From the NCBI GenBank assembly GCA_005503065.1, contig SCOE01000013.1, positions 1 through 64,000 on the forward strand: a stretch of 64,000 nt of DNA, in the 5' to 3' direction. The notes under the pieces were generated by a model, which saw nothing but the letters and a program-made list of their open reading frames with translations, was not told where the DNA came from and made no database searches. This document shows, one piece after another, positions 1-64,000 of this stretch. This stretch comes from Comamonadaceae bacterium ALPHA2B (GTDB lineage Bacteria > Pseudomonadota > Gammaproteobacteria > Burkholderiales > Burkholderiaceae_C). The position numbers and the translations under genes were made by a program. Numbering within the stretch: position 1 is the first letter of the stretch; every line of letters starts with the position of its first letter.

Positions 1-71
1 AGCTCGCACAGCGCTTCACAGCGCGTATCGGCCATCGCAGCGGCGACGCGCTGTGAAGCGCTGTGCGAGCT
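1..71. repeat. Perfect 25-bp inverted repeat (hairpin)
   Basis: Positions 1-25 are repeated exactly as the reverse complement at 47-71, with a 21-nt spacer. Each arm also contains two near-identical short units (CACAGCGC and TTCACAGCGC), so the arm is itself internally repetitive. No T-run follows, so it is not a typical intrinsic terminator. The structure starts at the first base of the window and may be longer on the left. It lies about 150 bp upstream of the YXWGXW-repeat gene. Its role is unknown; it could be an mRNA hairpin, a recombination site or the edge of a mobile element. Confidence 0.85.
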
Positions 72-223
72 GGCGGCGCGCGACGGGCGTTGAGCCCGGC
101 ATGCGGCGCCTGCGCGCCGGGTCCGCTGCAAAGCGCCGTCCATGGCCCGCCGAGCGGCGCCGTCCGACAACGCCCGGCCTGCGCGCTGCGTTGAGCGGGG
201 TGCCACAACCACAGAGATCCACG

Positions 224-631
224 ATGACTACCAAGTTCTCCATCCTCGTGCTGGCCCTGGCCGCTGCGGCGGCACCGATCGGCGCCGGCGCCCAGGTGTC
301 CATCAACATCAACGTGCCCGGGCTCGTGACCGTGGCCCCGCCGCCTCCGCGCATGGAGCGCATGCCGGGCCCGCGCCCCGGGCAGGTCTGGGTGCCGGGG
401 CACTGGCAATGGGCCGGCAATGCCTACGCCTGGCGGGCTGGCTACTGGCAGGCTGCCCGACCGGACTACGACTACGTGCCCGGCCGCTGGGTGCCGGCGG
501 ACGGCGGATGGCGCTGGGTCGAGCCCGACTGGCGTCGCGGGCCGGGCCGCCACAAGGGCCACCATGACGATGACGGTCCGCACGGCGGTTACCACTGCCC
601 GCCGGGGCAGGCCAAGAAGGGCCGCTGCTGA
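224..631 (+). CDS. YXWGXW-repeat exported protein
   Basis: A 135-residue protein starting at the ATG in front of MTTKFSILVLALAAA, a clear Sec signal peptide ending near AGAQ (residue 24). The reading frame is open further upstream, but that part is Arg-rich, lacks a signal and overlaps the inverted repeat. The mature part carries aromatic repeats (WVPGHWQW, AYAWRAGYW, YVPGRWVP, WRWVEPDW) typical of the YXWGXW-repeat family, followed by a His/Asp/Gly-rich tail. The family is periplasmic or outer-membrane associated and of unknown function. The gene stands alone and converges on the ECF operon across a shared terminator. Confidence 0.8.
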   Translation: MTTKFSILVLALAAAAAPIGAGAQVSININVPGLVTVAPPPPRMERMPGPRPGQVWVPGHWQWAGNAYAWRAGYWQAARPDYDYVPGRWVPADGGWRWVEPDWRRGPGRHKGHHDDDGPHGGYHCPPGQAKKGRC

Positions 632-650
632 TGGGCCTTCGGCTGCAATC

Positions 651-704
651 GCTATTGAATTGATAGCAATCTGCGCAGCACGGACGGGCGCTGCACGCCG
701 ATTT
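651..704 (-). repeat. Dispersed GCTATC repeat, copy 1
   Basis: This copy has the 17-nt stem-loop GCTATTGAATTGATAGC at its left end and the GC-rich arm with GACGGGCGCTGCA and CCGATTT to the right, so it is in minus orientation. It lies between convergent genes ending at 631 and 774, directly before a terminator hairpin. See the finding on the repeat family. Confidence 0.8.
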
Positions 705-724
705 CCTTCTGATGTGTGCGCAAG

Positions 725-753
725 AAAAAGCCGACCCGAGGGTCGGCTTTTTC
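725..753. terminator. Bidirectional intrinsic terminator
   Basis: AAAAAGCCGACC and GGTCGGCTTTTT form a GC-rich stem with a 4-nt loop, with an A-run on one side and a T-run on the other. It can therefore end transcripts of both the YXWGXW gene and the convergent ECF operon. Confidence 0.85.
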
Positions 754-773
754 ATGGCCCATGCGGGCCCGAT

Positions 774-1163
774 TCAGGGACGCGCCACCTTCCAGGCGCC
801 TTGCAGCATGCCGTCGCCGGTGCGGTCGCCGGCCTTGGCGTCCTTGGCCCAGTAATACAGCGGCTGGCCCTTGTAGGCCCACTGCTTCTTGCCGTCGTCA
901 CGCACCACGACCGAATAGCCCCCCATGGGCTTGGCCGCCTCGGGCGCCATCAGCGGCGGCCAGTTGGTGGCGCACTGCGCATTGCAGACCGACTTGCCGC
1001 TGCCGGCGGTGTCGCGTGCGAAGGTGTAGAGCGTCATGCCGGTCGGGCCGATGAGCACGCCGTCGACGGTGCGGGTCGGCGTGTCGGGGGCGGGCGAGCC
1101 CGACATGCTGCCGCAGCCGGCGAGCAGGGCGGCCGCGAGGATCGAAGCACTGAGCAGTTTCAT
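774..1163 (-). CDS. Lipoprotein of the COG4315 secreted-repeat family
   Basis: A 129-residue protein with a lipoprotein signal (MKLLSASILAAALLAGCG; lipobox LAGC, Cys at residue 17). Two copies of the Yx(F/W)xxD-type repeat follow: one around TLYTFARDTAGSGKSVCNAQC (residues 45-65) and a second around PLYYWAKDAKAGD near the C-terminus. This matches the COG4315 family of small lipoproteins of unknown function. It is the last gene of a minus-strand run with an ECF sigma factor and an anti-sigma factor, 65 bp behind the latter, so it is a plausible target of that sigma factor. The start is the ATG with a GGAG-like ribosome site upstream. Confidence 0.85.
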   Translation of the reverse strand: MKLLSASILAAALLAGCGSMSGSPAPDTPTRTVDGVLIGPTGMTLYTFARDTAGSGKSVCNAQCATNWPPLMAPEAAKPMGGYSVVVRDDGKKQWAYKGQPLYYWAKDAKAGDRTGDGMLQGAWKVARP

Positions 1164-1228
1164 TGGATTTTCTCCTTGGTTGAACAAAGGGCAGGGCAGT
1201 GTAGGCCGCCGGTGGAGGCGGCCCGTGG

Positions 1229-1966
1229 TCATAGCTGGCGGTACACCTCGGTCGCGAGAGACAGCAGGGCGTCGCGCGGCAAGGGTGCACTCAGCGCGTA
1301 GCCGAAGCCGCGGTCGACCCAATAGAAGCTCGACACCGCGTTCGACGACGCGAAGCGTAAGGCTGTTTCCGAGCTGGCGGAGGCGGCCGGTGCGGCCTTG
1401 TCGTCCAACGCGCCGAGATACAGCGTCACCCGCTGTCCGGCTGCGTTCTCGAACATGAACTGTGCCCGCGCCCCATCGTCGCCCGGCAGCAGACGGCCGC
1501 CGACGAGCGCGTAGCCCTGCGCCGACAGATCGGGCACCTTGAGCGGACGGTCGAGCCGGCGCGACAGCCATTGCACCAGGTGCTGCTGCTCGCTGGCGGC
1601 CACCTCGACGGGGTGCCGCTTCTCGGGCGAATAGACCACGTAGGCCGAGGCCGCCTCGCGCACGAAATTCTGCGCCGCCGGCGCCCGTGCCATGGCCGTC
1701 GCCGGGCGCGCCTGCCACTGTCCGTTGGCAACCCAGCCGACACCGAAGGCGAGCAGCACGGCCGCGGCCATGCCGCTCCAAGTCGCCCAGCGGGCGCGAC
1801 GGTCGATCGTCGCCCGGCGGCGGGCGAGACGCCCGGCGGCGGCCTGCAGGGCCGGCGGCACGGGCTCGGCCAGCACCTCGCGGTGAAGCCCGCGCAGCGC
1901 CTCGCGCTGGGTGGCCCAGTCGTCAGGCTCGGTCGGCGTGTCGGGGGGCAGGGATGGGGTGCTCAT
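1229..1966 (-). CDS. Membrane anti-sigma factor
   Basis: A 245-residue protein with a cytoplasmic N-terminal part (about 1-60, Asp/Glu-rich then Arg-rich), one transmembrane segment (about 62-80) and a periplasmic domain containing YVVYSPEKRHPVEV and a KVPDLSAQGYALVGGRLLPG block. These are the marks of the COG5662 transmembrane anti-sigma factors. No zinc-binding HxxxCxxC motif is present. It starts at ATG 1966, 10 bp after the sigma-factor stop, and a TTG two codons earlier is less likely. It presumably binds the ECF sigma factor encoded just upstream and releases it on an envelope or oxidative signal. Confidence 0.85.
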   Translation of the reverse strand: MSTPSLPPDTPTEPDDWATQREALRGLHREVLAEPVPPALQAAAGRLARRRATIDRRARWATWSGMAAAVLLAFGVGWVANGQWQARPATAMARAPAAQNFVREAASAYVVYSPEKRHPVEVAASEQQHLVQWLSRRLDRPLKVPDLSAQGYALVGGRLLPGDDGARAQFMFENAAGQRVTLYLGALDDKAAPAASASSETALRFASSNAVSSFYWVDRGFGYALSAPLPRDALLSLATEVYRQL

Positions 1967-1976
1967 GGCCAACGGA

Positions 1977-2498
1977 TCACTTGAGGCGTCGCAGTGGGGC
2001 GCGGGCGGGTGCAGGGGCCGGGCCCGCGCCCTCCATCAGCTGGCGCAACCGGCTGCGAGCGCGCGACAGGCGCGACATCACGGTGCCGGCCGGCACGCCG
2101 AGGATGCGCGCGACCTCGTCGTAGGAAAGGTCTTCGAGCGCCACCAGCAGCAGCACTGCCCGCTGCTCGTCGGGCAACTGGAGCAGGCAGCGTTGCAGGT
2201 CGATCCGGCGGTCCGGCAGCGCGTCGGCGGCAGGCAGGCGCTCGGCGAGTTCGTCGACGTCCACCGAGGCGCGATGCGGCGGCGCCCGCCGGACCTGGTT
2301 GACGAAGAGGTTGTGCATCAGCGTGAACAGCCAGGCGCGCAGGTCCGTGCCCGCGCTCCACAGGCGCCACTTGTCGCAGGCGCGTTCGAGCGTGTCCTGC
2401 ACCAGGTCGTCGGCCGTCCACGCGTCGCCCGTCAGCGCGCGTGCATAGCGGCGCAGGCTGGGGATGTGGGCCACGAGGGCGGCCGTGCCGTCGGTCAT
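1977..2498 (-). CDS. ECF-type RNA polymerase sigma factor
   Basis: A 173-residue sigma-70 family protein of the extracytoplasmic-function class. Region 2 is at about 10-75 (YARALTGDAWTADDLVQDTLERA and LRAWLFTLMHNLFVNQVRR) and region 4 at about 105-160 (LPDEQRAVLLLVALEDLSYDEVARILGVPAGTVMSRLSRAR). Region 3 is absent, as expected for ECF factors. It forms an operon with the anti-sigma gene and the COG4315 lipoprotein gene. A GGAATAAA-N15-GTTCAT sequence upstream looks like an autoregulated ECF promoter. Confidence 0.92.
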   Translation of the reverse strand: MTDGTAALVAHIPSLRRYARALTGDAWTADDLVQDTLERACDKWRLWSAGTDLRAWLFTLMHNLFVNQVRRAPPHRASVDVDELAERLPAADALPDRRIDLQRCLLQLPDEQRAVLLLVALEDLSYDEVARILGVPAGTVMSRLSRARSRLRQLMEGAGPAPAPARAPLRRLK

Positions 2499-2548
2499 GC
2501 GGGTGTCGGGTTGATGGCGGCGGCGCGGGAAGCGCGCTTTCCGACTGC

Positions 2549-2577
2549 ATGAACAGCCGGGCGAGGCGCTTTATTCC
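2549..2577 (-). promoter_or_regulatory. Candidate ECF-dependent promoter
   Basis: Read on the minus strand, GGAATAAA (2577-2570) is followed after 15 bp by GTTCAT (2554-2549), about 50 bp before the sigma-factor start. A GGAA-type -35 element is typical of ECF promoters and autoregulation is common, but the match to this sigma factor is inferred. Confidence 0.4.
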
Positions 2578-2593
2578 ATGCCCGGCCAAAAAA

Positions 2594-3076
2594 TCAGCGC
2601 TGGCGGTTCTTCATCGCGCGCTCGACCTCGCGCTTGCCTTCGCGATCCTTGATGACGTCGCGCTTGTCGTGCTCCGCCTTGCCCTTGGCCAGCGCGATGT
2701 CGCACTTCACCTTGCCGGCCTTCCAGTGGAGATTGATCGGCACCAGCGTGTAGCCCTTCTGCTCGACCTTGCCGGTGAGGCGCTTGATCTGTTCCTTGTG
2801 CAGGAGCAGCTTCTTGGTCCGCACCGCATCGGGGTTGACGTGGGTGGAGGCGCTGCGCAGCGGGTTGATCTGGCACCCGATGATGAACATCTCGCCGTCA
2901 CGGATCACGACATAGCCGTCGGTGAGCTGCACCTTGCCCTCGCGCAGGGCTTTCACCTCCCAGCCCTCGAGCACCATCCCGGCCTCGAAGCGCTCCTCGA
3001 AGAAGTAGTTGAACGCGGCCTTCTTGTTGTCGGCGATGCGCGCGTTGCCGGGGGTCTCTGATTTCTTGGTGGCCAT
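2594..3076 (-). CDS. smpB: SsrA-binding protein SmpB
   Basis: A 160-residue SmpB, the tmRNA partner that delivers SsrA to stalled ribosomes for trans-translation. Visible family blocks are [20 protein letters not shown] near the N-terminus, [43 protein letters not shown] and the basic tail DRKxx-like region ending in ERAMKNRQR. The start [10 protein letters not shown] at 3076 is chosen because upstream residues (MPCAPTLTD) are not conserved and run into the divergent promoter region. It is divergent from ratA-rnfH, a common arrangement in proteobacteria. The ssrA gene itself is not in the window. Confidence 0.97.
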
Positions 3077-3104
3077 GTCTGTCAATGTTGGGGCGCATGG
3101 CATT

Positions 3105-3141
3105 CATACAATCGGCACGCACACTCGGTGCAGATTGTATG
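3105..3141. promoter_or_regulatory. Imperfect 14-bp inverted repeat over the ratA start
   Basis: CATACAATCGGCAC (3105-3118) and GTGCAGATTGTATG (3128-3141) pair over 14 bp with a single mismatch and a 9-nt loop. The right arm includes the ratA start codon and the left arm is about 30 bp from the smpB start. It could be a shared operator or an mRNA hairpin occluding ratA initiation. Confidence 0.6.
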
Positions 3142-3588
3142 AAAAGCGTCCACAAGTCCGTCCTCATCTGGTACAGCGCCGAAGAGATGTACGCGTTGGT
3201 CACGGATGTGGCCCGGTACCCGGAGTTCCTGCCCTGGTGCGACCGCGCCCGCGTGATCGAGCAGGACGAGGCCGGCATGACGGCCGAGGTCGGCCTGTCA
3301 TTCGGCGGCATCCGCCAGAGCTTCACCACGCGCAACACGCACGTGCCGGGCCGCGAGGTGCAGCTCAAGCTGGTCGACGGGCCGTTCTCGAACCTCGACG
3401 GCGTCTGGAAGTTCAATCCCGTCGGGGAGGAGGGCGAGCGCGCCTGCCGCGTCGAGCTCGACCTGCACTACGGCTTCAGCAACTTCGCGCTGCAGGCGCT
3501 CGTGGGCCCGGTGTTCGACAAGATCGCGTCGAGCCTGGTCGAAGCCTTCGTCAAGCGCGCCGAGCAGGTCTACGGCCAGCCCGCGTGA
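3139..3588 (+). CDS. ratA: RatA / COQ10-type START-domain protein
   Basis: A 149-residue single-domain protein with START/Bet v1-like features: SVLIWYSAEEMYALVTDVARYPEFLPWC at the N-terminus and a helix at the C-terminus (VGPVFDKIASSLVEAFVKRAEQVYG). It belongs to the family of E. coli RatA (YfjG), originally described as inhibiting ribosome subunit association, and of mitochondrial COQ10, which binds ubiquinone. The quinone-chaperone role is probably the more general one. MKSVHKSV is taken as start; the longer frame would read across the smpB promoter region. The downstream rnfH gene overlaps by 4 bp, so the two form an operon. Confidence 0.92.
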   Translation: MKSVHKSVLIWYSAEEMYALVTDVARYPEFLPWCDRARVIEQDEAGMTAEVGLSFGGIRQSFTTRNTHVPGREVQLKLVDGPFSNLDGVWKFNPVGEEGERACRVELDLHYGFSNFALQALVGPVFDKIASSLVEAFVKRAEQVYGQPA

Positions 3589-3917
3589 TCGAGGTCACGG
3601 TCTGCTGCGCGCCGGCGCCGCGCACGGTCTTCGAGGAGGTGCTGCAATTGCCCGCAGGCTGCACGCTGCGCGAGGCTGTCGAGGCGAGCACGCTGCAGCG
3701 GCAGCATCCACAACTGGACTGGGCGGCGCTGCAGCCCGGCTTGTGGGGACGCCCGGCCGATTGGGACAGGACGCTCGCCGCGGGCGACCGCGTGGAACTG
3801 TGCCGCCCTCTGGCCGTCGACCCCAAGGTGGCGCGTCGCGAGCGCTTCCAGCGCCAGGGCCGCCGCACGGCGGGCTTGTTCTCACGACGTCGCCAGGGCG
3901 GCAAGGCCGGCTACTGA
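3585..3917 (+). CDS. rnfH: RnfH family (RatB-like) ubiquitin-fold protein
   Basis: A 110-residue protein starting at a GTG that overlaps the ratA stop codon (GTGA). The N-terminal half (IEVTVCCAPAPRTVFEEVLQL to DRVELCRPLAVDPK) matches the beta-grasp RnfH/UPF0125 fold, with the conserved end DRVELCRPLxxDPKxxRRxR. A basic tail follows. E. coli calls the gene ratB, but it is not an antitoxin. Function is unknown, and its constant pairing with ratA suggests a shared role in quinone or electron-transport biogenesis (inference). Confidence 0.9.
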   Translation: MIEVTVCCAPAPRTVFEEVLQLPAGCTLREAVEASTLQRQHPQLDWAALQPGLWGRPADWDRTLAAGDRVELCRPLAVDPKVARRERFQRQGRRTAGLFSRRRQGGKAGY

Positions 3918-3950
3918 GCACGCAGGCCAAGAAGGCAGCAGGTGGGAATT

Positions 3951-4004
3951 GCTATCTTTCTGATAGCTGGATATGCAGGCGGGGTGTGCGCTGCGGCCGG
4001 ATTT
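3951..4004 (-). repeat. Dispersed GCTATC repeat, copy 2
   Basis: The stem-loop GCTATCTTTCTGATAGC is followed by a GC-rich arm ending in GCCGGATTT. The copy fills the gap between the convergent rnfH and DUF4124 genes. Confidence 0.75.
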
Positions 4005-4034
4005 GCTCGAAGTCGTCGTCCGGCCTCGGTCCGG

Positions 4035-4529
4035 CTACTTGCAGTCCGCGTTGATGATGTCCTGCAGCCGGCGCTGCTCGGACGCGCGGGCCTGGTCGTC
4101 CATGATCTCGCGTTCGCCCTTGTCGTTCATGCGCGCCACGCGCATGCCGCTGTCCATCGTGGCCTTGCCCTGACGCGCACGGATGCAGTTGTCGGCCTTG
4201 GCCTTGGCGATCTTCTGCTCCTCGGCGGCGCGCTTGGCCTTCTCGGCCTCCTCGGCCTTGCGGGCCTTCTCCTCGAGTTCCTTGTCGACCCCGGCTGCCT
4301 TGGGCGCGGGCGTGGCGGCAGCGTCTGCCTTGGGCGCATTGGCCGGGGGAACCGCAGTGGCCGTCCTGCCGCCCGGACGGCGCAGGACGTTCTTCTCGGG
4401 CACGTCGGCGGGCGGCGGCTGGTCGCTGAAGACCTTCTTGCCTTGGTTGTCGATCCATTGCCATTGGGCGCTGGCGGCCAGGGGCAGGGCGAGCGCGCAG
4501 GCGAGCACACAGAGAGGAGCGAACTTCAT
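4035..4529 (-). CDS. DUF4124 domain-containing exported protein
   Basis: A 164-residue protein with a signal peptide (MKFAPLCVLACALALPLAASA, cleavage near residue 21) followed at once by the DUF4124 block QWQWIDNQGKKVFSDQPPP. The middle is Ala/Pro/Lys-rich and then becomes a charged coiled-coil-like stretch (KELEEKARKAEEAEKAKRAAEEQK). The C-terminus has two cysteines (NCIRARQGK and INADCK). The family is periplasmic with no known function. The start is the ATG 4529; the 12-residue extension upstream has no signal character. Confidence 0.87.
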   Translation of the reverse strand: MKFAPLCVLACALALPLAASAQWQWIDNQGKKVFSDQPPPADVPEKNVLRRPGGRTATAVPPANAPKADAAATPAPKAAGVDKELEEKARKAEEAEKAKRAAEEQKIAKAKADNCIRARQGKATMDSGMRVARMNDKGEREIMDDQARASEQRRLQDIINADCK

Positions 4530-4671
4530 CCCGGCAGTGTAGCCCCGCCTTACGTTTGGCAACACTCGAAGCCGGCCGCGAGGGGAGGCTGACGCGCAAA
4601 ACTGCCACCAAATCGCAACGCCGGCTGCCGGACGAAGGCCCGGCGCGGCGTGGGAAAACCCGCGCCATCGT

Positions 4672-4677
4672 TACAAT
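4672..4677 (+). promoter_or_regulatory. Candidate -10 box of guaB
   Basis: TACAAT lies 22 bp upstream of the guaB ATG, leaving a very short leader that contains a TTGGAG-type ribosome site. No good TTGACA-like -35 is visible, so the promoter may depend on an activator or an extended -10. Confidence 0.4.
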
Positions 4678-4698
4678 CCGTCTTTTGGAGCTTCACCC

Positions 4699-6168
4699 AT
4701 GCGCCTTCTTGGCAAAGCGCTCACCTTCGACGACGTGTTGCTGGTGCCCGCCTTCTCCCAGGTCCTGCCCAAGGACACCTCCCTCGCCACCGCCTTCTCC
4801 CGCAACATCTCGCTCAACCTGCCCCTGGTCTCCGCGGCCATGGACACGGTGACGGAAGCGCGCCTGGCCATCGCCATCGCGCAGGAAGGCGGCATCGGGA
4901 TCGTCCACAAGAACCTCACCGCCCAGCAGCAGGCGGCCGAGGTGGCCAAGGTGAAGCGCTACGAATCCGGCGTGCTGCGCGACCCGGTCGTCATCACGCC
5001 CCAGCACACGGTGCTGCAGGTGCTGCAACTGTCGGAAGAGCTGGGCATCTCGGGCTTCCCGGTCATCGACGGCGGCAAGGTGGTGGGGATCGTGACGGGC
5101 CGCGACCTGCGCTTCGAGACGCGCTACGACGTGCCCGTGACCGAGATCATGACGCCGCGCGCCAAGCTCATCACCGTGCAGGAAGGCACCACGCCGGCAG
5201 AAGCCAAGGCCCTGCTCAACAAGCACAAGCTCGAGCGGCTGCTGGTCATCGACGGCGACTGGCGCCTCAAGGGCCTCATCACCGTCAAGGACATCACCAA
5301 ACAGACCACCTTCCCGAACGCCGCGCGCGATGGCTCGGGCCGGCTGCGCGTGGGCGCTGCGGTCGGCGTGGGTGACGGCACAGAGGAGCGCGTCGAGGCG
5401 CTGGTCAAGGCCGGTGTCGACGCGATCGTGGTCGATACCGCGCACGGCCACAGCAAGGGCGTGATCGACCGCGTCCGCTGGGTGAAGCAGAACTACCCGC
5501 AGATCGACGTCGTCGGCGGCAACATCGCCACCGGCGCCGCCGCGCTGGCGCTGGTCGAAGCCGGCGCGGATGCGGTCAAGGTCGGCATCGGCCCGGGCTC
5601 GATCTGCACCACCCGCATCGTGGCCGGCGTGGGCGTGCCGCAGATCATGGCGGTCGACAGCGTGGCCACCGCGCTGCAGGGCACGGGCGTGCCGCTCATT
5701 TCCGACGGCGGCGTGCGCTACTCGGGCGACATCGCCAAGGCGATCGCCGCGGGCGCCAGCACCGTGATGATGGGCAGCATGTTCGCCGGCACCGAAGAGG
5801 CGCCGGGCGAGATCGTGCTGTACCAGGGCCGCAGCTACAAGAGCTACCGCGGCATGGGCTCCATCGGCGCGATGCAGCAGGGCAGTGCCGACCGCTACTT
5901 CCAGGAATCGACCACCGGCAACCCCAACACCGACAAGCTGGTGCCCGAGGGCATCGAGGGTCGCGTGCCCTACAAGGGCTCCATCGTCTCGATCATCTAC
6001 CAGATGGCCGGCGGCGTGCGCGCCAGCATGGGCTATTGCGGCTGCGCCACCATCGACGACATGAAGAAAAAGGCCGAATTCGTCGAGATCACCTCGGCCG
6101 GCATCCGCGAATCGCACGTGCACGACGTGCAGATCACCAAGGAAGCGCCCAACTACCGGGCGGAGTGA
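4699..6168 (+). CDS. guaB: Inosine-5'-monophosphate dehydrogenase
   Basis: A 489-residue IMPDH, which oxidises IMP to XMP with NAD+ in the committed step of guanine nucleotide synthesis. The catalytic loop [11 protein letters not shown] places the nucleophilic Cys at residue 303. Two CBS motifs form the regulatory Bateman module at about 95-205 ([13 protein letters not shown]... and [13 protein letters not shown]). The flap and Arg-Tyr region ([22 protein letters not shown]) is present. The length is typical of bacterial IMPDH with both CBS domains. It is followed by guaA 79 bp downstream with a hairpin in the gap. Confidence 0.98.
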
Positions 6169-6182
6169 ACCCACTCCGAGGG

Positions 6183-6215
6183 CAAGGCCGGTGCTGTGCA
6201 CCGGCCTTGTTGTTT
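6183..6215 (+). terminator. Hairpin between guaB and guaA
   Basis: CAAGGCCGGTGC and GCACCGGCCTTG form a perfect 12-bp stem around a TGT triloop, followed by TTGTTT. This looks like an intrinsic terminator or attenuator, with guaA starting 33 bp later. It could reduce guaA transcription relative to guaB. Confidence 0.7.
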
Positions 6216-6247
6216 CAGCGAAGCATCCATTCCATCGAAGCGCGCCC

Positions 6248-7867
6248 ATGACTCACGACAAGATCCTCATCCTCGATTTCGGCTCCCAGGTCACGCAGCT
6301 CATCGCGCGCCGCGTGCGCGAGGCGCATGTGCTCAGCGAAGTCCATCCCTGCGACGTGACCGACGAGTGGGTGCGCGAGTACGCCGCCGACGGTCACCTG
6401 CGCGGCGTGATCCTCTCGGGCAGCCACGCCAGCGTGTACGAGGAGACCACCGACAAGTGCCCGCCCGCGGTGTTCGAGCTCGGCGTGCCCGTGCTGGGCA
6501 TCTGCTACGGCATGCAGACCATGGCCCACCAGCTCGGCGGCAAGGTCGAGGGCGGCCACAAGCGGGAGTTCGGCTTCGCGGCGGTTCGCGCCCACGGCCA
6601 CACCGCGCTGCTCAAGGACATCGCCGACTTCACCACGCCCGAAGGCCACGGCATGCTCAACGTGTGGATGAGCCATGGCGACAAGGTGACCGAGCTGCCA
6701 CCGGGCTTCAAGCTCATGGCCAGCACCGAGAGCTGCCCCATCGCCGGCATGGCCGACGAGGCGCGCCGCTACTACGCCGTGCAGTTCCACCCCGAGGTCA
6801 CGCACACCGTGCAGGGAAAGGCCATCCTCGAGCGCTTCGTGCTCAACATCTGCGAAGCGAAGCCCGACTGGGTCATGCGCGACCACATCGAAGAGGCGGT
6901 ACAGAAGATCCGCGAGCAGGTGGGTAACGAGGAAGTCATCCTCGGCCTGTCGGGCGGCGTGGACTCGTCGGTGGCGGCGGCGCTGATCCACCGCGCCATC
7001 GGCGACCAGCTCACCTGTGTCTTCGTCGACCATGGCTTGCTGCGCCTGAACGAGGGCGACATGGTCATGGAGATGTTCGAGGGCAAGTTGCACGCGAAAG
7101 TGATCCGCGTCGATGCCAGTGAGCTCTTCCTCGGCAAGCTGGCCGGCGTGAGCGACCCCGAAGCCAAGCGCAAGATCATCGGCGGCGAGTTCGTCACCGT
7201 GTTCAAGCAGGAGGCGGCCAAGCTCAAGGCCGGCGGGGCAGGGCACAAGGGAGCCACCTTCCTGGCGCAGGGCACCATCTACCCCGACGTGATCGAGTCC
7301 GGCGGCGCCAAGAGCAAGAAGGCCGTCACCATCAAGAGCCATCACAACGTCGGCGGCCTCCCCGAGCAGCTCGGCCTCAAGCTCCTGGAGCCGCTGCGCG
7401 ACCTGTTCAAGGACGAGGTGCGCGAATTGGGCGTGGCACTCGGCCTGCCGCCCGAGATGGTGTACCGCCACCCGTTCCCGGGCCCCGGCCTGGGCGTGCG
7501 GATCCTGGGCGAGGTGAAGAAGGAATACGCCGACCTGCTGCGCCGCGCCGACGCCATCTTCATCGAGGAACTGCGCAACTTCCGCGATGAATCCAGCGGC
7601 AAGACCTGGTACGACCTCACCAGCCAGGCCTTCACCGTCTTCCTTCCCGTCAAGAGCGTCGGCGTGATGGGCGACGGCCGCACCTACGACTACGTGGTGG
7701 CCCTGCGCGCCGTGCAGACCAGCGACTTCATGACCGCCGACTGGGCCGAGCTGCCGTATGCGCTGCTCAAGAAGGTGTCGGGCCGGATCATCAACGAAGT
7801 GCGCGGCATCAACCGCGTGACCTACGACGTGAGTTCCAAGCCGCCGGCGACGATCGAGTGGGAGTGA
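6248..7867 (+). CDS. guaA: GMP synthase (glutamine-hydrolysing)
   Basis: A 539-residue GMP synthetase converting XMP to GMP with glutamine and ATP. The class I glutamine amidotransferase domain occupies about 1-200, with nucleophile Cys86 in [12 protein letters not shown] and the His-Glu pair in VQFHPEV near residue 181. The ATP-pyrophosphatase P-loop LSGGVDSSV is near residue 234, and the dimerisation domain ends in KPPATIEWE. The start is ATG 6248 (MTHDKIL). The 3' end of guaA is a known integration site for genomic islands; here its last 12 bp before the stop recur at 22,739. Confidence 0.98.
7853..7864 (+). repeat. Direct repeat, copy A (guaA 3' end)
   Basis: ATCGAGTGGGAG, coding for the last residues of GuaA, is repeated exactly at 22739-22750. 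It is a candidate attL-type core of an island inserted at guaA. Confidence 0.5.
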
Positions 7868-7927
7868 TGGTCGGCCCATCATCCGACATTGAGGCGACCC
7901 GGGATCCTTGTGCCCCGGTCTCCTTGG

Positions 7928-10642
7928 TCATGCCGCCGCCTTGTGCTCGACCTCCTGCGCGATGCGCACTTCCCTGGTGGCGGGGTCGTACGACAGCATG
8001 GCATCGGAGCCCGGCGGCAGGTCGCCCTTGAGGAGGGCGGTGGCAAGCCTGGATTCGACTTCGGTGCGCACCTTGCGCTTGAGCAGCCGCGCGCCGAACT
8101 CCGGGTCGTAGCCGACCTCGGCCAGGTGGTCGACCACAGACTTGTCGAATTTCAGGTGCAGATCCTGCTGCTGCGCCGTGCGTGCGACCCGCTGCAGTTG
8201 GAGTTCCACGATGGCACGGATCTGCTCGCGGCCCAGCGCGTGGAACACCACGACCTCGTCGACCCGGTTGAGGAATTCGGGGCGGAAGTGGTGTCGCAGC
8301 AGTTCCATCAGGCGGTCGCGCAGCGCGGGATAGTCGAGCATCTCACGGTCCTTGGCCGTCAGATTGCGCTGGATCACGTCGGAGCCGAGGTTGCTGGTGG
8401 CGATGATGACGGTGTTGGTGAAGTCGACCACGCGGCCCTTGCCGTCGGTGAGCCGGCCTTCGTCGAACAGTTGCAGCAGGATGTTGTGCACTTCGCTGTG
8501 TGCTTTTTCGATCTCATCTAGCAGCACGACGCAGTATGGGCGCCGGCGCACGCGTTCGGTGAGTTGCCCGCCTTCCTCGTAGCCCACATAGCCGGGTGGC
8601 GCGCCCACCAGCCGAGCCACCGTGTGGCGCTCGGCGTACTCGCTCATGTCGATGCGCACCATGGCCTCCTCGCTGCCGAACACGGTGGCCGCGAGCGCTT
8701 TGGCGAGCTCGGTCTTGCCTACCCCGGTGGGCCCGAGGAAGAGGAATGTGGCTGTCGGCTTGCCGGGTTCCTTGAGTCCGGCACGGGCCAGCCGCACGGC
8801 CTCGGCGACCGCGTGCACCGCTTCCTCCTGGCCGACCACGCGCTCGCGCAGCCGGTCTTCCAGCCGCAGCAGCTTCTCGCGGTCTTCGGTGGTCAGCTCG
8901 GACACCGGGATGCCGCTCAGCGACGCCACGATTTCGGCCACGTCCTGCGCCGTCACGACCTCCGAGCTCGTGCCTCGCCGCTTCTTCCACTTCGAGGTTT
9001 CCTCGTCGAGCCGCTTCTGCTCCGCCTTGGCGCGGCCCTCGAGTTCCTTGGCCTTGTCGTATTGGCGCGCGGTGCCGGCCGCGTCCTGCTCCTGGCGCAG
9101 TCGGCGGATCCCCTCCTCGACGTCGTGCAAGGCCTTCGGCCGCGAGCTGGCGCGGATGCGCACGCGCGCCGCGGCCTGGTCGACGAGGTCGATCGCCTTG
9201 TCGGGCATGAAGCGCTGGGTGATGTAGCGGTCGGCCAGCTTCGCCGCTGCCGCGATCGCCTCTTCGTTGATCTTGACCTTGTGGTGTGCCTCGAATCGGT
9301 CGCGCAGGCCGCGCAGGATCTCCACGGTCTCGTCCACGCTCGGCTCGGGCACTGTCACGGGCTGAAACCGGCGCTCCAGCGCGGCGTCCTTCTCGATGTA
9401 CTTCTGGTATTCGTTCAGCGTCGTTGCCCCGATCAGGTGCAGCTCGCCGCGCGCCAGCGCCGGCTTGAACGTGTTGGCGATGTCCAGCCCGCCCTCGCCG
9501 CCGCCCTGGCCGGCCCCGACGATGGTGTGCAACTCGTCGATGAACAGGATCAGGTCGCTCTGGTTGGCGATCACCTCGTCGAGCATCTGCTTGACGCGCT
9601 CCTCGAACTCGCCGCGGTACTTGGCGCCGGCGACCATGCTGTTGATGTTCAGCTCCACCAGGCGTTTGCCGCGCAGCACCTCGGGAACCTGCTCGTTGAC
9701 GATGCGCTGCGCCAATCCCTCGACGATGGCAGTCTTGCCCACGCCGGGTTCTCCGATCAGCACCGGGTTGTTTTTCTTGCGCCGCGCAAGCACTTCGATC
9801 GTCGTCTCGATTTCCTTGGCGCGACCGATGACGGGGTCGAGCTTGCCCTGGCGCGCAAGCTCCGTCAGGTCGCGCGCGTGCTTGTCCAGGTTGGGGGTGC
9901 CACTGCGCTTTTGCACCTTTCCCTCCTCGGCGCCCCTGCCAACCACCTTCACCGTCTTCTGGCGCAGCGCCTCGCGCGTGAGACCGAGCTTGCGCAGTGC
10001 GTCCCCCGCGAAGCCATCCTCTTCCTCGACCAGACCGATGAGCAGGTGCTCGGGCCCGACGTAGCTGTGGCCCAGCTCCCGGGAGGCGACCAGCGCGTTC
10101 TCGAGCGCACTCTTCGCGCGCGGCGAGACACCGATGCGCGGCGTCTCGCCCTCGGCGGGGCGGTACTCGCCGCGCGGCGCGTTCTCGTCGATCTGCTGCT
10201 TGAGGTCTGCGGCGTCCAGCTTGAAGTCGCGCAGGATCTCCTGCACCACCTCATGGTCGGCGAGGGCGTGCAAAAGGTGCTCGGTATCCACTTCGTCCCG
10301 GCCGAACTCCAATGCCTTCTCGGCCGCTGCCTGCAGGCGGTCCATCGCGGCCTGGTTCAGGAACGACTGCAGATCCACGGCTTCGCGCGAGCGCTGCCGG
10401 CGCTGCGGCAGGCGTCGCACCGTGCCGCCGGGCTGGTCGAACATGCCTGGCCAGGCGTCGCCGAAGAACTGGTCGAAGAGGCTGCCACCGAACAGAGACT
10501 CCAGCGGTGAGGCGGACATGCGGTTCTGTCCCATCGCCTCGCTGTAGTGTTCGTCGCACAGCGCGATCTGCTCGGTGCGCCCGTTCTGCCGCATCGTGAC
10601 TTGGGCGGTCGCCGGGCGACCGCAGATTCTGCATTGGGCCAT
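7928..10642 (-). CDS. ClpG/ClpK-like AAA+ disaggregase
   Basis: A 904-residue HSP100 protein. It opens with a Cys4-Cys7-Cys29-His32 zinc motif (CRICGRP...CDEHY) and a [18 protein letters not shown] segment, as in ClpG/ClpK. Next come the Clp N-domain (about 85-240), NBD1 with Walker A GEPGVGKT (about 295) and Walker B ILFIDE (about 366), a short middle domain (about 500-560) and NBD2 with GPTGVGKT (about 634) and VVLLDEIEK (about 704). The stretch after SNLGSDVIQ lacks the IGF/VGF-type loop used to bind ClpP, so it should be a stand-alone disaggregase rather than a protease partner. The short middle domain separates it from ClpB. It is last in a minus-strand run with the PRC and BON genes. 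An annotation as ClpC would be the main alternative. Confidence 0.88.
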
Positions 10643-10707
10643 GTGATGCTCCTTTGGCTAGTTCTTCGGCTCCGCTTCAGTGGGCCGCCTTCTCGTGGGT
10701 CTACTCG

Positions 10708-11379
10708 TCAGACTCCGACCGTGATGCGGTTGTCGACCGACACGACGCCGGGCGCTCTCCAGGCCGCGCGTTCGGCCTCCTGGCGCTCGACCCAGGCCCG
10801 CACCGTGCCCTTGAGCGTGACCTTGCCGTCGTTGACTTCGACGGAGATGTGTTCGGCGTCGGTTTGGGCAGTGCGCACCAGCGCCTGTTCCACCTGCTTC
10901 TTGATCTCGGCAGGCTGCATCTTCGACTTGACCTCGATCAGGTTGCTGACGCCCTTCACGCCGGCAAGGTTGCGCACGGCACGTTCGGCCTCCTGCTTCT
11001 TGTAGTGCCAGTTGACCGTGCCCCTCAGCGTGATCCAGCCCTTCGAGACGGTGACATCGATGCGCTCCGGCACCAGGAGCGCATCCCATTCCAGGGCGCG
11101 CGCCGCGGCCGCGGCGATCTCGGCGTCCGGGCGCTCGCCACCCGTGCCCAACCGGACCTCGATATCGTTGGCGACCGCCTTGACGCCGCGCACGCGATGC
11201 GCGGCGTCCTCGGCTGCCCAACGCTTGGTGTACGAGTCGACCCAGCCGGTCAGCGTCACAACGCCTTCCTTCACGGCCACGCCGATCTCCGGGGCCTGCA
11301 CGCGTGGCTCCCATTTGAGCTCGGCCAGCACTTCGGTCTGGATGTCGGCATCGGAGCGCAGTGTGGTAGCGATGGTCAT
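10708..11379 (-). CDS. Triple BON-domain protein
   Basis: A 223-residue protein made of three BON domains at about 8-75, 85-150 and 155-222. Each has the pattern of an acidic helix, a VxVxxGxVTLxGxV strand pair and a helix ending in GVxxVxNxI. There is no signal peptide, so unlike E. coli OsmY it appears cytoplasmic. BON domains are thought to bind phospholipid or act as chaperones. It lies 65 bp upstream of the disaggregase gene in the same orientation. A GAGG ribosome site precedes the ATG. Confidence 0.9.
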   Translation of the reverse strand: MTIATTLRSDADIQTEVLAELKWEPRVQAPEIGVAVKEGVVTLTGWVDSYTKRWAAEDAAHRVRGVKAVANDIEVRLGTGGERPDAEIAAAAARALEWDALLVPERIDVTVSKGWITLRGTVNWHYKKQEAERAVRNLAGVKGVSNLIEVKSKMQPAEIKKQVEQALVRTAQTDAEHISVEVNDGKVTLKGTVRAWVERQEAERAAWRAPGVVSVDNRITVGV

Positions 11380-11473
11380 GGTGATTCCTCTTTCAATGCC
11401 CGCTTCAGGTGGAGTCGCAGCCGGCCGCGGCGGGCGGCTGCGGACGATGCGGGATTCATCGCTTGGACGCTAG

Positions 11474-11510
11474 GACCGAGAACTCTCTCGGTCTTGCACA
11501 GGCCTGTGCA
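11474..11510. promoter_or_regulatory. Hairpin plus perfect 16-bp palindrome
   Basis: GACCGAGA (11474-11481) and TCTCGGTC (11486-11493) form a hairpin with a 4-nt loop. It is followed at once by the perfect palindrome TGCACAGGCCTGTGCA (11495-11510). The pair sits in the 170-bp gap between the PRC-barrel and BON genes, about 100 bp upstream of the BON start. The palindrome has the form of a dimeric repressor or activator site. Confidence 0.6.
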
Positions 11511-11549
11511 GGTATGCCACAGGACTGCGGGAGAAGGCGCGGGTCACGT

Positions 11550-11969
11550 TCAGACGTACTCGAACTTCGGCAGAGCTTTCAACTCCACCTTGCTCGCCTT
11601 GGGCAGAACGGCCTTGGGCGCGATTGAGGCGAATTGCTTCACCGGAATCGCCACGAGGTGCTTGCCGAGGCCGAGGAAGCCACCCACGTTCACGATCGCG
11701 GTGGACAGGGTGCCGTCGGCGGAAACGACGAGGTCGTCGACCGTGCCGATCTTTTCCCCCTTGTCGTTGTAGACGTCCTGCTTGAGCAGCTTCGTCGCAC
11801 GGTAGCCGGTCGCAAGCAGTTGCGTCTCCGCCACCGTCACGCCGATGACGGCCTTTGCCGCCACGGGCGCCGCGGGCGGGGAGGCGGCCTGGCCGTGGGC
11901 GGGACCGCCCGCCAGCAAGGCCAGGCTTGCGCAAGCGATGCTGGCGTGAACGAAGATTTTCGGGTTCAT
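11550..11969 (-). CDS. Exported PRC-barrel domain protein
   Basis: A 139-residue protein with a signal peptide (MNPKIFVHASIACASLALLAGGPAHGQA, cleavage near residue 27) and a PRC-barrel (about 60-125: LLKQDVYNDKGEKIGTVDDLVV followed by GGFLGLGKHLVAIPVKQF). PRC-barrels are small beta-domains often found in stress-related or photosynthesis proteins. An AAGGAG ribosome site precedes ATG 11969. Together with the BON and disaggregase genes it suggests an envelope/protein-quality stress cluster. Confidence 0.87.
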   Translation of the reverse strand: MNPKIFVHASIACASLALLAGGPAHGQAASPPAAPVAAKAVIGVTVAETQLLATGYRATKLLKQDVYNDKGEKIGTVDDLVVSADGTLSTAIVNVGGFLGLGKHLVAIPVKQFASIAPKAVLPKASKVELKALPKFEYV

Positions 11970-12111
11970 GGAACCACTCCTTGTCTTAGGTTGAGCGAGC
12001 TTCATCGGATTTCGTCCTTTCGGGACGGCCTGCCGTCTTCAGCCGACTTCACGAGCCTAGTTGCCGCCCCGCCCAGCGTCTTGCCCATTCCTGCCCACTC
12101 GTGCCGCAAAG

Positions 12112-12127
12112 CTGCGCCCGGGCGCAG
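12112..12127. promoter_or_regulatory. Perfect 16-bp palindrome CTGCGCCCGGGCGCAG
   Basis: This palindrome lies in the 257-bp divergent gap between the PRC-barrel and LLM genes, where a regulator of both could bind. It is GC-only except at its ends, so it could also arise by chance in this composition. Confidence 0.35.
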
Positions 12128-12226
12128 GGTCGAGACGTTTCGCAGTCCCTGGGCAGCTTTCGCAGCTATCGGGAATACCGGCACAGGCACGCTGCCTACG
12201 CTTGGCGGGATCGAACAGGAGAGCGC

Positions 12227-13270
12227 ATGCTGACAGTCAATCCGCTTGCCCGCGTCGACGAGGCACCAGGCTTTCGCCGCGTGTTCCGCGCGGGGCACCT
12301 CACGCTCGGCGTTTTCTTTCCCATCGAAGCCTTCAAGGGCGATGAGCCGGCGATGCACGGTCAGGAGCGGCTTGCGCAGCGCGCCGAAGCCCTCGGCTAC
12401 GCTGCGCTGTGGGTGCGCGATGTGCCGCTGCGCGATCCGAGCTTCGGCGACCTCGGCCAGATCCACGACCCGTGGGTGTATCTCGGCTGGATGGCGGGTC
12501 ACACGCGCACGATCGCACTGGCCACCGGCTCCGTCGTGTTGCCGCTGCGGCACCCGCTGCATGTGGCCAAGGCGGCTGCGTCGGTCGACCAGCTGTCGGG
12601 CGCCCGGCTGGTGCTGGGGGTCGCGTCGGGCGACCGCCCGGTGGAGTTCCCGGCCTTCGGCGTCGACATCGATCGGCGAGCGGCCCTGTTCCGCGAATAC
12701 TTCGACGTGATCCGCCGCGTGCTGGAGCGCGAGTACCCGACCGTGAAGTCGACAGCCGGCGTGCTCAACGGAACCGCCGACCTGGTGCCCAAGCCGCTCG
12801 GGCGCCTGCCGATGCTCGTCACCGGAAACAGCGGACAGCCGCTGTCGTGGATCGCTGGGCATGCGGATGGCTGGATCACCTATCCCCGCGGCATCGATCG
12901 CCAGGCGGAAGCCGCGGCGCGCTGGCGCAGCGAGGTCCACGCCGCCAGCCCAGGGGCCTTCAAGCCATTCGTGCAATCGCTCTACGTCGATCTCGCCGAC
13001 GATCCGGACCTGCCCGCCAGGCCCATCCATCTCGGCTTCAGGGCAGGGCGGCACTTCCTGCTGCGCTTTCTCGACTCGCTGCGCGTCGTCGGCGTCAACC
13101 ACGTCATCCTCAATCTCAAGTACGGCGCAAGGCCGGCGTCCGAAGTGCTCGAGGAGATCGGGACCGAGGTGCTGCCGCCTCTGGCCGACATGCAGGGTGA
13201 CAAGCCCGTCGGCGGCGAGCTGGAACCGAGCGATGCCGAGGTCGACGGCACGCTCGCGCCGCAGCGTTGA
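12227..13270 (+). CDS. LLM-class flavin-dependent oxidoreductase
   Basis: A 347-residue luciferase-like monooxygenase-fold protein. Recognisable parts are HLTLGVFFPIEAF at the N-terminus, AEALGYAALWVRDVPL, an RTIALATGSVVLPLRHPLHVAKAAASVDQLSGARLVLGVASGDRP block typical of F420/FMN-dependent members, and a C-terminal substrate region. The substrate is unknown. An AGGAG site lies 8 bp before the chosen ATG (MLTVNPLARV); upstream in-frame residues look non-coding. It is followed after 73 bp by the flavoprotein gene, so both may be co-transcribed. Confidence 0.9.
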   Translation: MLTVNPLARVDEAPGFRRVFRAGHLTLGVFFPIEAFKGDEPAMHGQERLAQRAEALGYAALWVRDVPLRDPSFGDLGQIHDPWVYLGWMAGHTRTIALATGSVVLPLRHPLHVAKAAASVDQLSGARLVLGVASGDRPVEFPAFGVDIDRRAALFREYFDVIRRVLEREYPTVKSTAGVLNGTADLVPKPLGRLPMLVTGNSGQPLSWIAGHADGWITYPRGIDRQAEAAARWRSEVHAASPGAFKPFVQSLYVDLADDPDLPARPIHLGFRAGRHFLLRFLDSLRVVGVNHVILNLKYGARPASEVLEEIGTEVLPPLADMQGDKPVGGELEPSDAEVDGTLAPQR

Positions 13271-13343
13271 GGGCCGCCTGCCGGGAAATACAGATGGAGC
13301 GTGCCTCTTCCCAAACGGGCACGGCCGCCGGCCGTGGGATGGC

Positions 13344-14729
13344 ATGGGGCCGGTGAGCCCCGGCATCGACCCGATCGATGCGTCGATCGACGAGGCGCTG
13401 GTCGAGAGCTTTCCCGCCAGCGATCCGCCGGCGTGGACCATGGGGTCGAACCCTCGCCGCGTCGAGCCCGCATCGGACCGCGGGCCCACGCTCGTCAAGG
13501 TCTACGGCCGACTCGGCAGCGCCTCGGCCTACGCGATCCGAGACTTCCTGCACCGCTGCGACGTGCCCTTCGAGTGGGTGCCGCTGGGCAGCGACCAGGA
13601 CGCGCGCGAGCAGGCCGAGGTCGGCCACCTGCGCGACGAAAGGCTGCCGGTGTGCGTCTTTCCCGACGGCGCGCGGATGGAGGCGCCGACGATGCGCCAG
13701 CTCATCGAGCGGCTCGGCTGGTTCAGGAATCCCTCCCGTGCCGAGTACGACCTGGCCATCTACGGCGCCGGGCCGGCTGGCCTCAGCGCGGCCCTCTACG
13801 CCGGTGCCGATGGGTTGTCCACCGTGCTGATCGAGCGCTGGGCCGTCGGCGGGCAGGCCGGCAGCAGCTCGCGGATCGAGAACTACCTCGGCTTTCCCGC
13901 GGGCATCAGCGGCATCGAGCTCGCAGAGCGGGCACGCATGCAGGCCGAGAAATTCGGCGTCGAGATCCTGCTCGCCCGCGAAGGCGTGAGTGCGCATCTG
14001 GCGCCGGGCAGGGGGGTCGGTGTGCTCGAAGACGGCACGAAGATCGTCGCGCGGGCATCGATCTGCGCGACGGGCGTGACGTACCGGTGCCTGGGCCTGC
14101 CCAACGAGGCGCAGCTGCTGGGCGCGGGCCTGTACTACGGCGCTGGTGCGAGCGAGGCGCCATTGACCGCGGGCGAGCATGTGGTCATCGTCGGCGGCGG
14201 TAATTCCGCGGGCCAGGCCGCGATGCACTTCGCGACGCACGCGCAGCGGGTCAGCATGGTGGTTCGGGGCGATTCGCTGAAGAGCACCTTGTCGCACTAT
14301 CTCGTCGAGCGCATCGCGACGACCCCCAACATCGAGGTGCTCACGCACACGGAAGTCACGGCGTTGCATGGCGACCGGACCCTGCGCGAGATCACGCTGC
14401 ACCATGCCGTCACCGGCGCGCATCGCCGCGTGCAAACGCGCTGGCTGTTCGTCTGCATCGGTGGCGAGCCGCAGACCCAGTGGGCCGGCGCCGTCGGCAT
14501 GGTGCGCGACGAGGCCGGCTACCTCGTCACCGGCCGCGACCTGCTGCGCGACGGCGCGCGGCCGGCGGGTTGGCCGCTGGACCGGGAGCCCTACTTCCTC
14601 GAGACCAACATCCCTGGAATGTTCGCCGCGGGCGACGTCCGCCACGGCGCTGTACGTCGTTGCGCATCGGCGGTGGGCGAAGGTGCGATGGCGGTGGCCT
14701 TCGTGCATCGGGTGCTGGGCGAGTGCTGA
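13344..14729 (+). CDS. Thioredoxin-reductase-like flavoprotein with Grx-like N-domain
   Basis: A 461-residue protein in three parts. Residues 1-40 contain the short motif VESFPASDPPAW found in many small stress proteins. A glutaredoxin-like fold follows (about 50-125, VKVYGRLGSASAYAIRDFL), where the usual CPYC is replaced by GSASAY. The rest is a thioredoxin-reductase-type FAD/NAD(P)H module with YGAGPAGLSAA (FAD), IVGGGNSAGQAA (NAD(P)H) and AAGDVRHGAVRR. The CxxC redox motif of TrxR is replaced by YYGAGASEA, so it cannot be a classical thioredoxin reductase. It resembles the TrxR-like proteins fused to regulatory domains. The first in-frame ATG is used; the ribosome site is weak. Confidence 0.87.
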   Translation: MGPVSPGIDPIDASIDEALVESFPASDPPAWTMGSNPRRVEPASDRGPTLVKVYGRLGSASAYAIRDFLHRCDVPFEWVPLGSDQDAREQAEVGHLRDERLPVCVFPDGARMEAPTMRQLIERLGWFRNPSRAEYDLAIYGAGPAGLSAALYAGADGLSTVLIERWAVGGQAGSSSRIENYLGFPAGISGIELAERARMQAEKFGVEILLAREGVSAHLAPGRGVGVLEDGTKIVARASICATGVTYRCLGLPNEAQLLGAGLYYGAGASEAPLTAGEHVVIVGGGNSAGQAAMHFATHAQRVSMVVRGDSLKSTLSHYLVERIATTPNIEVLTHTEVTALHGDRTLREITLHHAVTGAHRRVQTRWLFVCIGGEPQTQWAGAVGMVRDEAGYLVTGRDLLRDGARPAGWPLDREPYFLETNIPGMFAAGDVRHGAVRRCASAVGEGAMAVAFVHRVLGEC

Positions 14730-14788
14730 GCCGTGTCGCCCCGGGCTGCGCCGGCGTCAGACGCCGCGCACCTCGGCGGACCGTGCGC

Positions 14789-15265
14789 TCAACCCTGCTC
14801 GAGCTGTGCCCGCTCTTCGGACGACACGCGGTCGTCGCGCTCGCGCAGCAGCCAGTACACGATGCCCAGCACGAGCGTCGCGAAAGCCAGCGCGCCGACC
14901 TGCGCCGGTCCCGTGGCCGCCGTGTCGAGGATGACGAACTTGCGGCTGAGCGCCAGCAGGGCGATCAGCACCACCGTCTTCACCTGCACGATGCTCCCGT
15001 GGCGCATCGCCACACGCACGATGGAATGCTTGAACTCCATCGCGATCAACAGGGTCATCACCATGCCGAACAGCCTCTGGAACACCTCGTGGTCCAGCGG
15101 GTCGAGCGCCCCGGTAACGAGCAGCGGGACGAGGCGCACGAACAGCTGGATCAGCGCCAGGGCGATCAGCATCGCGATGATCGCGGAGAGCAGGAAGGCC
15201 ACCACGTGCTCGAAGCGCTCGTAGGCCGTCATCAACGGCCAGTAGCGGCGCGTGTCCCTCATCAT
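14789..15265 (-). CDS. PsiE-like phosphate-starvation-inducible membrane protein
   Basis: A 158-residue integral membrane protein with about four transmembrane helices (FLLSAIIAMLIALALIQLFV; FGMVMTLLIAMEF; VVLIALLALSRKFVILD; LAFATLVLGIVYWLL). The motifs EFKHSIVRVAMRHGSIVQVKTVVLIALLALSRKFVI are the hallmark of the PsiE family. A GGAGGG ribosome site precedes two ATGs in tandem. Function is unknown; psiE genes are often part of transmissible heat-resistance loci together with clpG/clpK, which fits the neighbourhood here. Confidence 0.88.
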   Translation of the reverse strand: MMRDTRRYWPLMTAYERFEHVVAFLLSAIIAMLIALALIQLFVRLVPLLVTGALDPLDHEVFQRLFGMVMTLLIAMEFKHSIVRVAMRHGSIVQVKTVVLIALLALSRKFVILDTAATGPAQVGALAFATLVLGIVYWLLRERDDRVSSEERAQLEQG

Positions 15266-15646
15266 ATGGAGCCCTCCGTTCGAGTGCCGGCGATTCTGCG
15301 CGTCTGCGACGCCCCGTGCCGCGCCGCAACGCGCCGACCGCAGGAGCGGGACATGAAGCGCAGGCAGCAGGAAGAAATGATTGCCAATGCGCGTGCCCGG
15401 CGACGTCAGCGCGCGACTGCCGGATTGCCGTCGCGCGTGACGGCAATCCGGCAGCGCGGCATGGCCGCAAGCTCGCATGGCACTGCACATGTTCGGCCCA
15501 AGCCGGCGTCCTCGAAGGCAAATTGCCTGGCGCGCGATGCTGGCCTTGCCGACTCCTCGGGCCGGCACGGGTTATGCGCGCCTGAAATCCGGGCCAGCCA
15601 TTGCTTCGATGGTCGGCGCAGACCCGCAACCACCAAGGTGATCGTG
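15266..15646. other. 381-bp divergent intergenic region
   Basis: The region lies between the divergent PsiE-like and AraC-family genes. No credible reading frame was found. It contains a perfect 16-bp inverted repeat (CTGCCGGATTGCCGTC at 15417-15432 and its complement at 15439-15454, 6-nt loop) and presumably both promoters. Confidence 0.6.
15417..15454. repeat. Perfect 16-bp inverted repeat
   Basis: CTGCCGGATTGCCGTC is followed by the 6-nt loop GCGCGT and the exact complement. No T-run follows. It lies about 150 bp upstream of the PsiE-like start and 190 bp upstream of the AraC-family start, so it is a candidate regulatory site or a REP-like element. Confidence 0.75.
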
Positions 15647-16564
15647 ATGCCTGAAGACGACCTCGCCGGAGCCAACGTTCCATCGCCGGCTCATGCGACG
15701 GTGGGATCGCAAGGCCCGCCCATGCGCATCGCCTACCTCGACGCCGCGGAAGTCGGCGGTGCTCGCCTGCGCAACTCGGTCGACATCCTCATCCCGACCG
15801 GCTCCGCGAACCTGCGCGCCACTTACCGCAACGGGCAGGGTCGTGACCGGACCACGTTCGTGCGCGCGCCGCTGGTGTCGATCCTTCCGCCGGCACTGCC
15901 GCATTCCCTGGTCGACCGCTCGGGCGCGAGCACGCTCATCCTCAGCATCTGCGCCTCGTTCTTCCATCAGGTCGCACGGACGCTGGGTGGCGAGGATGCG
16001 GCGCTCGTCGAGCCGCACGCGACCGTCGACCCATTGATCCGCGAAGTCGGCAACGCCATCGAATGGGACTTCCGGATCCGGCGCCCGCCGGATGCGCGTT
16101 ACCTCGAGTCCCTGGCGGTGGTCCTGGCGGCGCACGTCGCGAGGAAGTATGTGGCTGCCAAGATCGCGAAAGCCGCACCTTGCGGCGGACTCCCGCCGCA
16201 CAAGCTGCGCTGTGTCTACAACCACATCTGCGAGCACCTCGGCGGGCCGATCCGGGTCGAGCAACTGGCAGATGCGGTGCATCTGAGCCCGTTTCATTTC
16301 GCCCGGATGTTCAAGCAATCGACCGGCCAATCTCCCCACGTGTACATCCTCATGCAGAGGATCGAGCGGGCCAAGGCGCTCCTGGCCGAGACCGACACCG
16401 CCCTCGTCGATGTGGCGGCCCACGTCGGCTTTCTTACCCAGGGCCATTTCACCGGCGTCTTCCACCGCTACGCGGGTTTCACGCCGAGGGCATTCAGGCT
16501 TCACGCTCTGGAGAGGTCGGCATCGGGCGCACCGGTCGCCTGTGGTCCGGACGGACGGTCATGA
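15647..16564 (+). CDS. AraC-family transcriptional regulator
   Basis: A 305-residue regulator. The C-terminal 100 residues hold both AraC helix-turn-helices (IRVEQLADAVHLSPFHFARMFKQSTGQSP and ALVDVAAHVGFLTQGHFTGVFHRYAGFTPRAFR). The N-terminal part, about 25-170, resembles a cupin-type sensor (FVRAPLVSILPPALPHSLV). ATG 15647 with an AAGGTG site is used; ATG 15722 (MRIAYLDA) is an alternative start. It is divergent from the psiE-like gene and may control it or the neighbouring stress genes. Confidence 0.9.
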   Translation: MPEDDLAGANVPSPAHATVGSQGPPMRIAYLDAAEVGGARLRNSVDILIPTGSANLRATYRNGQGRDRTTFVRAPLVSILPPALPHSLVDRSGASTLILSICASFFHQVARTLGGEDAALVEPHATVDPLIREVGNAIEWDFRIRRPPDARYLESLAVVLAAHVARKYVAAKIAKAAPCGGLPPHKLRCVYNHICEHLGGPIRVEQLADAVHLSPFHFARMFKQSTGQSPHVYILMQRIERAKALLAETDTALVDVAAHVGFLTQGHFTGVFHRYAGFTPRAFRLHALERSASGAPVACGPDGRS

Positions 16565-16653
16565 ACCACGCACCCACGGCGCGCTTGGCCGTTGGCTGCG
16601 ACTCACCCCTCCACCCCGGCCGAATGCTCGCGTGTCCCGGAAACGCCGACTCG

Positions 16654-17295
16654 TCAACCGCGGTCTCGCATCTCCCGCAGCATCTGATCCGGCGGAATGT
16701 AGAACGGGTTCTGCTGCAGCGTCCTGCCCACGACGGCCCATGGATGGGTACGCAGGACGTCCACCACGACGCTGGCACTGAACTTCGACAGATCGTAGGT
16801 GCAGACGACAAAGTCGTCGTACTGCGGGAGGATGCGGTTGAGCCGGGTTTCGTACTCGAGCAGATCCTCGACGCCGGGCAGCTTCTCGAGGGCCCACTCC
16901 ATGTTCGCCCACAGGCGCGTGAGGCCGAAGCCGCTGGCCTTGCTGTCTTCGAGCGCCTGCTGGATGAGCTCCAGCATCGCGTCCTGGTTGAAGCGTCCTC
17001 CGCGCAGATAGGCGGCCTCCCAGGGCCGCACCTCGACCTGGCAGGCCGGATCGGCATCGTCGGAAGCCATGCCGGCATCGGCCAGGCGTCGCAGTCTCTC
17101 GGGCCGATGCTGCGCGTCGACGACCTGGAACAATTTTTCGCCGCGCTCGAAGCCTTCGAGCGCAAACGGCATGAGGACGCTGTATTCCTCCTCGAGATCG
17201 CTGAAGAGCGCACAGGCGTGACAGGAGTGCCGCAAGGTGCTCCCGGCCAGGTTGACACCCAGGGTATTGGTCGGCAAATCGTTGGCTCCGGTCAC
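16654..17295 (-). CDS. MEDS-domain sensory protein
   Basis: A 213-residue protein of the MEDS (DcmR-type sensory) family. Family features include an N-terminal HSCHACALFSDLEEEYSVLMPFALEGFERGEKLF, the GRFNQDAMLELIQQALEDSKASGFGLTRLWANMEWALEKLPG segment and a C-terminal VVCTYDLSKFSASVVVDVLRTHPWAVVGRTLQQNPFY. There is no DNA-binding domain, so it likely acts through a partner. It is divergent from the adjacent sigma-54 activator, a plausible partner gene. The presence of CHAC and a conserved Cys in VVCTYD may be relevant for sensing. Confidence 0.87.
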   Translation of the reverse strand: MTGANDLPTNTLGVNLAGSTLRHSCHACALFSDLEEEYSVLMPFALEGFERGEKLFQVVDAQHRPERLRRLADAGMASDDADPACQVEVRPWEAAYLRGGRFNQDAMLELIQQALEDSKASGFGLTRLWANMEWALEKLPGVEDLLEYETRLNRILPQYDDFVVCTYDLSKFSASVVVDVLRTHPWAVVGRTLQQNPFYIPPDQMLREMRDRG

Positions 17296-17400
17296 ACTGC
17301 GTCGCAGGTTCGCAAGGACGGCAAGTGCGGCAGTGCCTTATGGTAGGCGCGGGCTGGAAAAGAAACAGCAGCTTTACGCGTCCGGGATCTTGTCGAACCC

Positions 17401-17434
17401 GGATCGTTCGCGCAGATCCGCGAACGCACGATCC
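17401..17434. promoter_or_regulatory. Nested palindrome upstream of the sigma-54 activator gene
   Basis: CGTTCGCG-CAGATC-CGCGAACG (17405-17426) is a perfect 8-bp inverted repeat. It is extended by outer arms GGATCG (17401-17406) and CGATCC (17429-17434). It sits in the divergent MEDS/sigma-54-activator gap, 34 bp before the activator ATG, in the position of an autoregulatory site. Confidence 0.55.
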
Positions 17435-17467
17435 CGCGCGTCCCACGGGTGCCTGTCTCGCTTCACC

Positions 17468-18955
17468 ATGGCCTCTTCATCCGTCGAAATCCGCAGGCTT
17501 GAGGACTGCCTCAACGGCCTGCTCAGCCTCGTCGTCGTGCCTGCCCTGTGGTCTGGCAAGACATCCGGCGAGATGATGCGCGCGCTGCTTGAAATGCTCG
17601 CCCGCATGCTGAACCTGGAGCTTGCATACGCGCGCCTGGACGATGGGGCGGGCGGCGCGATCCAGGAACTGGCGTGCAGCGAACGCCATGCGGACGCGGC
17701 CCGCCGAGCGCACGAGATCGGCGTCGCCATCGATCCTTGGCTGCGCGACCAGCAGGCCGGCGAGAGCCATGTCGTGCCGAATCCTCTGGGCCCCGGAGAG
17801 CTCAACGTCACCTATCTCCGGCTGGGCTTGAGGCAGGGCGACGGGCTCGTGCTCGCCGGCTCGAGCCGGCCCGGGTTTCCAGCCGACACCGACCTGCTGC
17901 TGCTGCGGGTGGCCGTCAACCAGGCCGTGGTCGAGCTGCACCGGGCGCAGGCGCTGGCAGCGTACCGGCGCGCAGAGTCGGCGGAGGCGCACAACATGTA
18001 CCTGCGCGAGGAGAGCGAACAGCATTGGGGCGATGTCGTGGGCAGCAGCACGTCGCTTGCCCGGGCATTGAAGCTCGTCGAGGAGGTCGCTCCCACCAAC
18101 GCGAGCGTTCTCATCCAGGGCGAGACCGGGACGGGCAAGGAGCTGATCGCACGAGCGATCCACCGCCTGAGCCGGCGAAGGCAGCATGCCTTCGTCCGCC
18201 TGAATTGCGCCGCCATCCCGGCTGGCCTGCTCGAATCCGAGCTCTTCGGGCACGAGAAGGGCGCCTTCACAGGTGCCGTCGCCAGGCGCATCGGTCGCTT
18301 CGAACTGGCCGACCGGGGCACGATCTTCCTCGACGAAGTGGGCGAGATCCCGCTCGATCTGCAAGCCAAGCTCCTGCACGTGCTGCAGGAACGCGAATTC
18401 GAGCGGCTCGGAAGCACCAGCACCCGGCGCGTCGACGTGCGACTGATCGCGGCCTCCAACCGCGACCTGGCGCAGATGGTGGAGGCCCGATCGTTTCGCG
18501 AGGACCTCTACTACCGCCTGAATGTCTTCCCCATCGAGATCCCGCCGCTGAGAGAGCGCGGCGGCGACATCCCGGTACTGGCGCAGTATTTCGTGCAACT
18601 GCATGCGCGTGCCAACAAGCGCTCCATTCCAGCGATCGATCCCACTGGCCTCGCGGCGTTGTGCCGCTACCCCTGGCCCGGCAATGTCCGGGAGCTGTCG
18701 AACATCATCGAGCGCTGCGTCATCCTCACGCACGGTTCGACCTTGCGCGTGCCCGCGGACGCGCTGAAGTCGCGCGCTTTGCTCGTTGGCGTGGACGACA
18801 GCCTGGACGCCGCTCAGCGCCAGCACATCCTGCAAGTCCTCGATGAATGCAACTGGGTCATCGCCGGCCCAAGCGGTGCGGCGGCGAGGCTCGGCATGAA
18901 ACGTACCTCGCTCCAATACAGGCTTCAGAAACTTGGCATCGTGCGGCTCCGGTGA
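17468..18955 (+). CDS. Sigma-54-dependent Fis-family activator
   Basis: A 495-residue enhancer-binding protein. The N-terminal 170 residues look like a GAF-type sensor (LLSLVVVPALWSGKTSGEMMRALLEMLARMLNLELAYARLDDG). The AAA+ domain has Walker A GETGTGKE near 217, the sigma-54 contact loop GAFTGA near 265, Walker B TIFLDEVGEI near 284 and the R-finger region. The C-terminus ends in a Fis-type helix-turn-helix (GAAARLGMKRTSLQYRLQKLGI). No receiver domain is present, so it is not a classical response regulator. ATG 17468 (MASSSVEIRR) gives the best start. Confidence 0.93.
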   Translation: MASSSVEIRRLEDCLNGLLSLVVVPALWSGKTSGEMMRALLEMLARMLNLELAYARLDDGAGGAIQELACSERHADAARRAHEIGVAIDPWLRDQQAGESHVVPNPLGPGELNVTYLRLGLRQGDGLVLAGSSRPGFPADTDLLLLRVAVNQAVVELHRAQALAAYRRAESAEAHNMYLREESEQHWGDVVGSSTSLARALKLVEEVAPTNASVLIQGETGTGKELIARAIHRLSRRRQHAFVRLNCAAIPAGLLESELFGHEKGAFTGAVARRIGRFELADRGTIFLDEVGEIPLDLQAKLLHVLQEREFERLGSTSTRRVDVRLIAASNRDLAQMVEARSFREDLYYRLNVFPIEIPPLRERGGDIPVLAQYFVQLHARANKRSIPAIDPTGLAALCRYPWPGNVRELSNIIERCVILTHGSTLRVPADALKSRALLVGVDDSLDAAQRQHILQVLDECNWVIAGPSGAAARLGMKRTSLQYRLQKLGIVRLR

Positions 18956-19040
18956 GCGGTGGCGCAGGGGGCGTCGAAGACGTGGCGAACGCCCTGTGCC
19001 GCAAGCGGGCCAGCCGGCCGTCTGCCAGGGATTGCGAGCC

Positions 19041-19094
19041 TTTTCGGCCCGGAGCACCCGCCCCATGGGCACAAGATGCTATCGAATCGATAGC
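19041..19094 (+). repeat. Dispersed GCTATC repeat, copy 3
   Basis: TTTTCGGCCCGGAGCACCCG is followed by a spacer and the perfect stem-loop GCTATCGAATCGATAGC. It ends 26 bp before the histidine-kinase start and could influence its translation. Confidence 0.75.
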
Positions 19095-19120
19095 AATGGC
19101 ATTCGGCACAATGGCGCGTG

Positions 19121-20599
19121 ATGGAGCACGCATGGCGATCGCGGAGTGTCTGGTGGCTGGCATGGGCACTGCTCACCGCCGCCGGCGGCGTGTGGCTGGC
19201 GCGGGCCGAACTCGCGCGGCTGCACGAGGACTTCGACACCGACAGCCGCATCGTCCATCGCCTGATGAGCCAGCAGGTGGTGCAGTACGACGCGGTGCTC
19301 GCCACGCTGGCGCTGCTCGCGCCACCCGCGGACGGCCCGCGACCCGAACAGCGGCTGCCTGCCATCAACCCGGCCATCCTGAGCGTGCTGCGGCGCGACG
19401 GCGCGCAGCGCTGGCCCGATGGCCCGCACGCCGAGGCACTGGCGCAGGCCGAAGAGCGTTCGCGCACCTTGCGGCGGGCCGAAGTGGCGGCGCCCGACCT
19501 GCCGGCCGGCCGCTACCTGCTGGTGCTGGCAGCGCAGCCGTCGAGCTTTGCACTCGCCATCGACCTGGCAGGCACCATCCCCTGGCGCGACTGGCCCATG
19601 GACCCGCGCCACAGCCCGGTGCGCGTGCGGGTGGAGCAGGGCCACCGCGCCTACACCGTGCAGCCAGGCCGCGCCGGCGACGGGCCGTGGACCTTCGCTT
19701 TTCGCAAAACCCTGGCGGCGCAGAGCCAGCCCTTCGACGTGGTGGCCGAGCGAAGCGTGGGATGGGACGAGCTGCCCTGGGTACGCACCGCAGGATGGAG
19801 CCTCGCCGTCGCACTGGCGCTTGCGGCACTGCACGCGTGGCTGCGCCAACGCGCGGCCCGTCGCCGCGCGGAGGAGCTGCTGCGCCTCGGCCAGGCGGCA
19901 CGCCTGAACACGCTGGGCGAGCTCGGAGCCGGGCTGGCGCACGAGCTCAACCAGCCGCTGACAGCCGTGTTGGCCAATGCCCAGGCCGCGCGCCGCCTGC
20001 TCGACGACGAGCCTCCCGAGCTCGACGCCGCGCGCGACGCGATGACGCAGGCCGCGGCGCAGGCCCGGCGTGCTGCCGAGGTGGTCGGTCGCCTGCGCCG
20101 CCTGGTCGACCAGCCGCGTGGTCAGGCCGACCTCCAGCCGGTGGCGCTACAGGAGGTGGTGCGCGGCGCGCTCTACCTGCTCGAGCCCGAGCGCCAGCGG
20201 CGCGGCGTGACGGTGCAGGAAGCGGATCCACCCACACCCGTCAAGGTGCAGGCCGACCCGGTCGCGCTGGAGCAGATCGTGCACAACCTGCTGATCAACG
20301 CGCTGCAGGCGCTGGAGGCCGTGCCGGCCGATCGGCGCCGCCTGGCGATCGAGACGGGCAGCGACGGCGCGAACGGATGGCTGGCCGTGAACGACAGCGG
20401 CCCCGGCATCGCGGCCGAGGCGCTGCCGCGCGTGTTCGAGCCCTTCTTCAGCACGCGCGAAGGCGGCCTCGGCCTGGGCCTGAGCCTGTGCGAGTCGCTC
20501 GCCGGGCAGATGGGCGGCACGCTGGCCGCAGGCCGCAGCACGCTGGGCGGCGCGCGTTTCGAGCTGCGTCTGCCGCTGGCCGCCAGGAGTGCCGCATGA
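19121..20599 (+). CDS. Membrane sensor histidine kinase
   Basis: A 492-residue kinase. The sensor loop of about 195 residues lies between two transmembrane helices (about 9-29 and 225-245). His274 sits in the H-box GAGLAHELNQPLTAVLANAQAA, as in FixL/TodS-type kinases. The ATPase part shows VHNLLINALQALE (N box), VNDSGPGIA (G1) and GGLGLGLSLCESLAGQMGG (G2). It starts at ATG 19121; GTG 19118 directly upstream is also possible. It overlaps the response-regulator gene by 4 bp. The stimulus is unknown, but the following GlcG-like and ankyrin genes may be targets. Confidence 0.92.
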   Translation: MEHAWRSRSVWWLAWALLTAAGGVWLARAELARLHEDFDTDSRIVHRLMSQQVVQYDAVLATLALLAPPADGPRPEQRLPAINPAILSVLRRDGAQRWPDGPHAEALAQAEERSRTLRRAEVAAPDLPAGRYLLVLAAQPSSFALAIDLAGTIPWRDWPMDPRHSPVRVRVEQGHRAYTVQPGRAGDGPWTFAFRKTLAAQSQPFDVVAERSVGWDELPWVRTAGWSLAVALALAALHAWLRQRAARRRAEELLRLGQAARLNTLGELGAGLAHELNQPLTAVLANAQAARRLLDDEPPELDAARDAMTQAAAQARRAAEVVGRLRRLVDQPRGQADLQPVALQEVVRGALYLLEPERQRRGVTVQEADPPTPVKVQADPVALEQIVHNLLINALQALEAVPADRRRLAIETGSDGANGWLAVNDSGPGIAAEALPRVFEPFFSTREGGLGLGLSLCESLAGQMGGTLAAGRSTLGGARFELRLPLAARSAA

Positions 20600-21225
20600 G
20601 CTCGCCCCAGTCGCCCCTCATCCACCTCGTGGACGACGACGAGGCGGTGCGCGACAGCCTGGCCCTGTTGATCGGCACCATCGGCCTGCGCGTACAGCCC
20701 TGGGCACAGCCGCAGGCTTTCCTGGACCACTTCGACCGCCAGGCCGTGGGCGCGATCGTGATGGACGTGCGCATGCCTGGCATCGGCGGCCTCGCGGTGC
20801 TGCAGCAGTTGGTGGCGCAGGGGGTCGACCTGCCGGTCATCATGCTCACCGGCCACGGCACCGTCGAGATGTGCCGGCGCGCGTTCAAGGCCGGCGCGGC
20901 CGAATTCCTGGAGAAGCCGGTGGACGACGAGCAACTGCTCGAGGCGGTGCAGCAGGCGGTCCGCCAGCACGTCGCCTCGCGCGAGCGCCAGCAGGCCGAC
21001 CAGGCGGCACGCGATCGCTTCGCGCAGCTCTCCGAACGCGAGCGCGAGGTGCTGGCGCACATCGCCCGCGGCCTCACGAACAAGGAGATCGCGCGCGTGC
21101 TGGCGCTGTCGCCGCGCACGGTGGAAACGCACCGCGCCAACCTCTTCGCCAAGCTGGGCTGCGAGTCGCTGGTGCAACTGATCCGCCGCTATGCGGCCCT
21201 GGCGGAGGAGGCGGGGGCTCCGTAG
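20596..21225 (+). CDS. FixJ-family response regulator
   Basis: A 209-residue regulator with a receiver domain at 1-120 (Asp57 in IVMDVRMPG, Lys107 in EFLEKPVDD) and a LuxR/GerE-type helix-turn-helix at about 145-205 (LSEREREVLAHIARGLTNKEIARVLALSPRTVETHRANLFAKLG). The ATG overlaps the kinase stop codon, so both proteins are co-translated. A perfect 10-bp-arm palindrome lies over its own stop codon and in front of the next gene, the natural place for its binding site. Confidence 0.95.
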   Translation: MSSPQSPLIHLVDDDEAVRDSLALLIGTIGLRVQPWAQPQAFLDHFDRQAVGAIVMDVRMPGIGGLAVLQQLVAQGVDLPVIMLTGHGTVEMCRRAFKAGAAEFLEKPVDDEQLLEAVQQAVRQHVASRERQQADQAARDRFAQLSEREREVLAHIARGLTNKEIARVLALSPRTVETHRANLFAKLGCESLVQLIRRYAALAEEAGAP

Positions 21226-21237
21226 CACTACGGAGCC
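21216..21237. promoter_or_regulatory. 22-bp palindrome at the response-regulator stop
   Basis: GGCTCCGTAG-CA-CTACGGAGCC is a perfect palindrome with 10-bp arms and covers the TAG stop codon of the response-regulator gene. It is 104 bp upstream of the GlcG-like gene, and GTAGGCGTACGAA-like sequence follows. It is a candidate target of the adjacent regulator, or less likely a hairpin between the genes. Confidence 0.6.
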
Positions 21238-21340
21238 GGCGGCGTAGGCGTACGAATGGCGGCAGAGCAGGGCGCTCCCTACAGTTCATCGCGTGCCGGC
21301 AAGCGCCGGCGCCATGAACGACAACAGGAGCCTCTTTTCC

Positions 21341-21847
21341 ATGAATCACCGTCTTTCGCTCGCCGCCGCCTCGCTCGCCCTGGCCGCCTGCAGCAGCTTC
21401 GCCCAGAGCCCGTCCGCCGCCGTGCTGGCGCAGCGCAACATCTCCCTCGACTTGGCGAACCAGATCGCGGCCGGTGCCGTGGCCGCCTGCGCCGCCAACG
21501 GCTACGCGGTGGCGGCCACCGTGGTGGACCGCGCCGGCACCGTGCGTGCCGTGCAGCGCGCCGACAACGCCGGCCCGCACACGCTGGGCTCCAGCGAGCG
21601 CAAGGCCTGGACCTCGGCCTCGGCGAAGAACACCACGCTGGCCATGATGGAAGGCGCCCAGAAGAACCCCGCCGGCGCCAACCTCGTCTACCTGCCGGGC
21701 GTGCTGCTGCTCGGCGGCGGCGTGCCGATCAAGGCCGGCAACGAGGTGATCGGGGCCGTGGGCGTCGGCGGTGCGCCAGGCGGCCACCTCGACGAACAAT
21801 GCGCGAACGCCGGCATCGAGAAGGTGCGGGCCGCGCTGGGGGCCTGA
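21341..21847 (+). CDS. Exported GlcG/HbpS-family protein
   Basis: A 168-residue protein with an N-terminal signal (MNHRLSLAAASLALAACSSFAQS). The LAAC could be a lipobox; otherwise Sec cleavage after SFA is likely. The rest matches the GlcG/HbpS (heme-degrading-fold) family: SLDLANQIAAGAVAACAANGYAVAATVVDRAGTVRAVQRADNAG, the GGVPIKAGNEVIGAVGVGGAPGGHLDEQCANAGI signature and a C-terminal helix. Some members bind heme in redox sensing. An AGGAG site fits ATG 21341; ATG 21314 is an alternative. The next gene starts on its last base. Confidence 0.88.
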   Translation: MNHRLSLAAASLALAACSSFAQSPSAAVLAQRNISLDLANQIAAGAVAACAANGYAVAATVVDRAGTVRAVQRADNAGPHTLGSSERKAWTSASAKNTTLAMMEGAQKNPAGANLVYLPGVLLLGGGVPIKAGNEVIGAVGVGGAPGGHLDEQCANAGIEKVRAALGA

Positions 21848-22569
21848 TGGCCCGCGCATCGACGCGCGACGGCCTCGGCGCGGCCGCGCTCGCCGGGGCC
21901 ATACTGCTGGCCGGTGGCGCGCTGACCACCGGTCGCGCGGCGGCGCAGACTGCGCCGTCCGCGAGCGAGTCGGCCGCCTACCGTGGCCTGCACGCCGCGG
22001 CGCAGCGCGGCGACGCGGCCGAGATCGCACGCCTGGCGGCAGCCGGCACCGGCCCGGATGCGCGCGACGCGCACGGCCGCACCCCGCTGCACGTCGCCAC
22101 CTTCGCCCGCCAGCGCGCGGCGGTGCGGGCCCTGGCCCAGGCCGGCGCCAGGCTCGACCTGCTCGAGAACGACCGCTACGACGCCGTCACCATCGCAGCC
22201 GTGGCCGAGGACACCGAGACGCTGGCCCTGCTGCTGTCGCTGGGCGCCAGCGCGAAGCAGATGACGAGCCGCTACGACGGTACGGCACTGATCGCCGCCG
22301 CGCACCTGGGCCACGACGAGGTCGTGCGGCAGCTGATCGCCGCCGGCGCGCCGCTGGACCATGTCAACAACCTGCATTGGACGGCCGTGATCGAGTCCAT
22401 CGTGCTGGGCGACGGCGGGCCGCGGCACCAGCGCACGCTCGACGCGCTGGTGCGCGCCGGCGCCGACCTGCAGCTGGCCGACCGCGAGGGACGCACGCCA
22501 TTGGCGCTGGCCCGCGCGCGCGGCTACAAGGCGATGGAGCAGCAGTTGCTCAACGCCGGCGCGCGCTGA
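21847..22569 (+). CDS. Exported ankyrin-repeat protein
   Basis: A 240-residue protein with a signal peptide (residues 1-34, ending TTGRAAAQ) and about five ankyrin repeats: YRGLHAAAQRGDAAEIARLAAAG, DAHGRTPLHVATFARQRAAVRALAQAGA, RYDAVTIAAVAEDTETLALLLSLGA, YDGTALIAAAHLGHDEVVRQLIAAGA and a last one ending AMEQQLLNAGAR. Its ATG shares one base with the stop codon of the GlcG-like gene, so the two are translationally coupled. It probably acts as a periplasmic protein-binding partner. Confidence 0.88.
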   Translation: MARASTRDGLGAAALAGAILLAGGALTTGRAAAQTAPSASESAAYRGLHAAAQRGDAAEIARLAAAGTGPDARDAHGRTPLHVATFARQRAAVRALAQAGARLDLLENDRYDAVTIAAVAEDTETLALLLSLGASAKQMTSRYDGTALIAAAHLGHDEVVRQLIAAGAPLDHVNNLHWTAVIESIVLGDGGPRHQRTLDALVRAGADLQLADREGRTPLALARARGYKAMEQQLLNAGAR

Positions 22570-22591
22570 GGCCGGCGTGCTGAAGTTCTTA

Positions 22592-22649
22592 GGCCAAATC
22601 GGCCTGGAGCGCCCGTCCCGCTTGCGCGTGTAGCTATCAAATCCGTAGC
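22592..22649 (+). repeat. Dispersed GCTATC repeat, copy 4
   Basis: GGCCAAATCGGCCTGGAGCG is followed by CCCGTC, a spacer and GCTATCAAATCCGTAGC. It is one of the best copies of the long arm and lies in the ankyrin-cytochrome b561 gap. Confidence 0.85.
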
Positions 22650-22738
22650 AACGGTGGGCAGAGCGGCGAGCTGCTGCTCGTGCAGCCGCGTCGCCGTCGA
22701 AGCTCGTGTTCACGCGGGTTTCCCGGGCCTCGGAAATC

Positions 22739-22750
22739 ATCGAGTGGGAG
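22739..22750 (+). repeat. Direct repeat, copy B of the guaA 3' end
   Basis: ATCGAGTGGGAG is an exact 12-bp copy of positions 7853-7864 in the same orientation. The flanks differ on both sides. It lies 76 bp upstream of the cytochrome b561 gene. It is a candidate attR-type core of an island behind guaA. Confidence 0.45.
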
Positions 22751-22825
22751 CAGGCCGGTCGAGATGGGTGGCACGAACCCATAATCGGGGGCGCTCGACG
22801 CCGCCCACGAACCCGGAGGCCTGCC

Positions 22826-23359
22826 ATGACAACTGTGCCGCGCTATGCCGCTTCGTCCCGCTGGCTGCATTGGCTGACCGCACTGCTGCTGCTCTTCATC
22901 ATTCCGCTCGGGGTCTGGATCGCCTACTTCGAGCCGGCCGACGAAGGCTTCAAGATGCGGCTCTACAACGTGCACGAGAGCCTCGGCGTTCTGGTGTTCG
23001 TGCTGGTGCTGGCCCGCATCGTCAATCGTTTTCTGAACCCACCGCCGCCGTTGCCGCCCGACATGCCGGCCTGGATGCGCTTTGCCGCCCACGCGAACCA
23101 CGTCGGCCTGTACCTGCTGCTGTTGCTGATGCCGTTGACGGGCTTCCTGGCCACCAACGCCTGGGGGTTTCCGCTCTCGGTCTTCGATGTGCTGCCGATC
23201 CCTTCGCCGGTGGGCAAGGACGAGGCACTCGCCAAGGTGCTGTCGTTCCTGCACTGGTGCGGCGCGATCGCGATCGGTCTGCTGATCGTCGGACACCTGG
23301 CGGGCGTCGTCCATCACAGCTTCGTACGCCGCGACGGGCTGTTGCGCCGCATGCTTTGA
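22826..23359 (+). CDS. Cytochrome b561 family protein
   Basis: A 177-residue four-helix membrane cytochrome. Heme ligands are expected at the histidines in SRWLHWLTALLLL (helix 1), YNVHESLGVLVFVLVLARIVNRF (helix 2), AHANHVGLYLLLLLMPLTGFL (helix 3) and HWCGAIAIGLLIVGHLAGVVHHSFVRRDG (helix 4). The family moves electrons between the quinone pool and periplasmic acceptors, e.g. superoxide:ubiquinone oxidoreductase CybB. A GGAGG site precedes the ATG. The following glucosyltransferase gene overlaps its stop. Confidence 0.93.
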   Translation: MTTVPRYAASSRWLHWLTALLLLFIIPLGVWIAYFEPADEGFKMRLYNVHESLGVLVFVLVLARIVNRFLNPPPPLPPDMPAWMRFAAHANHVGLYLLLLLMPLTGFLATNAWGFPLSVFDVLPIPSPVGKDEALAKVLSFLHWCGAIAIGLLIVGHLAGVVHHSFVRRDGLLRRML

Positions 23360-25095
23360 GCGCACCGCCGCCGCCCCTGCAGACGAATGCCGGCCTGCGC
23401 TGGCGCCGCGCCGGCTTCGCGGTTGCCGTCGCCGTCACCGTCGTCAGCCTGATCGGCCTGATGGCTGCCACGCTCTTTGTCGCGCAGGTCGATGCGATCG
23501 GGCTCGCCATGCTGTTTGCATTTGCCGTGACGCTGCCGTGGACCGCCATCGGTTTCTGGAACGCGGCCATCGGCCTGGCGCTCATGGTCTGCAGCCGCGA
23601 CCCGGCCGGCCTGGTGGCGCCGCATGTCGGCGCAGCCGACCTGCAACAGCGGATCGACACGTCCACCGCGCTGCTGGCCTGCATCCGCAACGAGGACACG
23701 GACCGGCTCTCGCACAACCTGGGCTGGATGCTCGAAGGCCTGGTCGAGAGCGGCCAGGGCGGCGCCTTCCATCTCTACGTATTGAGTGACAGCGACGATC
23801 CCGAAGTCGTGGCCGCCGAGGCCCGCATGATGGTCCATCTGCAGGCGCGCTTCGGTGCGGGTATCGGGCTGCGCTACCGCCTGCGCGAGAGGGGCGAGGG
23901 TTTCAAGGCCGGCAACATCCGCGACTTCTGCGAACGCTGGGGTGCCGGGCACGACTTCGCCATCGTGCTCGATGCCGACAGCCTCATGACGGCGCCGGCG
24001 ATGCTCCGGCTGGTGCGCGTGATGCAGGCGCGGCCGTCGATCGGCATCCTTCAGACGCTGGTGACCGGCCTGCCCAGCGCCAGCGCGTTCACGCGCATGT
24101 TCCAGTTCGGCATGCGGCTGGGCATGCGCTCCTACACGCTGGGCGCGGCCAGTTGGCAGGGCGACTGTGGACCGTACTGGGGCCACAACGCCATCCTGCG
24201 TCTGCAGCCGTTCATCGCGCACTGCGAACTGCCGGCGCTGCCGGGTTCGCCGCCGCTCGGCGGGCCGGTGCTGAGCCACGACCAGCTCGAGGCCGTGCTG
24301 ATGCGGCGCGCCGGCTACGAGGTACGCGTGTTGCCCGACGAGCTCGGCAGCTGGGAGGAGAACCCGCCCAACCTGCTGGAGTTCATTCGTCGCGACCTGC
24401 GCTGGTGCCAGGGCAACATGCAATACCTGCAGTTGCTCGGCCTGCCCGGGCTGCTGCCCGTCAGCCGCTGCCAGCTGCTGCTCGCGATCGCGATGTACGT
24501 CGGGGCACCGGCCTGGCTCGCGTTCATGCTGCTCGGGATCTGGCGCGAGCAGCCTGTCAGGCCCGACTTCGGGCTGGTGCTGCTCCTGTCGGTCGTCGGC
24601 ATGAGCCTGGCGCCCAAGCTGGCCACCCTCGTGGCGGTGCTGCTGCGAAGTGCATCACGCCGGGCTTGGGGCGGCGTGCCGCGCATCGTCGGCAGCGCCT
24701 TGCTGGAATTCGCCTTCTGGCTGCTCACGGCGCCGGTGATGGCCGTGGCGGTCACCGCGTTCCTGCTGGGCCTGCCCTTCGGTCGCCGTGTGGGCTGGGC
24801 CGCCCAGCAGCGCAACGTGCAGCGCATCGACTGGCAGGTCGCCGTGCGCGGCCTGTGGCTGCAGACCGCGCTGGGGCTGCTGCTGGCCGGCACGGTGTTG
24901 TGGCGGATGCCCGGCGCGTTCTGGCTCTGGTCGCCGGTGCTGGCCGGCCTGATCGGATCCATTCCCTTCGCCTGGCTCAGTGCGCACCCGGCCGTCGGCC
25001 GCTGGTTCGTTCGCCGGGAGCTGTGCCGGATACCGGAAGAAGCGCCGGCGGCGGCCGGGCCGGGGCCGCTGCGCGGTTCACCGGCGCGCGGCTGA
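23356..25095 (+). CDS. OpgH-like glucan glucosyltransferase
   Basis: A 579-residue membrane glycosyltransferase family 2 protein related to OpgH/MdoH, which builds the linear glucan of osmoregulated periplasmic glucans. Two N-terminal helices are followed by the GT-A domain: CIRNEDTDRLSHNLGWMLEGL, the DxD-like VLDADSLMTAP, the SWQGDCGPYWGHNAILRLQPF region and the LLEFIRRDLRWCQGNMQYL (Q/RxxRW-type) motif. About five C-terminal helices come last. No ATG fits before residue 36; a TTG overlapping the upstream stop (TTGA) is taken as the start. It is shorter than E. coli OpgH (about 850). No opgG lies next to it. Confidence 0.82.
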   Translation: MSAPPPPLQTNAGLRWRRAGFAVAVAVTVVSLIGLMAATLFVAQVDAIGLAMLFAFAVTLPWTAIGFWNAAIGLALMVCSRDPAGLVAPHVGAADLQQRIDTSTALLACIRNEDTDRLSHNLGWMLEGLVESGQGGAFHLYVLSDSDDPEVVAAEARMMVHLQARFGAGIGLRYRLRERGEGFKAGNIRDFCERWGAGHDFAIVLDADSLMTAPAMLRLVRVMQARPSIGILQTLVTGLPSASAFTRMFQFGMRLGMRSYTLGAASWQGDCGPYWGHNAILRLQPFIAHCELPALPGSPPLGGPVLSHDQLEAVLMRRAGYEVRVLPDELGSWEENPPNLLEFIRRDLRWCQGNMQYLQLLGLPGLLPVSRCQLLLAIAMYVGAPAWLAFMLLGIWREQPVRPDFGLVLLLSVVGMSLAPKLATLVAVLLRSASRRAWGGVPRIVGSALLEFAFWLLTAPVMAVAVTAFLLGLPFGRRVGWAAQQRNVQRIDWQVAVRGLWLQTALGLLLAGTVLWRMPGAFWLWSPVLAGLIGSIPFAWLSAHPAVGRWFVRRELCRIPEEAPAAAGPGPLRGSPARG

Positions 25096-25101
25096 CGGCG
25101 C

Positions 25102-25662
25102 TCACTTGACCTGCTGCTTGCCCAGCTTGCGCGCCAGCGTGCGGCGGTGCATGCCCAGCCGGCGCGCGGTTTCGGAGATGTTGAAGCCGGTCTCGGCCAG
25201 CACCTGGTGGATGCGCTCCCACTCCAGGGTCTTGATCGAGGTCGAGCGGTTGGTCAACTCGACCTCCGTCGTGCCCTCGGCGCGCCCGAAGGCGGCCTCG
25301 ATGTCGTCGGTGTTCGACGGCTTGGCCAGGTAGTGGCAGGCGCCCAGCTTGATCGCCTCGACCGCGGTCGCGATGCTGGCGAAGCCCGTCAGCACGACGA
25401 TGAGCATGTCCTCGTCGTGCGCATGCAGCGCCTGCACGCAGGCCAGGCCCGAGGCTTCGCCCTGCAGCTTGAGGTCGACCACCGCGTAGCCGGGCGAGAA
25501 GGCGGGCAGCAGTGCCGTGACGTCTTCCAGGCTCGCGGCCACCTGCACCGCATAGCCGCGGCGCTCGAAGGAACGCGCCAGGGTGCGGGCGAAGGCCGCG
25601 TCGTCCTCGACGATGAGCAGGCTGCGGGTTGCTTCGGTGGCGTCGTCAGGCGGCATCGGCAT
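25102..25662 (-). CDS. regA: RegA/PrrA/ActR-type response regulator
   Basis: A 186-residue redox response regulator with a receiver domain (Asp63 in VVDLKLQG, Lys114 in YLAKPS) and a C-terminal Fis-type helix-turn-helix (GFNISETARRLGMHRRTLARKLGK), the compact layout of RegA/PrrA/RoxR. The linker contains EWERIHQVLAE, as in the family. Its ATG lies 17 bp inside the upstream kinase gene. Known RegA homologues control terminal oxidases, and this operon begins with a quinol oxidase. Only 6 bp separate its stop from the convergent glucosyltransferase stop. Confidence 0.93.
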   Translation of the reverse strand: MPMPPDDATEATRSLLIVEDDAAFARTLARSFERRGYAVQVAASLEDVTALLPAFSPGYAVVDLKLQGEASGLACVQALHAHDEDMLIVVLTGFASIATAVEAIKLGACHYLAKPSNTDDIEAAFGRAEGTTEVELTNRSTSIKTLEWERIHQVLAETGFNISETARRLGMHRRTLARKLGKQQVK

Positions 25663-27007
25663 CTTCTTCCTCGGCCAGTGCGATGGCGGCCAGCGGCAGG
25701 GTGATCTTCACTTCGGCGCCGCCTTCCTGCCGGTTGCGGGCGGTCACGCTGCCGCCCACCGTGCGCGCCACGTTCACCACCAGGAACAGTCCCAGACCAC
25801 CCCCCGGCCGGCCCTTGCTCGACTGGTAGGGCTTGCCCAGCTGCTGGAGCATCGCCGGCAGGAAGCCCGGCCCCTGGTCGGTCACGGTCAGCACCAGCGC
25901 GTCGCCTTCGCGGGCGGCGTCGAAGTGCAGGCCCTGCGGCGATGCCTCCAGCGCGTTGTCCAGCACGTTGCCCACCATCTGCCTGAGCGCGGAGTCGGAC
26001 ACGGCCGGCAGGTCCTGCCCAAAACGGTTGCTGTAGGCGAAGGCGGCGCCGGCCGACGGGCGGCGCCGGCGCCAGTCCTCCACCAGTTCGTCGAGGAATG
26101 TGCAGATGGTCGTTTCCTCGGACGATTCGCCGCGCGCCTCGCCGGCCGACAGCAGGATGCCGCTGACGATGGCCTTGCAGCGCTGCACCTGCGCTTCCAT
26201 CTCCGTGACCTCCTCGGCCAGTTCGGGGTCGGAGGTGAAGTGCGGCAAATGCTGCCAGTCGCCCAGGATCACGGCCAGCGTGGACAGCGGCGTGCCCAGC
26301 TCGTGCGCCGCGCCCGAGGCCAGCAGGCCCATGCGCACGATGTGCTCCTCTTCCGCCGCACGCTGCTGCAGGCGCGCCAGGTTGGCGTCGCGCGCACGCA
26401 GGTTGCCGGTGATGCGGCTGATGAAGGTGACCAGCAGCGCCGCGTTCAGCGCGAAGCACACCAGCATGCCGAGCATGTAGGGGCTCGCCAGGCCGCGGTA
26501 ATGGTCCAGCGGCAGCGGCAACGGCCGGCCGAAAAGCGCGAGCCCGGCGAAGCACAGCACGGTCACACCCACCACCGTCCACGTCGACCAGGGCTGCAGC
26601 AGGACGGCGCCCAGGATCACCTGCAGCAGGTACAGGAAGACGAAGGGGTTGGTCGCGCCGCCGCTGAGGTAGAGCTGCGCCGTGAGCATGCCGATGTCCA
26701 CCAGCAGCGCCACCATCAGCTCGGTGTTGGTCACCTCGCGACGGGTGCGCCAGCGCAGCAGGCTCAGCACGTTGAAGGCGACCAGGCAGCCCAGCACGAT
26801 CAGCATCTGCTCGATCGGGATGGGGATGCGGAAGCCGTAGTGGACGACCTCGATGGTGAAGACCTGGCCGAAGACGGCGATCCAGCGCAGCTGGATGAGC
26901 TGATGCAGGTTCTTCAGGCCCGTGGCCTTCTCGAGGCCGACGCTCGCGCCGGGGCCCAGCCGCGCCGGGGTGGCGCCGGCGAGCGGGTCAGGCGCGGCAG
27001 GGGTCAT
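25646..27007 (-). CDS. regB: RegB/PrrB-type redox sensor kinase
   Basis: A 453-residue kinase with six transmembrane helices. The invariant RegB heptapeptide GGxxNPF, which in RegB forms the quinone-sensing site, is at 116-122 (GGATNPF). The H-box has His235 in SGAAHELGTPLSTLAV, and the redox-active cysteine of the family is at Cys277 in QVQRCKAIV. ATPase motifs VGNVLDNALEASP, VTDQGPGF and GGGLGLFLVVNVARTVGG follow. It starts 4 bp inside the SURF1 gene and overlaps regA. All the residues known to sense redox state in RegB are present. Confidence 0.95.
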   Translation of the reverse strand: MTPAAPDPLAGATPARLGPGASVGLEKATGLKNLHQLIQLRWIAVFGQVFTIEVVHYGFRIPIPIEQMLIVLGCLVAFNVLSLLRWRTRREVTNTELMVALLVDIGMLTAQLYLSGGATNPFVFLYLLQVILGAVLLQPWSTWTVVGVTVLCFAGLALFGRPLPLPLDHYRGLASPYMLGMLVCFALNAALLVTFISRITGNLRARDANLARLQQRAAEEEHIVRMGLLASGAAHELGTPLSTLAVILGDWQHLPHFTSDPELAEEVTEMEAQVQRCKAIVSGILLSAGEARGESSEETTICTFLDELVEDWRRRRPSAGAAFAYSNRFGQDLPAVSDSALRQMVGNVLDNALEASPQGLHFDAAREGDALVLTVTDQGPGFLPAMLQQLGKPYQSSKGRPGGGLGLFLVVNVARTVGGSVTARNRQEGGAEVKITLPLAAIALAEEEDADAA

Positions 27008-27828
27008 GGGTGCGGTGCGGGCGAGTCGGAGTCCGCATTGTCGCCAGCCGCGCCGGGGGCCCGGTCGGCGCGGCGCACATACCACCCTGCGGCGGCGGCC
27101 ATCAGGGCCAGGCCGTACCAGGTGATGGCGTAGACGAGGTGGTTGTTGCTGAAGCGGATGACGGTGAGGCCGGGCACCGGCGAGGCATCGGCCGCAGCGC
27201 CGGGCGCGGCCTCGGCATCGACGAAGTAGGGCGCCACGCGGTCCGCGGGCAGGCCGCGGGCGGCGGCAATGGCCGCGACGTCGCGCGAATGCCAGCGGTC
27301 GGCGGCGGGGTCGTTGTGGCGCAGGAAGCCGCCACCCGGCTCGCTGAGGCGCAGCAGGCCCTGCACATGGACCTCTCCGGCCGGCGGTGGCGATCGGCGG
27401 CCCGGGTCGCGCCGCTCGGGCGGCACGAAGCCGCGGTTGACGAGCACCAGCGTGCCGTCGGCGCGTTGCAGCGGCGTCAGCACCCAGAAGCCGGCTCCGC
27501 GCTCGGTGCTGGCCTGGACGAGGGCCTCCTTGTCGTGCAGGAACCGCCCATCGAGGGCCACGCGCAGGTACTCGTCGGCATCGCGATCGATCGCCGGCCA
27601 TTGTGGCGGGGCAGGGGGCGCAACCGGTGCTGCATGCACCCGCGCATCCACGCGGGCGATCAGGGCCTGCTTCCAGGCAAGGCGCTGGAGCTGCCAGGTG
27701 CCGAGCGCCGCGAACAGCACGAAGAAGAAGGCCGCCCCGGCCTGCATCGCCCACCTTGCGGCGCGGCTGCGGCGGGGGCGGCCCGTGGGTCCGGCGCCCT
27801 GCGGGGCGGCCGGGACGGCGGGCGGCAC
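27004..27828 (-). CDS. SURF1-family oxidase assembly protein
   Basis: A protein of about 274 residues with the SURF1 layout: an N-terminal transmembrane helix (AGAAFFFVLFAALGTWQLQRLAWKQ, whose GTWQLQR is the family signature), a periplasmic domain with LVNRGFVPPERRD, and a C-terminal helix (NNHLVYAITWYGLALMAAAAGWYV, including the signature NNHLxYAxTWYGLA). SURF1 proteins aid heme insertion into heme-copper oxidases. The true start is uncertain: GTG 27828 is used, TTG 27834 overlaps the cyoD stop, and the first ATG further upstream lies within cyoD. It fits between cyoD and regB. Confidence 0.87.
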   Translation of the reverse strand: MPPAVPAAPQGAGPTGRPRRSRAARWAMQAGAAFFFVLFAALGTWQLQRLAWKQALIARVDARVHAAPVAPPAPPQWPAIDRDADEYLRVALDGRFLHDKEALVQASTERGAGFWVLTPLQRADGTLVLVNRGFVPPERRDPGRRSPPPAGEVHVQGLLRLSEPGGGFLRHNDPAADRWHSRDVAAIAAARGLPADRVAPYFVDAEAAPGAAADASPVPGLTVIRFSNNHLVYAITWYGLALMAAAAGWYVRRADRAPGAAGDNADSDSPAPHP

Positions 27829-27830
27829 CG

Positions 27831-28229
27831 TCAACTGCCCATGCCCGAGGCCGGGTGCATCGGCATCATGTTGGTGTTCATGTGGAACATCACCCACAGC
27901 GTGCCGGCGATCGCGATCGCGACGAACACGACCGTGAAGATGGTGGACAGCATCGTCCAGCCGCCCTCGACCTTGCCGTTCATGTGCAGGAAGAACACCA
28001 TGTGCACGAGGATCTGCACCACCGCGAAGGCGCCCAGCACCAACACCGCCACCGTGCGGTCGGCGATGACGTTGTTCATCACCAGCCAGAAGGGGATCGC
28101 GGTGAGCACGATCGACAGCACGAAGCCGATCATGTAGCCGGAGAAGGTGCTGTGCGGCCCCTCGTCGTGGCCGTGGTGGTCGTCGTGGTGCGCGGCGGCG
28201 TCGGCGGTGTGCGTGGGGTGGGCGCTCAT
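27831..28229 (-). CDS. cyoD: Cytochrome o ubiquinol oxidase subunit IV
   Basis: A 132-residue subunit IV. A His/Asp-rich N-terminal tail (HHDDHHGHDEG) precedes three transmembrane helices starting STFSGYMIGFVLSIVLTAIPFWLVM, then VLVLGAFAVVQILVHMVFFLHMNG and TIFTVVFVAIAIAGTLWVMFHMN. These are all conserved in CyoD. The C-terminus is rich in Met and His (HMNTNMMPMHPASGMGS). The start overlaps the cyoC stop. Confidence 0.95.
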   Translation of the reverse strand: MSAHPTHTADAAAHHDDHHGHDEGPHSTFSGYMIGFVLSIVLTAIPFWLVMNNVIADRTVAVLVLGAFAVVQILVHMVFFLHMNGKVEGGWTMLSTIFTVVFVAIAIAGTLWVMFHMNTNMMPMHPASGMGS

Positions 28230-28849
28230 CACAGCACTCCCATGAGGTAGACGAAGGTGAAGACGCCGATCCAGACGACGTCCAGGAAGTGCCAGAACAT
28301 CGACAGGCACATCAGGCGCCGCTTGTTCTCGTGGATCAGGCCGTGCTTGGCGATCTGGATCATCAGCACCACCAGCCAGATGGTGCCGAAGGTCACGTGC
28401 AGGCCGTGGGTGCCGACCAGGGCGAAGAAGGCCGACAGGAAGGCGCTGCTCTGCGGCGTGGCGCCTTCGTGGATGAGGTGGTGGAACTCGTACAGCTCCA
28501 GCCCCAGGAAGCACAGGCCGAACAGGCCCGTGATCACCAGCCAACCCAGCGTGCCGCCGACCTTGTTCTGCTGCTTCTGCAGCATGGCGAAGCCGAAGGT
28601 GATGGACGACAGCAGCAGGAAGGCCGTGTTGATGGCCACCAGCTTCAGGTCGAAGAGCTCGGCGCCGCCCGGGCCGCCGGCATAGTTGCGGCCGAGCACG
28701 CCGTAGGTCGCGAAGAGCGCCGCGAAGATCAGGCAGTCGCTCATCAGGTAGAGCCAGAAGCCCAGCGCGGTGCCGTTCTCCGGGTGCGGCTCGTCCGCGA
28801 GGTGGTAGGCGCGCGCGGCGCCGTCGGCGGTGGATGCGAGGTCAGACAT
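28229..28849 (-). CDS. cyoC: Cytochrome o ubiquinol oxidase subunit III
   Basis: A 206-residue subunit III with five transmembrane helices and the family sequences [59 protein letters not shown] and [22 protein letters not shown]. The length equals E. coli CyoC. It overlaps cyoB by 8 bp. Confidence 0.97.
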
Positions 28850-30854
28850 GGCTTGCCAGGAGCTGGGTGCGCGCGTTCTCTGTGGCGACCACTTCGGACG
28901 CCGGGATGTAGAAGTCGCGCTTGTAGTTGAAGGTGTGGACGATCGCGGCCAGGATGGTGGCGGCGAAGGAGGCCGCGGCCAGCGGCCACATGTGCCAGAT
29001 CAGCGCGAAGCCGCAGACCATCGACAGCACCGAGATCACCACGCCCGAGGCGGTGTTCTTGGGCATGTGGATCGACTTGAAGCCTTCCAGCGGACGGCGG
29101 TAGCCGTTGCCCTTCATGTCCCACCAGGCGTCGAGGTCGTGCACCACGGGGGTGAAGGCGAAGTTGTACTGCGGCGGCGGCGAGGACGTGGCCCATTCGA
29201 GCGTGCGGCCGTTCCACGGGTCGCCCGTCGTGTCGCGCAGCTGGTCGCGCCGGCGGAAGCTCACGTACAGCTGGATCAGGAAGCTGCCGATGCCCAGTGC
29301 CACGAGCAGGGCACCGAAGGCCGCGATCTGGAACCAGATCTGCAGGGACGGGTCCTCGAAGTGGTTGGCACGGCGCGTGACGCCCATCAGGCCCAGCACG
29401 TACAGCGGGGTGAAGGCGACCCAGAAGCCCACCAGCCAGAACCAGAAGGAGCACTTGCCCCAGAACTCGTCGAGCTTGAAGCCGAAGGCCTTGGGGAACC
29501 AGTAGTTGATGCCGGCGAACATGGCGAACACCACGCCGCCGATGATCACGTTGTGGAAGTGCGCGATCAGGAACAGGCTGTTGTGCAGCACGAAGTCGGC
29601 CGGCGGCACGGCCAGCAGCACGCCCGTCATGCCGCCGATGGCGAAGGTGCACATGAAGCCCACCGTCCACAGCATCGGCACGGTGAAGCGGATGCGGCCG
29701 CGGTACATGGTGAAGAGCCAGTTGAAGATCTTCGCGCCGGTCGGGATCGAGATGATCATCGTCGTGATCCCGAAGAAGGAGTTCACGCTGGCGCCCGAGC
29801 CCATGGTGAAGAAGTGGTGCAGCCACACCAGGTACGACAGGATGGTGATACACACCGTCGCATAGACCATCGAGGTGTAGCCGAAAAGGCGCTTGCCGCT
29901 GAAGGTGGCCACGACTTCCGAGAACACGCCGAAGGCCGGCAGCACCAGGATGTAGACCTCGGGGTGGCCCCAGATCCAGATCAGGTTCACGTACAGCATC
30001 GGGTTGCCGCCCAGATGGTTCGTGAAGAAGTTGGTGCCCAGGTAGCGGTCCAGCGACATGAAGACCAGCGCCGCCGTCAGGATCGGGAAAGAGGCCACGA
30101 TCAGCGCGTTGGTGCACAGCGAGGTCCAGGTGAAGATGGGCATCTTCATCAGGTCCATGCCCGGTGCGCGCATCTTCACGATGGTCACCAGCAGGTTGAT
30201 GCCGGAGAGCGTGGTGCCGACCCCCGCGATCTGCAAGGCCCAGATGTAGTAGTCGAGCCCGACCCCCGGGTTCTGGTTGCCCAGCATCGACAGCGCCAGC
30301 CAGCCGGCCGTGGAGAACTCGCCCAGGAACAGCGACAGCATCACCAGCACGGCGCCGGCGGTGGTCATCCAGAAGCTGAAGTTGTTCAGGAAGGGGAAGG
30401 CCACGTCGCGCGCGCCGATCTGCAGCGGCACGAGGTAGTTCATCAGGCCCGTCACCAGCGGCATGGCGACGAAGAAGATCATGATCACGCCGTGGGCGGT
30501 GAAGACCTGGTCGTAGTGGTGCGGCGGCAGGTAGCCCATGTTGTCGCCGAAGGCCATGGCCTGCTGCAGCCGCATCATGATGGCGTCGGAGAAGCCGCGC
30601 AGCAGCATCACGATGCCCAGCACCATGTACATCACGCCGATCTTCTTGTGGTCGATGCTGCAGAACCAGTCGCGCCAGAGCGTGCCCCAGAGACGGAATT
30701 TGGTGATCAGCGCGAGCACGGCGATGCCGCCGAGCACCACGGCGATGAAGGTCCACAGCAGGATGGGCTCGTGCGCCATGGGAATCGAATCCCAGGTGAT
30801 GCGCCCCAGGAGCCAGTGGGCGGGCGCGGCGGGCCCAGACGATTGTTCAGACAT
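28842..30854 (-). CDS. cyoB: Cytochrome o ubiquinol oxidase subunit I
   Basis: A 670-residue catalytic subunit of the bo3-type, proton-pumping quinol oxidase. Heme and copper ligands are visible: [11 protein letters not shown] (low-spin heme), [15 protein letters not shown] (CuB His and the cross-linked Tyr), HHFFTMG (CuB His pair) and HFHNVIIGG (heme o3 and heme b His). The quinone-site segment before the first His (PPHHYDQVF) is retained. It has the long 15-helix form of CyoB with N- and C-terminal extensions. The partner genes for subunits II, III and IV surround it; no cyoE (heme O synthase) is in the window. Confidence 0.98.
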
Positions 30855-30919
30855 GACGGTTCACTCTTTCGGCGATGCGGGCGCCAGGGGCACCGGTCTC
30901 TTCCGACGACAAAGAAGGA

Positions 30920-31939
30920 CTACTTGGCGGTGGCGCCGGCGGGCATCGAATGTCCGCCGTGGGCCTTGTCGGGCTGGGCCTCGCGCACCTGGTCGGGCGT
31001 GCGCCCGGCCATGGCACCCCGGTTGCCCTGGCGCGCGGCATCCTGTGCCATCGTGGCGTGCATGCAGGGCTTGCCTTCCTCGACGCACATGTTCAGCACG
31101 CGCTCGAACAGGCCGGGCTCGACCGATGCGAAGCGCGCCACCGGGTTGCGCTCGCTGGGCTTGGCCAGTTCAAGGTAGCTGGCGCGCGTGAGGGCCTTGC
31201 CCTCGGACTTGTTCTGGGCGACCCACTTGGCAAAGTCGTCCTGGCTCAGGCCGTGGAACTTGAATGTCATGCCAGAGAAGCCGGAGCCGCTGTAGTGCGA
31301 GGACATGCCGCGGTAGACGCCCGGCTTGTTGATGACCGCGTTCAGTTCGGTCTGCATGCCCGGCATGGTGTAGATCATGCCGGCCAGATCGGGCACGTAG
31401 AACGCGTTCATCGTCGTGCTCGAGGTCAGCCTGAAGCGGATCGGCCGATCGACCGGTGCCGCCAGCTCATTGACGGTGGCGATGCCCTGCTCGGGGTAGA
31501 AGAAGAGCCACTTCCAGTCCAGCGACACGACCTCGACCTCCAGCGGCTTGACACCCTCGGGCACCGGCTTGCCGGCGGCAATGCGGTCCAGCGGGCGGTA
31601 CGGGTCGAGCAGGTGGGTGCCGATCCAGGTGAGGGCGCCCAGCGCGATGATGATGACCAGGGGCGCGGCCCAGATCACGAGCTCGAGCTGGGTGGAATGA
31701 TCCCAATCGGGCTGGTAGTCGGCCTCCTTGTTCGACGCACGGTAGCGCCAGGCGAAGAACAGGGTCAGCGCGATCACCGGGACGATGATCAGCAGCATCA
31801 GCACGGTGGACGCGACCACGAGGCGGCCCTGCTGGGCCGCGACATCGCCGGCGGGGTTCAGCACCACGGCGTTGCAGCCCGCCAGCAAGGTGGCGAGCGC
31901 GAGGAGGGGCGCGGCGCGGAGGCTCTTCGGGAAAGGCAT
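30920..31939 (-). CDS. cyoA: Cytochrome o ubiquinol oxidase subunit II
   Basis: A 339-residue lipoprotein subunit with a signal ending in the lipobox LAGC (Cys22) and two transmembrane helices (about 42-65 and 85-108). The periplasmic cupredoxin-like domain contains FYVPDLAGMIYTMPGMQTEL and SGSGFSGMTFKFHGLSQDDFAKWV, the CyoA features. The CuA ligands of cytochrome c oxidases are absent, as expected for a quinol oxidase. The C-terminal region has extra Met/His-rich tail. It is the first gene of the seven-gene operon and is divergent from the MHS transporter. Confidence 0.96.
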   Translation of the reverse strand: MPFPKSLRAAPLLALATLLAGCNAVVLNPAGDVAAQQGRLVVASTVLMLLIIVPVIALTLFFAWRYRASNKEADYQPDWDHSTQLELVIWAAPLVIIIALGALTWIGTHLLDPYRPLDRIAAGKPVPEGVKPLEVEVVSLDWKWLFFYPEQGIATVNELAAPVDRPIRFRLTSSTTMNAFYVPDLAGMIYTMPGMQTELNAVINKPGVYRGMSSHYSGSGFSGMTFKFHGLSQDDFAKWVAQNKSEGKALTRASYLELAKPSERNPVARFASVEPGLFERVLNMCVEEGKPCMHATMAQDAARQGNRGAMAGRTPDQVREAQPDKAHGGHSMPAGATAK

Positions 31940-32115
31940 GCGGAGCGATCAGGGGTGTGGCCCCGCCAAGGGAAAGCGCGGGTTGCCGGAAGGCGCAAAA
32001 TGTATGCCGAATGCGGGTTTCCGGCGATTGGACGTTTTGTCCTATGGCGCCCGAGGCCCGAAGGTGCGACTCTCCGACGTTGGAATGCCCGCAATCTAGA
32101 CCCGACTCACGCAAG

Positions 32116-33435
32116 ATGTCCAGCATCAGCCACGCCATCACCGATTCTCCGGCGAAGCCCTCGAACCAGCATGGCGACCACCATGTCGCCCCAGGGGAGA
32201 TCGCCGTCGGCGTCGTCATCGGGCGTGCGTCCGAGTATTTCGACTTCTTCGTCTACGGCATCGCCTCGGTGCTGGTGTTCCCGGCCCTGTTCTTTCCCTT
32301 CGAGCAACGGCTGGAGGGCACGCTGTACGCGTTTGCGATCTTCGCGCTGGCCTTCATCGCACGGCCCTTCGGCACCGTCATTTCCATGGCCGTCCAGCGG
32401 CGCTGGGGCATGGCGACCAAGCTGACCATCGCGCTGTTCCTGCTCGGCACCTCGACGGTGGGCATCGCCTTCCTGCCCAGCTACGAATCGATCGGCGTCA
32501 CGGCCATCGTGCTGCTGTCGATCTTCCGCATCGGCCAGGGGCTGGCGCTGGGCGGCTCCTGGGACGGGCTGCCGTCGCTGCTGGCACTGAGTGCCCCCGA
32601 GGGCCGCCGGGGCTGGTACGCCATGCTGGGTCAGCTCGGCGCGCCGGTGGGCTTCATCCTGGCCAGCGCGCTGTTCACCTTTCTGTACGGCAGCCTGTCG
32701 CTGGAGGACTTCCTCTCCTGGGGCTGGCGCTACCCCTTCTTCTGCGCCTTCGCGATCAACGTGGTGGCGCTCTTCGCCCGTCTGCGCCTGGTGGTCACAC
32801 CCGAATACCAGGAACTTCTCACCGAACGCGAACTGGCGCCGGTGGGCGTGGCGGAGCTGGTGCGCACGCGGGGCTTCAGCCTCGTGATCGGCGCCTTCGC
32901 CGCGCTGGCCAGCTATGCGCTGTTCCACCTGATCACGGTGTTCCCGCTGTCGTGGATCCGCCTGTATTCGGAGCAGTCCATCACCGCCTTCCTGGGCATC
33001 CAGATCATCGGCGGCTTCCTGGTGGCGGGCGGCATCGTGGCCTCGGGCTGGATCGCCGACAAATACGGCCGCCGCTACACCCTCGGATCGCTGGCGGCGC
33101 TGATCGCCGTGTTCAGCGGCTTCGCGCCCACGCTGCTCAACGGCGGCACGCTGGGGCAGGACGTGTTCATCCTGCTGGGTTCCGTCGTGCTGGGCCTGTC
33201 CTACGGCCAGGCCGCCGGTGCCGTGACCTCGAACTTCGGCTCGCGCTACCGCTACACCGGCGCAGCGCTCACGGCCGACTTCGCGTGGCTGATCGGCGCC
33301 GCTTTCGCGCCGCTGGTGGCGTTGGGCCTGTCGGCCCACTTCGGCCTGGGCTACCTCAGCCTGTACCTGCTGTCGGGCGCGGTCTGCACGCTGGGCGCAC
33401 TGCGGCTGAACAAGGCCTTGGAAGCGCGCGACTGA
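32116..33435 (+). CDS. MFS transporter, metabolite:H+ symporter type
   Basis: A 439-residue 12-helix transporter. The MHS-type start (GVVIGRASEYFDFFVYGIASVLVFPALFFP) is followed by the loop FARLRL and the second-half signature SGWIADKYGRRYTLG. The family includes ProP, KgtP and ShiA, which move organic acids or betaines with protons. The substrate cannot be told. ATG 32116 (MSSISHAITD) has a weak ribosome site, but upstream residues read across the cyoA promoter region. Confidence 0.9.
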   Translation: MSSISHAITDSPAKPSNQHGDHHVAPGEIAVGVVIGRASEYFDFFVYGIASVLVFPALFFPFEQRLEGTLYAFAIFALAFIARPFGTVISMAVQRRWGMATKLTIALFLLGTSTVGIAFLPSYESIGVTAIVLLSIFRIGQGLALGGSWDGLPSLLALSAPEGRRGWYAMLGQLGAPVGFILASALFTFLYGSLSLEDFLSWGWRYPFFCAFAINVVALFARLRLVVTPEYQELLTERELAPVGVAELVRTRGFSLVIGAFAALASYALFHLITVFPLSWIRLYSEQSITAFLGIQIIGGFLVAGGIVASGWIADKYGRRYTLGSLAALIAVFSGFAPTLLNGGTLGQDVFILLGSVVLGLSYGQAAGAVTSNFGSRYRYTGAALTADFAWLIGAAFAPLVALGLSAHFGLGYLSLYLLSGAVCTLGALRLNKALEARD

Positions 33436-33451
33436 GCCTGGTGGCCGCGGC

Positions 33452-34540
33452 TCAGGGCAGCCGCGCGCGCACCGCTTCGGCCAGTGCCGTGACGCTCAGG
33501 GGCGCCGATCCTTCGGCCTTGTTGTTGATCGTCACATAAGCGGGCTGGGCAGCGCCGACCGTGCCGGCGATGACGCGGGCCAGTGCCTCGCGCGTGTCCA
33601 TGTCCGGATCGATCAGGCGGTCGAACGGCTCGTACAGACCCTTGGCCTCCTCGTAGCCGAAAGCGCCATGCTTGCGGTTCAGGTTCCAGCGGCAGACCAG
33701 CGGGCCGGGCCACAGCGCGCGCAGCAGCGGGATCTGCTCGTGGATGGGCGGCAGCTTGGGATGCAGGCCCAGGCAGTAGGTGGCGCCGGCGTCGCGCAGC
33801 ACGGCGACCAACTCGGGCGTCAGCCATTCGGGATTGCGCACTTCCACCGCCACCACGGCATCGGGCGCGGCGGGCCTGAGGGGCGGCAGGGCGCGCAGCA
33901 TGATCGCCAGGCGATCCAGCAGTTCCGGCATCCGGGCGAGGAACGCGGCGGGCAGGGGGCTGAGTTGGAACACCAGCGCGCCGATGCGTGCGCCCAGCCC
34001 CTCGATGGCCGGTGCGACGAATTGCTCCACGGCCAGGATGGGGTCCAGGAAAGCGGGATTCGGCTGCATGCCCCGGCCGTCCTCGCCGCGCACCAAGGCG
34101 TCGGCGACCAGGCTCGGTGCCTTGACCACGAAGCGGAAGTCGTCGGGCACCTGGGCGGCATAGCCGGCGAACTGGCTGGCGGTGAGCGGACGGTAGAAGC
34201 TGCGGTCCAGGCTCACGCTGCGCAGCAGGGGGTGGCGCGCATAGGCGGCCAGCCCGTGCCGCGACAGCACCGGCTGCGCGTACTCACGGTCCCAGACGAG
34301 CCCGGCCCAGCCCGGGAAGTGCCAGGACGAGGTGCCCAGGTGCAGGGCGCGGGGCAGGGCGGCAGCCAGCACTTGCAACGACTCGGGCACGGCGGCGGCC
34401 TGCACGCGCTGCGCCGTGGTGGCGGCGCGTTGCCACGCACCGGCGGCCCGCGGCCCGGGGTCCGTGGCGGGCGAGGGTGTCGGCGCGTCGTCGAAGAGGG
34501 AATCCTGGAGGCCGGGCATGCGAGCCGCATTCTCTTTCAT
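33452..34540 (-). CDS. DUF72 domain protein (YecE-like)
   Basis: A 362-residue protein of the DUF72 TIM-barrel-like family. It shows LHLGTSSWHFPGWAGLVWD, a central FRFVVKAPSLV, the FQLSPLPAAFLARMPELLDRLA segment, VAVEVRNPEWL and C-terminal TINNKAEGSAPLS. Function is unknown. A Pro/Ala-rich N-terminal 60 residues is unlike shorter homologues. The start is probably ATG 34540 (MKENAARM); ATG 34519 (MPGLQDSLF) is also possible. It ends 16 bp from the convergent MHS transporter gene. Confidence 0.88.
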   Translation of the reverse strand: MKENAARMPGLQDSLFDDAPTPSPATDPGPRAAGAWQRAATTAQRVQAAAVPESLQVLAAALPRALHLGTSSWHFPGWAGLVWDREYAQPVLSRHGLAAYARHPLLRSVSLDRSFYRPLTASQFAGYAAQVPDDFRFVVKAPSLVADALVRGEDGRGMQPNPAFLDPILAVEQFVAPAIEGLGARIGALVFQLSPLPAAFLARMPELLDRLAIMLRALPPLRPAAPDAVVAVEVRNPEWLTPELVAVLRDAGATYCLGLHPKLPPIHEQIPLLRALWPGPLVCRWNLNRKHGAFGYEEAKGLYEPFDRLIDPDMDTREALARVIAGTVGAAQPAYVTINNKAEGSAPLSVTALAEAVRARLP

Positions 34541-34724
34541 CAACAAAAGCGCCCGGAGCACCCACGCACCGTGATCCGCCTGCTATCGATATCGGAGCGG
34601 CCGCCAAGCGTTCGGCGGGGGGACAATGGCGGCACGCCACTTCGCCGCGGGCGTACCGCCATGCAGATGCCCTTGCCGTTCACGTCGCCCTCGCACTCCC
34701 TTTGCCGTACCAAGGCCTGATCGC

Positions 34725-34949
34725 ATGCGCACCCTCGGTCTCATCGGCCTGGTCCTGGCCCTGCTCATCGTCGGCTTCACGATGAAAAAGCAACTGGCGA
34801 CGGTGGCGCCCTCGACAACACCGGCCGGCATGGCAGGCGAGGGCGCGGCGCCGACCGTGCGCGCGCAGAGCCAGCAGATCCAGCAGCAGATCAAGCAGCA
34901 ACTGGACGCGACCATGAGCCAGCCGCGCCCGATGCCGGACGACAATTGA
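34725..34949 (+). CDS. Small membrane-anchored protein
   Basis: A 74-residue protein with one N-terminal hydrophobic helix (MRTLGLIGLVLALLIVGFTM) and a Gln-rich coiled-coil-like tail (AQSQQIQQQIKQQLDATM). No family recognised. Position just before tadA, with the stop overlapping an in-frame TTG of tadA, suggests co-transcription. Confidence 0.65.
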   Translation: MRTLGLIGLVLALLIVGFTMKKQLATVAPSTTPAGMAGEGAAPTVRAQSQQIQQQIKQQLDATMSQPRPMPDDN

Positions 34950-34957
34950 CCGATCAC

Positions 34958-36139
34958 ATGCCCAATCGGCCTGTAGCGCCCGTGGCTATTGCGCCAGCAG
35001 CTATCAAAAACATAGCGCCGGCGCCGCACGAGGCGGACGACGCACACTGGATGGGTCTGGCGCTCGCCCAGGCGCGCGAGGCCGCGGCGGCCGGGGAAGT
35101 GCCGGTGGGCGCGGTGGTGGTGAAGGATGGCACGCTGCTCGCCACCGGCCGCAACAGCCCGGTCGCCACCCACGACCCCAGCGCGCACGCCGAAGTCAAC
35201 GCGCTGCGAGCCGCCGCGGCGGTGCTGGGCAACTACCGCCTGGAGGGCTGCACGCTCTACGTGACCCTCGAACCCTGCGCGATGTGCAGCGGCGCGATGC
35301 TGCACGCCCGGCTGGCGCGGGTGGTCTACGGCGCTGCGGACCCGCGCACCGGGGCGGCCGGGTCGGTGGTCGACCTCTTTGCCCAGCCGCTGTTGAACCA
35401 CCACACCCGCGTCACCGCCGGCGTGGCCGCCGAGTCCTGCGGGGCGTTGCTGCAGGACTTCTTCCGCGAGCGCCGCCAGGCCGCCCGCGAGACGGCGCAG
35501 CCGCTGCGCGACGATGCCCTGCGCACGCCCGAGGCATGCTTCGATGCGTGGCGGGAGGCGCTGCCGCCAGTGGCCACGGTCGCCGATCTGCCCAGCCTCG
35601 CCGGCTGGCGCATGGCCTACGTCGATACGCGACCGGGCTCCGCCGAGGCTCCCGTGCTGCTGGCACTGCACGGCTGGGGCGAGTGGGGCCTTCTGTTCAG
35701 GCATCTGTGGCCCTTGCTTCCAGCCTGGCGCGTGCTGGTGCCCGACCTGATCGGCTTCGGCCGCAGCGACAAGCCCAAGCGGGGGGCGATCCACGCGCCG
35801 GCTTGGCATGCACAGGTGTTGCGCGAGTGGCTGCAGCGCCTGGGAGTGCGCCAACTGGCCATCGTCCACCACCCCGACAGCGGCGCGCTGGTGCAGGCAC
35901 TGCGGCAACCCGGTGCGCCTGTGGTCACAGCGGCGTGGCCCGTCGAGTTCAGTCACGCCGATGCCGACATTCAGCGCGCGTGGCAGGCGCCCTTTCCCGA
36001 CCGCGGCCACGAGGCGGCGCGGCGTGCGCTGGGCGCTCGAAAGGTGTCGACGGACGACCTCGACCCCGACGCCGCGGCCCGCCTGGCAGCGCGCATCGCC
36101 CCGGCGGGTTCGGACCCGATGGGATACTCCGGCGCGTGA
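34958..36139 (+). CDS. tadA: tRNA adenosine deaminase TadA fused to alpha/beta-hydrolase-like domain
   Basis: A 393-residue protein. Residues 29-185 are a full TadA: zinc ligand His and catalytic Glu in AHAEV (77-79), Cys ligands in PCAMC (107, 110), and C-terminal GALLQDFFRERR. TadA converts adenosine 34 of tRNA-Arg to inosine and is essential. Residues 190-390 resemble an alpha/beta-hydrolase (VLLALHGWGEWGLLFRHLWPLLPAWRVLVPDLIGFGRSDKP), but the nucleophile elbow reads VHHPDSG rather than GxSxG, so the domain looks catalytically dead. The first 22 residues are encoded by a copy of the dispersed repeat. No in-frame ATG exists between 34958 and the TadA core, which needs upstream residues. Confidence 0.93.
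   Translation: MPNRPVAPVAIAPAAIKNIAPAPHEADDAHWMGLALAQAREAAAAGEVPVGAVVVKDGTLLATGRNSPVATHDPSAHAEVNALRAAAAVLGNYRLEGCTLYVTLEPCAMCSGAMLHARLARVVYGAADPRTGAAGSVVDLFAQPLLNHHTRVTAGVAAESCGALLQDFFRERRQAARETAQPLRDDALRTPEACFDAWREALPPVATVADLPSLAGWRMAYVDTRPGSAEAPVLLALHGWGEWGLLFRHLWPLLPAWRVLVPDLIGFGRSDKPKRGAIHAPAWHAQVLREWLQRLGVRQLAIVHHPDSGALVQALRQPGAPVVTAAWPVEFSHADADIQRAWQAPFPDRGHEAARRALGARKVSTDDLDPDAAARLAARIAPAGSDPMGYSGA
34962..35016 (+). repeat. Dispersed GCTATC repeat, copy 5, inside tadA
   Basis: CCAATCGGCCTGTAGCGCCCG at the left and GCTATCAAAAACATAGC at the right. It is a good copy lying entirely within the open reading frame just after the tadA ATG, in contrast to all other copies, which are intergenic. 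Confidence 0.85.
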
Positions 36140-37110
36140 CCCGAAGCATCTACATCTACTCTCCCTCGAGCGCGGTGCGTGACAAGGCGGCCTTCCGCCG
36201 CGGCGTGGCCCGGCTCAAGGCCCTTGGCCTGACGGTCGAAGTCGACGAGGCGGCGCTCATGAGCTCTCAGCGCTTCGCCGGCGACGATGCGACGCGCCTT
36301 GCCGCCATCACCCGTGCGGCGGCGAGCGGCGCCGACGTCGCGCTCATCTCTCGTGGCGGCTATGGTCTCACCCGCATCCTCGACAGGCTGCCCTACAAGG
36401 CTGTGGCCAAGGCCATCGAGCGTGGCACGGCCTTCGTGGGCCTGAGCGACTTCACCGCCTTCCAGCTGGCGCTGCTCGCCAAGACCGGTGCCGTGAGCTG
36501 GCAGGGACCTGCCCTGGGCGAGGACTTCGGCACCGAAGGCACGCCGGACGAGATCATGGAGGCCTGCTTCGACGACCTGCTCAACGGGCAGGGTGAAGGC
36601 ACCGGGTGGCGGCTTCCCGCGCGAGATGCGCAGACCGTGTCGCTGCGGCCGCTGCATGGCGCGACCCTGTGGGGCGGCAACCTGTGCGTGCTCACCAGCC
36701 TGCTGGGCACGCCGTACTTTCCATCCATCGACAAGGGCGTGCTCTTCCTCGAGGACGTGAGTGAGCATCCCTACCGCATCGAGCGCATGCTGGACCAGTT
36801 GCGCCATGCCGGCGTGCTGGGCCGGCAAAAGGCCATCGTGCTGGGCCAGTTCACCAACTACCGGACGGTGCCGCATGACCGCGGCTTCAAGCTGCAGACG
36901 GTGGTCGATCGTTTGCGAAGCCTGCTGAAGGTGCCCGTGCTGACAGGCCTGCCTTTCGGGCATGTGCCCACGAAGGTGCTGCTTCCCGTCGGCGCGCGCG
37001 TCGAGATGGCGATGGCCGAACGCGACGTGTTCCTGGTCTGGGGGCATGCCCAGGGTGGGGCACGCCCACCGGCCAGCCACGACCACGGGGCTGTAGGCCA
37101 CGTCCATTGA
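36136..37110 (+). CDS. ldcA: LD-carboxypeptidase
   Basis: A 324-residue peptidase of the S66 family, which removes D-Ala from the L-Ala-D-Glu-mDAP-D-Ala tetrapeptide during murein recycling in the cytoplasm. The nucleophile is Ser104 in FVGLSDFTA, preceded by ISRGGYGLTRIL. The Glu and His of the triad are expected in LFLEDVSEHPYRIERML and GLPFGHVPTK. The start is a GTG overlapping the tadA stop (GTGA). The C-terminus has a non-conserved tail. A strong terminator follows. Confidence 0.93.
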   Translation: MTRSIYIYSPSSAVRDKAAFRRGVARLKALGLTVEVDEAALMSSQRFAGDDATRLAAITRAAASGADVALISRGGYGLTRILDRLPYKAVAKAIERGTAFVGLSDFTAFQLALLAKTGAVSWQGPALGEDFGTEGTPDEIMEACFDDLLNGQGEGTGWRLPARDAQTVSLRPLHGATLWGGNLCVLTSLLGTPYFPSIDKGVLFLEDVSEHPYRIERMLDQLRHAGVLGRQKAIVLGQFTNYRTVPHDRGFKLQTVVDRLRSLLKVPVLTGLPFGHVPTKVLLPVGARVEMAMAERDVFLVWGHAQGGARPPASHDHGAVGHVH

Positions 37111-37116
37111 GCCAAA

Positions 37117-37145
37117 AGAAAACGCCGCATCAGCGGCGTTTTTTC
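37117..37145. terminator. Bidirectional intrinsic terminator
   Basis: AAAACGCCGC-ATCA-GCGGCGTTTT forms a 10-bp stem with flanking A and T runs, right after the ldcA stop. It serves ldcA and the convergent small gene. Confidence 0.93.
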
Positions 37146-37161
37146 GTGGAGAGCAAGAAGC

Positions 37162-37494
37162 TCAGTTGGCGAAGCGGTGATGCGGCCGTGCCACCATCGC
37201 CTGGGGCAGCAGCCCCTTGAACAGCTTGTTGATCGGGCGCATGGCACGACGTGCCTGCGCTTCGCCATGAACCTCGCTCAGGGCCGCCAGCATGTCCTGC
37301 CGCAGATACCAGAGGCTTTCCATTTCGTCGGCGTAGCGGATGCGCTGGGCAACGCGATGAAAGCGTTGCCCCTCGTGGCCTTGGAGCGGTTTCAACATGG
37401 CGTCGCGCACATGCTGGATCCTGCGTGCGCTCGGCCGCGACGGCGGACGTGCCGCGAAGGACAGAAGACGAAGGAGACTGCTGGGAGACACCAT
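37162..37494 (-). CDS. Conserved hypothetical protein
   Basis: A 110-residue basic protein without signal peptide or membrane helix. The central part (EGQRFHRVAQRIRYADEMESLWYLRQDMLAALSEVHGEAQARRAM) is a likely pair of helices. I do not recognise the family. The start is the ATG at 37494 (MVSPSSLLR); one of the later methionines is possible. It converges on ldcA across the terminator. Confidence 0.6.
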   Translation of the reverse strand: MVSPSSLLRLLSFAARPPSRPSARRIQHVRDAMLKPLQGHEGQRFHRVAQRIRYADEMESLWYLRQDMLAALSEVHGEAQARRAMRPINKLFKGLLPQAMVARPHHRFAN

Positions 37495-37793
37495 GGGACG
37501 CTGAGCCGTGCGCGATAAGCAAGTGACACCACAGTACGCACGCCAAGCCGCCCGAGCAAGCAGGAAACACTAATTCATGTTTAAAAACAACAATATTTCG
37601 CGCCTTGGTGCAGTGATGCTGCAAGAAATGAAACCAAAGTTCTATGGCAAACTGATATCCCGATGCACATGAAAAATGCGTCAGCGTGATCTGTGTCGAA
37701 GTGGTAATTTAAGTTTCGACGGTTCACGCCGATGCCGGGGAGAGGTGGCGTTGCGCGCACGTGGAGCACGCGCATGGAAGCGTTGCCTAAATC
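37495..37793. other. 299-bp divergent gap, AT-richer than surroundings
   Basis: Between the hypothetical gene and the cyclase-FHA gene. No open reading frame. The stretch 37570-37600 and 37660-37715 is AT-rich (TTTAAAAACAACAATATTT; TGGTAATTTAAG). The inverted repeat GTCGAA (37695-37700) / TTCGAC (37715-37720) flanks the second block and may be part of the cyclase promoter. Confidence 0.5.
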
Positions 37794-38762
37794 ATGAACA
37801 ACACACAGACCCATACCATGACCACGACTGTTGTCTTTGCGGATCTGACCGGAAGTACACGGGCATTCGAAGTCATGGGCAACGTCAGGGCCACGGAAAC
37901 GGTCACGCGGCTCACGCAGTGGATCGGCGGGGTCTGCGAGGCGCACGAGGGCAGGGTGGTCAAGAAGCTCGGCGACGGGTTGCTGGCCATCTTCGCCGAT
38001 GGCGTGGCGGCGACCACCGCCGTCCTCGAGTTGCAGCGGGGGCACCAGAAGCGACTGCAGAACTGGCCCGCCGCCCTGCGCATGGAGTTGCAGATCGGCG
38101 TGGCCAGCGGCGAGGTCGTCGAGGTCGATGGCGACAGCTACGGGGACGCGGTGAACGTGGCGTCGCGCCTGAGCGACCTGGCCGGTCCCGGGCAGGTCTG
38201 GGCCACCGAGTCGGTGGTCGTGCAATTGAGGAACGCCGACGTCCGGCACCGCAACCTGGGGCCGATCCACATCCGCGGGCGCAACGAGATGCCGGTGGTC
38301 TACCGCATCGACTGGCAGGAGGAGGTCACCGAACTGATGACCATGCCGTCGCCACTGGCGCAGCCGTCCAAGGGAGCGGATTCCACCTTCGGACAGATCG
38401 AGCTGACCTGGCTCGACGTGCGCTCGATGTTCTCGGTGGACCAGTTGCCGATCCATCTGGGCCGTGTCGACGAAGCGGAGTTCGTCGTCAACGACCCGCG
38501 CGTGTCGCGCCTGCATGCGAGGCTGGAGTCGCGCAACGGCAGTTGCGTGCTGACCGACATCAGCACCTACGGCACCTGGGTGCGTTTCCACGGCCGCGTC
38601 GGTGCGAGCAGCGAGATCGCGCTGCGCCGTGAGGAATGCGTGCTCCACGGCAGCGGCGAGATCGGACTGGGCGCGCCCCTGAGCGATTTCAGCGCGCCCA
38701 CCATCTCCTTCAACACGGTCGGCGGCAACCTGCTGTTGGCGGCGCGCCGTCCTCAAGGCTGA
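37794..38762 (+). CDS. Class III adenylate cyclase with FHA domain
   Basis: A 322-residue soluble protein. The class III cyclase domain is at 10-180: metal-binding Asp17 (FADLTGS) and Asp61 (KLGDGLLAIF), adenine-selecting Lys57 and Asp114 (DSYGDAVN), and transition-state Asn121 and Arg125 (NVASRL). All residues required for cAMP synthesis are present. A C-terminal FHA domain (about 205-305) has GRVDEAEFVVNDPRVSRLHARLE and STYGTWV, which bind phosphothreonine. The cyclase is thus likely steered by Ser/Thr phosphorylation. Start ATG 37794; M9 would be an alternative. No membrane segment. Confidence 0.92.
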   Translation: MNNTQTHTMTTTVVFADLTGSTRAFEVMGNVRATETVTRLTQWIGGVCEAHEGRVVKKLGDGLLAIFADGVAATTAVLELQRGHQKRLQNWPAALRMELQIGVASGEVVEVDGDSYGDAVNVASRLSDLAGPGQVWATESVVVQLRNADVRHRNLGPIHIRGRNEMPVVYRIDWQEEVTELMTMPSPLAQPSKGADSTFGQIELTWLDVRSMFSVDQLPIHLGRVDEAEFVVNDPRVSRLHARLESRNGSCVLTDISTYGTWVRFHGRVGASSEIALRREECVLHGSGEIGLGAPLSDFSAPTISFNTVGGNLLLAARRPQG

Positions 38763-38901
38763 CCGGAACGGGGCAGGCAGGCACCTGGCCGGGGTGCTGC
38801 CAGCAAGGCGCTAACTCACGCCCTCTTGATTTGACATAATACCTATTGTATTTTCCAGCGACGCAGTGGACGGGGCCGGCTTGGCGCCGGTTCCCGCAGG
38901 C

Positions 38902-39561
38902 TCACCACTTGCCGTCACTCGTCTGCCGGGGCGCCTTGGCAGCCGCCGCCGTGAGCATCTGGATGGCGTCCGGCCGGTTGCCACGCTTGGCGAAGTCGAG
39001 CGCGGTCATGCCTTGCTCGTTCTTCATCGTGATGTCGGCGCCTTCGTCGAGCAGCAGCTTCACGGCCTCCGGGCTGCCGTACATGGCGGCCATCATCAGC
39101 GGCGTGGTTCCATTGGGCGACTGGGCATCGATGAACGCGCTGGCCTCCAGCAACTGCTTCATGATCGTGATCTGTCCGGAGGTGGCGGCGTAGTGCAGCG
39201 GCGCCCAGCCGGTCTTGTTCACGGCAGCGTCGCGCGCGAGCAGCATGGTCACGAACTCCTGTTGGCCCTTGAGCGCGGCCATCATGAGCGGCGACTCGTC
39301 GCTGCCGTTGACCGCGCTGACGTCCGTCTTCGGAGATTCGATGAGCACCTTGGCCACCTTGGGGGACGGCTCGCGCAAGGCCAGAATGAGTCCGGTCTGC
39401 TTTTTCTCGTTGACGGTGTTGGGGTCGAAACCCCGCTCGATCAGGGAACGCACGGTGCCCGGGTTGTCGCTGATCACGGCGCGAAAGAAGTCGTCGTACG
39501 AGCCGGCGGTCGTTGCACAGGAAAATGCAAACAAGGCAAATAGATAAAGCAGTTTTCTCAT
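38902..39561 (-). CDS. Exported ankyrin-repeat protein
   Basis: A 219-residue protein with a signal peptide (MRKLLYLFALFAFSCATTAGS) and five ankyrin repeats (ISDNPGTVRSLIERGFDPN; KKQTGLILALREPSPKVAKVLIES; GSDESPLMMAALKGQQEFVTMLLA; GWAPLHYAATSGQITIMKQLLEA; NGTTPLMMAAMYGSPEAVKLLLDEGADI; EQGMTALDFAKRGNRPDAIQML). The Cys15 in the signal might mark a lipoprotein. It is the last gene of the mltG operon, 8 bp downstream of tatD. The ATG at 39561 is preferred over an upstream TTG. Confidence 0.9.
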   Translation of the reverse strand: MRKLLYLFALFAFSCATTAGSYDDFFRAVISDNPGTVRSLIERGFDPNTVNEKKQTGLILALREPSPKVAKVLIESPKTDVSAVNGSDESPLMMAALKGQQEFVTMLLARDAAVNKTGWAPLHYAATSGQITIMKQLLEASAFIDAQSPNGTTPLMMAAMYGSPEAVKLLLDEGADITMKNEQGMTALDFAKRGNRPDAIQMLTAAAAKAPRQTSDGKW

Positions 39562-39569
39562 GTGGTTTC

Positions 39570-40376
39570 TCAAGCGACGGCACCTCTGAAAAGTGCTTCG
39601 AAATTTCGGCTCGTGGCCTCGGCCACCGCCTCAACGGGCATTTGTCGAAGTGTGGCGATCTGCTGCGCCACATAGGGCACGTAGGCCGGGCTGTTGGTCT
39701 TGCCCCGGTAAGGCACGGGGGCGAGGTAGGGGCTGTCGGTCTCGATCAGCATGCGGTCCAGCGGCACGAACGTGGCAACCTGGCGCAGTTCCTCGGCCTT
39801 CTTGAAGGTCAGGATGCCCGAGAAGGAGATGTAGAAGCCCAGATCGAGCGCCGCGCGGGCCACCTCGGCCGTCTCCGTGAAGCAGTGGAACACGCCGCCG
39901 GCCGCCCTGCCCGTCCCGTCTTCGCCCTCCTCCCGCAGGATGGCCAGCGTGTCGGCCGACGCCTCCCGGGTGTGGATGACCAGCGGCTTGCGCACCTGCT
40001 GCGCCGCCCGGATGTGGACGCGGAAGCGCTCGCGTTGCCAGTCGAGGTCGGCCACCGTCCGGCCGCCCTTGCGCTCGTTCATCTGGTAGTAATCGAGCCC
40101 GGTTTCGCCGATCGCGACCACCTTGGGCCGCGCAGACAGCCGCACCAGATCGTCCACCGAGGGCTCCTGGACGTTCTCGTTGTCCGGATGGACGCCTACG
40201 GAGGCCCAGAAGTTGTCGTAATCGGACGCGAGGCCCTGCACCGCGTCGAATTCTTCAAGCGTGGTGCAGATGCACAGGGCCCGGTCGACGCGAGCGGCGG
40301 CCATGGCGGCGCGCACGTCCGGCATGCGCTGGAGCAATTCCGGATCGGTCAGGTGGCAATGGGAATCGGTGAACAT
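39570..40376 (-). CDS. tatD: TatD family metal-dependent deoxyribonuclease
   Basis: A 268-residue TIM-barrel hydrolase. The metal ligands are His6 and His8 (TDSHCHL), Glu in GETGLDYY, His in LVIHTREA, His in FHCFTET and Asp in ETDSPYLAP. TatD/YcfH proteins are 3'-5' nucleases that act on single-stranded DNA in repair. Start is ATG 40376 (MFTDSHCH). It follows pilZ in the conserved mltG-tmk-holB-pilZ-tatD order. Confidence 0.95.
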   Translation of the reverse strand: MFTDSHCHLTDPELLQRMPDVRAAMAAARVDRALCICTTLEEFDAVQGLASDYDNFWASVGVHPDNENVQEPSVDDLVRLSARPKVVAIGETGLDYYQMNERKGGRTVADLDWQRERFRVHIRAAQQVRKPLVIHTREASADTLAILREEGEDGTGRAAGGVFHCFTETAEVARAALDLGFYISFSGILTFKKAEELRQVATFVPLDRMLIETDSPYLAPVPYRGKTNSPAYVPYVAQQIATLRQMPVEAVAEATSRNFEALFRGAVA

Positions 40377-40450
40377 CGGAAAAGACAAACGGCGGTGGAG
40401 CACACCGCCGTGAAGAACAGGCTGCGCGGCTGCGCCGGCCAGGAAAAGGT

Positions 40451-40816
40451 TCAGATCGTCTGTGTGGGCCGGTCGGACGCCATGGTGCCCCCCAGCGCCT
40501 CCTCGATGCGCCCCTTGAGCTGGCGCGACTTCTCGTCGGAGGGAAAACGCACGCCGACGCCCGGGGAGCGTGTGCCGGCCGCCCGCTGCGGCGTGATCCA
40601 CGCGACTTTGCCGGCCACGGGATAGCGCTGCGGGTCGTCGGGCAGGGTCAGCAGCACGTACACGTCGTCGCCCAGCCGGTATTCGCGCGTGGTGGGGATG
40701 AACACGCCGCCCTCGGCAAAGAGCGGGATGTAGGCCGCGTAGAGCGCGCCCTTTTCCTTGATCGCCAGCTGGATGACGCTGGGACGGGGCGTGGCGGGGG
40801 CGGCGGGTGTGTTCAT
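40451..40816 (-). CDS. pilZ: PilZ domain protein
   Basis: A 121-residue protein of the type IV pilus PilZ type (SVIQLAIKEKGALYAAYIPLFAEGGVFIPTTREYRLGDDVYVLLTLPDD, VAGKVAWITPQ and GVGVRFPSDE). This PilZ class usually lacks the RxxxR c-di-GMP motif, as seen here, and works with PilB and FimX. Its ATG overlaps the holB stop. Confidence 0.94.
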   Translation of the reverse strand: MNTPAAPATPRPSVIQLAIKEKGALYAAYIPLFAEGGVFIPTTREYRLGDDVYVLLTLPDDPQRYPVAGKVAWITPQRAAGTRSPGVGVRFPSDEKSRQLKGRIEEALGGTMASDRPTQTI

Positions 40817-41841
40817 GGGCGGCGGGAAGCGGCCGAGTTTAGGGTGCTTTGCGCCTCGCTCACAAGCGCCTCCAGCATGAGGCCGGCGTTGAAGGAGTGC
40901 TCGGCCGTGCGCGCCGCCTTCATGAGCGACTGCGCCCAGCGCGCCAGCGGCATGGCCGGCGGGGCGGGCGGCAGGTCCTGGGCGTCGAAGAAGCGCGGGG
41001 CCGCGCCGCTGCGCACGGCCATGAGGTCATGGCAGAGCTTCTGCAGCGCCTCGATCGCGGCCGGCGGCGCCTGATCGGCCAGCGCGCTCACGTCGCCGCG
41101 CTGCATGGCCTTGGGCAGCAGGCCCCAGGCCTTGGGCGACGGGCCGTTGCGGGCCAGGCGCAAGGCGGCATCGGGGCGTCCGCCCGACGCGCGCAGCAGC
41201 ACGCCGGCCTCGGCCGCGGCGATGCCTTGCGCCACGAGCCAATCCTGCGCTTCCTCGAGGGGCGGCCAGGGCAGTGCATGGCCCAGGCAACGGCTGCGGA
41301 TGGTGGGCAGCAACTGCCAGGCGGCCTCGCTGGCGAGGACGAAGCGCACGTCGCCGGCGGGTTCCTCCAACGTCTTGAGCAGGGCGTTGGCCGAGATCGC
41401 GTTCATGCGCTCCGCCGGGTAGACCAGCACCACCTTGCCACGGCCGCGTGCGCTGGTGCGCTGGGCAAAGCCCACGGCGTCGCGCATCGCCTCGACGCGG
41501 ATCTCGCGGCTGGGCTTGCGCTTCTTGTCGTCGATCTCGGACTGGGCCTTCTCGTCCAGCGGCCAGCCCAGTTCGTGCATCGCCACCTCGGGCATCAGCA
41601 CGCACAGGTCGGCATGGGTGCGCACCTTGATCGCATGGCAGCTGGCGCAGTGCCCGCAGGCCCCCTGTGGCCCCGGCTGCTCGCACAGCCAGGCACTGGC
41701 CAGCGCGAGCGCCAGCTCGTACTGGCCCAGGCCCGACGGTCCCTGCAGCAGCCAGGCATGGCCGCGCTGGCGCAGCAGCGCGTCGCGGGCCCGCGCGAGC
41801 CATGGCGCCAGCGGCGGCGCGGGGTCGCCGGGCGCGCTCAC
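40813..41841 (-). CDS. holB: DNA polymerase III delta' subunit
   Basis: A 342-residue clamp-loader subunit. The AAA+ fold has a degenerate P-loop ([12 protein letters not shown]; Lys replaced by Gln), consistent with delta' not hydrolysing ATP. The zinc module is [10 protein letters not shown], and the SRC motif is in [13 protein letters not shown] at 41841 overlaps the tmk stop and is preferred to the longer frame. It is part of the replication/cell-wall operon. Confidence 0.94.
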
Positions 41842-42482
41842 AGCAGCCCCCTGCGCCGCACGGCGGACTCGACCTGTGCCCACACGTTCTCACGCGTGGT
41901 GTCGGCGTCGATGCGCTCGAAGCGGCCGGGGTCGGTGCCGGCGCGGCGGGCATAGCCCTCGGCCACGCGGCGGAAGAAGTCGACCGGCTGGGCCTCGAAG
42001 CGGTCGGGCAGGCGGGCACCGGCCAGGCGCTCGGCCGCGGTCTCGGGCGCCAGGTCGAACCACAGCGTGAGCGCCGGCTGCAGCACGTCGGGCGCCCCGC
42101 CCTGCCCGCCCTGGACCCAGGCCTCGAGCGTGCCGAGCACGCCCAGGTCGAAGCCGCGTCCTGCGCCCTGGTAGGCGAAGGTGGCGTCGGTGAAGCGGTC
42201 GCACAGCACCGCGGCGCCGCGTGCCAGCGCCGGGGCGATGACGTTCACGACATGGTCGCGCCGGGCCGCAAACACGAGCAGCGATTCGGTCAGCGGATCC
42301 ATCGCCTCACCGAGCACCAGGCCGCGCAAGGTTTCGGCCAGCGGCGTGCCGCCGGGCTCGCGCGTGCGCACCACCTCGCGGCCGGTGGCGCGAAACAGCA
42401 CCTCCAGCGCGTCGATGTGGCTGGACTTGCCGGCGCCGTCGATGCCCTCGAGCGTGATGAAAAGACCCTGGCGCTGCGTCAT
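41838..42482 (-). CDS. tmk: Thymidylate kinase
   Basis: A 214-residue dTMP kinase. P-loop [13 protein letters not shown], the DR-type motif in [11 protein letters not shown], the LID region and the [17 protein letters not shown] block are complete. Start ATG 42482 ([13 protein letters not shown]); upstream in-frame residues belong to mltG. It is 10 bp from the mltG stop. Confidence 0.97.
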
Positions 42483-42492
42483 GGCGTGTGGC

Positions 42493-43488
42493 TCACTGGC
42501 CCCGCTGGTACTTGTTGACGGCACGGTTGTGCGCATCCAACGATTCACTGAACTGGCTGGTGCCGTCACCGCGCGCCACGAAGTAGAGCGAGCGGCTGCG
42601 CGCCGGCTGAACGGCGGCCAGCAGCGCGGCCTTGCCGGGCATGGCGATCGGCGTGGGCGGCAAGCCCGCGCGCGTGTAGGTGTTCCAGGGCGTGTCGGCC
42701 TGCAGGTCCCGCTTGCGCAGGTTGCCGTCGAAGGCCGCGCCCAGGCCGTAGATCACGGTCGGATCGGTCTGCAGCGGCATGCCGAGGCGCAGGCGGTTGA
42801 CGAACACGGCCGCGACCTCGGCCCGGTCGTTGGCCTTGCCGGTTTCCTTCTCGACGATGCTGGCCAGGATGAGCGCCTCGTCGGCCGACTTGAGCGGCAG
42901 GTCGCTGGCGCGCGCCGCCCAGGCGGCCTCGAGCTTCCTGTCCATGGCGCGCATGGCCCGCTGCAGCAGCGCGACGTCGCTGGAGTTCTTCGAATAGGTG
43001 TACGTGTCGGGAAAGAAGCGCCCTTCCGGATGCACGCCCGGCCGGCCGATGCGCTCCATGAACTGCTCGTCGCTGAGGCCCGCGGTGTCGGGCTTGAGCA
43101 TGTCGGCCTTGGCCAGGGCGGCGCGCACCTGGCGGATGTTCCAGCCCTCGACCAGCACCACGCTGCGGGTGGCTTCCTCGCCGCGCACCAGCACGGCCAG
43201 CAGCGTGCGCGGGGTCAGCCCCCGGTCCAGCTCGTAGCTGCCGGCGCGGATCTGCCGGTCCTGCCCCGAGAAGCGGAACCACCAGTAAAGCAATTGCGGG
43301 TTGACGGCCGTGCCGGTGTCGGCCACGGCCTGCGCCACGCCGCGCGGCGTGGTGCCGGGTTCGACCGAGAGGTCGACGCTGGGCGCCGGCAGCTTCAGCG
43401 GCTGGTGCAGCCACCACAGGGCCGCGGCACCGGCGCCGAGCACACACAGTGCGGCGAGCAGGAAGATCGTGAGGAAGAAGCGGCGCAC
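42493..43488 (-). CDS. mltG: Endolytic transglycosylase MltG
   Basis: A 331-residue membrane-anchored lytic transglycosylase that cuts nascent peptidoglycan strands. The N-terminal helix ([26 protein letters not shown]) is followed by a LysM-like part and the YceG catalytic domain: [13 protein letters not shown], the catalytic Glu in [34 protein letters not shown] and [15 protein letters not shown]. No ATG lies near the expected start; GTG 43488 puts the anchor at the N-terminus, as in homologues. It is divergent from ygfZ. Confidence 0.94.
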
Positions 43489-43601
43489 GGCGGCAGGCAG
43501 TGTCGAGCGGGCAAAAAAACGGGGTGTCCGGCGGCTGAACAGGACGTTCTGGGGAAGCCCTGCGGGGCCTGGGGGCCGGAGCGGCCCATGATAATTCAGC
43601 G

Positions 43602-44540
43602 ATGACTGCGCCCATCCCAAGCCCCCTGTTGCAGGGCGTGACGCCCGCGCTCGACACCCTCGGCGTGATCCGCGCCGAAGGCCCCGATGCGGCGGCCTTC
43701 CTGCATGGCCAACTGACCCAGGACTTCGCGCTCATGGGTGCGAACGATGCCCGCCTGGCGGCCTTGTGTACGCCCAAGGGCCGCATGATCGCCAGCTTCA
43801 TCGGGCTGCGGGCCGCACCCGAGGTCATCCTGCTGGTGTGCAGCCGCGACCTGCTGGCCGCCACGCTCAAGCGCCTGTCGATGTACGTGCTGCGTGCCAA
43901 GGTCAAGCTGAGCGACGCCAGCGCCGAGATCGCCGTGCGCGGGCTGGCCGGCGCGGCCTTGGCTGCCAACGGCATCGACGCCGGCGCCCCGCCCTGGCGC
44001 TGCACGGCGCTGGGCGAGGCCCATGCCGTCACGCTCCTGCCTGCCGACGGCGTGCCGCGCGCGCTGTGGATCGGCCTGGCCGCCGCACCGGCGCCGCAGG
44101 GCGAGGCGCTGGATGCCGCCGCCTGGGCCTGGAGCGAGGTGCGCAGCGGCGTCGTCACGGTCAGCACGCCGGTGGTCGAGGCCTTCGTGCCGCAGATGCT
44201 GAACTACGAATCGGTCGACGGCGTGAATTTCAAGAAGGGCTGCTACCCCGGCCAGGAGGTGGTGGCGCGCAGCCAGTTCCGCGGCACGCTCAAGCGCCGC
44301 GCCTACCTGGTGCAGACCGATGCGCCGCTGGCCGCGGGGCAGGAAGTGTTCGCGACCGGCGATGCCGAGCAGCCCGTGGGCACCGTGGCACAGGCGGCAC
44401 CCGCGCCCGGCGGCGGATGGTCGGCCATGGTCTCGATGCAGATCGCCGCACTCGGCAGCGGCGGCCTGCACGCCGGCACGGCCGACGGGCCGGCACTGGC
44501 GGTCCAACCCCTGCCCTACCCGCTGCGCGACGACATCTGA
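43602..44540 (+). CDS. ygfZ: Folate-binding Fe-S maintenance protein YgfZ
   Basis: A 312-residue GcvT-like protein. The family signature K-G-C-Y-x-G-Q-E is present in FKKGCYPGQEVVARSQF, with the functional cysteine. YgfZ supports assembly or repair of certain iron-sulfur enzymes with tetrahydrofolate. The C-terminus is a small beta-barrel (LVQTDAPLAAGQEVFATGD...). It is divergent from mltG, as in many Burkholderiales. Confidence 0.94.
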   Translation: MTAPIPSPLLQGVTPALDTLGVIRAEGPDAAAFLHGQLTQDFALMGANDARLAALCTPKGRMIASFIGLRAAPEVILLVCSRDLLAATLKRLSMYVLRAKVKLSDASAEIAVRGLAGAALAANGIDAGAPPWRCTALGEAHAVTLLPADGVPRALWIGLAAAPAPQGEALDAAAWAWSEVRSGVVTVSTPVVEAFVPQMLNYESVDGVNFKKGCYPGQEVVARSQFRGTLKRRAYLVQTDAPLAAGQEVFATGDAEQPVGTVAQAAPAPGGGWSAMVSMQIAALGSGGLHAGTADGPALAVQPLPYPLRDDI

Positions 44541-44566
44541 GTTCACGGGACGGGCCTCTGTCTGCA

Positions 44567-44624
44567 TGCCAAAAAGGGCTGCAGCGCCCGTCCAGCGTGT
44601 GCGAGCAGCTATCGATTTCATAGC
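44567..44624 (+). repeat. Dispersed GCTATC repeat, copy 6
   Basis: GCCAAAAAGGGCTGCAGCG and CCCGTCCAGC lead to the stem-loop GCTATCGATTTCATAGC. A run of six T follows 7 bp later, so this copy may terminate ygfZ transcription. Confidence 0.85.
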
Positions 44625-44711
44625 GTCCAGATTTTTTCGACGCGCCTGACCCCGTTCCCGCGGCAGCGCCGTAGAACGCGCATCGACCACTCGATGCAAG
44701 AGGACAGGACC

Positions 44712-45602
44712 ATGAATCGCAGAACCCTCGCCGCCGCCGCGGCCGCATGCCTCGGCCTGGCGGCCCTGGCCACCACCCCCGCCGGTGCCCGCACCGTGCC
44801 ACCGCCCGACAGCCGACTCGGCGCCCTGATGCAGGTCAGCATCGTCGACCGGAGCACCGGCCGTGAGCTGCCCGTGTACCGCCACCGCGGCGAGTACTGG
44901 GTGGCCGGCACGCCGGGCGGGCGCTACGCCATCCGCGTGCGCAACACCCAGGGCGAGCGCCTGATGGCCGTGATGTCGGTCGATGGCGTGAACGTGGTGA
45001 GCGGCGAGACCGCCGCCCTGGAGCAGAACGGCTACGTGCTCGATGCCGGCGAGCGCGCCGACATCGCGGGCTGGCGCAAGAGCGACGCGCAGGTGGCGGC
45101 CTTCGAGTTCACCGCGCAAGCGAACTCCTATGCCAGCCGCACCGGCCGACCCGACGACGTGGGCGTGATCGGCGTCGCGGTGTTCCGCGAGCGTGCGGCG
45201 CCCGTGCCGCAGTGGGCGCCGCCGGTGGCGCGCCGGTCCGACTCCGCCAACAACGCGGGCGCCGAGCGCGAACGCCGTGCCGAGGCAGCGCCACCGGCGG
45301 CGGAGTCGTCGGCGCCCATGGGATCGGCCGACGCGGCGGCCAAGTCGATGGCACCCGCTGCGCCCGCGCCGAGCCTCGGCACCGGGCACGGCCGGCGCGA
45401 GACCTCCTACGTGGGCCACACCCGCTTCGAGCGCGCCAGCCGCTCACCGCAGGAGTTGATCCGCATCCGCTACGACAGCCGCGAGAACCTGGTGGCAGCC
45501 GGCATCATTCCTTCGCCGCCGCCGCGCTGGCCCTCGGGCACGCCGTCGCCCTTCCCGGACTCCGGCTTCGGTTACGTTCCGGACCCGCCGGCGCGCTACT
45601 GA
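44712..45602 (+). CDS. Conserved exported protein of unknown function
   Basis: A 296-residue protein with a Sec signal peptide (MNRRTLAAAAAACLGLAALATTPAGA). The folded part at 45-160 (LPVYRHRGEYWVAGTPGGRYAIRVRNTQGERLMAVMSVDGVNVVSGE) looks like a beta-sandwich. A low-complexity Ala/Glu/Pro region follows, then a short conserved tail with GHGRRETSYVGHTRFERASRSPQELIRIRYDSRENLVAAGII. The tail motif is likely the interaction site. No enzyme family recognised. Confidence 0.78.
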   Translation: MNRRTLAAAAAACLGLAALATTPAGARTVPPPDSRLGALMQVSIVDRSTGRELPVYRHRGEYWVAGTPGGRYAIRVRNTQGERLMAVMSVDGVNVVSGETAALEQNGYVLDAGERADIAGWRKSDAQVAAFEFTAQANSYASRTGRPDDVGVIGVAVFRERAAPVPQWAPPVARRSDSANNAGAERERRAEAAPPAAESSAPMGSADAAAKSMAPAAPAPSLGTGHGRRETSYVGHTRFERASRSPQELIRIRYDSRENLVAAGIIPSPPPRWPSGTPSPFPDSGFGYVPDPPARY

Positions 45603-45615
45603 GCACTCGATGGCA

Positions 45616-45673
45616 GCCCAGATCGACCTGCAGCGCCCGTCTGGCGGGTGCCGGCAGCTATCAAAATGGGAGC
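45616..45673 (+). repeat. Dispersed GCTATC repeat, copy 7
   Basis: GCCCAGATCGACCTGCAGCG, CCCGTC and GCTATCAAAATGGGAGC. The right half of the terminal stem is eroded. It lies between two convergent stops, 4 bp from the second. Confidence 0.75.
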
Positions 45674-45677
45674 ACCC

Positions 45678-46538
45678 TCAGCCCAGCGCACGCTCCATTT
45701 CGATGTGCGGGATGCCCGCCTCCTCGAACGGCTCGCCCACCGGCACGTAGCCCAGTCGGGCATAGAAGCGTTCGGCGCTGCGCTGGGCATGCAGGCCGAC
45801 GGCCCGGTCGCCGCGCGCGCGGGCCACGTCTTCCAGCGCGCGCAGCACGGCCTCGCCGTGGCCCTCGCCACGCAGCACGCGGTGCACGGCCATGCGGCCG
45901 ATGCGGGCCACGCCGCCCTCGCCGGGCAGCAGCCGGCCGGTGGCGACAACCTGGCCGAGCCGGTTGCGCGCCACGGCGTGCGTCACGACCGCATCGTGCT
46001 TGTCCCACTCCAGCTCCTTCGGGATCTGCTGCTCCTCGATGAAGACCTGGCGGCGCAGCGCGCTGGCGCCCTCGCCCAGGGTGTCCCAGTCGCCGGTGAC
46101 AACCTCGGTCATGGCCTCGCCGGCCTCGTAGCCGAGCAGGGTGTTGCGCAGCGCCTGCGGCACGGGGCGCGAAGTCTGCGTCGCGGGTTCGGCGAACACG
46201 TACACCAGTTCGCAGCCGACCAGGAACTCGTCGCGGCGGAAGAGCCCGCCGGCGAAGACCATCGAGGAGTTGCCGATGCGCAGGCACTTCATGCCGACGT
46301 CGAGCACCTCGTCCACGCGCGCCGAAGCCTGGAAGTCGATCGTCGCCTTGCGCACGTACAGGTCGCCTTCGAGCGCGTGCATCGCCTCCTCGTAAGGCAA
46401 GGCCAGCGCGCGCCAGTAGTCGGCGACGGCGGTGTCGAAGTACATGAGGTAGTGGGCGTTGAAGACGATCTTCTGCATGTCCACCTCGGCCCAGCGCACG
46501 CGCAGGCGGTGGAAGAAGCGGAAGTCGGAGCGTTGCAT
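45678..46538 (-). CDS. Hot-dog thioesterase fused to GNAT acetyltransferase
   Basis: A 286-residue two-domain protein. Residues 1-140 form a YbgC/4HBT-type acyl-CoA thioesterase (RWAEVDMQKIVFNAHYLMYFDTAVADYWRAL; Asp in EVDMQKIV occupies the catalytic position). Residues 150-286 form an ElaA/GNAT domain (VFIEEQQIPKELEWDKHDAVVTHAVA, RIGRMAVHRVLRGEGHGEAVLRALEDVARARG with the acetyl-CoA Q/RxxGxG/A loop, and LHAQRSAERFYARLGYVPVGEPFEEAGIPHIEMER). The start is ATG 46538 (MQRSDFRFF) after an AAAGGT site. Its substrate is unknown. Confidence 0.92.
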   Translation of the reverse strand: MQRSDFRFFHRLRVRWAEVDMQKIVFNAHYLMYFDTAVADYWRALALPYEEAMHALEGDLYVRKATIDFQASARVDEVLDVGMKCLRIGNSSMVFAGGLFRRDEFLVGCELVYVFAEPATQTSRPVPQALRNTLLGYEAGEAMTEVVTGDWDTLGEGASALRRQVFIEEQQIPKELEWDKHDAVVTHAVARNRLGQVVATGRLLPGEGGVARIGRMAVHRVLRGEGHGEAVLRALEDVARARGDRAVGLHAQRSAERFYARLGYVPVGEPFEEAGIPHIEMERALG

Positions 46539-46656
46539 GGCGGGACCTTTCTGGCGTCTTGTCTCGGGGTCGGAAGGAAGCCGGGCGAGGATAGCCCGCG
46601 TGTGCCGCAGCGCTTGGCGCGTGGGCGTCAGGCCTTGGCACGGCCTTCGCCCTTCA

Positions 46657-46714
46657 AGCCAAATCGGCCTGAAACGCCCGCCAGACGAGGGCGGCACGCT
46701 ATGAAAATGAGAGC
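46657..46714 (+). repeat. Dispersed GCTATC repeat, copy 8
   Basis: AGCCAAATCGGCCTGAAACG followed by CCCGCC, and GCTATGAAAATGAGAGC with a decayed stem. It lies in the gap upstream of the thioesterase-GNAT gene. Confidence 0.75.
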
Positions 46715-46726
46715 GTTGGCAACCGT

Positions 46727-47671
46727 TCATCGGCTGAAGGCTTCACGCAGCGCTCGCGCCGCGTCGGCCTGCGCCGTGCGCGCCTCGGGGATGGCGCGGC
46801 CCATCTTCAGGAACTCGTGCACCACGCCGCGGTAGATCTCCAGATCGACCGGCACGCCCGCCAGGCGCAGCTTGTCGGCATAGGCCACGCCGTCGTCGAT
46901 GGCCGGGTCGCATTCGGCCAGGCCGATCCACGCGGGCGCGACGCCCTCCACCTCCTCGGCATGGAGCGGTGCGAAGCGCCAGTCCTCGCGGTTGGCCTCG
47001 TCGATGTAGTGTGAGAAGAACCAGCGCGCCAACGCGGCCGTGAGCACCGGGCCGTCGGCGAATCGGCGGTACGACTCGGTGTCCTGCCGAGCGCTGGTGC
47101 CCGGGTAGAACAGCATCTGCAGCGCCACCGGCAGGCCGGCATCGCGCGCGAGGATGGCGCACACCGCCGCCAGGGTGCCGCCTGCGCTGTCGCCGCCCAG
47201 CGCGAGGCGGCCGGTGTCCAGCGACAGCCGGGCGGCACCCTCGCGATGCAGGAACTGCACGGCATCCCAGGCGTCGTTGACGGCGGTGGGAAAGCGGTGG
47301 GCAGGCGCAAGCCGGTAGTCCAGCGAGACGACCGCGCAGCCGGCCTGCGAGGCCAGCACGCGGCACAGCGTGTCGTGCGTGGCGATGCTGCCCACGGTGA
47401 AGCCACCGCCGTGGAAGTACAGCAGCACCGGCAGCGCGGCCTGCGACGGCGCATACAGGCGGGCGGCCAGGGCGGCGCCATCGCGCGCGGGAACGGCTAA
47501 GTCCTCGACGCGCTCGAGCGCCGGCTTGGGCACCTCGAGCACGCCGGCGCCCTTCTCGTAGGCCGCCTTCGCCGCCTCGGGCGTGAGCGCGTCGAGCGGC
47601 GGCTGCCGCGCGCGTGCCATGCGCTCGACGACGCCGGCCATGCGCGGGCTCAGTCCGGTGGGTGGCGCCAT
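46727..47671 (-). CDS. HSL-family alpha/beta-hydrolase (esterase)
   Basis: A 314-residue esterase of the hormone-sensitive lipase family. The oxyanion motif is FHGGGFTVGS, the nucleophile Ser lies in GGDSAGGTLA, the acid in ECDPAIDDG and the His in VVHEFL. A short N-terminal cap helix region is present. Such enzymes hydrolyse short-chain esters. It is divergent from the alcohol dehydrogenase, 78 bp away. Confidence 0.93.
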   Translation of the reverse strand: MAPPTGLSPRMAGVVERMARARQPPLDALTPEAAKAAYEKGAGVLEVPKPALERVEDLAVPARDGAALAARLYAPSQAALPVLLYFHGGGFTVGSIATHDTLCRVLASQAGCAVVSLDYRLAPAHRFPTAVNDAWDAVQFLHREGAARLSLDTGRLALGGDSAGGTLAAVCAILARDAGLPVALQMLFYPGTSARQDTESYRRFADGPVLTAALARWFFSHYIDEANREDWRFAPLHAEEVEGVAPAWIGLAECDPAIDDGVAYADKLRLAGVPVDLEIYRGVVHEFLKMGRAIPEARTAQADAARALREAFSR

Positions 47672-47749
47672 GCAAGGTTTCTCGGGATGGGCACGGCGTT
47701 CTCCTCTTTGTTAGGCTCCCCGGATCCTATCGTTGCCCTCCCCTGCCCC

Positions 47750-48886
47750 ATGGCCCTCATCCAATACCTCACGCAGATCCAGTTCGATTTCGGCGCCGTG
47801 CGCCTGCTGGCCGACGAGTGCCTGCGCATCGGCATCACGCGGCCGCTGGTCGTGACCGACAAGGGCGTGCGCGCGGCCGGCATCCTGCAGAAGGCGCTCG
47901 ATGCGCTGGGCGACCTGGAAAGCACGGTGTTCGACGACACGCCCTCCAACCCCACCGAAGCGGCCGTGCGCGCCGCCGTCGCGCTCTACCGCAGCGGCCA
48001 CTGCAACGGGCTGATCGCCGTCGGCGGCGGCTCGGCCATCGACTGCGCCAAGGGCGTGGCGATCGCGGCCACGCACGAGGGTCCGCTCAAGACCTACGCC
48101 ACCATCGAGGGCGGCTCGCCGAAGATCACCGACGCCGTCGCGCCGCTGATCGCCGTGCCCACCACCGCGGGCACCGGCAGCGAGGTCGCGCGCGGAGCCA
48201 TCGTCATCGTCGACGACCACCGCAAGCTGGGCTTCCACAGCTGGTTCCTGATGCCCAAGGCCGCGATCTGCGACCCTGAACTCACGCTCGGCCTGCCACC
48301 CAGGCTCACGGCCGCGACCGGCATGGATGCCGTCGCGCACTGCATGGAGACCTTCATGGCGGCCGCCTTCAACCCGCCGGCCGACGGCATCGCGCTCGAC
48401 GGCCTCGAGCGTGCCTGGGGCCACATCGAGCGCGCCACCAACGACGGCAGCGACCGCGAGGCGCGGCTGAACCTCATGAGCGCCAGCATGCAGAGTGCGA
48501 TGGCCTTCCAGAAGGGCCTGGGCTGCGTGCACAGCCTGAGCCACAGCCTGGGCGGCGTCGATCCGCGCCTGCACCACGGCACCCTCAACGCCCTCTTCCT
48601 GCCGGCGGTGGTGCGCTTCAACGCGGGCGCCGAGTCGGTGCAGAAGGACCTGCGCCTGCAGCGCATGGCCCGGGCGATGCACCTGGACCAGCCGGGCGAC
48701 ATCGGCGAAGCGATTCGCGACATGAACGCCCGCCTGGGCCTGCCCAGGGGCCTGGCCGACGTGGGCGTGACGCCCGCGATGTTCGACAGGATCATCGACG
48801 GTGCGATGGCCGACCACTGTCACAAGACCAACCCGCGGCTGGCCACGCGCGAGGACTACCGAGAGATGCTGGAAAGCGCCATGTGA
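47750..48886 (+). CDS. Iron-containing alcohol dehydrogenase
   Basis: A 378-residue group III (Fe-type) alcohol dehydrogenase. The NAD(P) site is GLIAVGGGSAIDCAKG; PTTAGTGSEV follows. Metal ligands lie in ATGMDAVAHCMETF, the HSLSHSLGG and LHHGTLNAL motifs. Family members oxidise short alcohols, 4-hydroxybutyrate or maleylacetate. ATG 47750 (MALIQYLT) is selected; a longer frame has no conserved residues. Confidence 0.93.
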   Translation: MALIQYLTQIQFDFGAVRLLADECLRIGITRPLVVTDKGVRAAGILQKALDALGDLESTVFDDTPSNPTEAAVRAAVALYRSGHCNGLIAVGGGSAIDCAKGVAIAATHEGPLKTYATIEGGSPKITDAVAPLIAVPTTAGTGSEVARGAIVIVDDHRKLGFHSWFLMPKAAICDPELTLGLPPRLTAATGMDAVAHCMETFMAAAFNPPADGIALDGLERAWGHIERATNDGSDREARLNLMSASMQSAMAFQKGLGCVHSLSHSLGGVDPRLHHGTLNALFLPAVVRFNAGAESVQKDLRLQRMARAMHLDQPGDIGEAIRDMNARLGLPRGLADVGVTPAMFDRIIDGAMADHCHKTNPRLATREDYREMLESAM

Positions 48887-48923
48887 GCGGAAGCGCCAGC
48901 GCGCGGATGCTGCGCGTTTGAGG

Positions 48924-48980
48924 GCCCAATCGGCCTGCGACGCCCGCCCCGACTGCGAAAGCTGCTATGCATTCGATAGC
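48924..48980 (+). repeat. Dispersed GCTATC repeat, copy 9
   Basis: GCCCAATCGGCCTGCGACG, CCCGCCCCG and GCTATGCATTCGATAGC. It lies between the convergent dehydrogenase and DUF3185 genes. Confidence 0.8.
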
Positions 48981-48992
48981 GGCCGAGAAAAC

Positions 48993-49214
48993 TCAACCCT
49001 TCTTGCCGCCCAGCACCAGCAGCGCGCCGCCCACCACGATCGCCGCGACGCCGGCCCAGGTCGGGAAGCTCACGGTTTCCTTCTCCTTCACCGAGAGTTC
49101 GATCGGGCCGATCTTGGCCTGGTGCGTTTCCTTGGTGAAGCTGAAACCGCCCAGGCCCAGGGCGGCAATGCCGGCGACGATGAGCACGAGGCCGACGATG
49201 CGGGTGGCGTTCAT
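48993..49214 (-). CDS. Small two-helix membrane protein (DUF3185-like)
   Basis: A 73-residue protein with two hydrophobic segments (IVGLVLIVAGIAALGLGGFSF and AGVAAIVVGGALLVLGG) flanking a polar loop ETHQAKIGPIELSVKEKETVSFPTW. This fits small DUF3185-type membrane proteins; function unknown. Confidence 0.75.
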   Translation of the reverse strand: MNATRIVGLVLIVAGIAALGLGGFSFTKETHQAKIGPIELSVKEKETVSFPTWAGVAAIVVGGALLVLGGKKG

Positions 49215-49296
49215 GGCAGGACTCTTCCGTTGATGCGAGATGACCGCGATTGTGGCGGGCGCCGGGCGGCAGTCCCTTCGGGCACACCCGCGACGG

Positions 49297-50367
49297 CTAC
49301 AGCGCTTCCACGCGCGAGGGATCGGGCCGTCGCAGCCACTCGGCCCATTCGTCGGCCAGCCGCCCCGCCTCGCCCACCGCCGTGGTCCAGGCGGCGATGC
49401 GCGCGTCGCTGTCGCCGGCATAGCCGGTGAAGTCGGTCCGGTCGGGCAGCTTGCCCCGCGGCAGCGTTCGCACCCATTCCGGAGCGGGTGCGACGACCAC
49501 CATGCGGTCGAGGAAGGGCGAGGCGCGGTGCCGCCACTTGAGTCCCTTGTCGAGCCAGCCCGGCACCACCGCCTGCTGGAAGTGCGGGTAGAGGACGATG
49601 CCGTCGGGGTTGCTGTACTTCAGGTGCAGGTGGTAGTCGGTGATGCCGCCGTCCCAGTAGGCGCCGGGCGGCCCGCCGGGGATGTCGTGCACCGCCTGCA
49701 GCACGAAGGGGATCGAGCAAGAGGCCTGCAGCGCCGGCTGGAAGTTGCCTTCCACCAGATCGACGCGGCGCGTGCGGAAGTCCAATGTGTCGAACGGCAG
49801 CAACGAACCCGCCGTGGAGAACACGCAGCGCTCCAGCCAGGCGCCCAGGCTGCGCCGGCTCAGGCTGTTGCTGGCGAAGGCGCCCAGGTAGCCGGCCACC
49901 GTGCGCGCCCTGCCCTCGCGGCCCAGGATGTGGCGCCCGCGGGCCGTCACCATGTGCAGCCGGTAGCGCGGGTGCGCCAGCACCTCGCCGGTGCGGCCGC
50001 CGAAGAAGCCCTCGAGGCTGCGCGCGAACTTCGCGCTGACCTCGGCCGCGCCCATGCGCTTGCCGCCCTTGGGCGTGTCGAAGCGCTGCTGGATGTAGTC
50101 GCGCTCGAAGCGGGCGAAGGCCTCGGCCGGATCGTCCAGGCAGGCCGTGGCGAGCCGCCAGGCCCCGATCGACGCGCCGACGAAGTCCACCGGCTGGCTC
50201 GACTGTGGCAGCCATTCGCCGAACAGGAAGCGGTCGAGCGGACCGAGGATCAACCCCTTGGGCCCGCCCGCCGCGCCGGGGATCACGCGCACGTCGGCGG
50301 GCGACAGGCCGTGTTCGGCGATGTGGGCGCGGGCGGCGGGGCCGGCGTAGAGGCGCAGGGCTTTCAT
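49297..50367 (-). CDS. Patatin-like phospholipase
   Basis: A 356-residue patatin-fold lipase. The oxyanion loop is GAAGGPKGLILG, the nucleophile Ser in VGASIGAWRLA (GxSxG), and the dyad Asp in YWDGGITDYHL (DGG). No signal peptide. The start MKALRLYAG at 50367 follows the HipA gene by 50 bp on the same strand. Confidence 0.92.
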   Translation of the reverse strand: MKALRLYAGPAARAHIAEHGLSPADVRVIPGAAGGPKGLILGPLDRFLFGEWLPQSSQPVDFVGASIGAWRLATACLDDPAEAFARFERDYIQQRFDTPKGGKRMGAAEVSAKFARSLEGFFGGRTGEVLAHPRYRLHMVTARGRHILGREGRARTVAGYLGAFASNSLSRRSLGAWLERCVFSTAGSLLPFDTLDFRTRRVDLVEGNFQPALQASCSIPFVLQAVHDIPGGPPGAYWDGGITDYHLHLKYSNPDGIVLYPHFQQAVVPGWLDKGLKWRHRASPFLDRMVVVAPAPEWVRTLPRGKLPDRTDFTGYAGDSDARIAAWTTAVGEAGRLADEWAEWLRRPDPSRVEAL

Positions 50368-50417
50368 GGCGGCTCGGGATTGTGCAAGAGCAGTGCCCGC
50401 CGCGCTGCGGGCCGGCC

Positions 50418-51800
50418 TCATGCCCTGTCCTGCAGGCGCACCAGCGCCGCCGCGTGCTCGGCGCAGAGGGCGCGAAAGCCTTCGCCGATACGGGTGTCGC
50501 CCGCGGCCTCGTTCCAGAAGCCGAGGGCAGCGGTGCACGCCTCCAGCCAGGCCGCGCGCTGGGCCGGCGCGGGCAGCGCCAGTTCGACCTCGCGCGCGGG
50601 CAATTCGCCGCCGGGCAGCGGGGCGAAGCGCATGGGCAGCATGTCGTAGGCCGGGGCCAGTTGCAGCCGGCCGCCGACGGGCACGAAGGCCAGGTTGCCG
50701 GTGTGCATGTCGGTATTGGCGATCAAGCGGCCGAACCACCAGAGGCGCTGCACGGCCGCTTGCGTGTCGTCGTCGACCAGGCCCAGAGCGCCCAGGCGCG
50801 CCAGCAGCAGCGGCCAGTCGGCGCTCGGGCTGCCGATGAAGGCGGCATTGGCGACGTCCAGCGCCACCAGCGGGCTGCGGCCGGCCTCGCCGTGGCGATC
50901 GAAGCGCTCGACTTCGAGGAAGGTGCGCCCGCCCGCCTCCAGCACACGGCTGCGGGCCGCGCGAAGGCCAGGCAGCGTGCCGCCATGGGCGAGCGCGAGA
51001 TGCTCGCAGACCAGCAGATCGGACCAGCGCCGCACCGTGGGGGAATCCTTCGCGCCGGAGAACTTGACGATCACGTGCGGCGTTGCCGCGCCGTCGAGCG
51101 CACGCCGGGCCGTGAATTTGGGGAACTCGCCCGCCGCGCTGGAACCGGCCACGCCGGCCGACACCGCGAGCTCCGCCTGGGCCAAATAATGCGCTGGCAG
51201 ATCGCCCGGTGGCACCGGCTCGATGCCTGCCGCGCGGTCGGCGAGCCACAGCTCGGTGGCGGCCTCGCCCACGATGAGGTTGCCGCTGAGGTCGCTGCCG
51301 GCCTGGCTCATGGCGAAGAGCGCGTCGTCGTCGCTCCATTGCGCCAGGTCGGCGGGCACCTGCAGCCGGCGGTGCTCGGCGCGTGCGAACTGCCGCCCCA
51401 TGTAGCCCTGCGGGCGCATCTGCTGCAGCGGGTACGGCAGGCCCGGCCACCAGCCGTCCGCCGCCTCTTCGGGCACTGGCCAATCCGTGCCGGAAAGATC
51501 CAGCCAGTGGCCTTCGGGCCGCAGCGGCTTCAGTGCGCCCAGAGCATGCAGGCGCCCTTGCTCGTCCACCGCATGGACGGGTAGGCCGGTCGGTCCGCCG
51601 CGCAGGGCCCGCGACAGGCCGTAGCGGGTGCGACGCGCGCGCCCCGCCGTGACCAGCTCGTCCGGCGCCAGCCGCGCCAACAGGCGATGCACGGTCGGCA
51701 CGCTGATGCCCAGCGCTGTGGCCAGCTCGCTTGCGCCGACAGGCGCCTGGATGCCCAGGCGCTGGCGAAGCATGTCGACAGTTGCGGAAGCGACTGGCAT
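50418..51800 (-). CDS. HipA-family kinase with N-terminal HTH (YjjJ/HipH-like)
   Basis: A 460-residue HipA-type Ser/Thr kinase. Residues 20-60 form a helix-turn-helix (VGASELATALGISVPTVHRLLARL). The kinase core has the ATP-site segment VIVKFSGAKDSPTVRRWSDLLVCEHLAL, catalytic Asp in LIANTDMHTGNLAF and the metal-site Asp in LAPAYDMLPMRF. No hipB partner gene adjoins; the built-in HTH is the layout of E. coli YjjJ. It probably phosphorylates a translation factor. The promoter is strikingly AT-rich and holds two ATTGAAAAGAT direct repeats. Confidence 0.92.
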   Translation of the reverse strand: MPVASATVDMLRQRLGIQAPVGASELATALGISVPTVHRLLARLAPDELVTAGRARRTRYGLSRALRGGPTGLPVHAVDEQGRLHALGALKPLRPEGHWLDLSGTDWPVPEEAADGWWPGLPYPLQQMRPQGYMGRQFARAEHRRLQVPADLAQWSDDDALFAMSQAGSDLSGNLIVGEAATELWLADRAAGIEPVPPGDLPAHYLAQAELAVSAGVAGSSAAGEFPKFTARRALDGAATPHVIVKFSGAKDSPTVRRWSDLLVCEHLALAHGGTLPGLRAARSRVLEAGGRTFLEVERFDRHGEAGRSPLVALDVANAAFIGSPSADWPLLLARLGALGLVDDDTQAAVQRLWWFGRLIANTDMHTGNLAFVPVGGRLQLAPAYDMLPMRFAPLPGGELPAREVELALPAPAQRAAWLEACTAALGFWNEAAGDTRIGEGFRALCAEHAAALVRLQDRA

Positions 51801-51803
51801 CAG

Positions 51804-51826
51804 ATTGAAAAGATCATTGAAAAGAT
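51804..51826. promoter_or_regulatory. Tandem ATTGAAAAGAT repeats upstream of hipA-like gene
   Basis: ATTGAAAAGAT occurs at 51804-51814 and 51816-51826, just upstream of the HipA ATG, in a stretch far richer in A/T than the flanks (51800-51900). These are good candidates for self-binding by the N-terminal HTH. Confidence 0.5.
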
Positions 51827-51940
51827 ATTTTCTCTCAATTCCCTTTTAAATCAATTACTTACCGAATTTTCAGTTATATCCTTGAAAGGATTACCTACCG
51901 GATCGAGGAAGTCGGCGAAAGCAAGCCCTGTCCATTCGAC

Positions 51941-52001
51941 CCAACAGAGCGCCTGGCTGCGGCGCCCACCAGCGGGCGCCGCAAGCTATCGATTCGATAG
52001 C
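51941..52001 (+). repeat. Dispersed GCTATC repeat, copy 10
   Basis: GCGCCTGGCTGCGGCGCCCA, then the perfect GCTATCGATTCGATAGC at its right end. The long arm differs from the consensus. It ends 4 bp from the tex stop. Confidence 0.7.
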
Positions 52002-52005
52002 AAGC

Positions 52006-54384
<2,379 letters not shown>

Positions 54385-54465
54385 GCTTTCTTCGGGTCTG
54401 CCCTGGGGAAAAGCGCGGAAGTTTGCCATAGGGCACCCGGCCCGCCGGCGGTTAGGCTCGGCGGC

Positions 54466-54945
54466 ATGAAACGCCTGCTGCGCGCCATCGGCACCGCCCT
54501 GCTGGTGCCCCTGCTCCTGTTCGAGGAATGGGGCTGGGAACCGCTGGCCGCGCTGGTCGGGCGGCTCGCGCGCCTGCCGCTGTGGGCGCGGCTGGAAGCC
54601 TGGGTGCGTGGGCTGCCGCCGTGGGCCGCGCTGCTGGCTTTCGGCGTGCCGATGCTGGCGCTGGTGCCCGTCAAGCTGCTGGCACTGGCGCTCTTCGGGC
54701 GCGGCCACTACGCCACGGGACTGCTGCTGCTCGGCGGCGCCAAGCTGCTGGGGACGGCCGTGCTGGCACGGCTCTTCCAGCTCGTGCAGCCCACGCTCAT
54801 GCGGCTGGCGTGGTTCGCCCGCTGGTACCCGCGCTGGAAGGCCTGGAAGGACGCCGTGCTGGCGCGTGTGCGCGAGAGCGCGCCATGGCGGCGCGTGCGG
54901 GCCTGGCGCCTCGGCGTGCGCCGCTGGTGGCGGCGGGCAGGCTGA
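54466..54945 (+). CDS. Conserved membrane protein of unknown function
   Basis: A 159-residue protein with an N-terminal amphipathic stretch (LLRAIGTALLVPLLLFEEWGWEPLAALV), two strong membrane helices (PPWAALLAFGVPMLALVPVKLLALALF; YATGLLLLGGAKLLGTAVLARLFQL) and a very basic C-terminus. It is divergent from tex and convergent with the pqi operon. No function assigned. Confidence 0.8.
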   Translation: MKRLLRAIGTALLVPLLLFEEWGWEPLAALVGRLARLPLWARLEAWVRGLPPWAALLAFGVPMLALVPVKLLALALFGRGHYATGLLLLGGAKLLGTAVLARLFQLVQPTLMRLAWFARWYPRWKAWKDAVLARVRESAPWRRVRAWRLGVRRWWRRAG

Positions 54946-54952
54946 GCTTTTT

Positions 54953-55013
54953 GCTACGAAATTGATAGCTGCCGGCGCACGCCGGACGGGCGCTGCAGCC
55001 GCTTTTGCTTCAA
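54953..55013 (-). repeat. Dispersed GCTATC repeat, copy 11
   Basis: GCTACGAAATTGATAGC at the left, then GACGGGCGCTGCAGCCGC and TTTTGCTTCAA, i.e. minus orientation. It fills the gap between the two convergent genes and reaches the pqiC stop. Confidence 0.85.
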
Positions 55014-55618
55014 ATGCTGCACTCGGCGAGCGTGCCGGACTGCGCCGTAGCCACATGGCGGGCGATGGCCTCGGCAGCGCGCGCCGTGAGCCGCTGCGCC
55101 GCCTGGGCGAGCGCATCGATGCCGGCCCCGGCCGGTTCGCTGGCCGACCATTGGCAGGCCGCGCTCCGGTCGGCGTCGGTGCGCCGCAGGGTCCAGCTCA
55201 GGGCCGCATCGACCCGCGTGCCGTCGATGGCGTCGAACTGGCGCACCTGCACCGCGATGCGCCATGCCGGCTGGCCGGTCTGGCGGCCGCCGCGCGTCGA
55301 GTCGGCCGCGCCCAGGCGTGCGGCGACGCCGCTGGCCAGCGCGTCGCGCAGCTCGCTCTCGAACGAGGACGACCAGCGGTGCTGCTCCAGCACCTCGACC
55401 TCGGTGCTGGCGGCATCCGCCTTGCGCACCACCATCTGGGGCCGTGCCAGCCGCTCGGGCAGCGCCAGCGGGGCGAGCTCGATGAACAGCGGCGTGGCGC
55501 TGCGCGGCACCGCGGACGAGGCGCCCGGTTCGGCCAGGGTGTAGTAGCGGGTGACCGGTGTCGAGCAGGCCGCCAGCGCCGCAGCCACGGCCAGGCCGGC
55601 AAAGAGGGAAGGCTTCAT
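55010..55618 (-). CDS. pqiC: PqiC-type outer-membrane lipoprotein
   Basis: A 202-residue lipoprotein (lipobox LAAC, Cys18; MKPSLFAGLAVAAALAACS) of the ABC-transport-auxiliary/PqiC family: TRYYTLAEPG, PLALPERLARPQMVVR, HRWSSSFESELRDALASGVAARLG and a C-terminal AAQRLTARAAEAIA. In the Pqi system PqiC is the outer-membrane partner of the PqiB tube. It overlaps pqiB by 4 bp. Confidence 0.9.
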   Translation of the reverse strand: MKPSLFAGLAVAAALAACSTPVTRYYTLAEPGASSAVPRSATPLFIELAPLALPERLARPQMVVRKADAASTEVEVLEQHRWSSSFESELRDALASGVAARLGAADSTRGGRQTGQPAWRIAVQVRQFDAIDGTRVDAALSWTLRRTDADRSAACQWSASEPAGAGIDALAQAAQRLTARAAEAIARHVATAQSGTLAECSI

Positions 55619-57261
55619 TTCTTCTTGTCGTCCGGTTTGCCGCGAAGCAGCGATTCGGGGTGGCGCTCGAGGTAGTCGGTCAGCACGCGGATCGAGCCGG
55701 CCGTGCGCGTCAGTTCCTGCAGCGTCTGCCGCAGGTCCTGCTGCAGCGGCGAGTCCTCGGCCAGCGTGCGGTCGGCGGTGTTGATGGTCTTGCGCGCATC
55801 CTTCATGGCCGCCGCGATCTCGGGCGTCACGTCGTTGTTGATGCGGGTGACGGTGCTCTCGGCCGCAGTGAGCGTCTTGTCGAGGGTGCGCAGGGTCTTG
55901 CGCAGGTCGTTGGAGATTTCCTCGAAGGGGATCTTGTTGACCTTGGCCGCGATCTCCTGCACCTGCGACTGGATCTCGTCGAGGCTGTTCTGCACCGTGG
56001 GCAGTTCGATCGGGTTGGCGGCCAAGTCGATCTTCACCGGCGTCGCCTTGGGGAAGAAGTCCAGCGCCACATACACCTGGCCGGTGAGCAGGTTGCCCGT
56101 GCGCAGCTGTGCGCGCAGGCCTTTGCCGATCAGGAAGCGAAGGCGCTCTTCCTGCGTGTACTTCGACTCGGCCGGTGCCTGGCCGCTGGCGACGGCGGCG
56201 CGGCGAAGGCGGTCGGGATAGATGGTGACGAGCACCGGCATCAGGAACTCGCGCTCGGTGCGGTCGAACTGCACGCCGATGGACTTGACCTCGCCCAGCA
56301 CGATGCCCCGGAAGTCGACCGGCGCGCCCGGCGACAGGCCGCGCAGCGACTGGTTGAAGTACATCAGCATCGTCTGCGAGGGACCGTCGGGCTCCTTCAT
56401 GGCCGTGGTCTCGTCGTCGGCCAGCGCGTAGGCGGTGTTCTCCTGGGCCACCGGGCCCATGGCGTCGTCGGGCGCAGCGAAGGCGACGCCACCGAGCAGG
56501 ATGGTCGCCAGCGACTGGGTGCGCACCGTCAGGCCGCTGGCGCCCAGCTGCACGTTGAGCCCGCTGGCGTGCCAGAAGCGCGTGTTGGCACCGACGAACT
56601 TGTCGTAGGGCGCGTTGACGAAGATGCGCATCGTCACGCCGCGGCCGTCGCCGTCGAGGTCGAAGGACGACACCTGTCCCACCTTGATGCGCCGGAAGTA
56701 CACGGGCGAGCCGATGTCCAGCGAGCCGATGTCGCGTGCGCGCAGCGTGTACTGCCGGCCGCTGAGGTCGCGCGTGACGATCGGCGGCAGCTCCAGGCCC
56801 TCGAACTCGTCGGTCGTCTCGTCGGCGGTGCCCGCGTCGGCGCCGATGTAGGCACCCGAGAGCAGCGTGGTCAGGCCCGAGATGCCCGAGGTGTCCAGGC
56901 GTGGGCGCACCACCCAGTAGCGCGCGTCCTTGGCGGTGAAGCCATCGGCCGCGTCCTTGTTCAGCTGCACCTGCACGCGCACGTGCGAACGGTCGCGCGC
57001 CAGGCGGATCGCCTGCACCGTGCCGATCTGCACGTCCTTGTACTTCACCGCCGTCTTGCCGGCCTCCAGGCCCTCGGCGGTCTTGAAGCTCAGCACGATC
57101 TCGGGCCCGCGGTTCCACAGGATCTTGGCCACCAGCGTGATGCCGACCAGTGCCGCCACGATCGGGATCAGCCAGATCAGCGAGGGCACCCAGTCGCGCC
57201 GGCGCTCCACGCGCGGGGCGGCGGGCTGGGGTCCCGCGGGCGGAGGGGCTTCTTCATTCAT
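55615..57261 (-). CDS. pqiB: MCE-family intermembrane transport protein PqiB
   Basis: A 548-residue protein with an N-terminal membrane anchor (VPSLIWLIPIVAALVGITLVAKIL) and three MCE domains (about 45-145, 160-250 and 290-395; each with a GxxVxYxxxxVGxV-type motif such as GKTAVKYKDVQIGTV, GSPVYFRRIKVGQV and GAPVDFRGIVLGEV). A long coiled C-terminal region follows (430-548). PqiB forms a syringe-like tube across the periplasm for lipid movement. It overlaps pqiA2 and pqiC by 4 bp. Confidence 0.95.
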   Translation of the reverse strand: MNEEAPPPAGPQPAAPRVERRRDWVPSLIWLIPIVAALVGITLVAKILWNRGPEIVLSFKTAEGLEAGKTAVKYKDVQIGTVQAIRLARDRSHVRVQVQLNKDAADGFTAKDARYWVVRPRLDTSGISGLTTLLSGAYIGADAGTADETTDEFEGLELPPIVTRDLSGRQYTLRARDIGSLDIGSPVYFRRIKVGQVSSFDLDGDGRGVTMRIFVNAPYDKFVGANTRFWHASGLNVQLGASGLTVRTQSLATILLGGVAFAAPDDAMGPVAQENTAYALADDETTAMKEPDGPSQTMLMYFNQSLRGLSPGAPVDFRGIVLGEVKSIGVQFDRTEREFLMPVLVTIYPDRLRRAAVASGQAPAESKYTQEERLRFLIGKGLRAQLRTGNLLTGQVYVALDFFPKATPVKIDLAANPIELPTVQNSLDEIQSQVQEIAAKVNKIPFEEISNDLRKTLRTLDKTLTAAESTVTRINNDVTPEIAAAMKDARKTINTADRTLAEDSPLQQDLRQTLQELTRTAGSIRVLTDYLERHPESLLRGKPDDKKK

Positions 57262-58055
57262 GCGATGGACTCTCGTGCAGCGATCGGCGCCTCTGGCGCC
57301 ACGGTCTCGGGTGAAGGGGCGGGATCGGTGTCCCAGGTCAGGCGCGGGTCGAAGCTCAGCGAGGCCAGCATCGTCAGCACCACCACCGCGGCGAAGGCCC
57401 CGATGCCCACACCCGCCGTGATGACCGCGAAGCCCTGGATCTGCACCAGGCCGGCCAGCAGCGACACCACGAACACGTCGAGCATCGACCAGCGGCCGAT
57501 GAACTCCAGCCCGTGGTACAGGCGCGCCCGTTCGCGCTGGCGCCAGGTGCTGCGCCGCTGCGCCAGCACCACCAGCACGAACAGTGCCGCGAGCTTGAAC
57601 AGCGGCACCAGGAAGCTGGCCGTGAAGATCAGCGCCGCCAGCCCGTACGAGCCCGACACCCAGAAATAGATGACGCCGCTGAGGATGGTGTCCTGCTGCG
57701 TGCCGAACAGGCTCTTGGTGATCATCACCGGCAGCAGGTTCGCGGGCAGGTACATGATGGCGGCCGAGATCAGCAGCGCCCAGGTGCGGCGGATGCTGTC
57801 GGTCTTGCGGTGGCGCAGCCGCGCGCCGCAGCGCTCGCAATGTTCGCCGTCCTGCGCGTCCTGCCACACGGCGCCGCAGCGATGGCATTCGCACAGGCCG
57901 AGCTGGCGGGCCGTGGCGATGTCGCCCTCGCCGCCGTGCACGCAGGTGTGCGGCGTGGCGCGCGCGGCCAGCGCGGCGGCGCGTGCCCGCAGCGCGCGGG
58001 CCTTGCGTGCGGACAGGCCCGGTGGAGCGCCTTCGGGCGGCCGGTCGGCGCTCAT
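57258..58055 (-). CDS. PqiA family membrane protein, second half
   Basis: A 265-residue PqiA-domain protein. A C4-type zinc ribbon (CECHRCGAVWQ and CERCG) lies at about 52-80, followed by four helices (TWALLISAAIMYLPANLLPVM, LIFTASFLVPLFKLAALFVLVVL, SMLDVFVVSLLAGLVQ, VLTMLASLSFDPRLTWD). In E. coli PqiA one protein carries two such units; here they are two overlapping genes. It ends 4 bp inside pqiB. Confidence 0.92.
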   Translation of the reverse strand: MSADRPPEGAPPGLSARKARALRARAAALAARATPHTCVHGGEGDIATARQLGLCECHRCGAVWQDAQDGEHCERCGARLRHRKTDSIRRTWALLISAAIMYLPANLLPVMITKSLFGTQQDTILSGVIYFWVSGSYGLAALIFTASFLVPLFKLAALFVLVVLAQRRSTWRQRERARLYHGLEFIGRWSMLDVFVVSLLAGLVQIQGFAVITAGVGIGAFAAVVVLTMLASLSFDPRLTWDTDPAPSPETVAPEAPIAARESIA

Positions 58056-58675
58056 GCGGCCGGCTCCGGCACGTCCTCGAAGCTCAGCTCCCACAGCGCG
58101 CGCGGGTCGAAGGAGACGACCACGGTCAGCAGGACCGTCAGGCCGACGAAGGCCCAGAGCGCCGGCCCCGCGACGACGGTGGCCATGCCGGAGAGCTTGA
58201 TCACCGCCACCAGCACGCCGAGGAGGAACACCTCCACCATGCCCCATGGACGCAACGACTGGAGCAGCCGCACCAGGCCCTGGAATCCACGCGGCCTGCG
58301 CCCATGCCGCCGCGGGCCGAGCAGATAGAGCAGGATCAGCAGTTGGGTCAGCGGAAACAGCAGCGTGGTCGCCAGCACCAGCATCGCCACCAGCGACATG
58401 CCCTCCCCGCTCAGCGCGATCACGGCGCCGACCAGCGTGGTCTGGCTGGTCAGGCCCTGCAGCTCGATCTCCACGATGGGAAAGAGGTTGGCAATGGCGA
58501 ACAGGATCAGACAGGCCACGGTCAGCGGCACCATGCGCCTTTCCTGGGCACCGCGGTGGCGGGCGAGTTCCGTGCCGCAACGCAGGCAGCGGGCCACCTC
58601 GCGCGAACGCAGGTCCGGCCGGCGATAGACCGCGTCGCAGCCCTCGCACACGACCAGGCCGGTAAGCTGTTTCAT
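58052..58675 (-). CDS. PqiA family membrane protein, first half
   Basis: A 207-residue PqiA-domain protein with a zinc ribbon (CEGCDAVYRRP and CLRCG), then four helices including ACLILFAIANLFPIVEIELQG and MVEVFLLGVLVAVIKLSGMATV. It starts the pqi operon. Start ATG 58675 (MKQLTGLVVCEGC); the longer frame reads through the promoter and a repeat copy. Confidence 0.92.
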   Translation of the reverse strand: MKQLTGLVVCEGCDAVYRRPDLRSREVARCLRCGTELARHRGAQERRMVPLTVACLILFAIANLFPIVEIELQGLTSQTTLVGAVIALSGEGMSLVAMLVLATTLLFPLTQLLILLYLLGPRRHGRRPRGFQGLVRLLQSLRPWGMVEVFLLGVLVAVIKLSGMATVVAGPALWAFVGLTVLLTVVVSFDPRALWELSFEDVPEPAA

Positions 58676-58808
58676 CAAGCGGGGCGGCCCGGACGAAAAA
58701 TGCCGCCCCAGGGAGCGGCCGGCGAGCCAAAGCGCAGGACGATGGAAGCAGCGAACATTGGGTCGATTCTGCCCAAAGCCGCGCGCCGCGCTGTCGGACG
58801 GCATCGCC

Positions 58809-58866
58809 GCTATGGAATTCATAGCTGCCGGTGCCCATCCCATGGGCGCCAGGCACCGATTTGGCG
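58809..58866 (-). repeat. Dispersed GCTATC repeat, copy 12
   Basis: GCTATGGAATTCATAGC at the left, then GGGCGCC and CACCGATTTGGC, i.e. minus orientation. It is the only copy in a divergent gap, 134 bp upstream of the pqi operon start. Confidence 0.8.
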
Positions 58867-58873
58867 CAGAAAA

Positions 58874-58926
58874 AATGCAATTTTCATCCGGGTGTATTGC
58901 ATTGATCATTTAAGCCCGGGTAGAAT
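58874..58926 (+). promoter_or_regulatory. Promoter with 8-bp inverted repeat for the DUF2239 gene
   Basis: TTGCAT (58897-58902), 18-bp spacer and TAGAAT (58921-58926) form a fair sigma-70 promoter. The arms AATGCAAT (58874-58881) and ATTGCATT (58896-58903) form an inverted repeat overlapping the -35. This is a candidate operator. Confidence 0.5.
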
Positions 58927-58933
58927 TTTCGAC

Positions 58934-59512
58934 ATGACCTCCGACCTTCCTCCCGCTCCCACCCTGATCGCCTTCCTGGCGCACCGGCGCGTTGCACGCG
59001 GCCGCCGCGACGAGGTACTTGCCGCATTGCGCGCGCAGGAGGCCGGCGCAGGCTCGGTGGTGTTCGACGCCGACACCGGCGAGCGGGTCGAGCTCGATCT
59101 GCGTGCCGATGCCGGGCACACCCCCAGCGCCGAAGACGCGCCGGCACGCGGCGTGGGCCGCCCCAAGCTGGGCGTGGTGGCACGCGAGGTCACGCTGCTG
59201 CCGCGCCACTGGGACTGGCTCAGCCGGCAGCCCGGCGGCGCTTCCGTGGCGCTGCGCAGGCTGATCGACGAGGCCCGCCGCACCTATGCCGAACGCGACC
59301 AGGTGCGCGCCGCGCGCGAAGCGGCCTACGGCGTGATGAGCGTGCTGGGCAGCGAGTTGCCTGGCTTCGAGGAGGCAGCCCGTTCGCTCTTTGCGGGCGA
59401 GCGTGCGCGCTTCAACAGCTATGTGAGCGACTGGCCGGCCGACGTCGCCGATTTCGTTCGCGGCCTGGCGGCCCCCGCGTGGAACGCGCCGGCTCCCGGT
59501 TCCGATGCCTGA
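58934..59512 (+). CDS. DUF2239 family protein
   Basis: A 192-residue soluble protein. An N-terminal ILIAFLAHRRVARGRRDEVLAAL-like block and a central VGRPKLGVVAREVTLLPRHWDWLSRQPGGASVALRRLIDEARR form the DUF2239 core. The central part resembles a small DNA-binding helical unit (inference). C-terminal part is FEEAARSLFAGERARFNSYVSDWPADVADFV. An inverted repeat overlaps its promoter, so autoregulation is possible. Confidence 0.85.
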   Translation: MTSDLPPAPTLIAFLAHRRVARGRRDEVLAALRAQEAGAGSVVFDADTGERVELDLRADAGHTPSAEDAPARGVGRPKLGVVAREVTLLPRHWDWLSRQPGGASVALRRLIDEARRTYAERDQVRAAREAAYGVMSVLGSELPGFEEAARSLFAGERARFNSYVSDWPADVADFVRGLAAPAWNAPAPGSDA

Positions 59513-59641
59513 AGAATCTTCCTTTCCGATGCACGTCCTTCATCCCATCGACGGCCCCCATCGGGCCGCGCAGTCCATGCTGCGATTCGCATGCGACGCC
59601 ACCGCCCGGGCGGTGCCCGCGTGAGCGCCGGACACCTGTCC

Positions 59642-61111
59642 ATGCCCCAGCCCGAAGCCGCCCGCGTGGCGGGCGAGACGGTCGCACCGCCCGCCTCCGT
59701 CGCCGACCCGGTGCCTCCGCCCGCGACCGCGCCCGCCCCGGCGCGTGGTCGGCCGGTGGCCATCGCCGGCAACAAGCCGCTGTGGCAGACCTTCCTGTTC
59801 TTCCTGGCGCCGATGCTGCTGTCGAACATCCTGCAGTCGCTGTCGGGCACGCTCAACAACGTCTACATCGGGCAGATGATCGGCGTGCAGGCACTGGCGG
59901 CGGTGTCGGGCTTCTTCCCGGTGATGTTCTTCTTCATCGCCTTCACCATCGGCCTGGGCGGCGGCGCCTCGGTGCTGATCGGCCAGGCCTGGGGCGCACA
60001 GGACCGCGAGAAGGCCCGCGCCGTGGCCGGCACCGCGCTCACCGTGGTGGTGGCGTTCGGCCTGCTGGTCGCGCTCTTCGGCGGCATCTTCACCCAGCCC
60101 ATGCTGCATGCGCTGGGCACGCCGGCCGACATCCTGCCCGACGCCACACGCTACGCGCGCATCATCCTGATCGCGATGCCGGGGCTGTTCGTGTTCCTGC
60201 TCTCCACGGCCATGTTGCGCGGCGTGGGCGACACGATCACGCCGCTGTTCACGCTGCTGATCTCGACCGCCGTAGGCCTGGTCCTCACGCCCGCGCTCAT
60301 CCGCGGCTGGGGCGGGCTGCCGCAGATGGGCGTGGCCAGCGGCGCGTGCGCCACCGTGGTCGCCTTCGTCGTCGCCACGCTGTGGCTGGGATGGCATCTG
60401 CGCCGCAGGAAGAGCCCGCTGGCGCCCGATGCCGACTTCATGCGCCACCTGCGCATCCGGCCGCACCTGCTCAAGGCCATCCTCAAGGTCGGGGTGCCCA
60501 CGGGCGTGCAGATGATCGTGGTGGCGCTCGCCGAGCTCGTGCTGCTGGGCCTGGTCAACGGCTTCGGCTCGCATGCCACGGCGGCCTACGGCGCGGTGAA
60601 CCAGGTCGTGGCCTACGTGCAGTTCCCGGCCATCTCGATCGCGATCACCGCCTCGATCCTCGGCGCGCAGGCCATCGGTGCCGGCCGCATCGACCGCCTG
60701 GGCGCCATCACGCGCACGGCGCTGATGATGAACCTGGTGCTCACCGGCGCGCTGGTGCTGCTGGGTTACCTCTTCTCGCGCCCGCTGATGGGCTGGTTCA
60801 TCACCGACCCGGCGGTCATCGAGGTGGCGCAGCAGCTGCTGCACATCATGCTGTGGAGCCTGGTGATCTTCGGCATGGCCTCGGCACTGTCGGGGATCAT
60901 GCGCGCCAGCGGCACGGTGCTGGTGCCCACCGCCATCTCCATCTTCTGCGTGCTGTGCGTGTCGGTGCCGGTCGCCTGGGTCATGAGCCACCGCATCGGG
61001 CTGTCGGGCGTGTGGGTGGCCTACCCCGCGTCCTTCGGCAGCATGCTGCTGCTGCAGGCGGCGTACTACCGCTTCGTGTGGCGCAAGAAGGCGATCCGGC
61101 GGCTGGTGTGA
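59642..61111 (+). CDS. MATE family efflux transporter
   Basis: A 489-residue MATE transporter with 12 membrane helices in two halves (LWQTFLFFLAPMLLSNILQSLSGTLNNVYIGQMIGVQALAAVSGFFPVMF for the first, ILKVGVPTGVQMIVVALAELVLLGLVNGFG for the second). The N-terminal 45 residues are Ala/Pro-rich and variable. ATG 59642 is used; GTG 59621 and ATG 59591 are alternatives. MATE pumps export cationic drugs with Na+ or H+. The GST gene overlaps its stop. Confidence 0.93.
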   Translation: MPQPEAARVAGETVAPPASVADPVPPPATAPAPARGRPVAIAGNKPLWQTFLFFLAPMLLSNILQSLSGTLNNVYIGQMIGVQALAAVSGFFPVMFFFIAFTIGLGGGASVLIGQAWGAQDREKARAVAGTALTVVVAFGLLVALFGGIFTQPMLHALGTPADILPDATRYARIILIAMPGLFVFLLSTAMLRGVGDTITPLFTLLISTAVGLVLTPALIRGWGGLPQMGVASGACATVVAFVVATLWLGWHLRRRKSPLAPDADFMRHLRIRPHLLKAILKVGVPTGVQMIVVALAELVLLGLVNGFGSHATAAYGAVNQVVAYVQFPAISIAITASILGAQAIGAGRIDRLGAITRTALMMNLVLTGALVLLGYLFSRPLMGWFITDPAVIEVAQQLLHIMLWSLVIFGMASALSGIMRASGTVLVPTAISIFCVLCVSVPVAWVMSHRIGLSGVWVAYPASFGSMLLLQAAYYRFVWRKKAIRRLV

Positions 61112-61755
61112 GCGGCCTGCCGGTGCTCTATTCCTTCCGGCGCTGCCCGTACGCGCTGCGGGCGCGCCTGGCGCTGGCCGCGAGCGGTCAACGCTGCGAG
61201 TTGCGCGAAGTGGTGCTGCGCGACAAACCGCCCGAGCTGCTGGCCGCATCGCCCAAGGCCACCGTGCCGGTCCTGGTGCTGCCAGGCGGTGACGTGATCG
61301 AACAAAGCCTGGACATCATGCGCTGGGCGCTGCGCCGCCACGACCCCGATGGCTGGCTGGATGGCGGCGCCGACGTGACGCAGGCGCTCGTCGCGCAGTG
61401 CGATGGGCCTTTCAAGCAAGCACTGGACGCGTACAAGTACCCCGAGCGCCATCCCGACCGGCCGGCCGGGGCCGCGCAGGCCGCAGCTGCCGCGATGCTC
61501 GATGGACTCGAGGCGCGGCTGCGGGCGCACGCCTTCCTCTGTGCCGACCGGCCCCGCCTCGCCGATGCCGCGTGGATGCCCTTCGTGCGCCAGTTCGCGC
61601 AGGTGGATGCGCCGTGGTTCGCGGCCCGGCCCTGGCCACGCCTGCAGGCCTGGCTCGACGGCTGGCTGCAGGGACCGCTGTGGCCACGCGTGATGCACAA
61701 GTACGCGCGCTGGCAGGCGCCGCAGCGCGGCGTGGACTTTCCGCCCGCAGGCTGA
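61108..61755 (+). CDS. Glutathione S-transferase-like protein
   Basis: A 215-residue protein with a thioredoxin-fold N-domain (LYSFRRCPYALRARLALAASGQRCELREVVLRDKP; CPYA occupies the active-site position, and PVLVLPGGDVIEQSLDIMRWAL supplies the cis-Pro and glutathione-binding Ser) and a helical C-domain. It belongs to the glutaredoxin-2-like/GST family. A GTG start overlaps the MATE stop. Confidence 0.9.
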   Translation: MSGLPVLYSFRRCPYALRARLALAASGQRCELREVVLRDKPPELLAASPKATVPVLVLPGGDVIEQSLDIMRWALRRHDPDGWLDGGADVTQALVAQCDGPFKQALDAYKYPERHPDRPAGAAQAAAAAMLDGLEARLRAHAFLCADRPRLADAAWMPFVRQFAQVDAPWFAARPWPRLQAWLDGWLQGPLWPRVMHKYARWQAPQRGVDFPPAG

Positions 61756-61849
61756 GGCGCGCGCTGCGGCGCCCGTGTCACGCCGCGTTGCAGGCCCTGC
61801 CACGCCAGTCCTCATAATCGCCGCCTTCCGGACTTTCGAATCTGCCGCC

Positions 61850-63112
61850 ATGCCCGTCAGCCAGCTCTCGGTCTACTTCTTCCTCCAGGCGGCGGTGATC
61901 CTGCTGGTGTGCCGTGGGGTCGGCAAGCTGGCGCAGCGCATGGGCCAGCCCCAGGTGGTGGGCGAGATGATCGCGGGCGTGGCGCTCGGGCCCTCGCTCT
62001 TCGGGCTCTTCCTGCCCGAACTGCAGCAGGCGCTCTTTCCCAAGCCCACGCTGGGCATGCTCTACGTCTGCGGCCAGCTGGGCGTGGGCATGTACATGTT
62101 CCTGGTCGGCACCGAATTCAACGCCGATCACTTCAGGCGCCGCGCGCGCAGCGCCGTGTCGGTGTCGGTGGCGGGCATCGCGGTGCCGTTCTTCCTGGCC
62201 TTCCTGCTGGTCCCCTGGCTGCACGAGATGCCGGGCCTGTTCTCGCCCAAGGCCAAGGAACTCGAGGCCTCGCTCTTCCTCGGCGCGGCCATCGCTATCA
62301 CGGCCTTCCCGATGCTGGCGCGCATCATCCACGAGCGCGGCATCGCCGGCACCTCGCTGGGCACCCTGGCGCTCACGGCGGGCGCGGTGGACGACGCGGC
62401 AGCCTGGTGCATCCTCGCCGTCGTGCTGGCCAGCTTTGGCGGCAGCTGGACGGGCGCGTGGCTGGCGATCGGCGGCGGCATCGGCTATGCGCTGTTCATG
62501 CTGCTGGTCGGCCGGCGGCTGCTCGCGCGCCTGGCCGACCATGCCAAGCCCGGCGAGCCGCTGAGCGCGACGCTGCTGGCCATCGTGCTCGCCCTCTTCT
62601 GCCTGAGCGCCTGGGCCATGGATGCGATCGGCATCCATGCCGTGTTCGGCGGCTTCATCCTCGGCGCCTGCCTGCCGCGAGGGGAGTTCACCGTCCGGCT
62701 GCGCGCGCAACTGCAGCCCTTCGTGGTGGTCTTCCTGTTGCCGATGTTCTTCACCTACTCGGGACTGAACACGCAGCTCAGCATGGTCATGCAGCCGACC
62801 CTGCTGCTGGCGGCACTGGCCATCCTTGCGGCGTCCTTCGCCGGCAAGGGCATCGCCTGCTGGGCCGCGGCGCGCCTCAGCGGCGAGGACAACCGCGACG
62901 CGATGGCGATCGGCGCGCTGATGAACGCGCGCGGGCTGATGGAGCTGATCATCATCAACATCGGCCTGCAGGCCGGCGTGATCGAGCCGGGCCTGTTCGC
63001 GATCCTGGTGCTGATGGCCATCGTCACCACGCTGATGGCGACGCCGCTGTTCAACCGCGTCGTACGCAGCGGCGGCGCACAGAGCCACGCTGCGCTCGGG
63101 CGGCCGGTCTAG
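61850..63112 (+). CDS. CPA2-family cation:proton antiporter
   Basis: A 420-residue membrane antiporter of the KefB/NapA type with about 12 helices. The conserved block is LGPSLFGLFLPELQQ..., LTAGAVDDAAAWCILAVVLA (Asp-Asp transport motif) and NARGLMELIIINIGLQ. The C-terminal TrkA-N/RCK regulatory domain of KefB is absent. Start ATG 61850 (MPVSQLSVYF). Confidence 0.92.
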   Translation: MPVSQLSVYFFLQAAVILLVCRGVGKLAQRMGQPQVVGEMIAGVALGPSLFGLFLPELQQALFPKPTLGMLYVCGQLGVGMYMFLVGTEFNADHFRRRARSAVSVSVAGIAVPFFLAFLLVPWLHEMPGLFSPKAKELEASLFLGAAIAITAFPMLARIIHERGIAGTSLGTLALTAGAVDDAAAWCILAVVLASFGGSWTGAWLAIGGGIGYALFMLLVGRRLLARLADHAKPGEPLSATLLAIVLALFCLSAWAMDAIGIHAVFGGFILGACLPRGEFTVRLRAQLQPFVVVFLLPMFFTYSGLNTQLSMVMQPTLLLAALAILAASFAGKGIACWAAARLSGEDNRDAMAIGALMNARGLMELIIINIGLQAGVIEPGLFAILVLMAIVTTLMATPLFNRVVRSGGAQSHAALGRPV

Positions 63113-63216
63113 CCGGCAACAGTCTGGAACAAGTTCGTGGCCTCCCCCTCCTTCGTGAGGTTCACATTCGCGGCACTGGTTCGTTATCCTCGATACGAGG
63201 TCTGCAGGAGAAGGAT

Positions 63217-63417
63217 GTGCTGAGCTTGAGAGACATGGCGCTCACCGTGGAGGAACGAGGCGAAGGCCAGTTCTACTGGGTGGTGCTGGAGGCGACGGAA
63301 GCCGACGACGGCGACGTGATGATCTACCGCCGCATCGAGTCCGCAGCACGTGCGCAATCGACCTATTCCAACGCGCTCGCCATGGGCGTCGACGTCGTGC
63401 GTCGCCTCGCCGATTGA
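63217..63417 (+). CDS. Small conserved protein
   Basis: A 66-residue protein. AGGAG lies 6 bp before a GTG start, so the short form MLSLRDMALTVEERGEGQFYWVVLEATEADDGDVMIYRRIESA is preferred; ATG 63235 is possible. An N-terminal beta-strand pair and a C-terminal helix are likely. No function known. Confidence 0.6.
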   Translation: MLSLRDMALTVEERGEGQFYWVVLEATEADDGDVMIYRRIESAARAQSTYSNALAMGVDVVRRLAD

Positions 63418-63432
63418 CGCCAACCCTGCGGC

Positions 63433-63487
63433 GCTACTGAATCGATAGCGCCCCGCGCCCGATCCGCGGGCGTTCCACCAGGTTTTT
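63433..63487 (-). repeat. Dispersed GCTATC repeat, copy 13
   Basis: GCTACTGAATCGATAGC at the left, then CGCGGGCGTTCCACCAGG and a T-run, in minus orientation. It lies between convergent genes. Confidence 0.75.
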
Positions 63488-63506
63488 CTTCGACTGCGAA
63501 GTGCAG

Positions 63507-64000
63507 TCAGTGGGCCGCAACGGCCGCGCGCACGCGCAGCGTGCTGCACACGCCGGCCACGGCCGCACACACCGCCGCCAGCGTCAGCGCGATCACCGGC
63601 CCGCGCCCGTCGTGCGGGCTCCAGACGCTGAAGATCCCCGCCAGCAGCACAGCCGCCAGCGTCTGCCCCGTGAGCCGCGCGGTGCCGAGCATGCCGCTGG
63701 CGGCGCCGCTGCGGTGCGGCGGCGGCGAGGTCACGATGGTGTGGTTGTTGGGCGACTGGAACAGCCCGAAGCCCAGCCCGCACACCGCCATGCGCCAGGC
63801 GATGTCGGCGTTCGAGGGCTGCGCAGGCAGCGCGGCCAGCAGCGCCAGCCCGGCGGCCAGCAGTCCCAGGCCGATGCCGCCGAGCAGCCCGTCCGGCACG
63901 CGCCCGATCAGCCGGCCGACGATCGGCCCCATTGCCACGATGGCCAGCGGCCAGGCCGTGATGAGCAGGCCCGCCTGCAGATGGCTGCGCCCGTAGGTGT
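63507..64000 (-). CDS. MFS transporter, C-terminal part (cut by window end)
   Basis: About 164 residues of the C-terminal half of an MFS efflux transporter, with the 5' part beyond the window. It shows [42 protein letters not shown], then the FGLFQSPNNHTIVTSPPPHRSGAASGMLGTARLTGQTLAAVLL segment typical of the DHA2 (EmrB/QacA) type, and a final helix. The gene runs toward the repeat copy 13. Drug-efflux specificity cannot be told. Confidence 0.85.
   Translation of the reverse strand, partial: TYGRSHLQAGLLITAWPLAIVAMGPIVGRLIGRVPDGLLGGIGLGLLAAGLALLAALPAQPSNADIAWRMAVCGLGFGLFQSPNNHTIVTSPPPHRSGAASGMLGTARLTGQTLAAVLLAGIFSVWSPHDGRGPVIALTLAAVCAAVAGVCSTLRVRAAVAAH

What the first reader, a model, noticed from the sequence alone, without database searches (positions are those of the whole stretch)
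651..63487. Dispersed 55-60 bp intergenic repeat with GCTATC...GATAGC stem, 13 copies
The sequence shows 13 related copies (651, 3951, 19041, 22592, 34962, 44567, 45616, 46657, 48924, 51941, 54953, 58809, 63433). The pattern is AATCGGCCTG-N-AGCGCCCG-spacer-GCTATC-N5-GATAGC. Spacing between the two blocks is nearly constant and both orientations occur. Twelve of 13 are strictly intergenic. Six lie between convergent genes, and six of the thirteen convergent gaps in the window hold one. Stem pairs change together in some copies (e.g. GCTATCGAATCGATAGC, GCTATTGAATTGATAGC), which suggests selection on the structure. I know of no named family for it. It could be a REP-like element, a MITE-like remnant, a transcription-end signal or a protein-binding site.
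Basis: partly seen in the sequence, partly recalled or inferred. Interest (0 to 1): 0.78.

Follow-up and report, generated by a model that had tools for sequence, protein, structure and literature searches.

The report
REP-like tagged repeats in Comamonadaceae genomes
A bacterium of the family Comamonadaceae carries many copies of a short DNA repeat, mostly just behind genes, that looks like a relative of the known REP repeats and is probably tied to a resident transposase-like enzyme; its key bases are kept in one sister species and largely lost in another.

Summary
The 13 copies are real, plus a weak 14th at 34536-34601. In 864 kb of the same genome (a Xenophilus relative) a gapless profile finds 114 copies, none in reversed sequence. 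They favour gene 3' ends (25 of 55 convergent gaps, 5 of 110 divergent); 26 of 114 lie inside predicted genes.

Anatomy: a GC-rich imperfect stem beside two inverted RTAG tags (GCTAT-N7-ATAGC), the layout of GTAG-type REPs. A RAYT-like HUH gene, near-universal in the family, carries the tag at a fixed distance before its 3' terminal repeat mainly in element-rich genomes (pattern present: 23 of 27 element-rich; absent: 45 of 223).

Orthologous copies in one sister species keep the tag arms (233 of 240 bases; near flanks 83%). In another, tag bases T38/A50 are lost in 36 of 48 cases, far above nearby A/T sites.

Best reading: a new REP-like family, RAYT-linked, now immobile, tags under selection. 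Against: RAYT catalytic residues do not track element presence, copies are never paired, the RAYT gene is not flanked by two REPs, no fresh insertion was seen. Host function unproven.

The parts
648..713 (-). element copy, convergent gap
   Evidence: R1 61.7 bits; genes
3948..4012 (-). element copy, convergent gap
   Evidence: R1 44.4 bits; genes
19032..19097 (+). element copy, co-directional gap
   Evidence: R1 46.9 bits; genes
22587..22652 (+). element copy, co-directional gap
   Evidence: R1 70.9 bits; genes
   Evidence: R1 24.4 bits, E 6e-6; profile 35.4 bits
34954..35019 (+). element copy, co-directional gap
   Evidence: R1 57.3 bits; genes
44562..44627 (+). element copy, co-directional gap
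   Evidence: R1 72.5 bits; genes
45611..45676 (+). element copy, convergent gap
   Evidence: R1 51.7 bits; genes
46652..46717 (+). element copy, co-directional gap (both genes on the - strand)
   Evidence: R1 55.0 bits; genes
48918..48983 (+). element copy, convergent gap
   Evidence: R1 52.0 bits; genes
51953..52004 (+). element copy with an indel in the left half; tags GCTAT/ATAGC intact; co-directional gap
   Evidence: R1 38.2 bits, model 14-66; exact P2 match
54950..55015 (-). element copy, convergent gap, best in window
   Evidence: R1 77.6 bits; genes
58806..58871 (-). element copy, divergent gap
   Evidence: R1 46.6 bits; genes
63430..63495 (-). element copy, convergent gap
   Evidence: R1 45.3 bits; genes

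Best explanation
The repeats are a family of REP-like elements of the GTAG kind in Comamonadaceae. They most likely spread long ago as whole units of about 55-66 bp as substrates of the resident RAYT-like HUH endonuclease, whose own 3' end carries the same tag. In single-stranded DNA (replication) the stem-loop would be bound and the strand cut at C|T beside the tag (C37|T38 on one strand, the mirrored site on the other). In this genome the copies are now inherited in place and I saw none jumping; the tag bases are still kept by selection, so the sites are probably still used. SHOWN: copy number, 3'-end placement, tag plus stem layout, the tag at the RAYT end and its association with element-rich genomes, constraint on the tags in one species pair, concentrated tag loss in another species. 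INFERRED: that RAYT binds and cuts these copies, that they spread by its action, and that retained copies serve the cell (candidate: a processed or bound site that separates neighbouring transcription units).
For: 114 copies in 864 kb, control 0. Convergent, co-directional and divergent gaps of at least 60 bp with a copy: 25/55, 57/273, 5/110, chi-square p 3e-9. Bottom-strand fold: the four tag bases paired in 2-31% of copies, P1 arm bases in 48-88%. RAYT-like gene in 237 of 250 family genomes; NF047646 E 5e-20, though 71.9 bits is under the cut-off of 80. GCTAY 15-19 nt before TGTCCC (one mismatch allowed) 3' of the RAYT gene: 32 of 55 element-rich against 2 of 51 element-poor genomes; genera of uniform state 20/31 against 1/28, p 5e-7, five mixed genera left out; with exact TGTCCC 30 of 55 against 1 of 51. 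Unselected test, pattern GCTAYN6TGATNTGTCCC in 250 genomes: 27 genomes, one hit each, 1 control hit in all; 23 of the 27 are element-rich (at least 5 of at most 20 scored hits) against 45 of the 223 others, p 3e-11; 23 of 27 hits lie within 150 nt of the RAYT gene. G000 against G010: tag arms 233/240 identical, P1 arms 83-89%, near flanks 81-84%; 97/100 in intragenic and 140/144 in intergenic copies. G008: T38/A50 changed 36/48 against 31/97 at the other A/T arm columns (p 1e-6) and 80/271 at near-flank A/T sites (p 5e-9); of 23 copies readable at both, 2 keep both. Published: TnpA-REP cuts at C|T, and changes of the third or fourth tag base abolished cutting by the S. maltophilia enzyme (PMC8266576, passages).
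Against: Intact HUH plus Tyr residues: 51 of 55 element-rich and 48 of 51 element-poor genomes, p 1; G005, G050, G157 and G170 count as element-rich with broken RAYTs. Two element-rich genomes, G070 and G192 (70-74% complete), gave no RAYT match. 23 of 55 element-rich genomes lack the tag at the RAYT end. The RAYT gene has terminal repeats of the TIRYT kind, no full REP on both sides; no tag excess at its 5' end. The tag at the RAYT end could be one ancestral copy fused there; 10 of 32 such flanks keep a P1-like arm. The P1 unit is only modestly more stable than shuffles (mean z -1.43). REPs usually pair or cluster; here no two copies are closer than 418 bp and they are over-dispersed. No fresh copies: best pair 83% identical, and 24 of 24 mappable G010 copies are shared with G000.
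Confidence: 0.58

Rival explanations
1. Binding site of a different DNA-binding protein (nucleoid, uptake-signal or road-block type) that recognises the palindrome GCTAT-N7-ATAGC; the RAYT end merely carries an old fused copy.
For: Arms conserved as letters without covariation; copies behave nearly like independent draws from column frequencies, apart from coupled neighbouring columns; over-dispersed spacing, 11 neighbours under 2 kb against 24 expected; constraint also in intragenic copies; element presence does not follow RAYT catalytic integrity.
Against: The palindrome hardly occurs without the left half: 53 of 54 exact GCTAT-N7-ATAGC matches lie in profile copies and the 54th is the indel copy at 51953, so sites did not arise by point mutation of the palindrome alone. 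Tag letters match the REP tag, and the tag at the RAYT end associates with element-rich genomes.
Confidence: 0.25
2. RNA-level element in 3' UTRs: terminator or mRNA-stabilising stem-loop.
For: 3'-end location, median 14-22 nt behind the upstream stop codon in co-directional gaps; P2 alone more stable than mononucleotide shuffles, mean z -3.3.
Against: No covariation; no T-run directly behind either stem; equal orientation 30 versus 27 and 26 of 114 inside predicted genes; the window copy at 648-713 has a terminator-like hairpin with a T-run next to it in the same gap (about 725-750).
Confidence: 0.09
3. Purely decaying relics of an old burst with no present role.
For: No fresh insertions seen, low pairwise identity (mean 0.58), four element-sized shorter gaps in G242, graded scores in G008.
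Against: Tag arms differ in 7 of 240 bases where near flanks differ in about 17%; loss in G008 is focused on T38/A50, which neutral decay does not predict.
Confidence: 0.06

Closest known systems
GTAG-type REPs and their RAYTs (Nunvar 2010 PMC2817692, passages; Di Nocera 2013 PMC3733652, abstract and sections 15-16; Corneloup 2021 PMC8266576, passages)
   Same: Unpaired GTAG-like tag beside a stem-loop, hundreds of copies, 3'-end and convergent-gap preference, some intragenic copies, a HUH/Tyr RAYT-like gene in the genome bearing the tag at one end.
   Different: Tag mostly ATAG; second inverted tag lacks its own stem; no dimers or clusters; RAYT flanked by other terminal repeats; copies highly diverged and not seen turning over.
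TIRYT genes with GGGGWSAS terminal repeats (Di Nocera 2013, section 16)
   Same: The RAYT-like gene here has a GGGGTCAGA-like motif on the 5' side in 47 of 106 loci and exact TGTCCC within 130 nt on the 3' side in 93 of 106.
   Different: The dispersed repeat is not the terminal repeat itself but shares the GCTAY-N-GAT stretch next to it.
REPIN (Bertels and Rainey 2011 PMC3116915, passages)
   Same: Inverted tags within one unit, linked to a RAYT.
   Different: Only one stem-loop per unit; no near-identical copies.
BRE, Beta-proteobacterial repeat element (Hot 2011 PMC3110155, section 14 and passages)
   Same: Intergenic repeat also reported from Comamonadaceae.

Membership tests
GTAG-type REP | Unpaired GTAG-like tag at one end of a stem-loop | tested here: met
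   Bottom-strand fold: tag bases paired in 2-31% of copies, P1 arm bases in 48-88%, mean z only -1.43; columns 48-49 are AT/GT/GG in 72/20/14 of 114 copies, before a conserved AG
GTAG-type REP | High copy number, mainly extragenic, at gene 3' ends | tested here: met
   114 in 864 kb; gap classes 25/55, 57/273, 5/110; 26/114 inside predicted genes
GTAG-type REP | RAYT gene flanked by two inverted REPs | tested here: not met
   Tag at the 3' side in 32 of 55 element-rich genomes; a tag within 60 nt of the 5' repeat in 3 of the 27 element-rich genomes that have that repeat, 1 of 20 element-poor
GTAG-type REP | Cut by its RAYT at C|T next to the tag | not testable with these tools
   needs protein; only the T38/A50 footprint in G008
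REPIN | Two inverted REPs, each with a stem, as the unit | tested here: not met
   One stem plus two tags
TIRYT | RAYT-like gene between GGGGWSAS terminal repeats | tested here: met
   GGGGTCAGA-like motif 5' in 47 of 106 loci, exact TGTCCC 3' in 93 of 106; both ends not scored together
RAYT protein (NF047646) | Score above the curated cut-off | tested here: not met
   70.7-75.1 bits against 80, E 1e-19 to 5e-21, three proteins
BRE | Sequence similarity to the Bordetella repeat | not tested
BRE | Tandem arrays at some loci | tested here: not met
   smallest distance between copies 418 bp in 864 kb
Intrinsic terminator | Stem followed directly by a U-tract | tested here: not met
   columns 53-59 hold no T-run; on the other strand a short T-rich stretch starts about 10 columns past the P1 stem
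Structured RNA | Compensatory base-pair changes | tested here: not met
   no Rfam match at gathering score in the window

The most novel reading that the evidence does not exclude
A REP/RAYT system turned into a fixed chromosomal site set: about one site per 7.6 kb, spaced more evenly than chance, mostly behind genes, immobile, with cleavage tags under purifying selection in some species; in a sister species the tag base needed for cutting is destroyed at nearly every mapped site (21 of 23), as if cutting had become harmful or the partner function had been lost.
Probability: 0.35. Interest if true: 0.82.

Novelty: new variant of a known kind. Interest (0 to 1): 0.62.

Why it matters
Whether RAYTs and REPs do something for the cell is a long-standing question. 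Here are sister species in which the same sites are either kept or lost at the presumed cutting base, so the question becomes testable with genomes at hand and one simple cleavage assay. It would also give a describable repeat family to many Comamonadaceae genomes, where such copies could be mistaken for terminators or small RNAs.

Tried and rejected
Stem covariation: rejected. RAYT catalytic integrity as the determinant of element presence: suggested by 20 genomes, rejected with 106. RAYT presence as determinant: rejected, matches in 237 of 250 genomes, and G070 and G192 (incomplete) are element-rich without one. Element-poor genomes simply carrying class B instead: not supported, none found in the G008, G001 and G005 stretches. 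Fresh insertions with target duplications between G000 and G010: none seen; the 3 G000 copies without a G010 partner look like deletions or are ambiguous. G150/G242: of 8 G150 copies above 25 bits 7 mapped; four gaps are shorter in G242 by about 47-74 nt (insertion or clean loss, direction unresolved), one equal, two longer. Motif letters in papers: 46 papers hold one of four 11-mers, 25 listed, none relevant by title. Literature searches for a described Comamonadaceae REP family: plus term look-ups inside PMC3733652, PMC6006769 and PMC2817692: none found in this open-access library. Exact pattern in genome contigs: 7 stretches, incl. Xenophilus, Comamonas granuli and Diaphorobacter nitroreducens.

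Limits: gene calls come from my own script (a first version was wrong and dropped). The profile was trained on the sequence it scans. The 864 kb are the window plus parts of three large contigs (C11, C22, C44) picked. Hit counts are capped (130 and 20 candidates scored per genome), and one search used stricter filters. The 106 RAYT loci were not drawn at random: 16 of the 20 (G019, a fragmentary match, left out; three more replaced by loci), the 30 best and 60 chosen by me; one search is the unselected test. Constraint counts use the C22 stretch only: 41 copies, 28 mapped to G010 and 29 to G008; 26 and 27 have at most 60 unaligned flank bases; one search keeps the 24 G010 pairs with an element. 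Copies were picked for their score in G000, which raises apparent conservation; P1 columns picked the same way do not show it. Fisher tests are not corrected for phylogeny beyond the genus collapse. Shuffles are mononucleotide.
Full report
What was claimed and what holds. The 13 copies exist where stated, and a 14th weak one lies at 34536-34601. The 19-base left block with up to two mismatches occurs 209 times in the 6.0-Mb genome, 0 times in the backward control. A gapless 74-column profile finds 114 copies above 25 bits in 864 kb, none in reversed sequence, about one per 7.6 kb; extrapolated, some 790 per genome. Over 864 kb a copy lies in 25 of 55 convergent, 57 of 273 co-directional and 5 of 110 divergent gaps of at least 60 bp, and 26 of 114 lie inside predicted genes. 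In co-directional gaps both orientations are about equally common (30 and 27), close to the upstream stop codon. The covariation claim fails.

Anatomy. With the first A of AATCGG as column 0, stem P1 has arms at 12-18 and 24-30; then come GCTAT (36-40), seven bases and ATAGC (48-52). The halves hardly occur alone; the three best left-only hits belong to a related class with another right palindrome. On the bottom strand a copy reads RTAG, then a stem-loop; the tag stays mostly unpaired in DNA folds, and the stem is modestly more stable than shuffles (mean z -1.43). Between genomes the inner P1 arms differ and look palindromic by eye (CTTG/CAAG in G149, CCCG/CGGG in G000), while no pairing excess exists within a genome.

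Age and turnover. Copies look nearly like independent draws from the column frequencies (mean identity 0.584, simulated 0.588; best pair 0.83, simulated 0.79), apart from coupled neighbouring columns, so there are no recent duplicates among these 114. Of 28 G000 copies mappable to G010, 25 have a copy at the same place and strand; all 24 mappable G010 copies exist in G000. Copies are more evenly spaced than a one-per-gap model: 11 neighbours under 2 kb, expected 24.0 with SD 3.8.

Distribution. The model finds copies in 89 of 250 family genomes and 58 of 141 genera, and in none of 16 genomes of other families of the order. Within the genus, of 15 species, six are element-rich, one has 12 hits and eight have 0-2. 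The genome is 90-94% identical to Xenophilus sp. E41 over one 8-kb stretch; Xenophilus belongs to Comamonadaceae.

Constraint on the tags. Between G000 and G010 the tag arms are 97% identical (233/240), the near flanks 81-84%, the P1 arms 83-89%. In G008 the tag arms fall to 68% (164/241), below the near flanks (77-79%). The loss is concentrated at T38 (19 of 23) and A50 (17 of 25), against 31 of 97 at the other A/T arm columns and 80 of 271 at near-flank A/T sites. T38 and A50 are the third base of the RTAG tag on either strand, and each is also the T of a C|T step on one strand. In published work TnpA-REP cuts at C|T, and a change of the third or fourth tag base abolished cutting by the S. 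maltophilia enzyme (PMC8266576, passages seen). G008 keeps GCTAT at its own RAYT end. A selected loss of cuttable sites, or repeated damage there, would explain this; neither is proven.

The RAYT link. Of 23 genomes tested, 22 carry one Y1-type gene, and 237 of 250 in the family match the G000 protein. It matches NF047646 below its cut-off. Its catalytic residues do not separate element-rich from element-poor genomes, and two incomplete element-rich genomes show no match, so the simple idea that an active RAYT maintains the repeats is not supported. But its 3' end carries GCTAY at a nearly fixed distance before TGTCCC in 32 of 55 element-rich and 2 of 51 element-poor genomes (30 and 1 with exact TGTCCC). 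The unselected pattern scan gave 27 of 250 genomes, 23 of them element-rich; 23 of the 27 hits lie within 150 nt of the listed RAYT gene, 22 of these in element-rich genomes. Either the tag belongs to the RAYT unit and matches its substrates, or an ancient copy fused there and is kept under the same constraint.

Verdict. I file it as REP-like and RAYT-linked, a new variant. By layout and placement it resembles a REP; membership is incomplete because the RAYT gene is not flanked by two REPs and cutting is untested.

Noticed in passing
L011:8522-8590 (+); also L009, L014, L022, L033, L041: A related, rarer palindromic repeat (class B) shares the left half AAGTGCAATCGGCCTGCAGCGCCCG but ends in TCGTCACG-NN-CGTGACGA; a handful of copies in 864 kb, one clear in the G010 stretch, none in the G008, G001 and G005 stretches.
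   Followed up: partly
L034:3732-3819, L034:4172-4252, L034:4504-4628: Three other repeats recur in the genus; the first also in element-poor species at about 76-82% identity, the third matches on both strands.
   Followed up: no
L318 (G050), L306 (G170), L311 (G157): RAYT-like genes with lost HUH or tyrosine residues but still open, in element-rich genomes: possible non-catalytic retained proteins.
   Followed up: no
L056 (G004), L109 (G076): One strong copy each in otherwise element-poor genomes (2 and 1 hits), perhaps horizontal transfer from element-rich relatives.
   Followed up: no
window about 725-750: Terminator-like hairpin with T-run (AAAAAGCCGACCC-GA-GGGTCGGCTTT) in the same convergent gap as the copy at 648-713.
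   Followed up: no
element columns 25-26 in 114 G000 copies: Two main states GG (47) and CT (45) decide whether P1 is a fuller or broken palindrome; strongly coupled (0.80 bits, null maximum 0.22), cause unknown.
   Followed up: no
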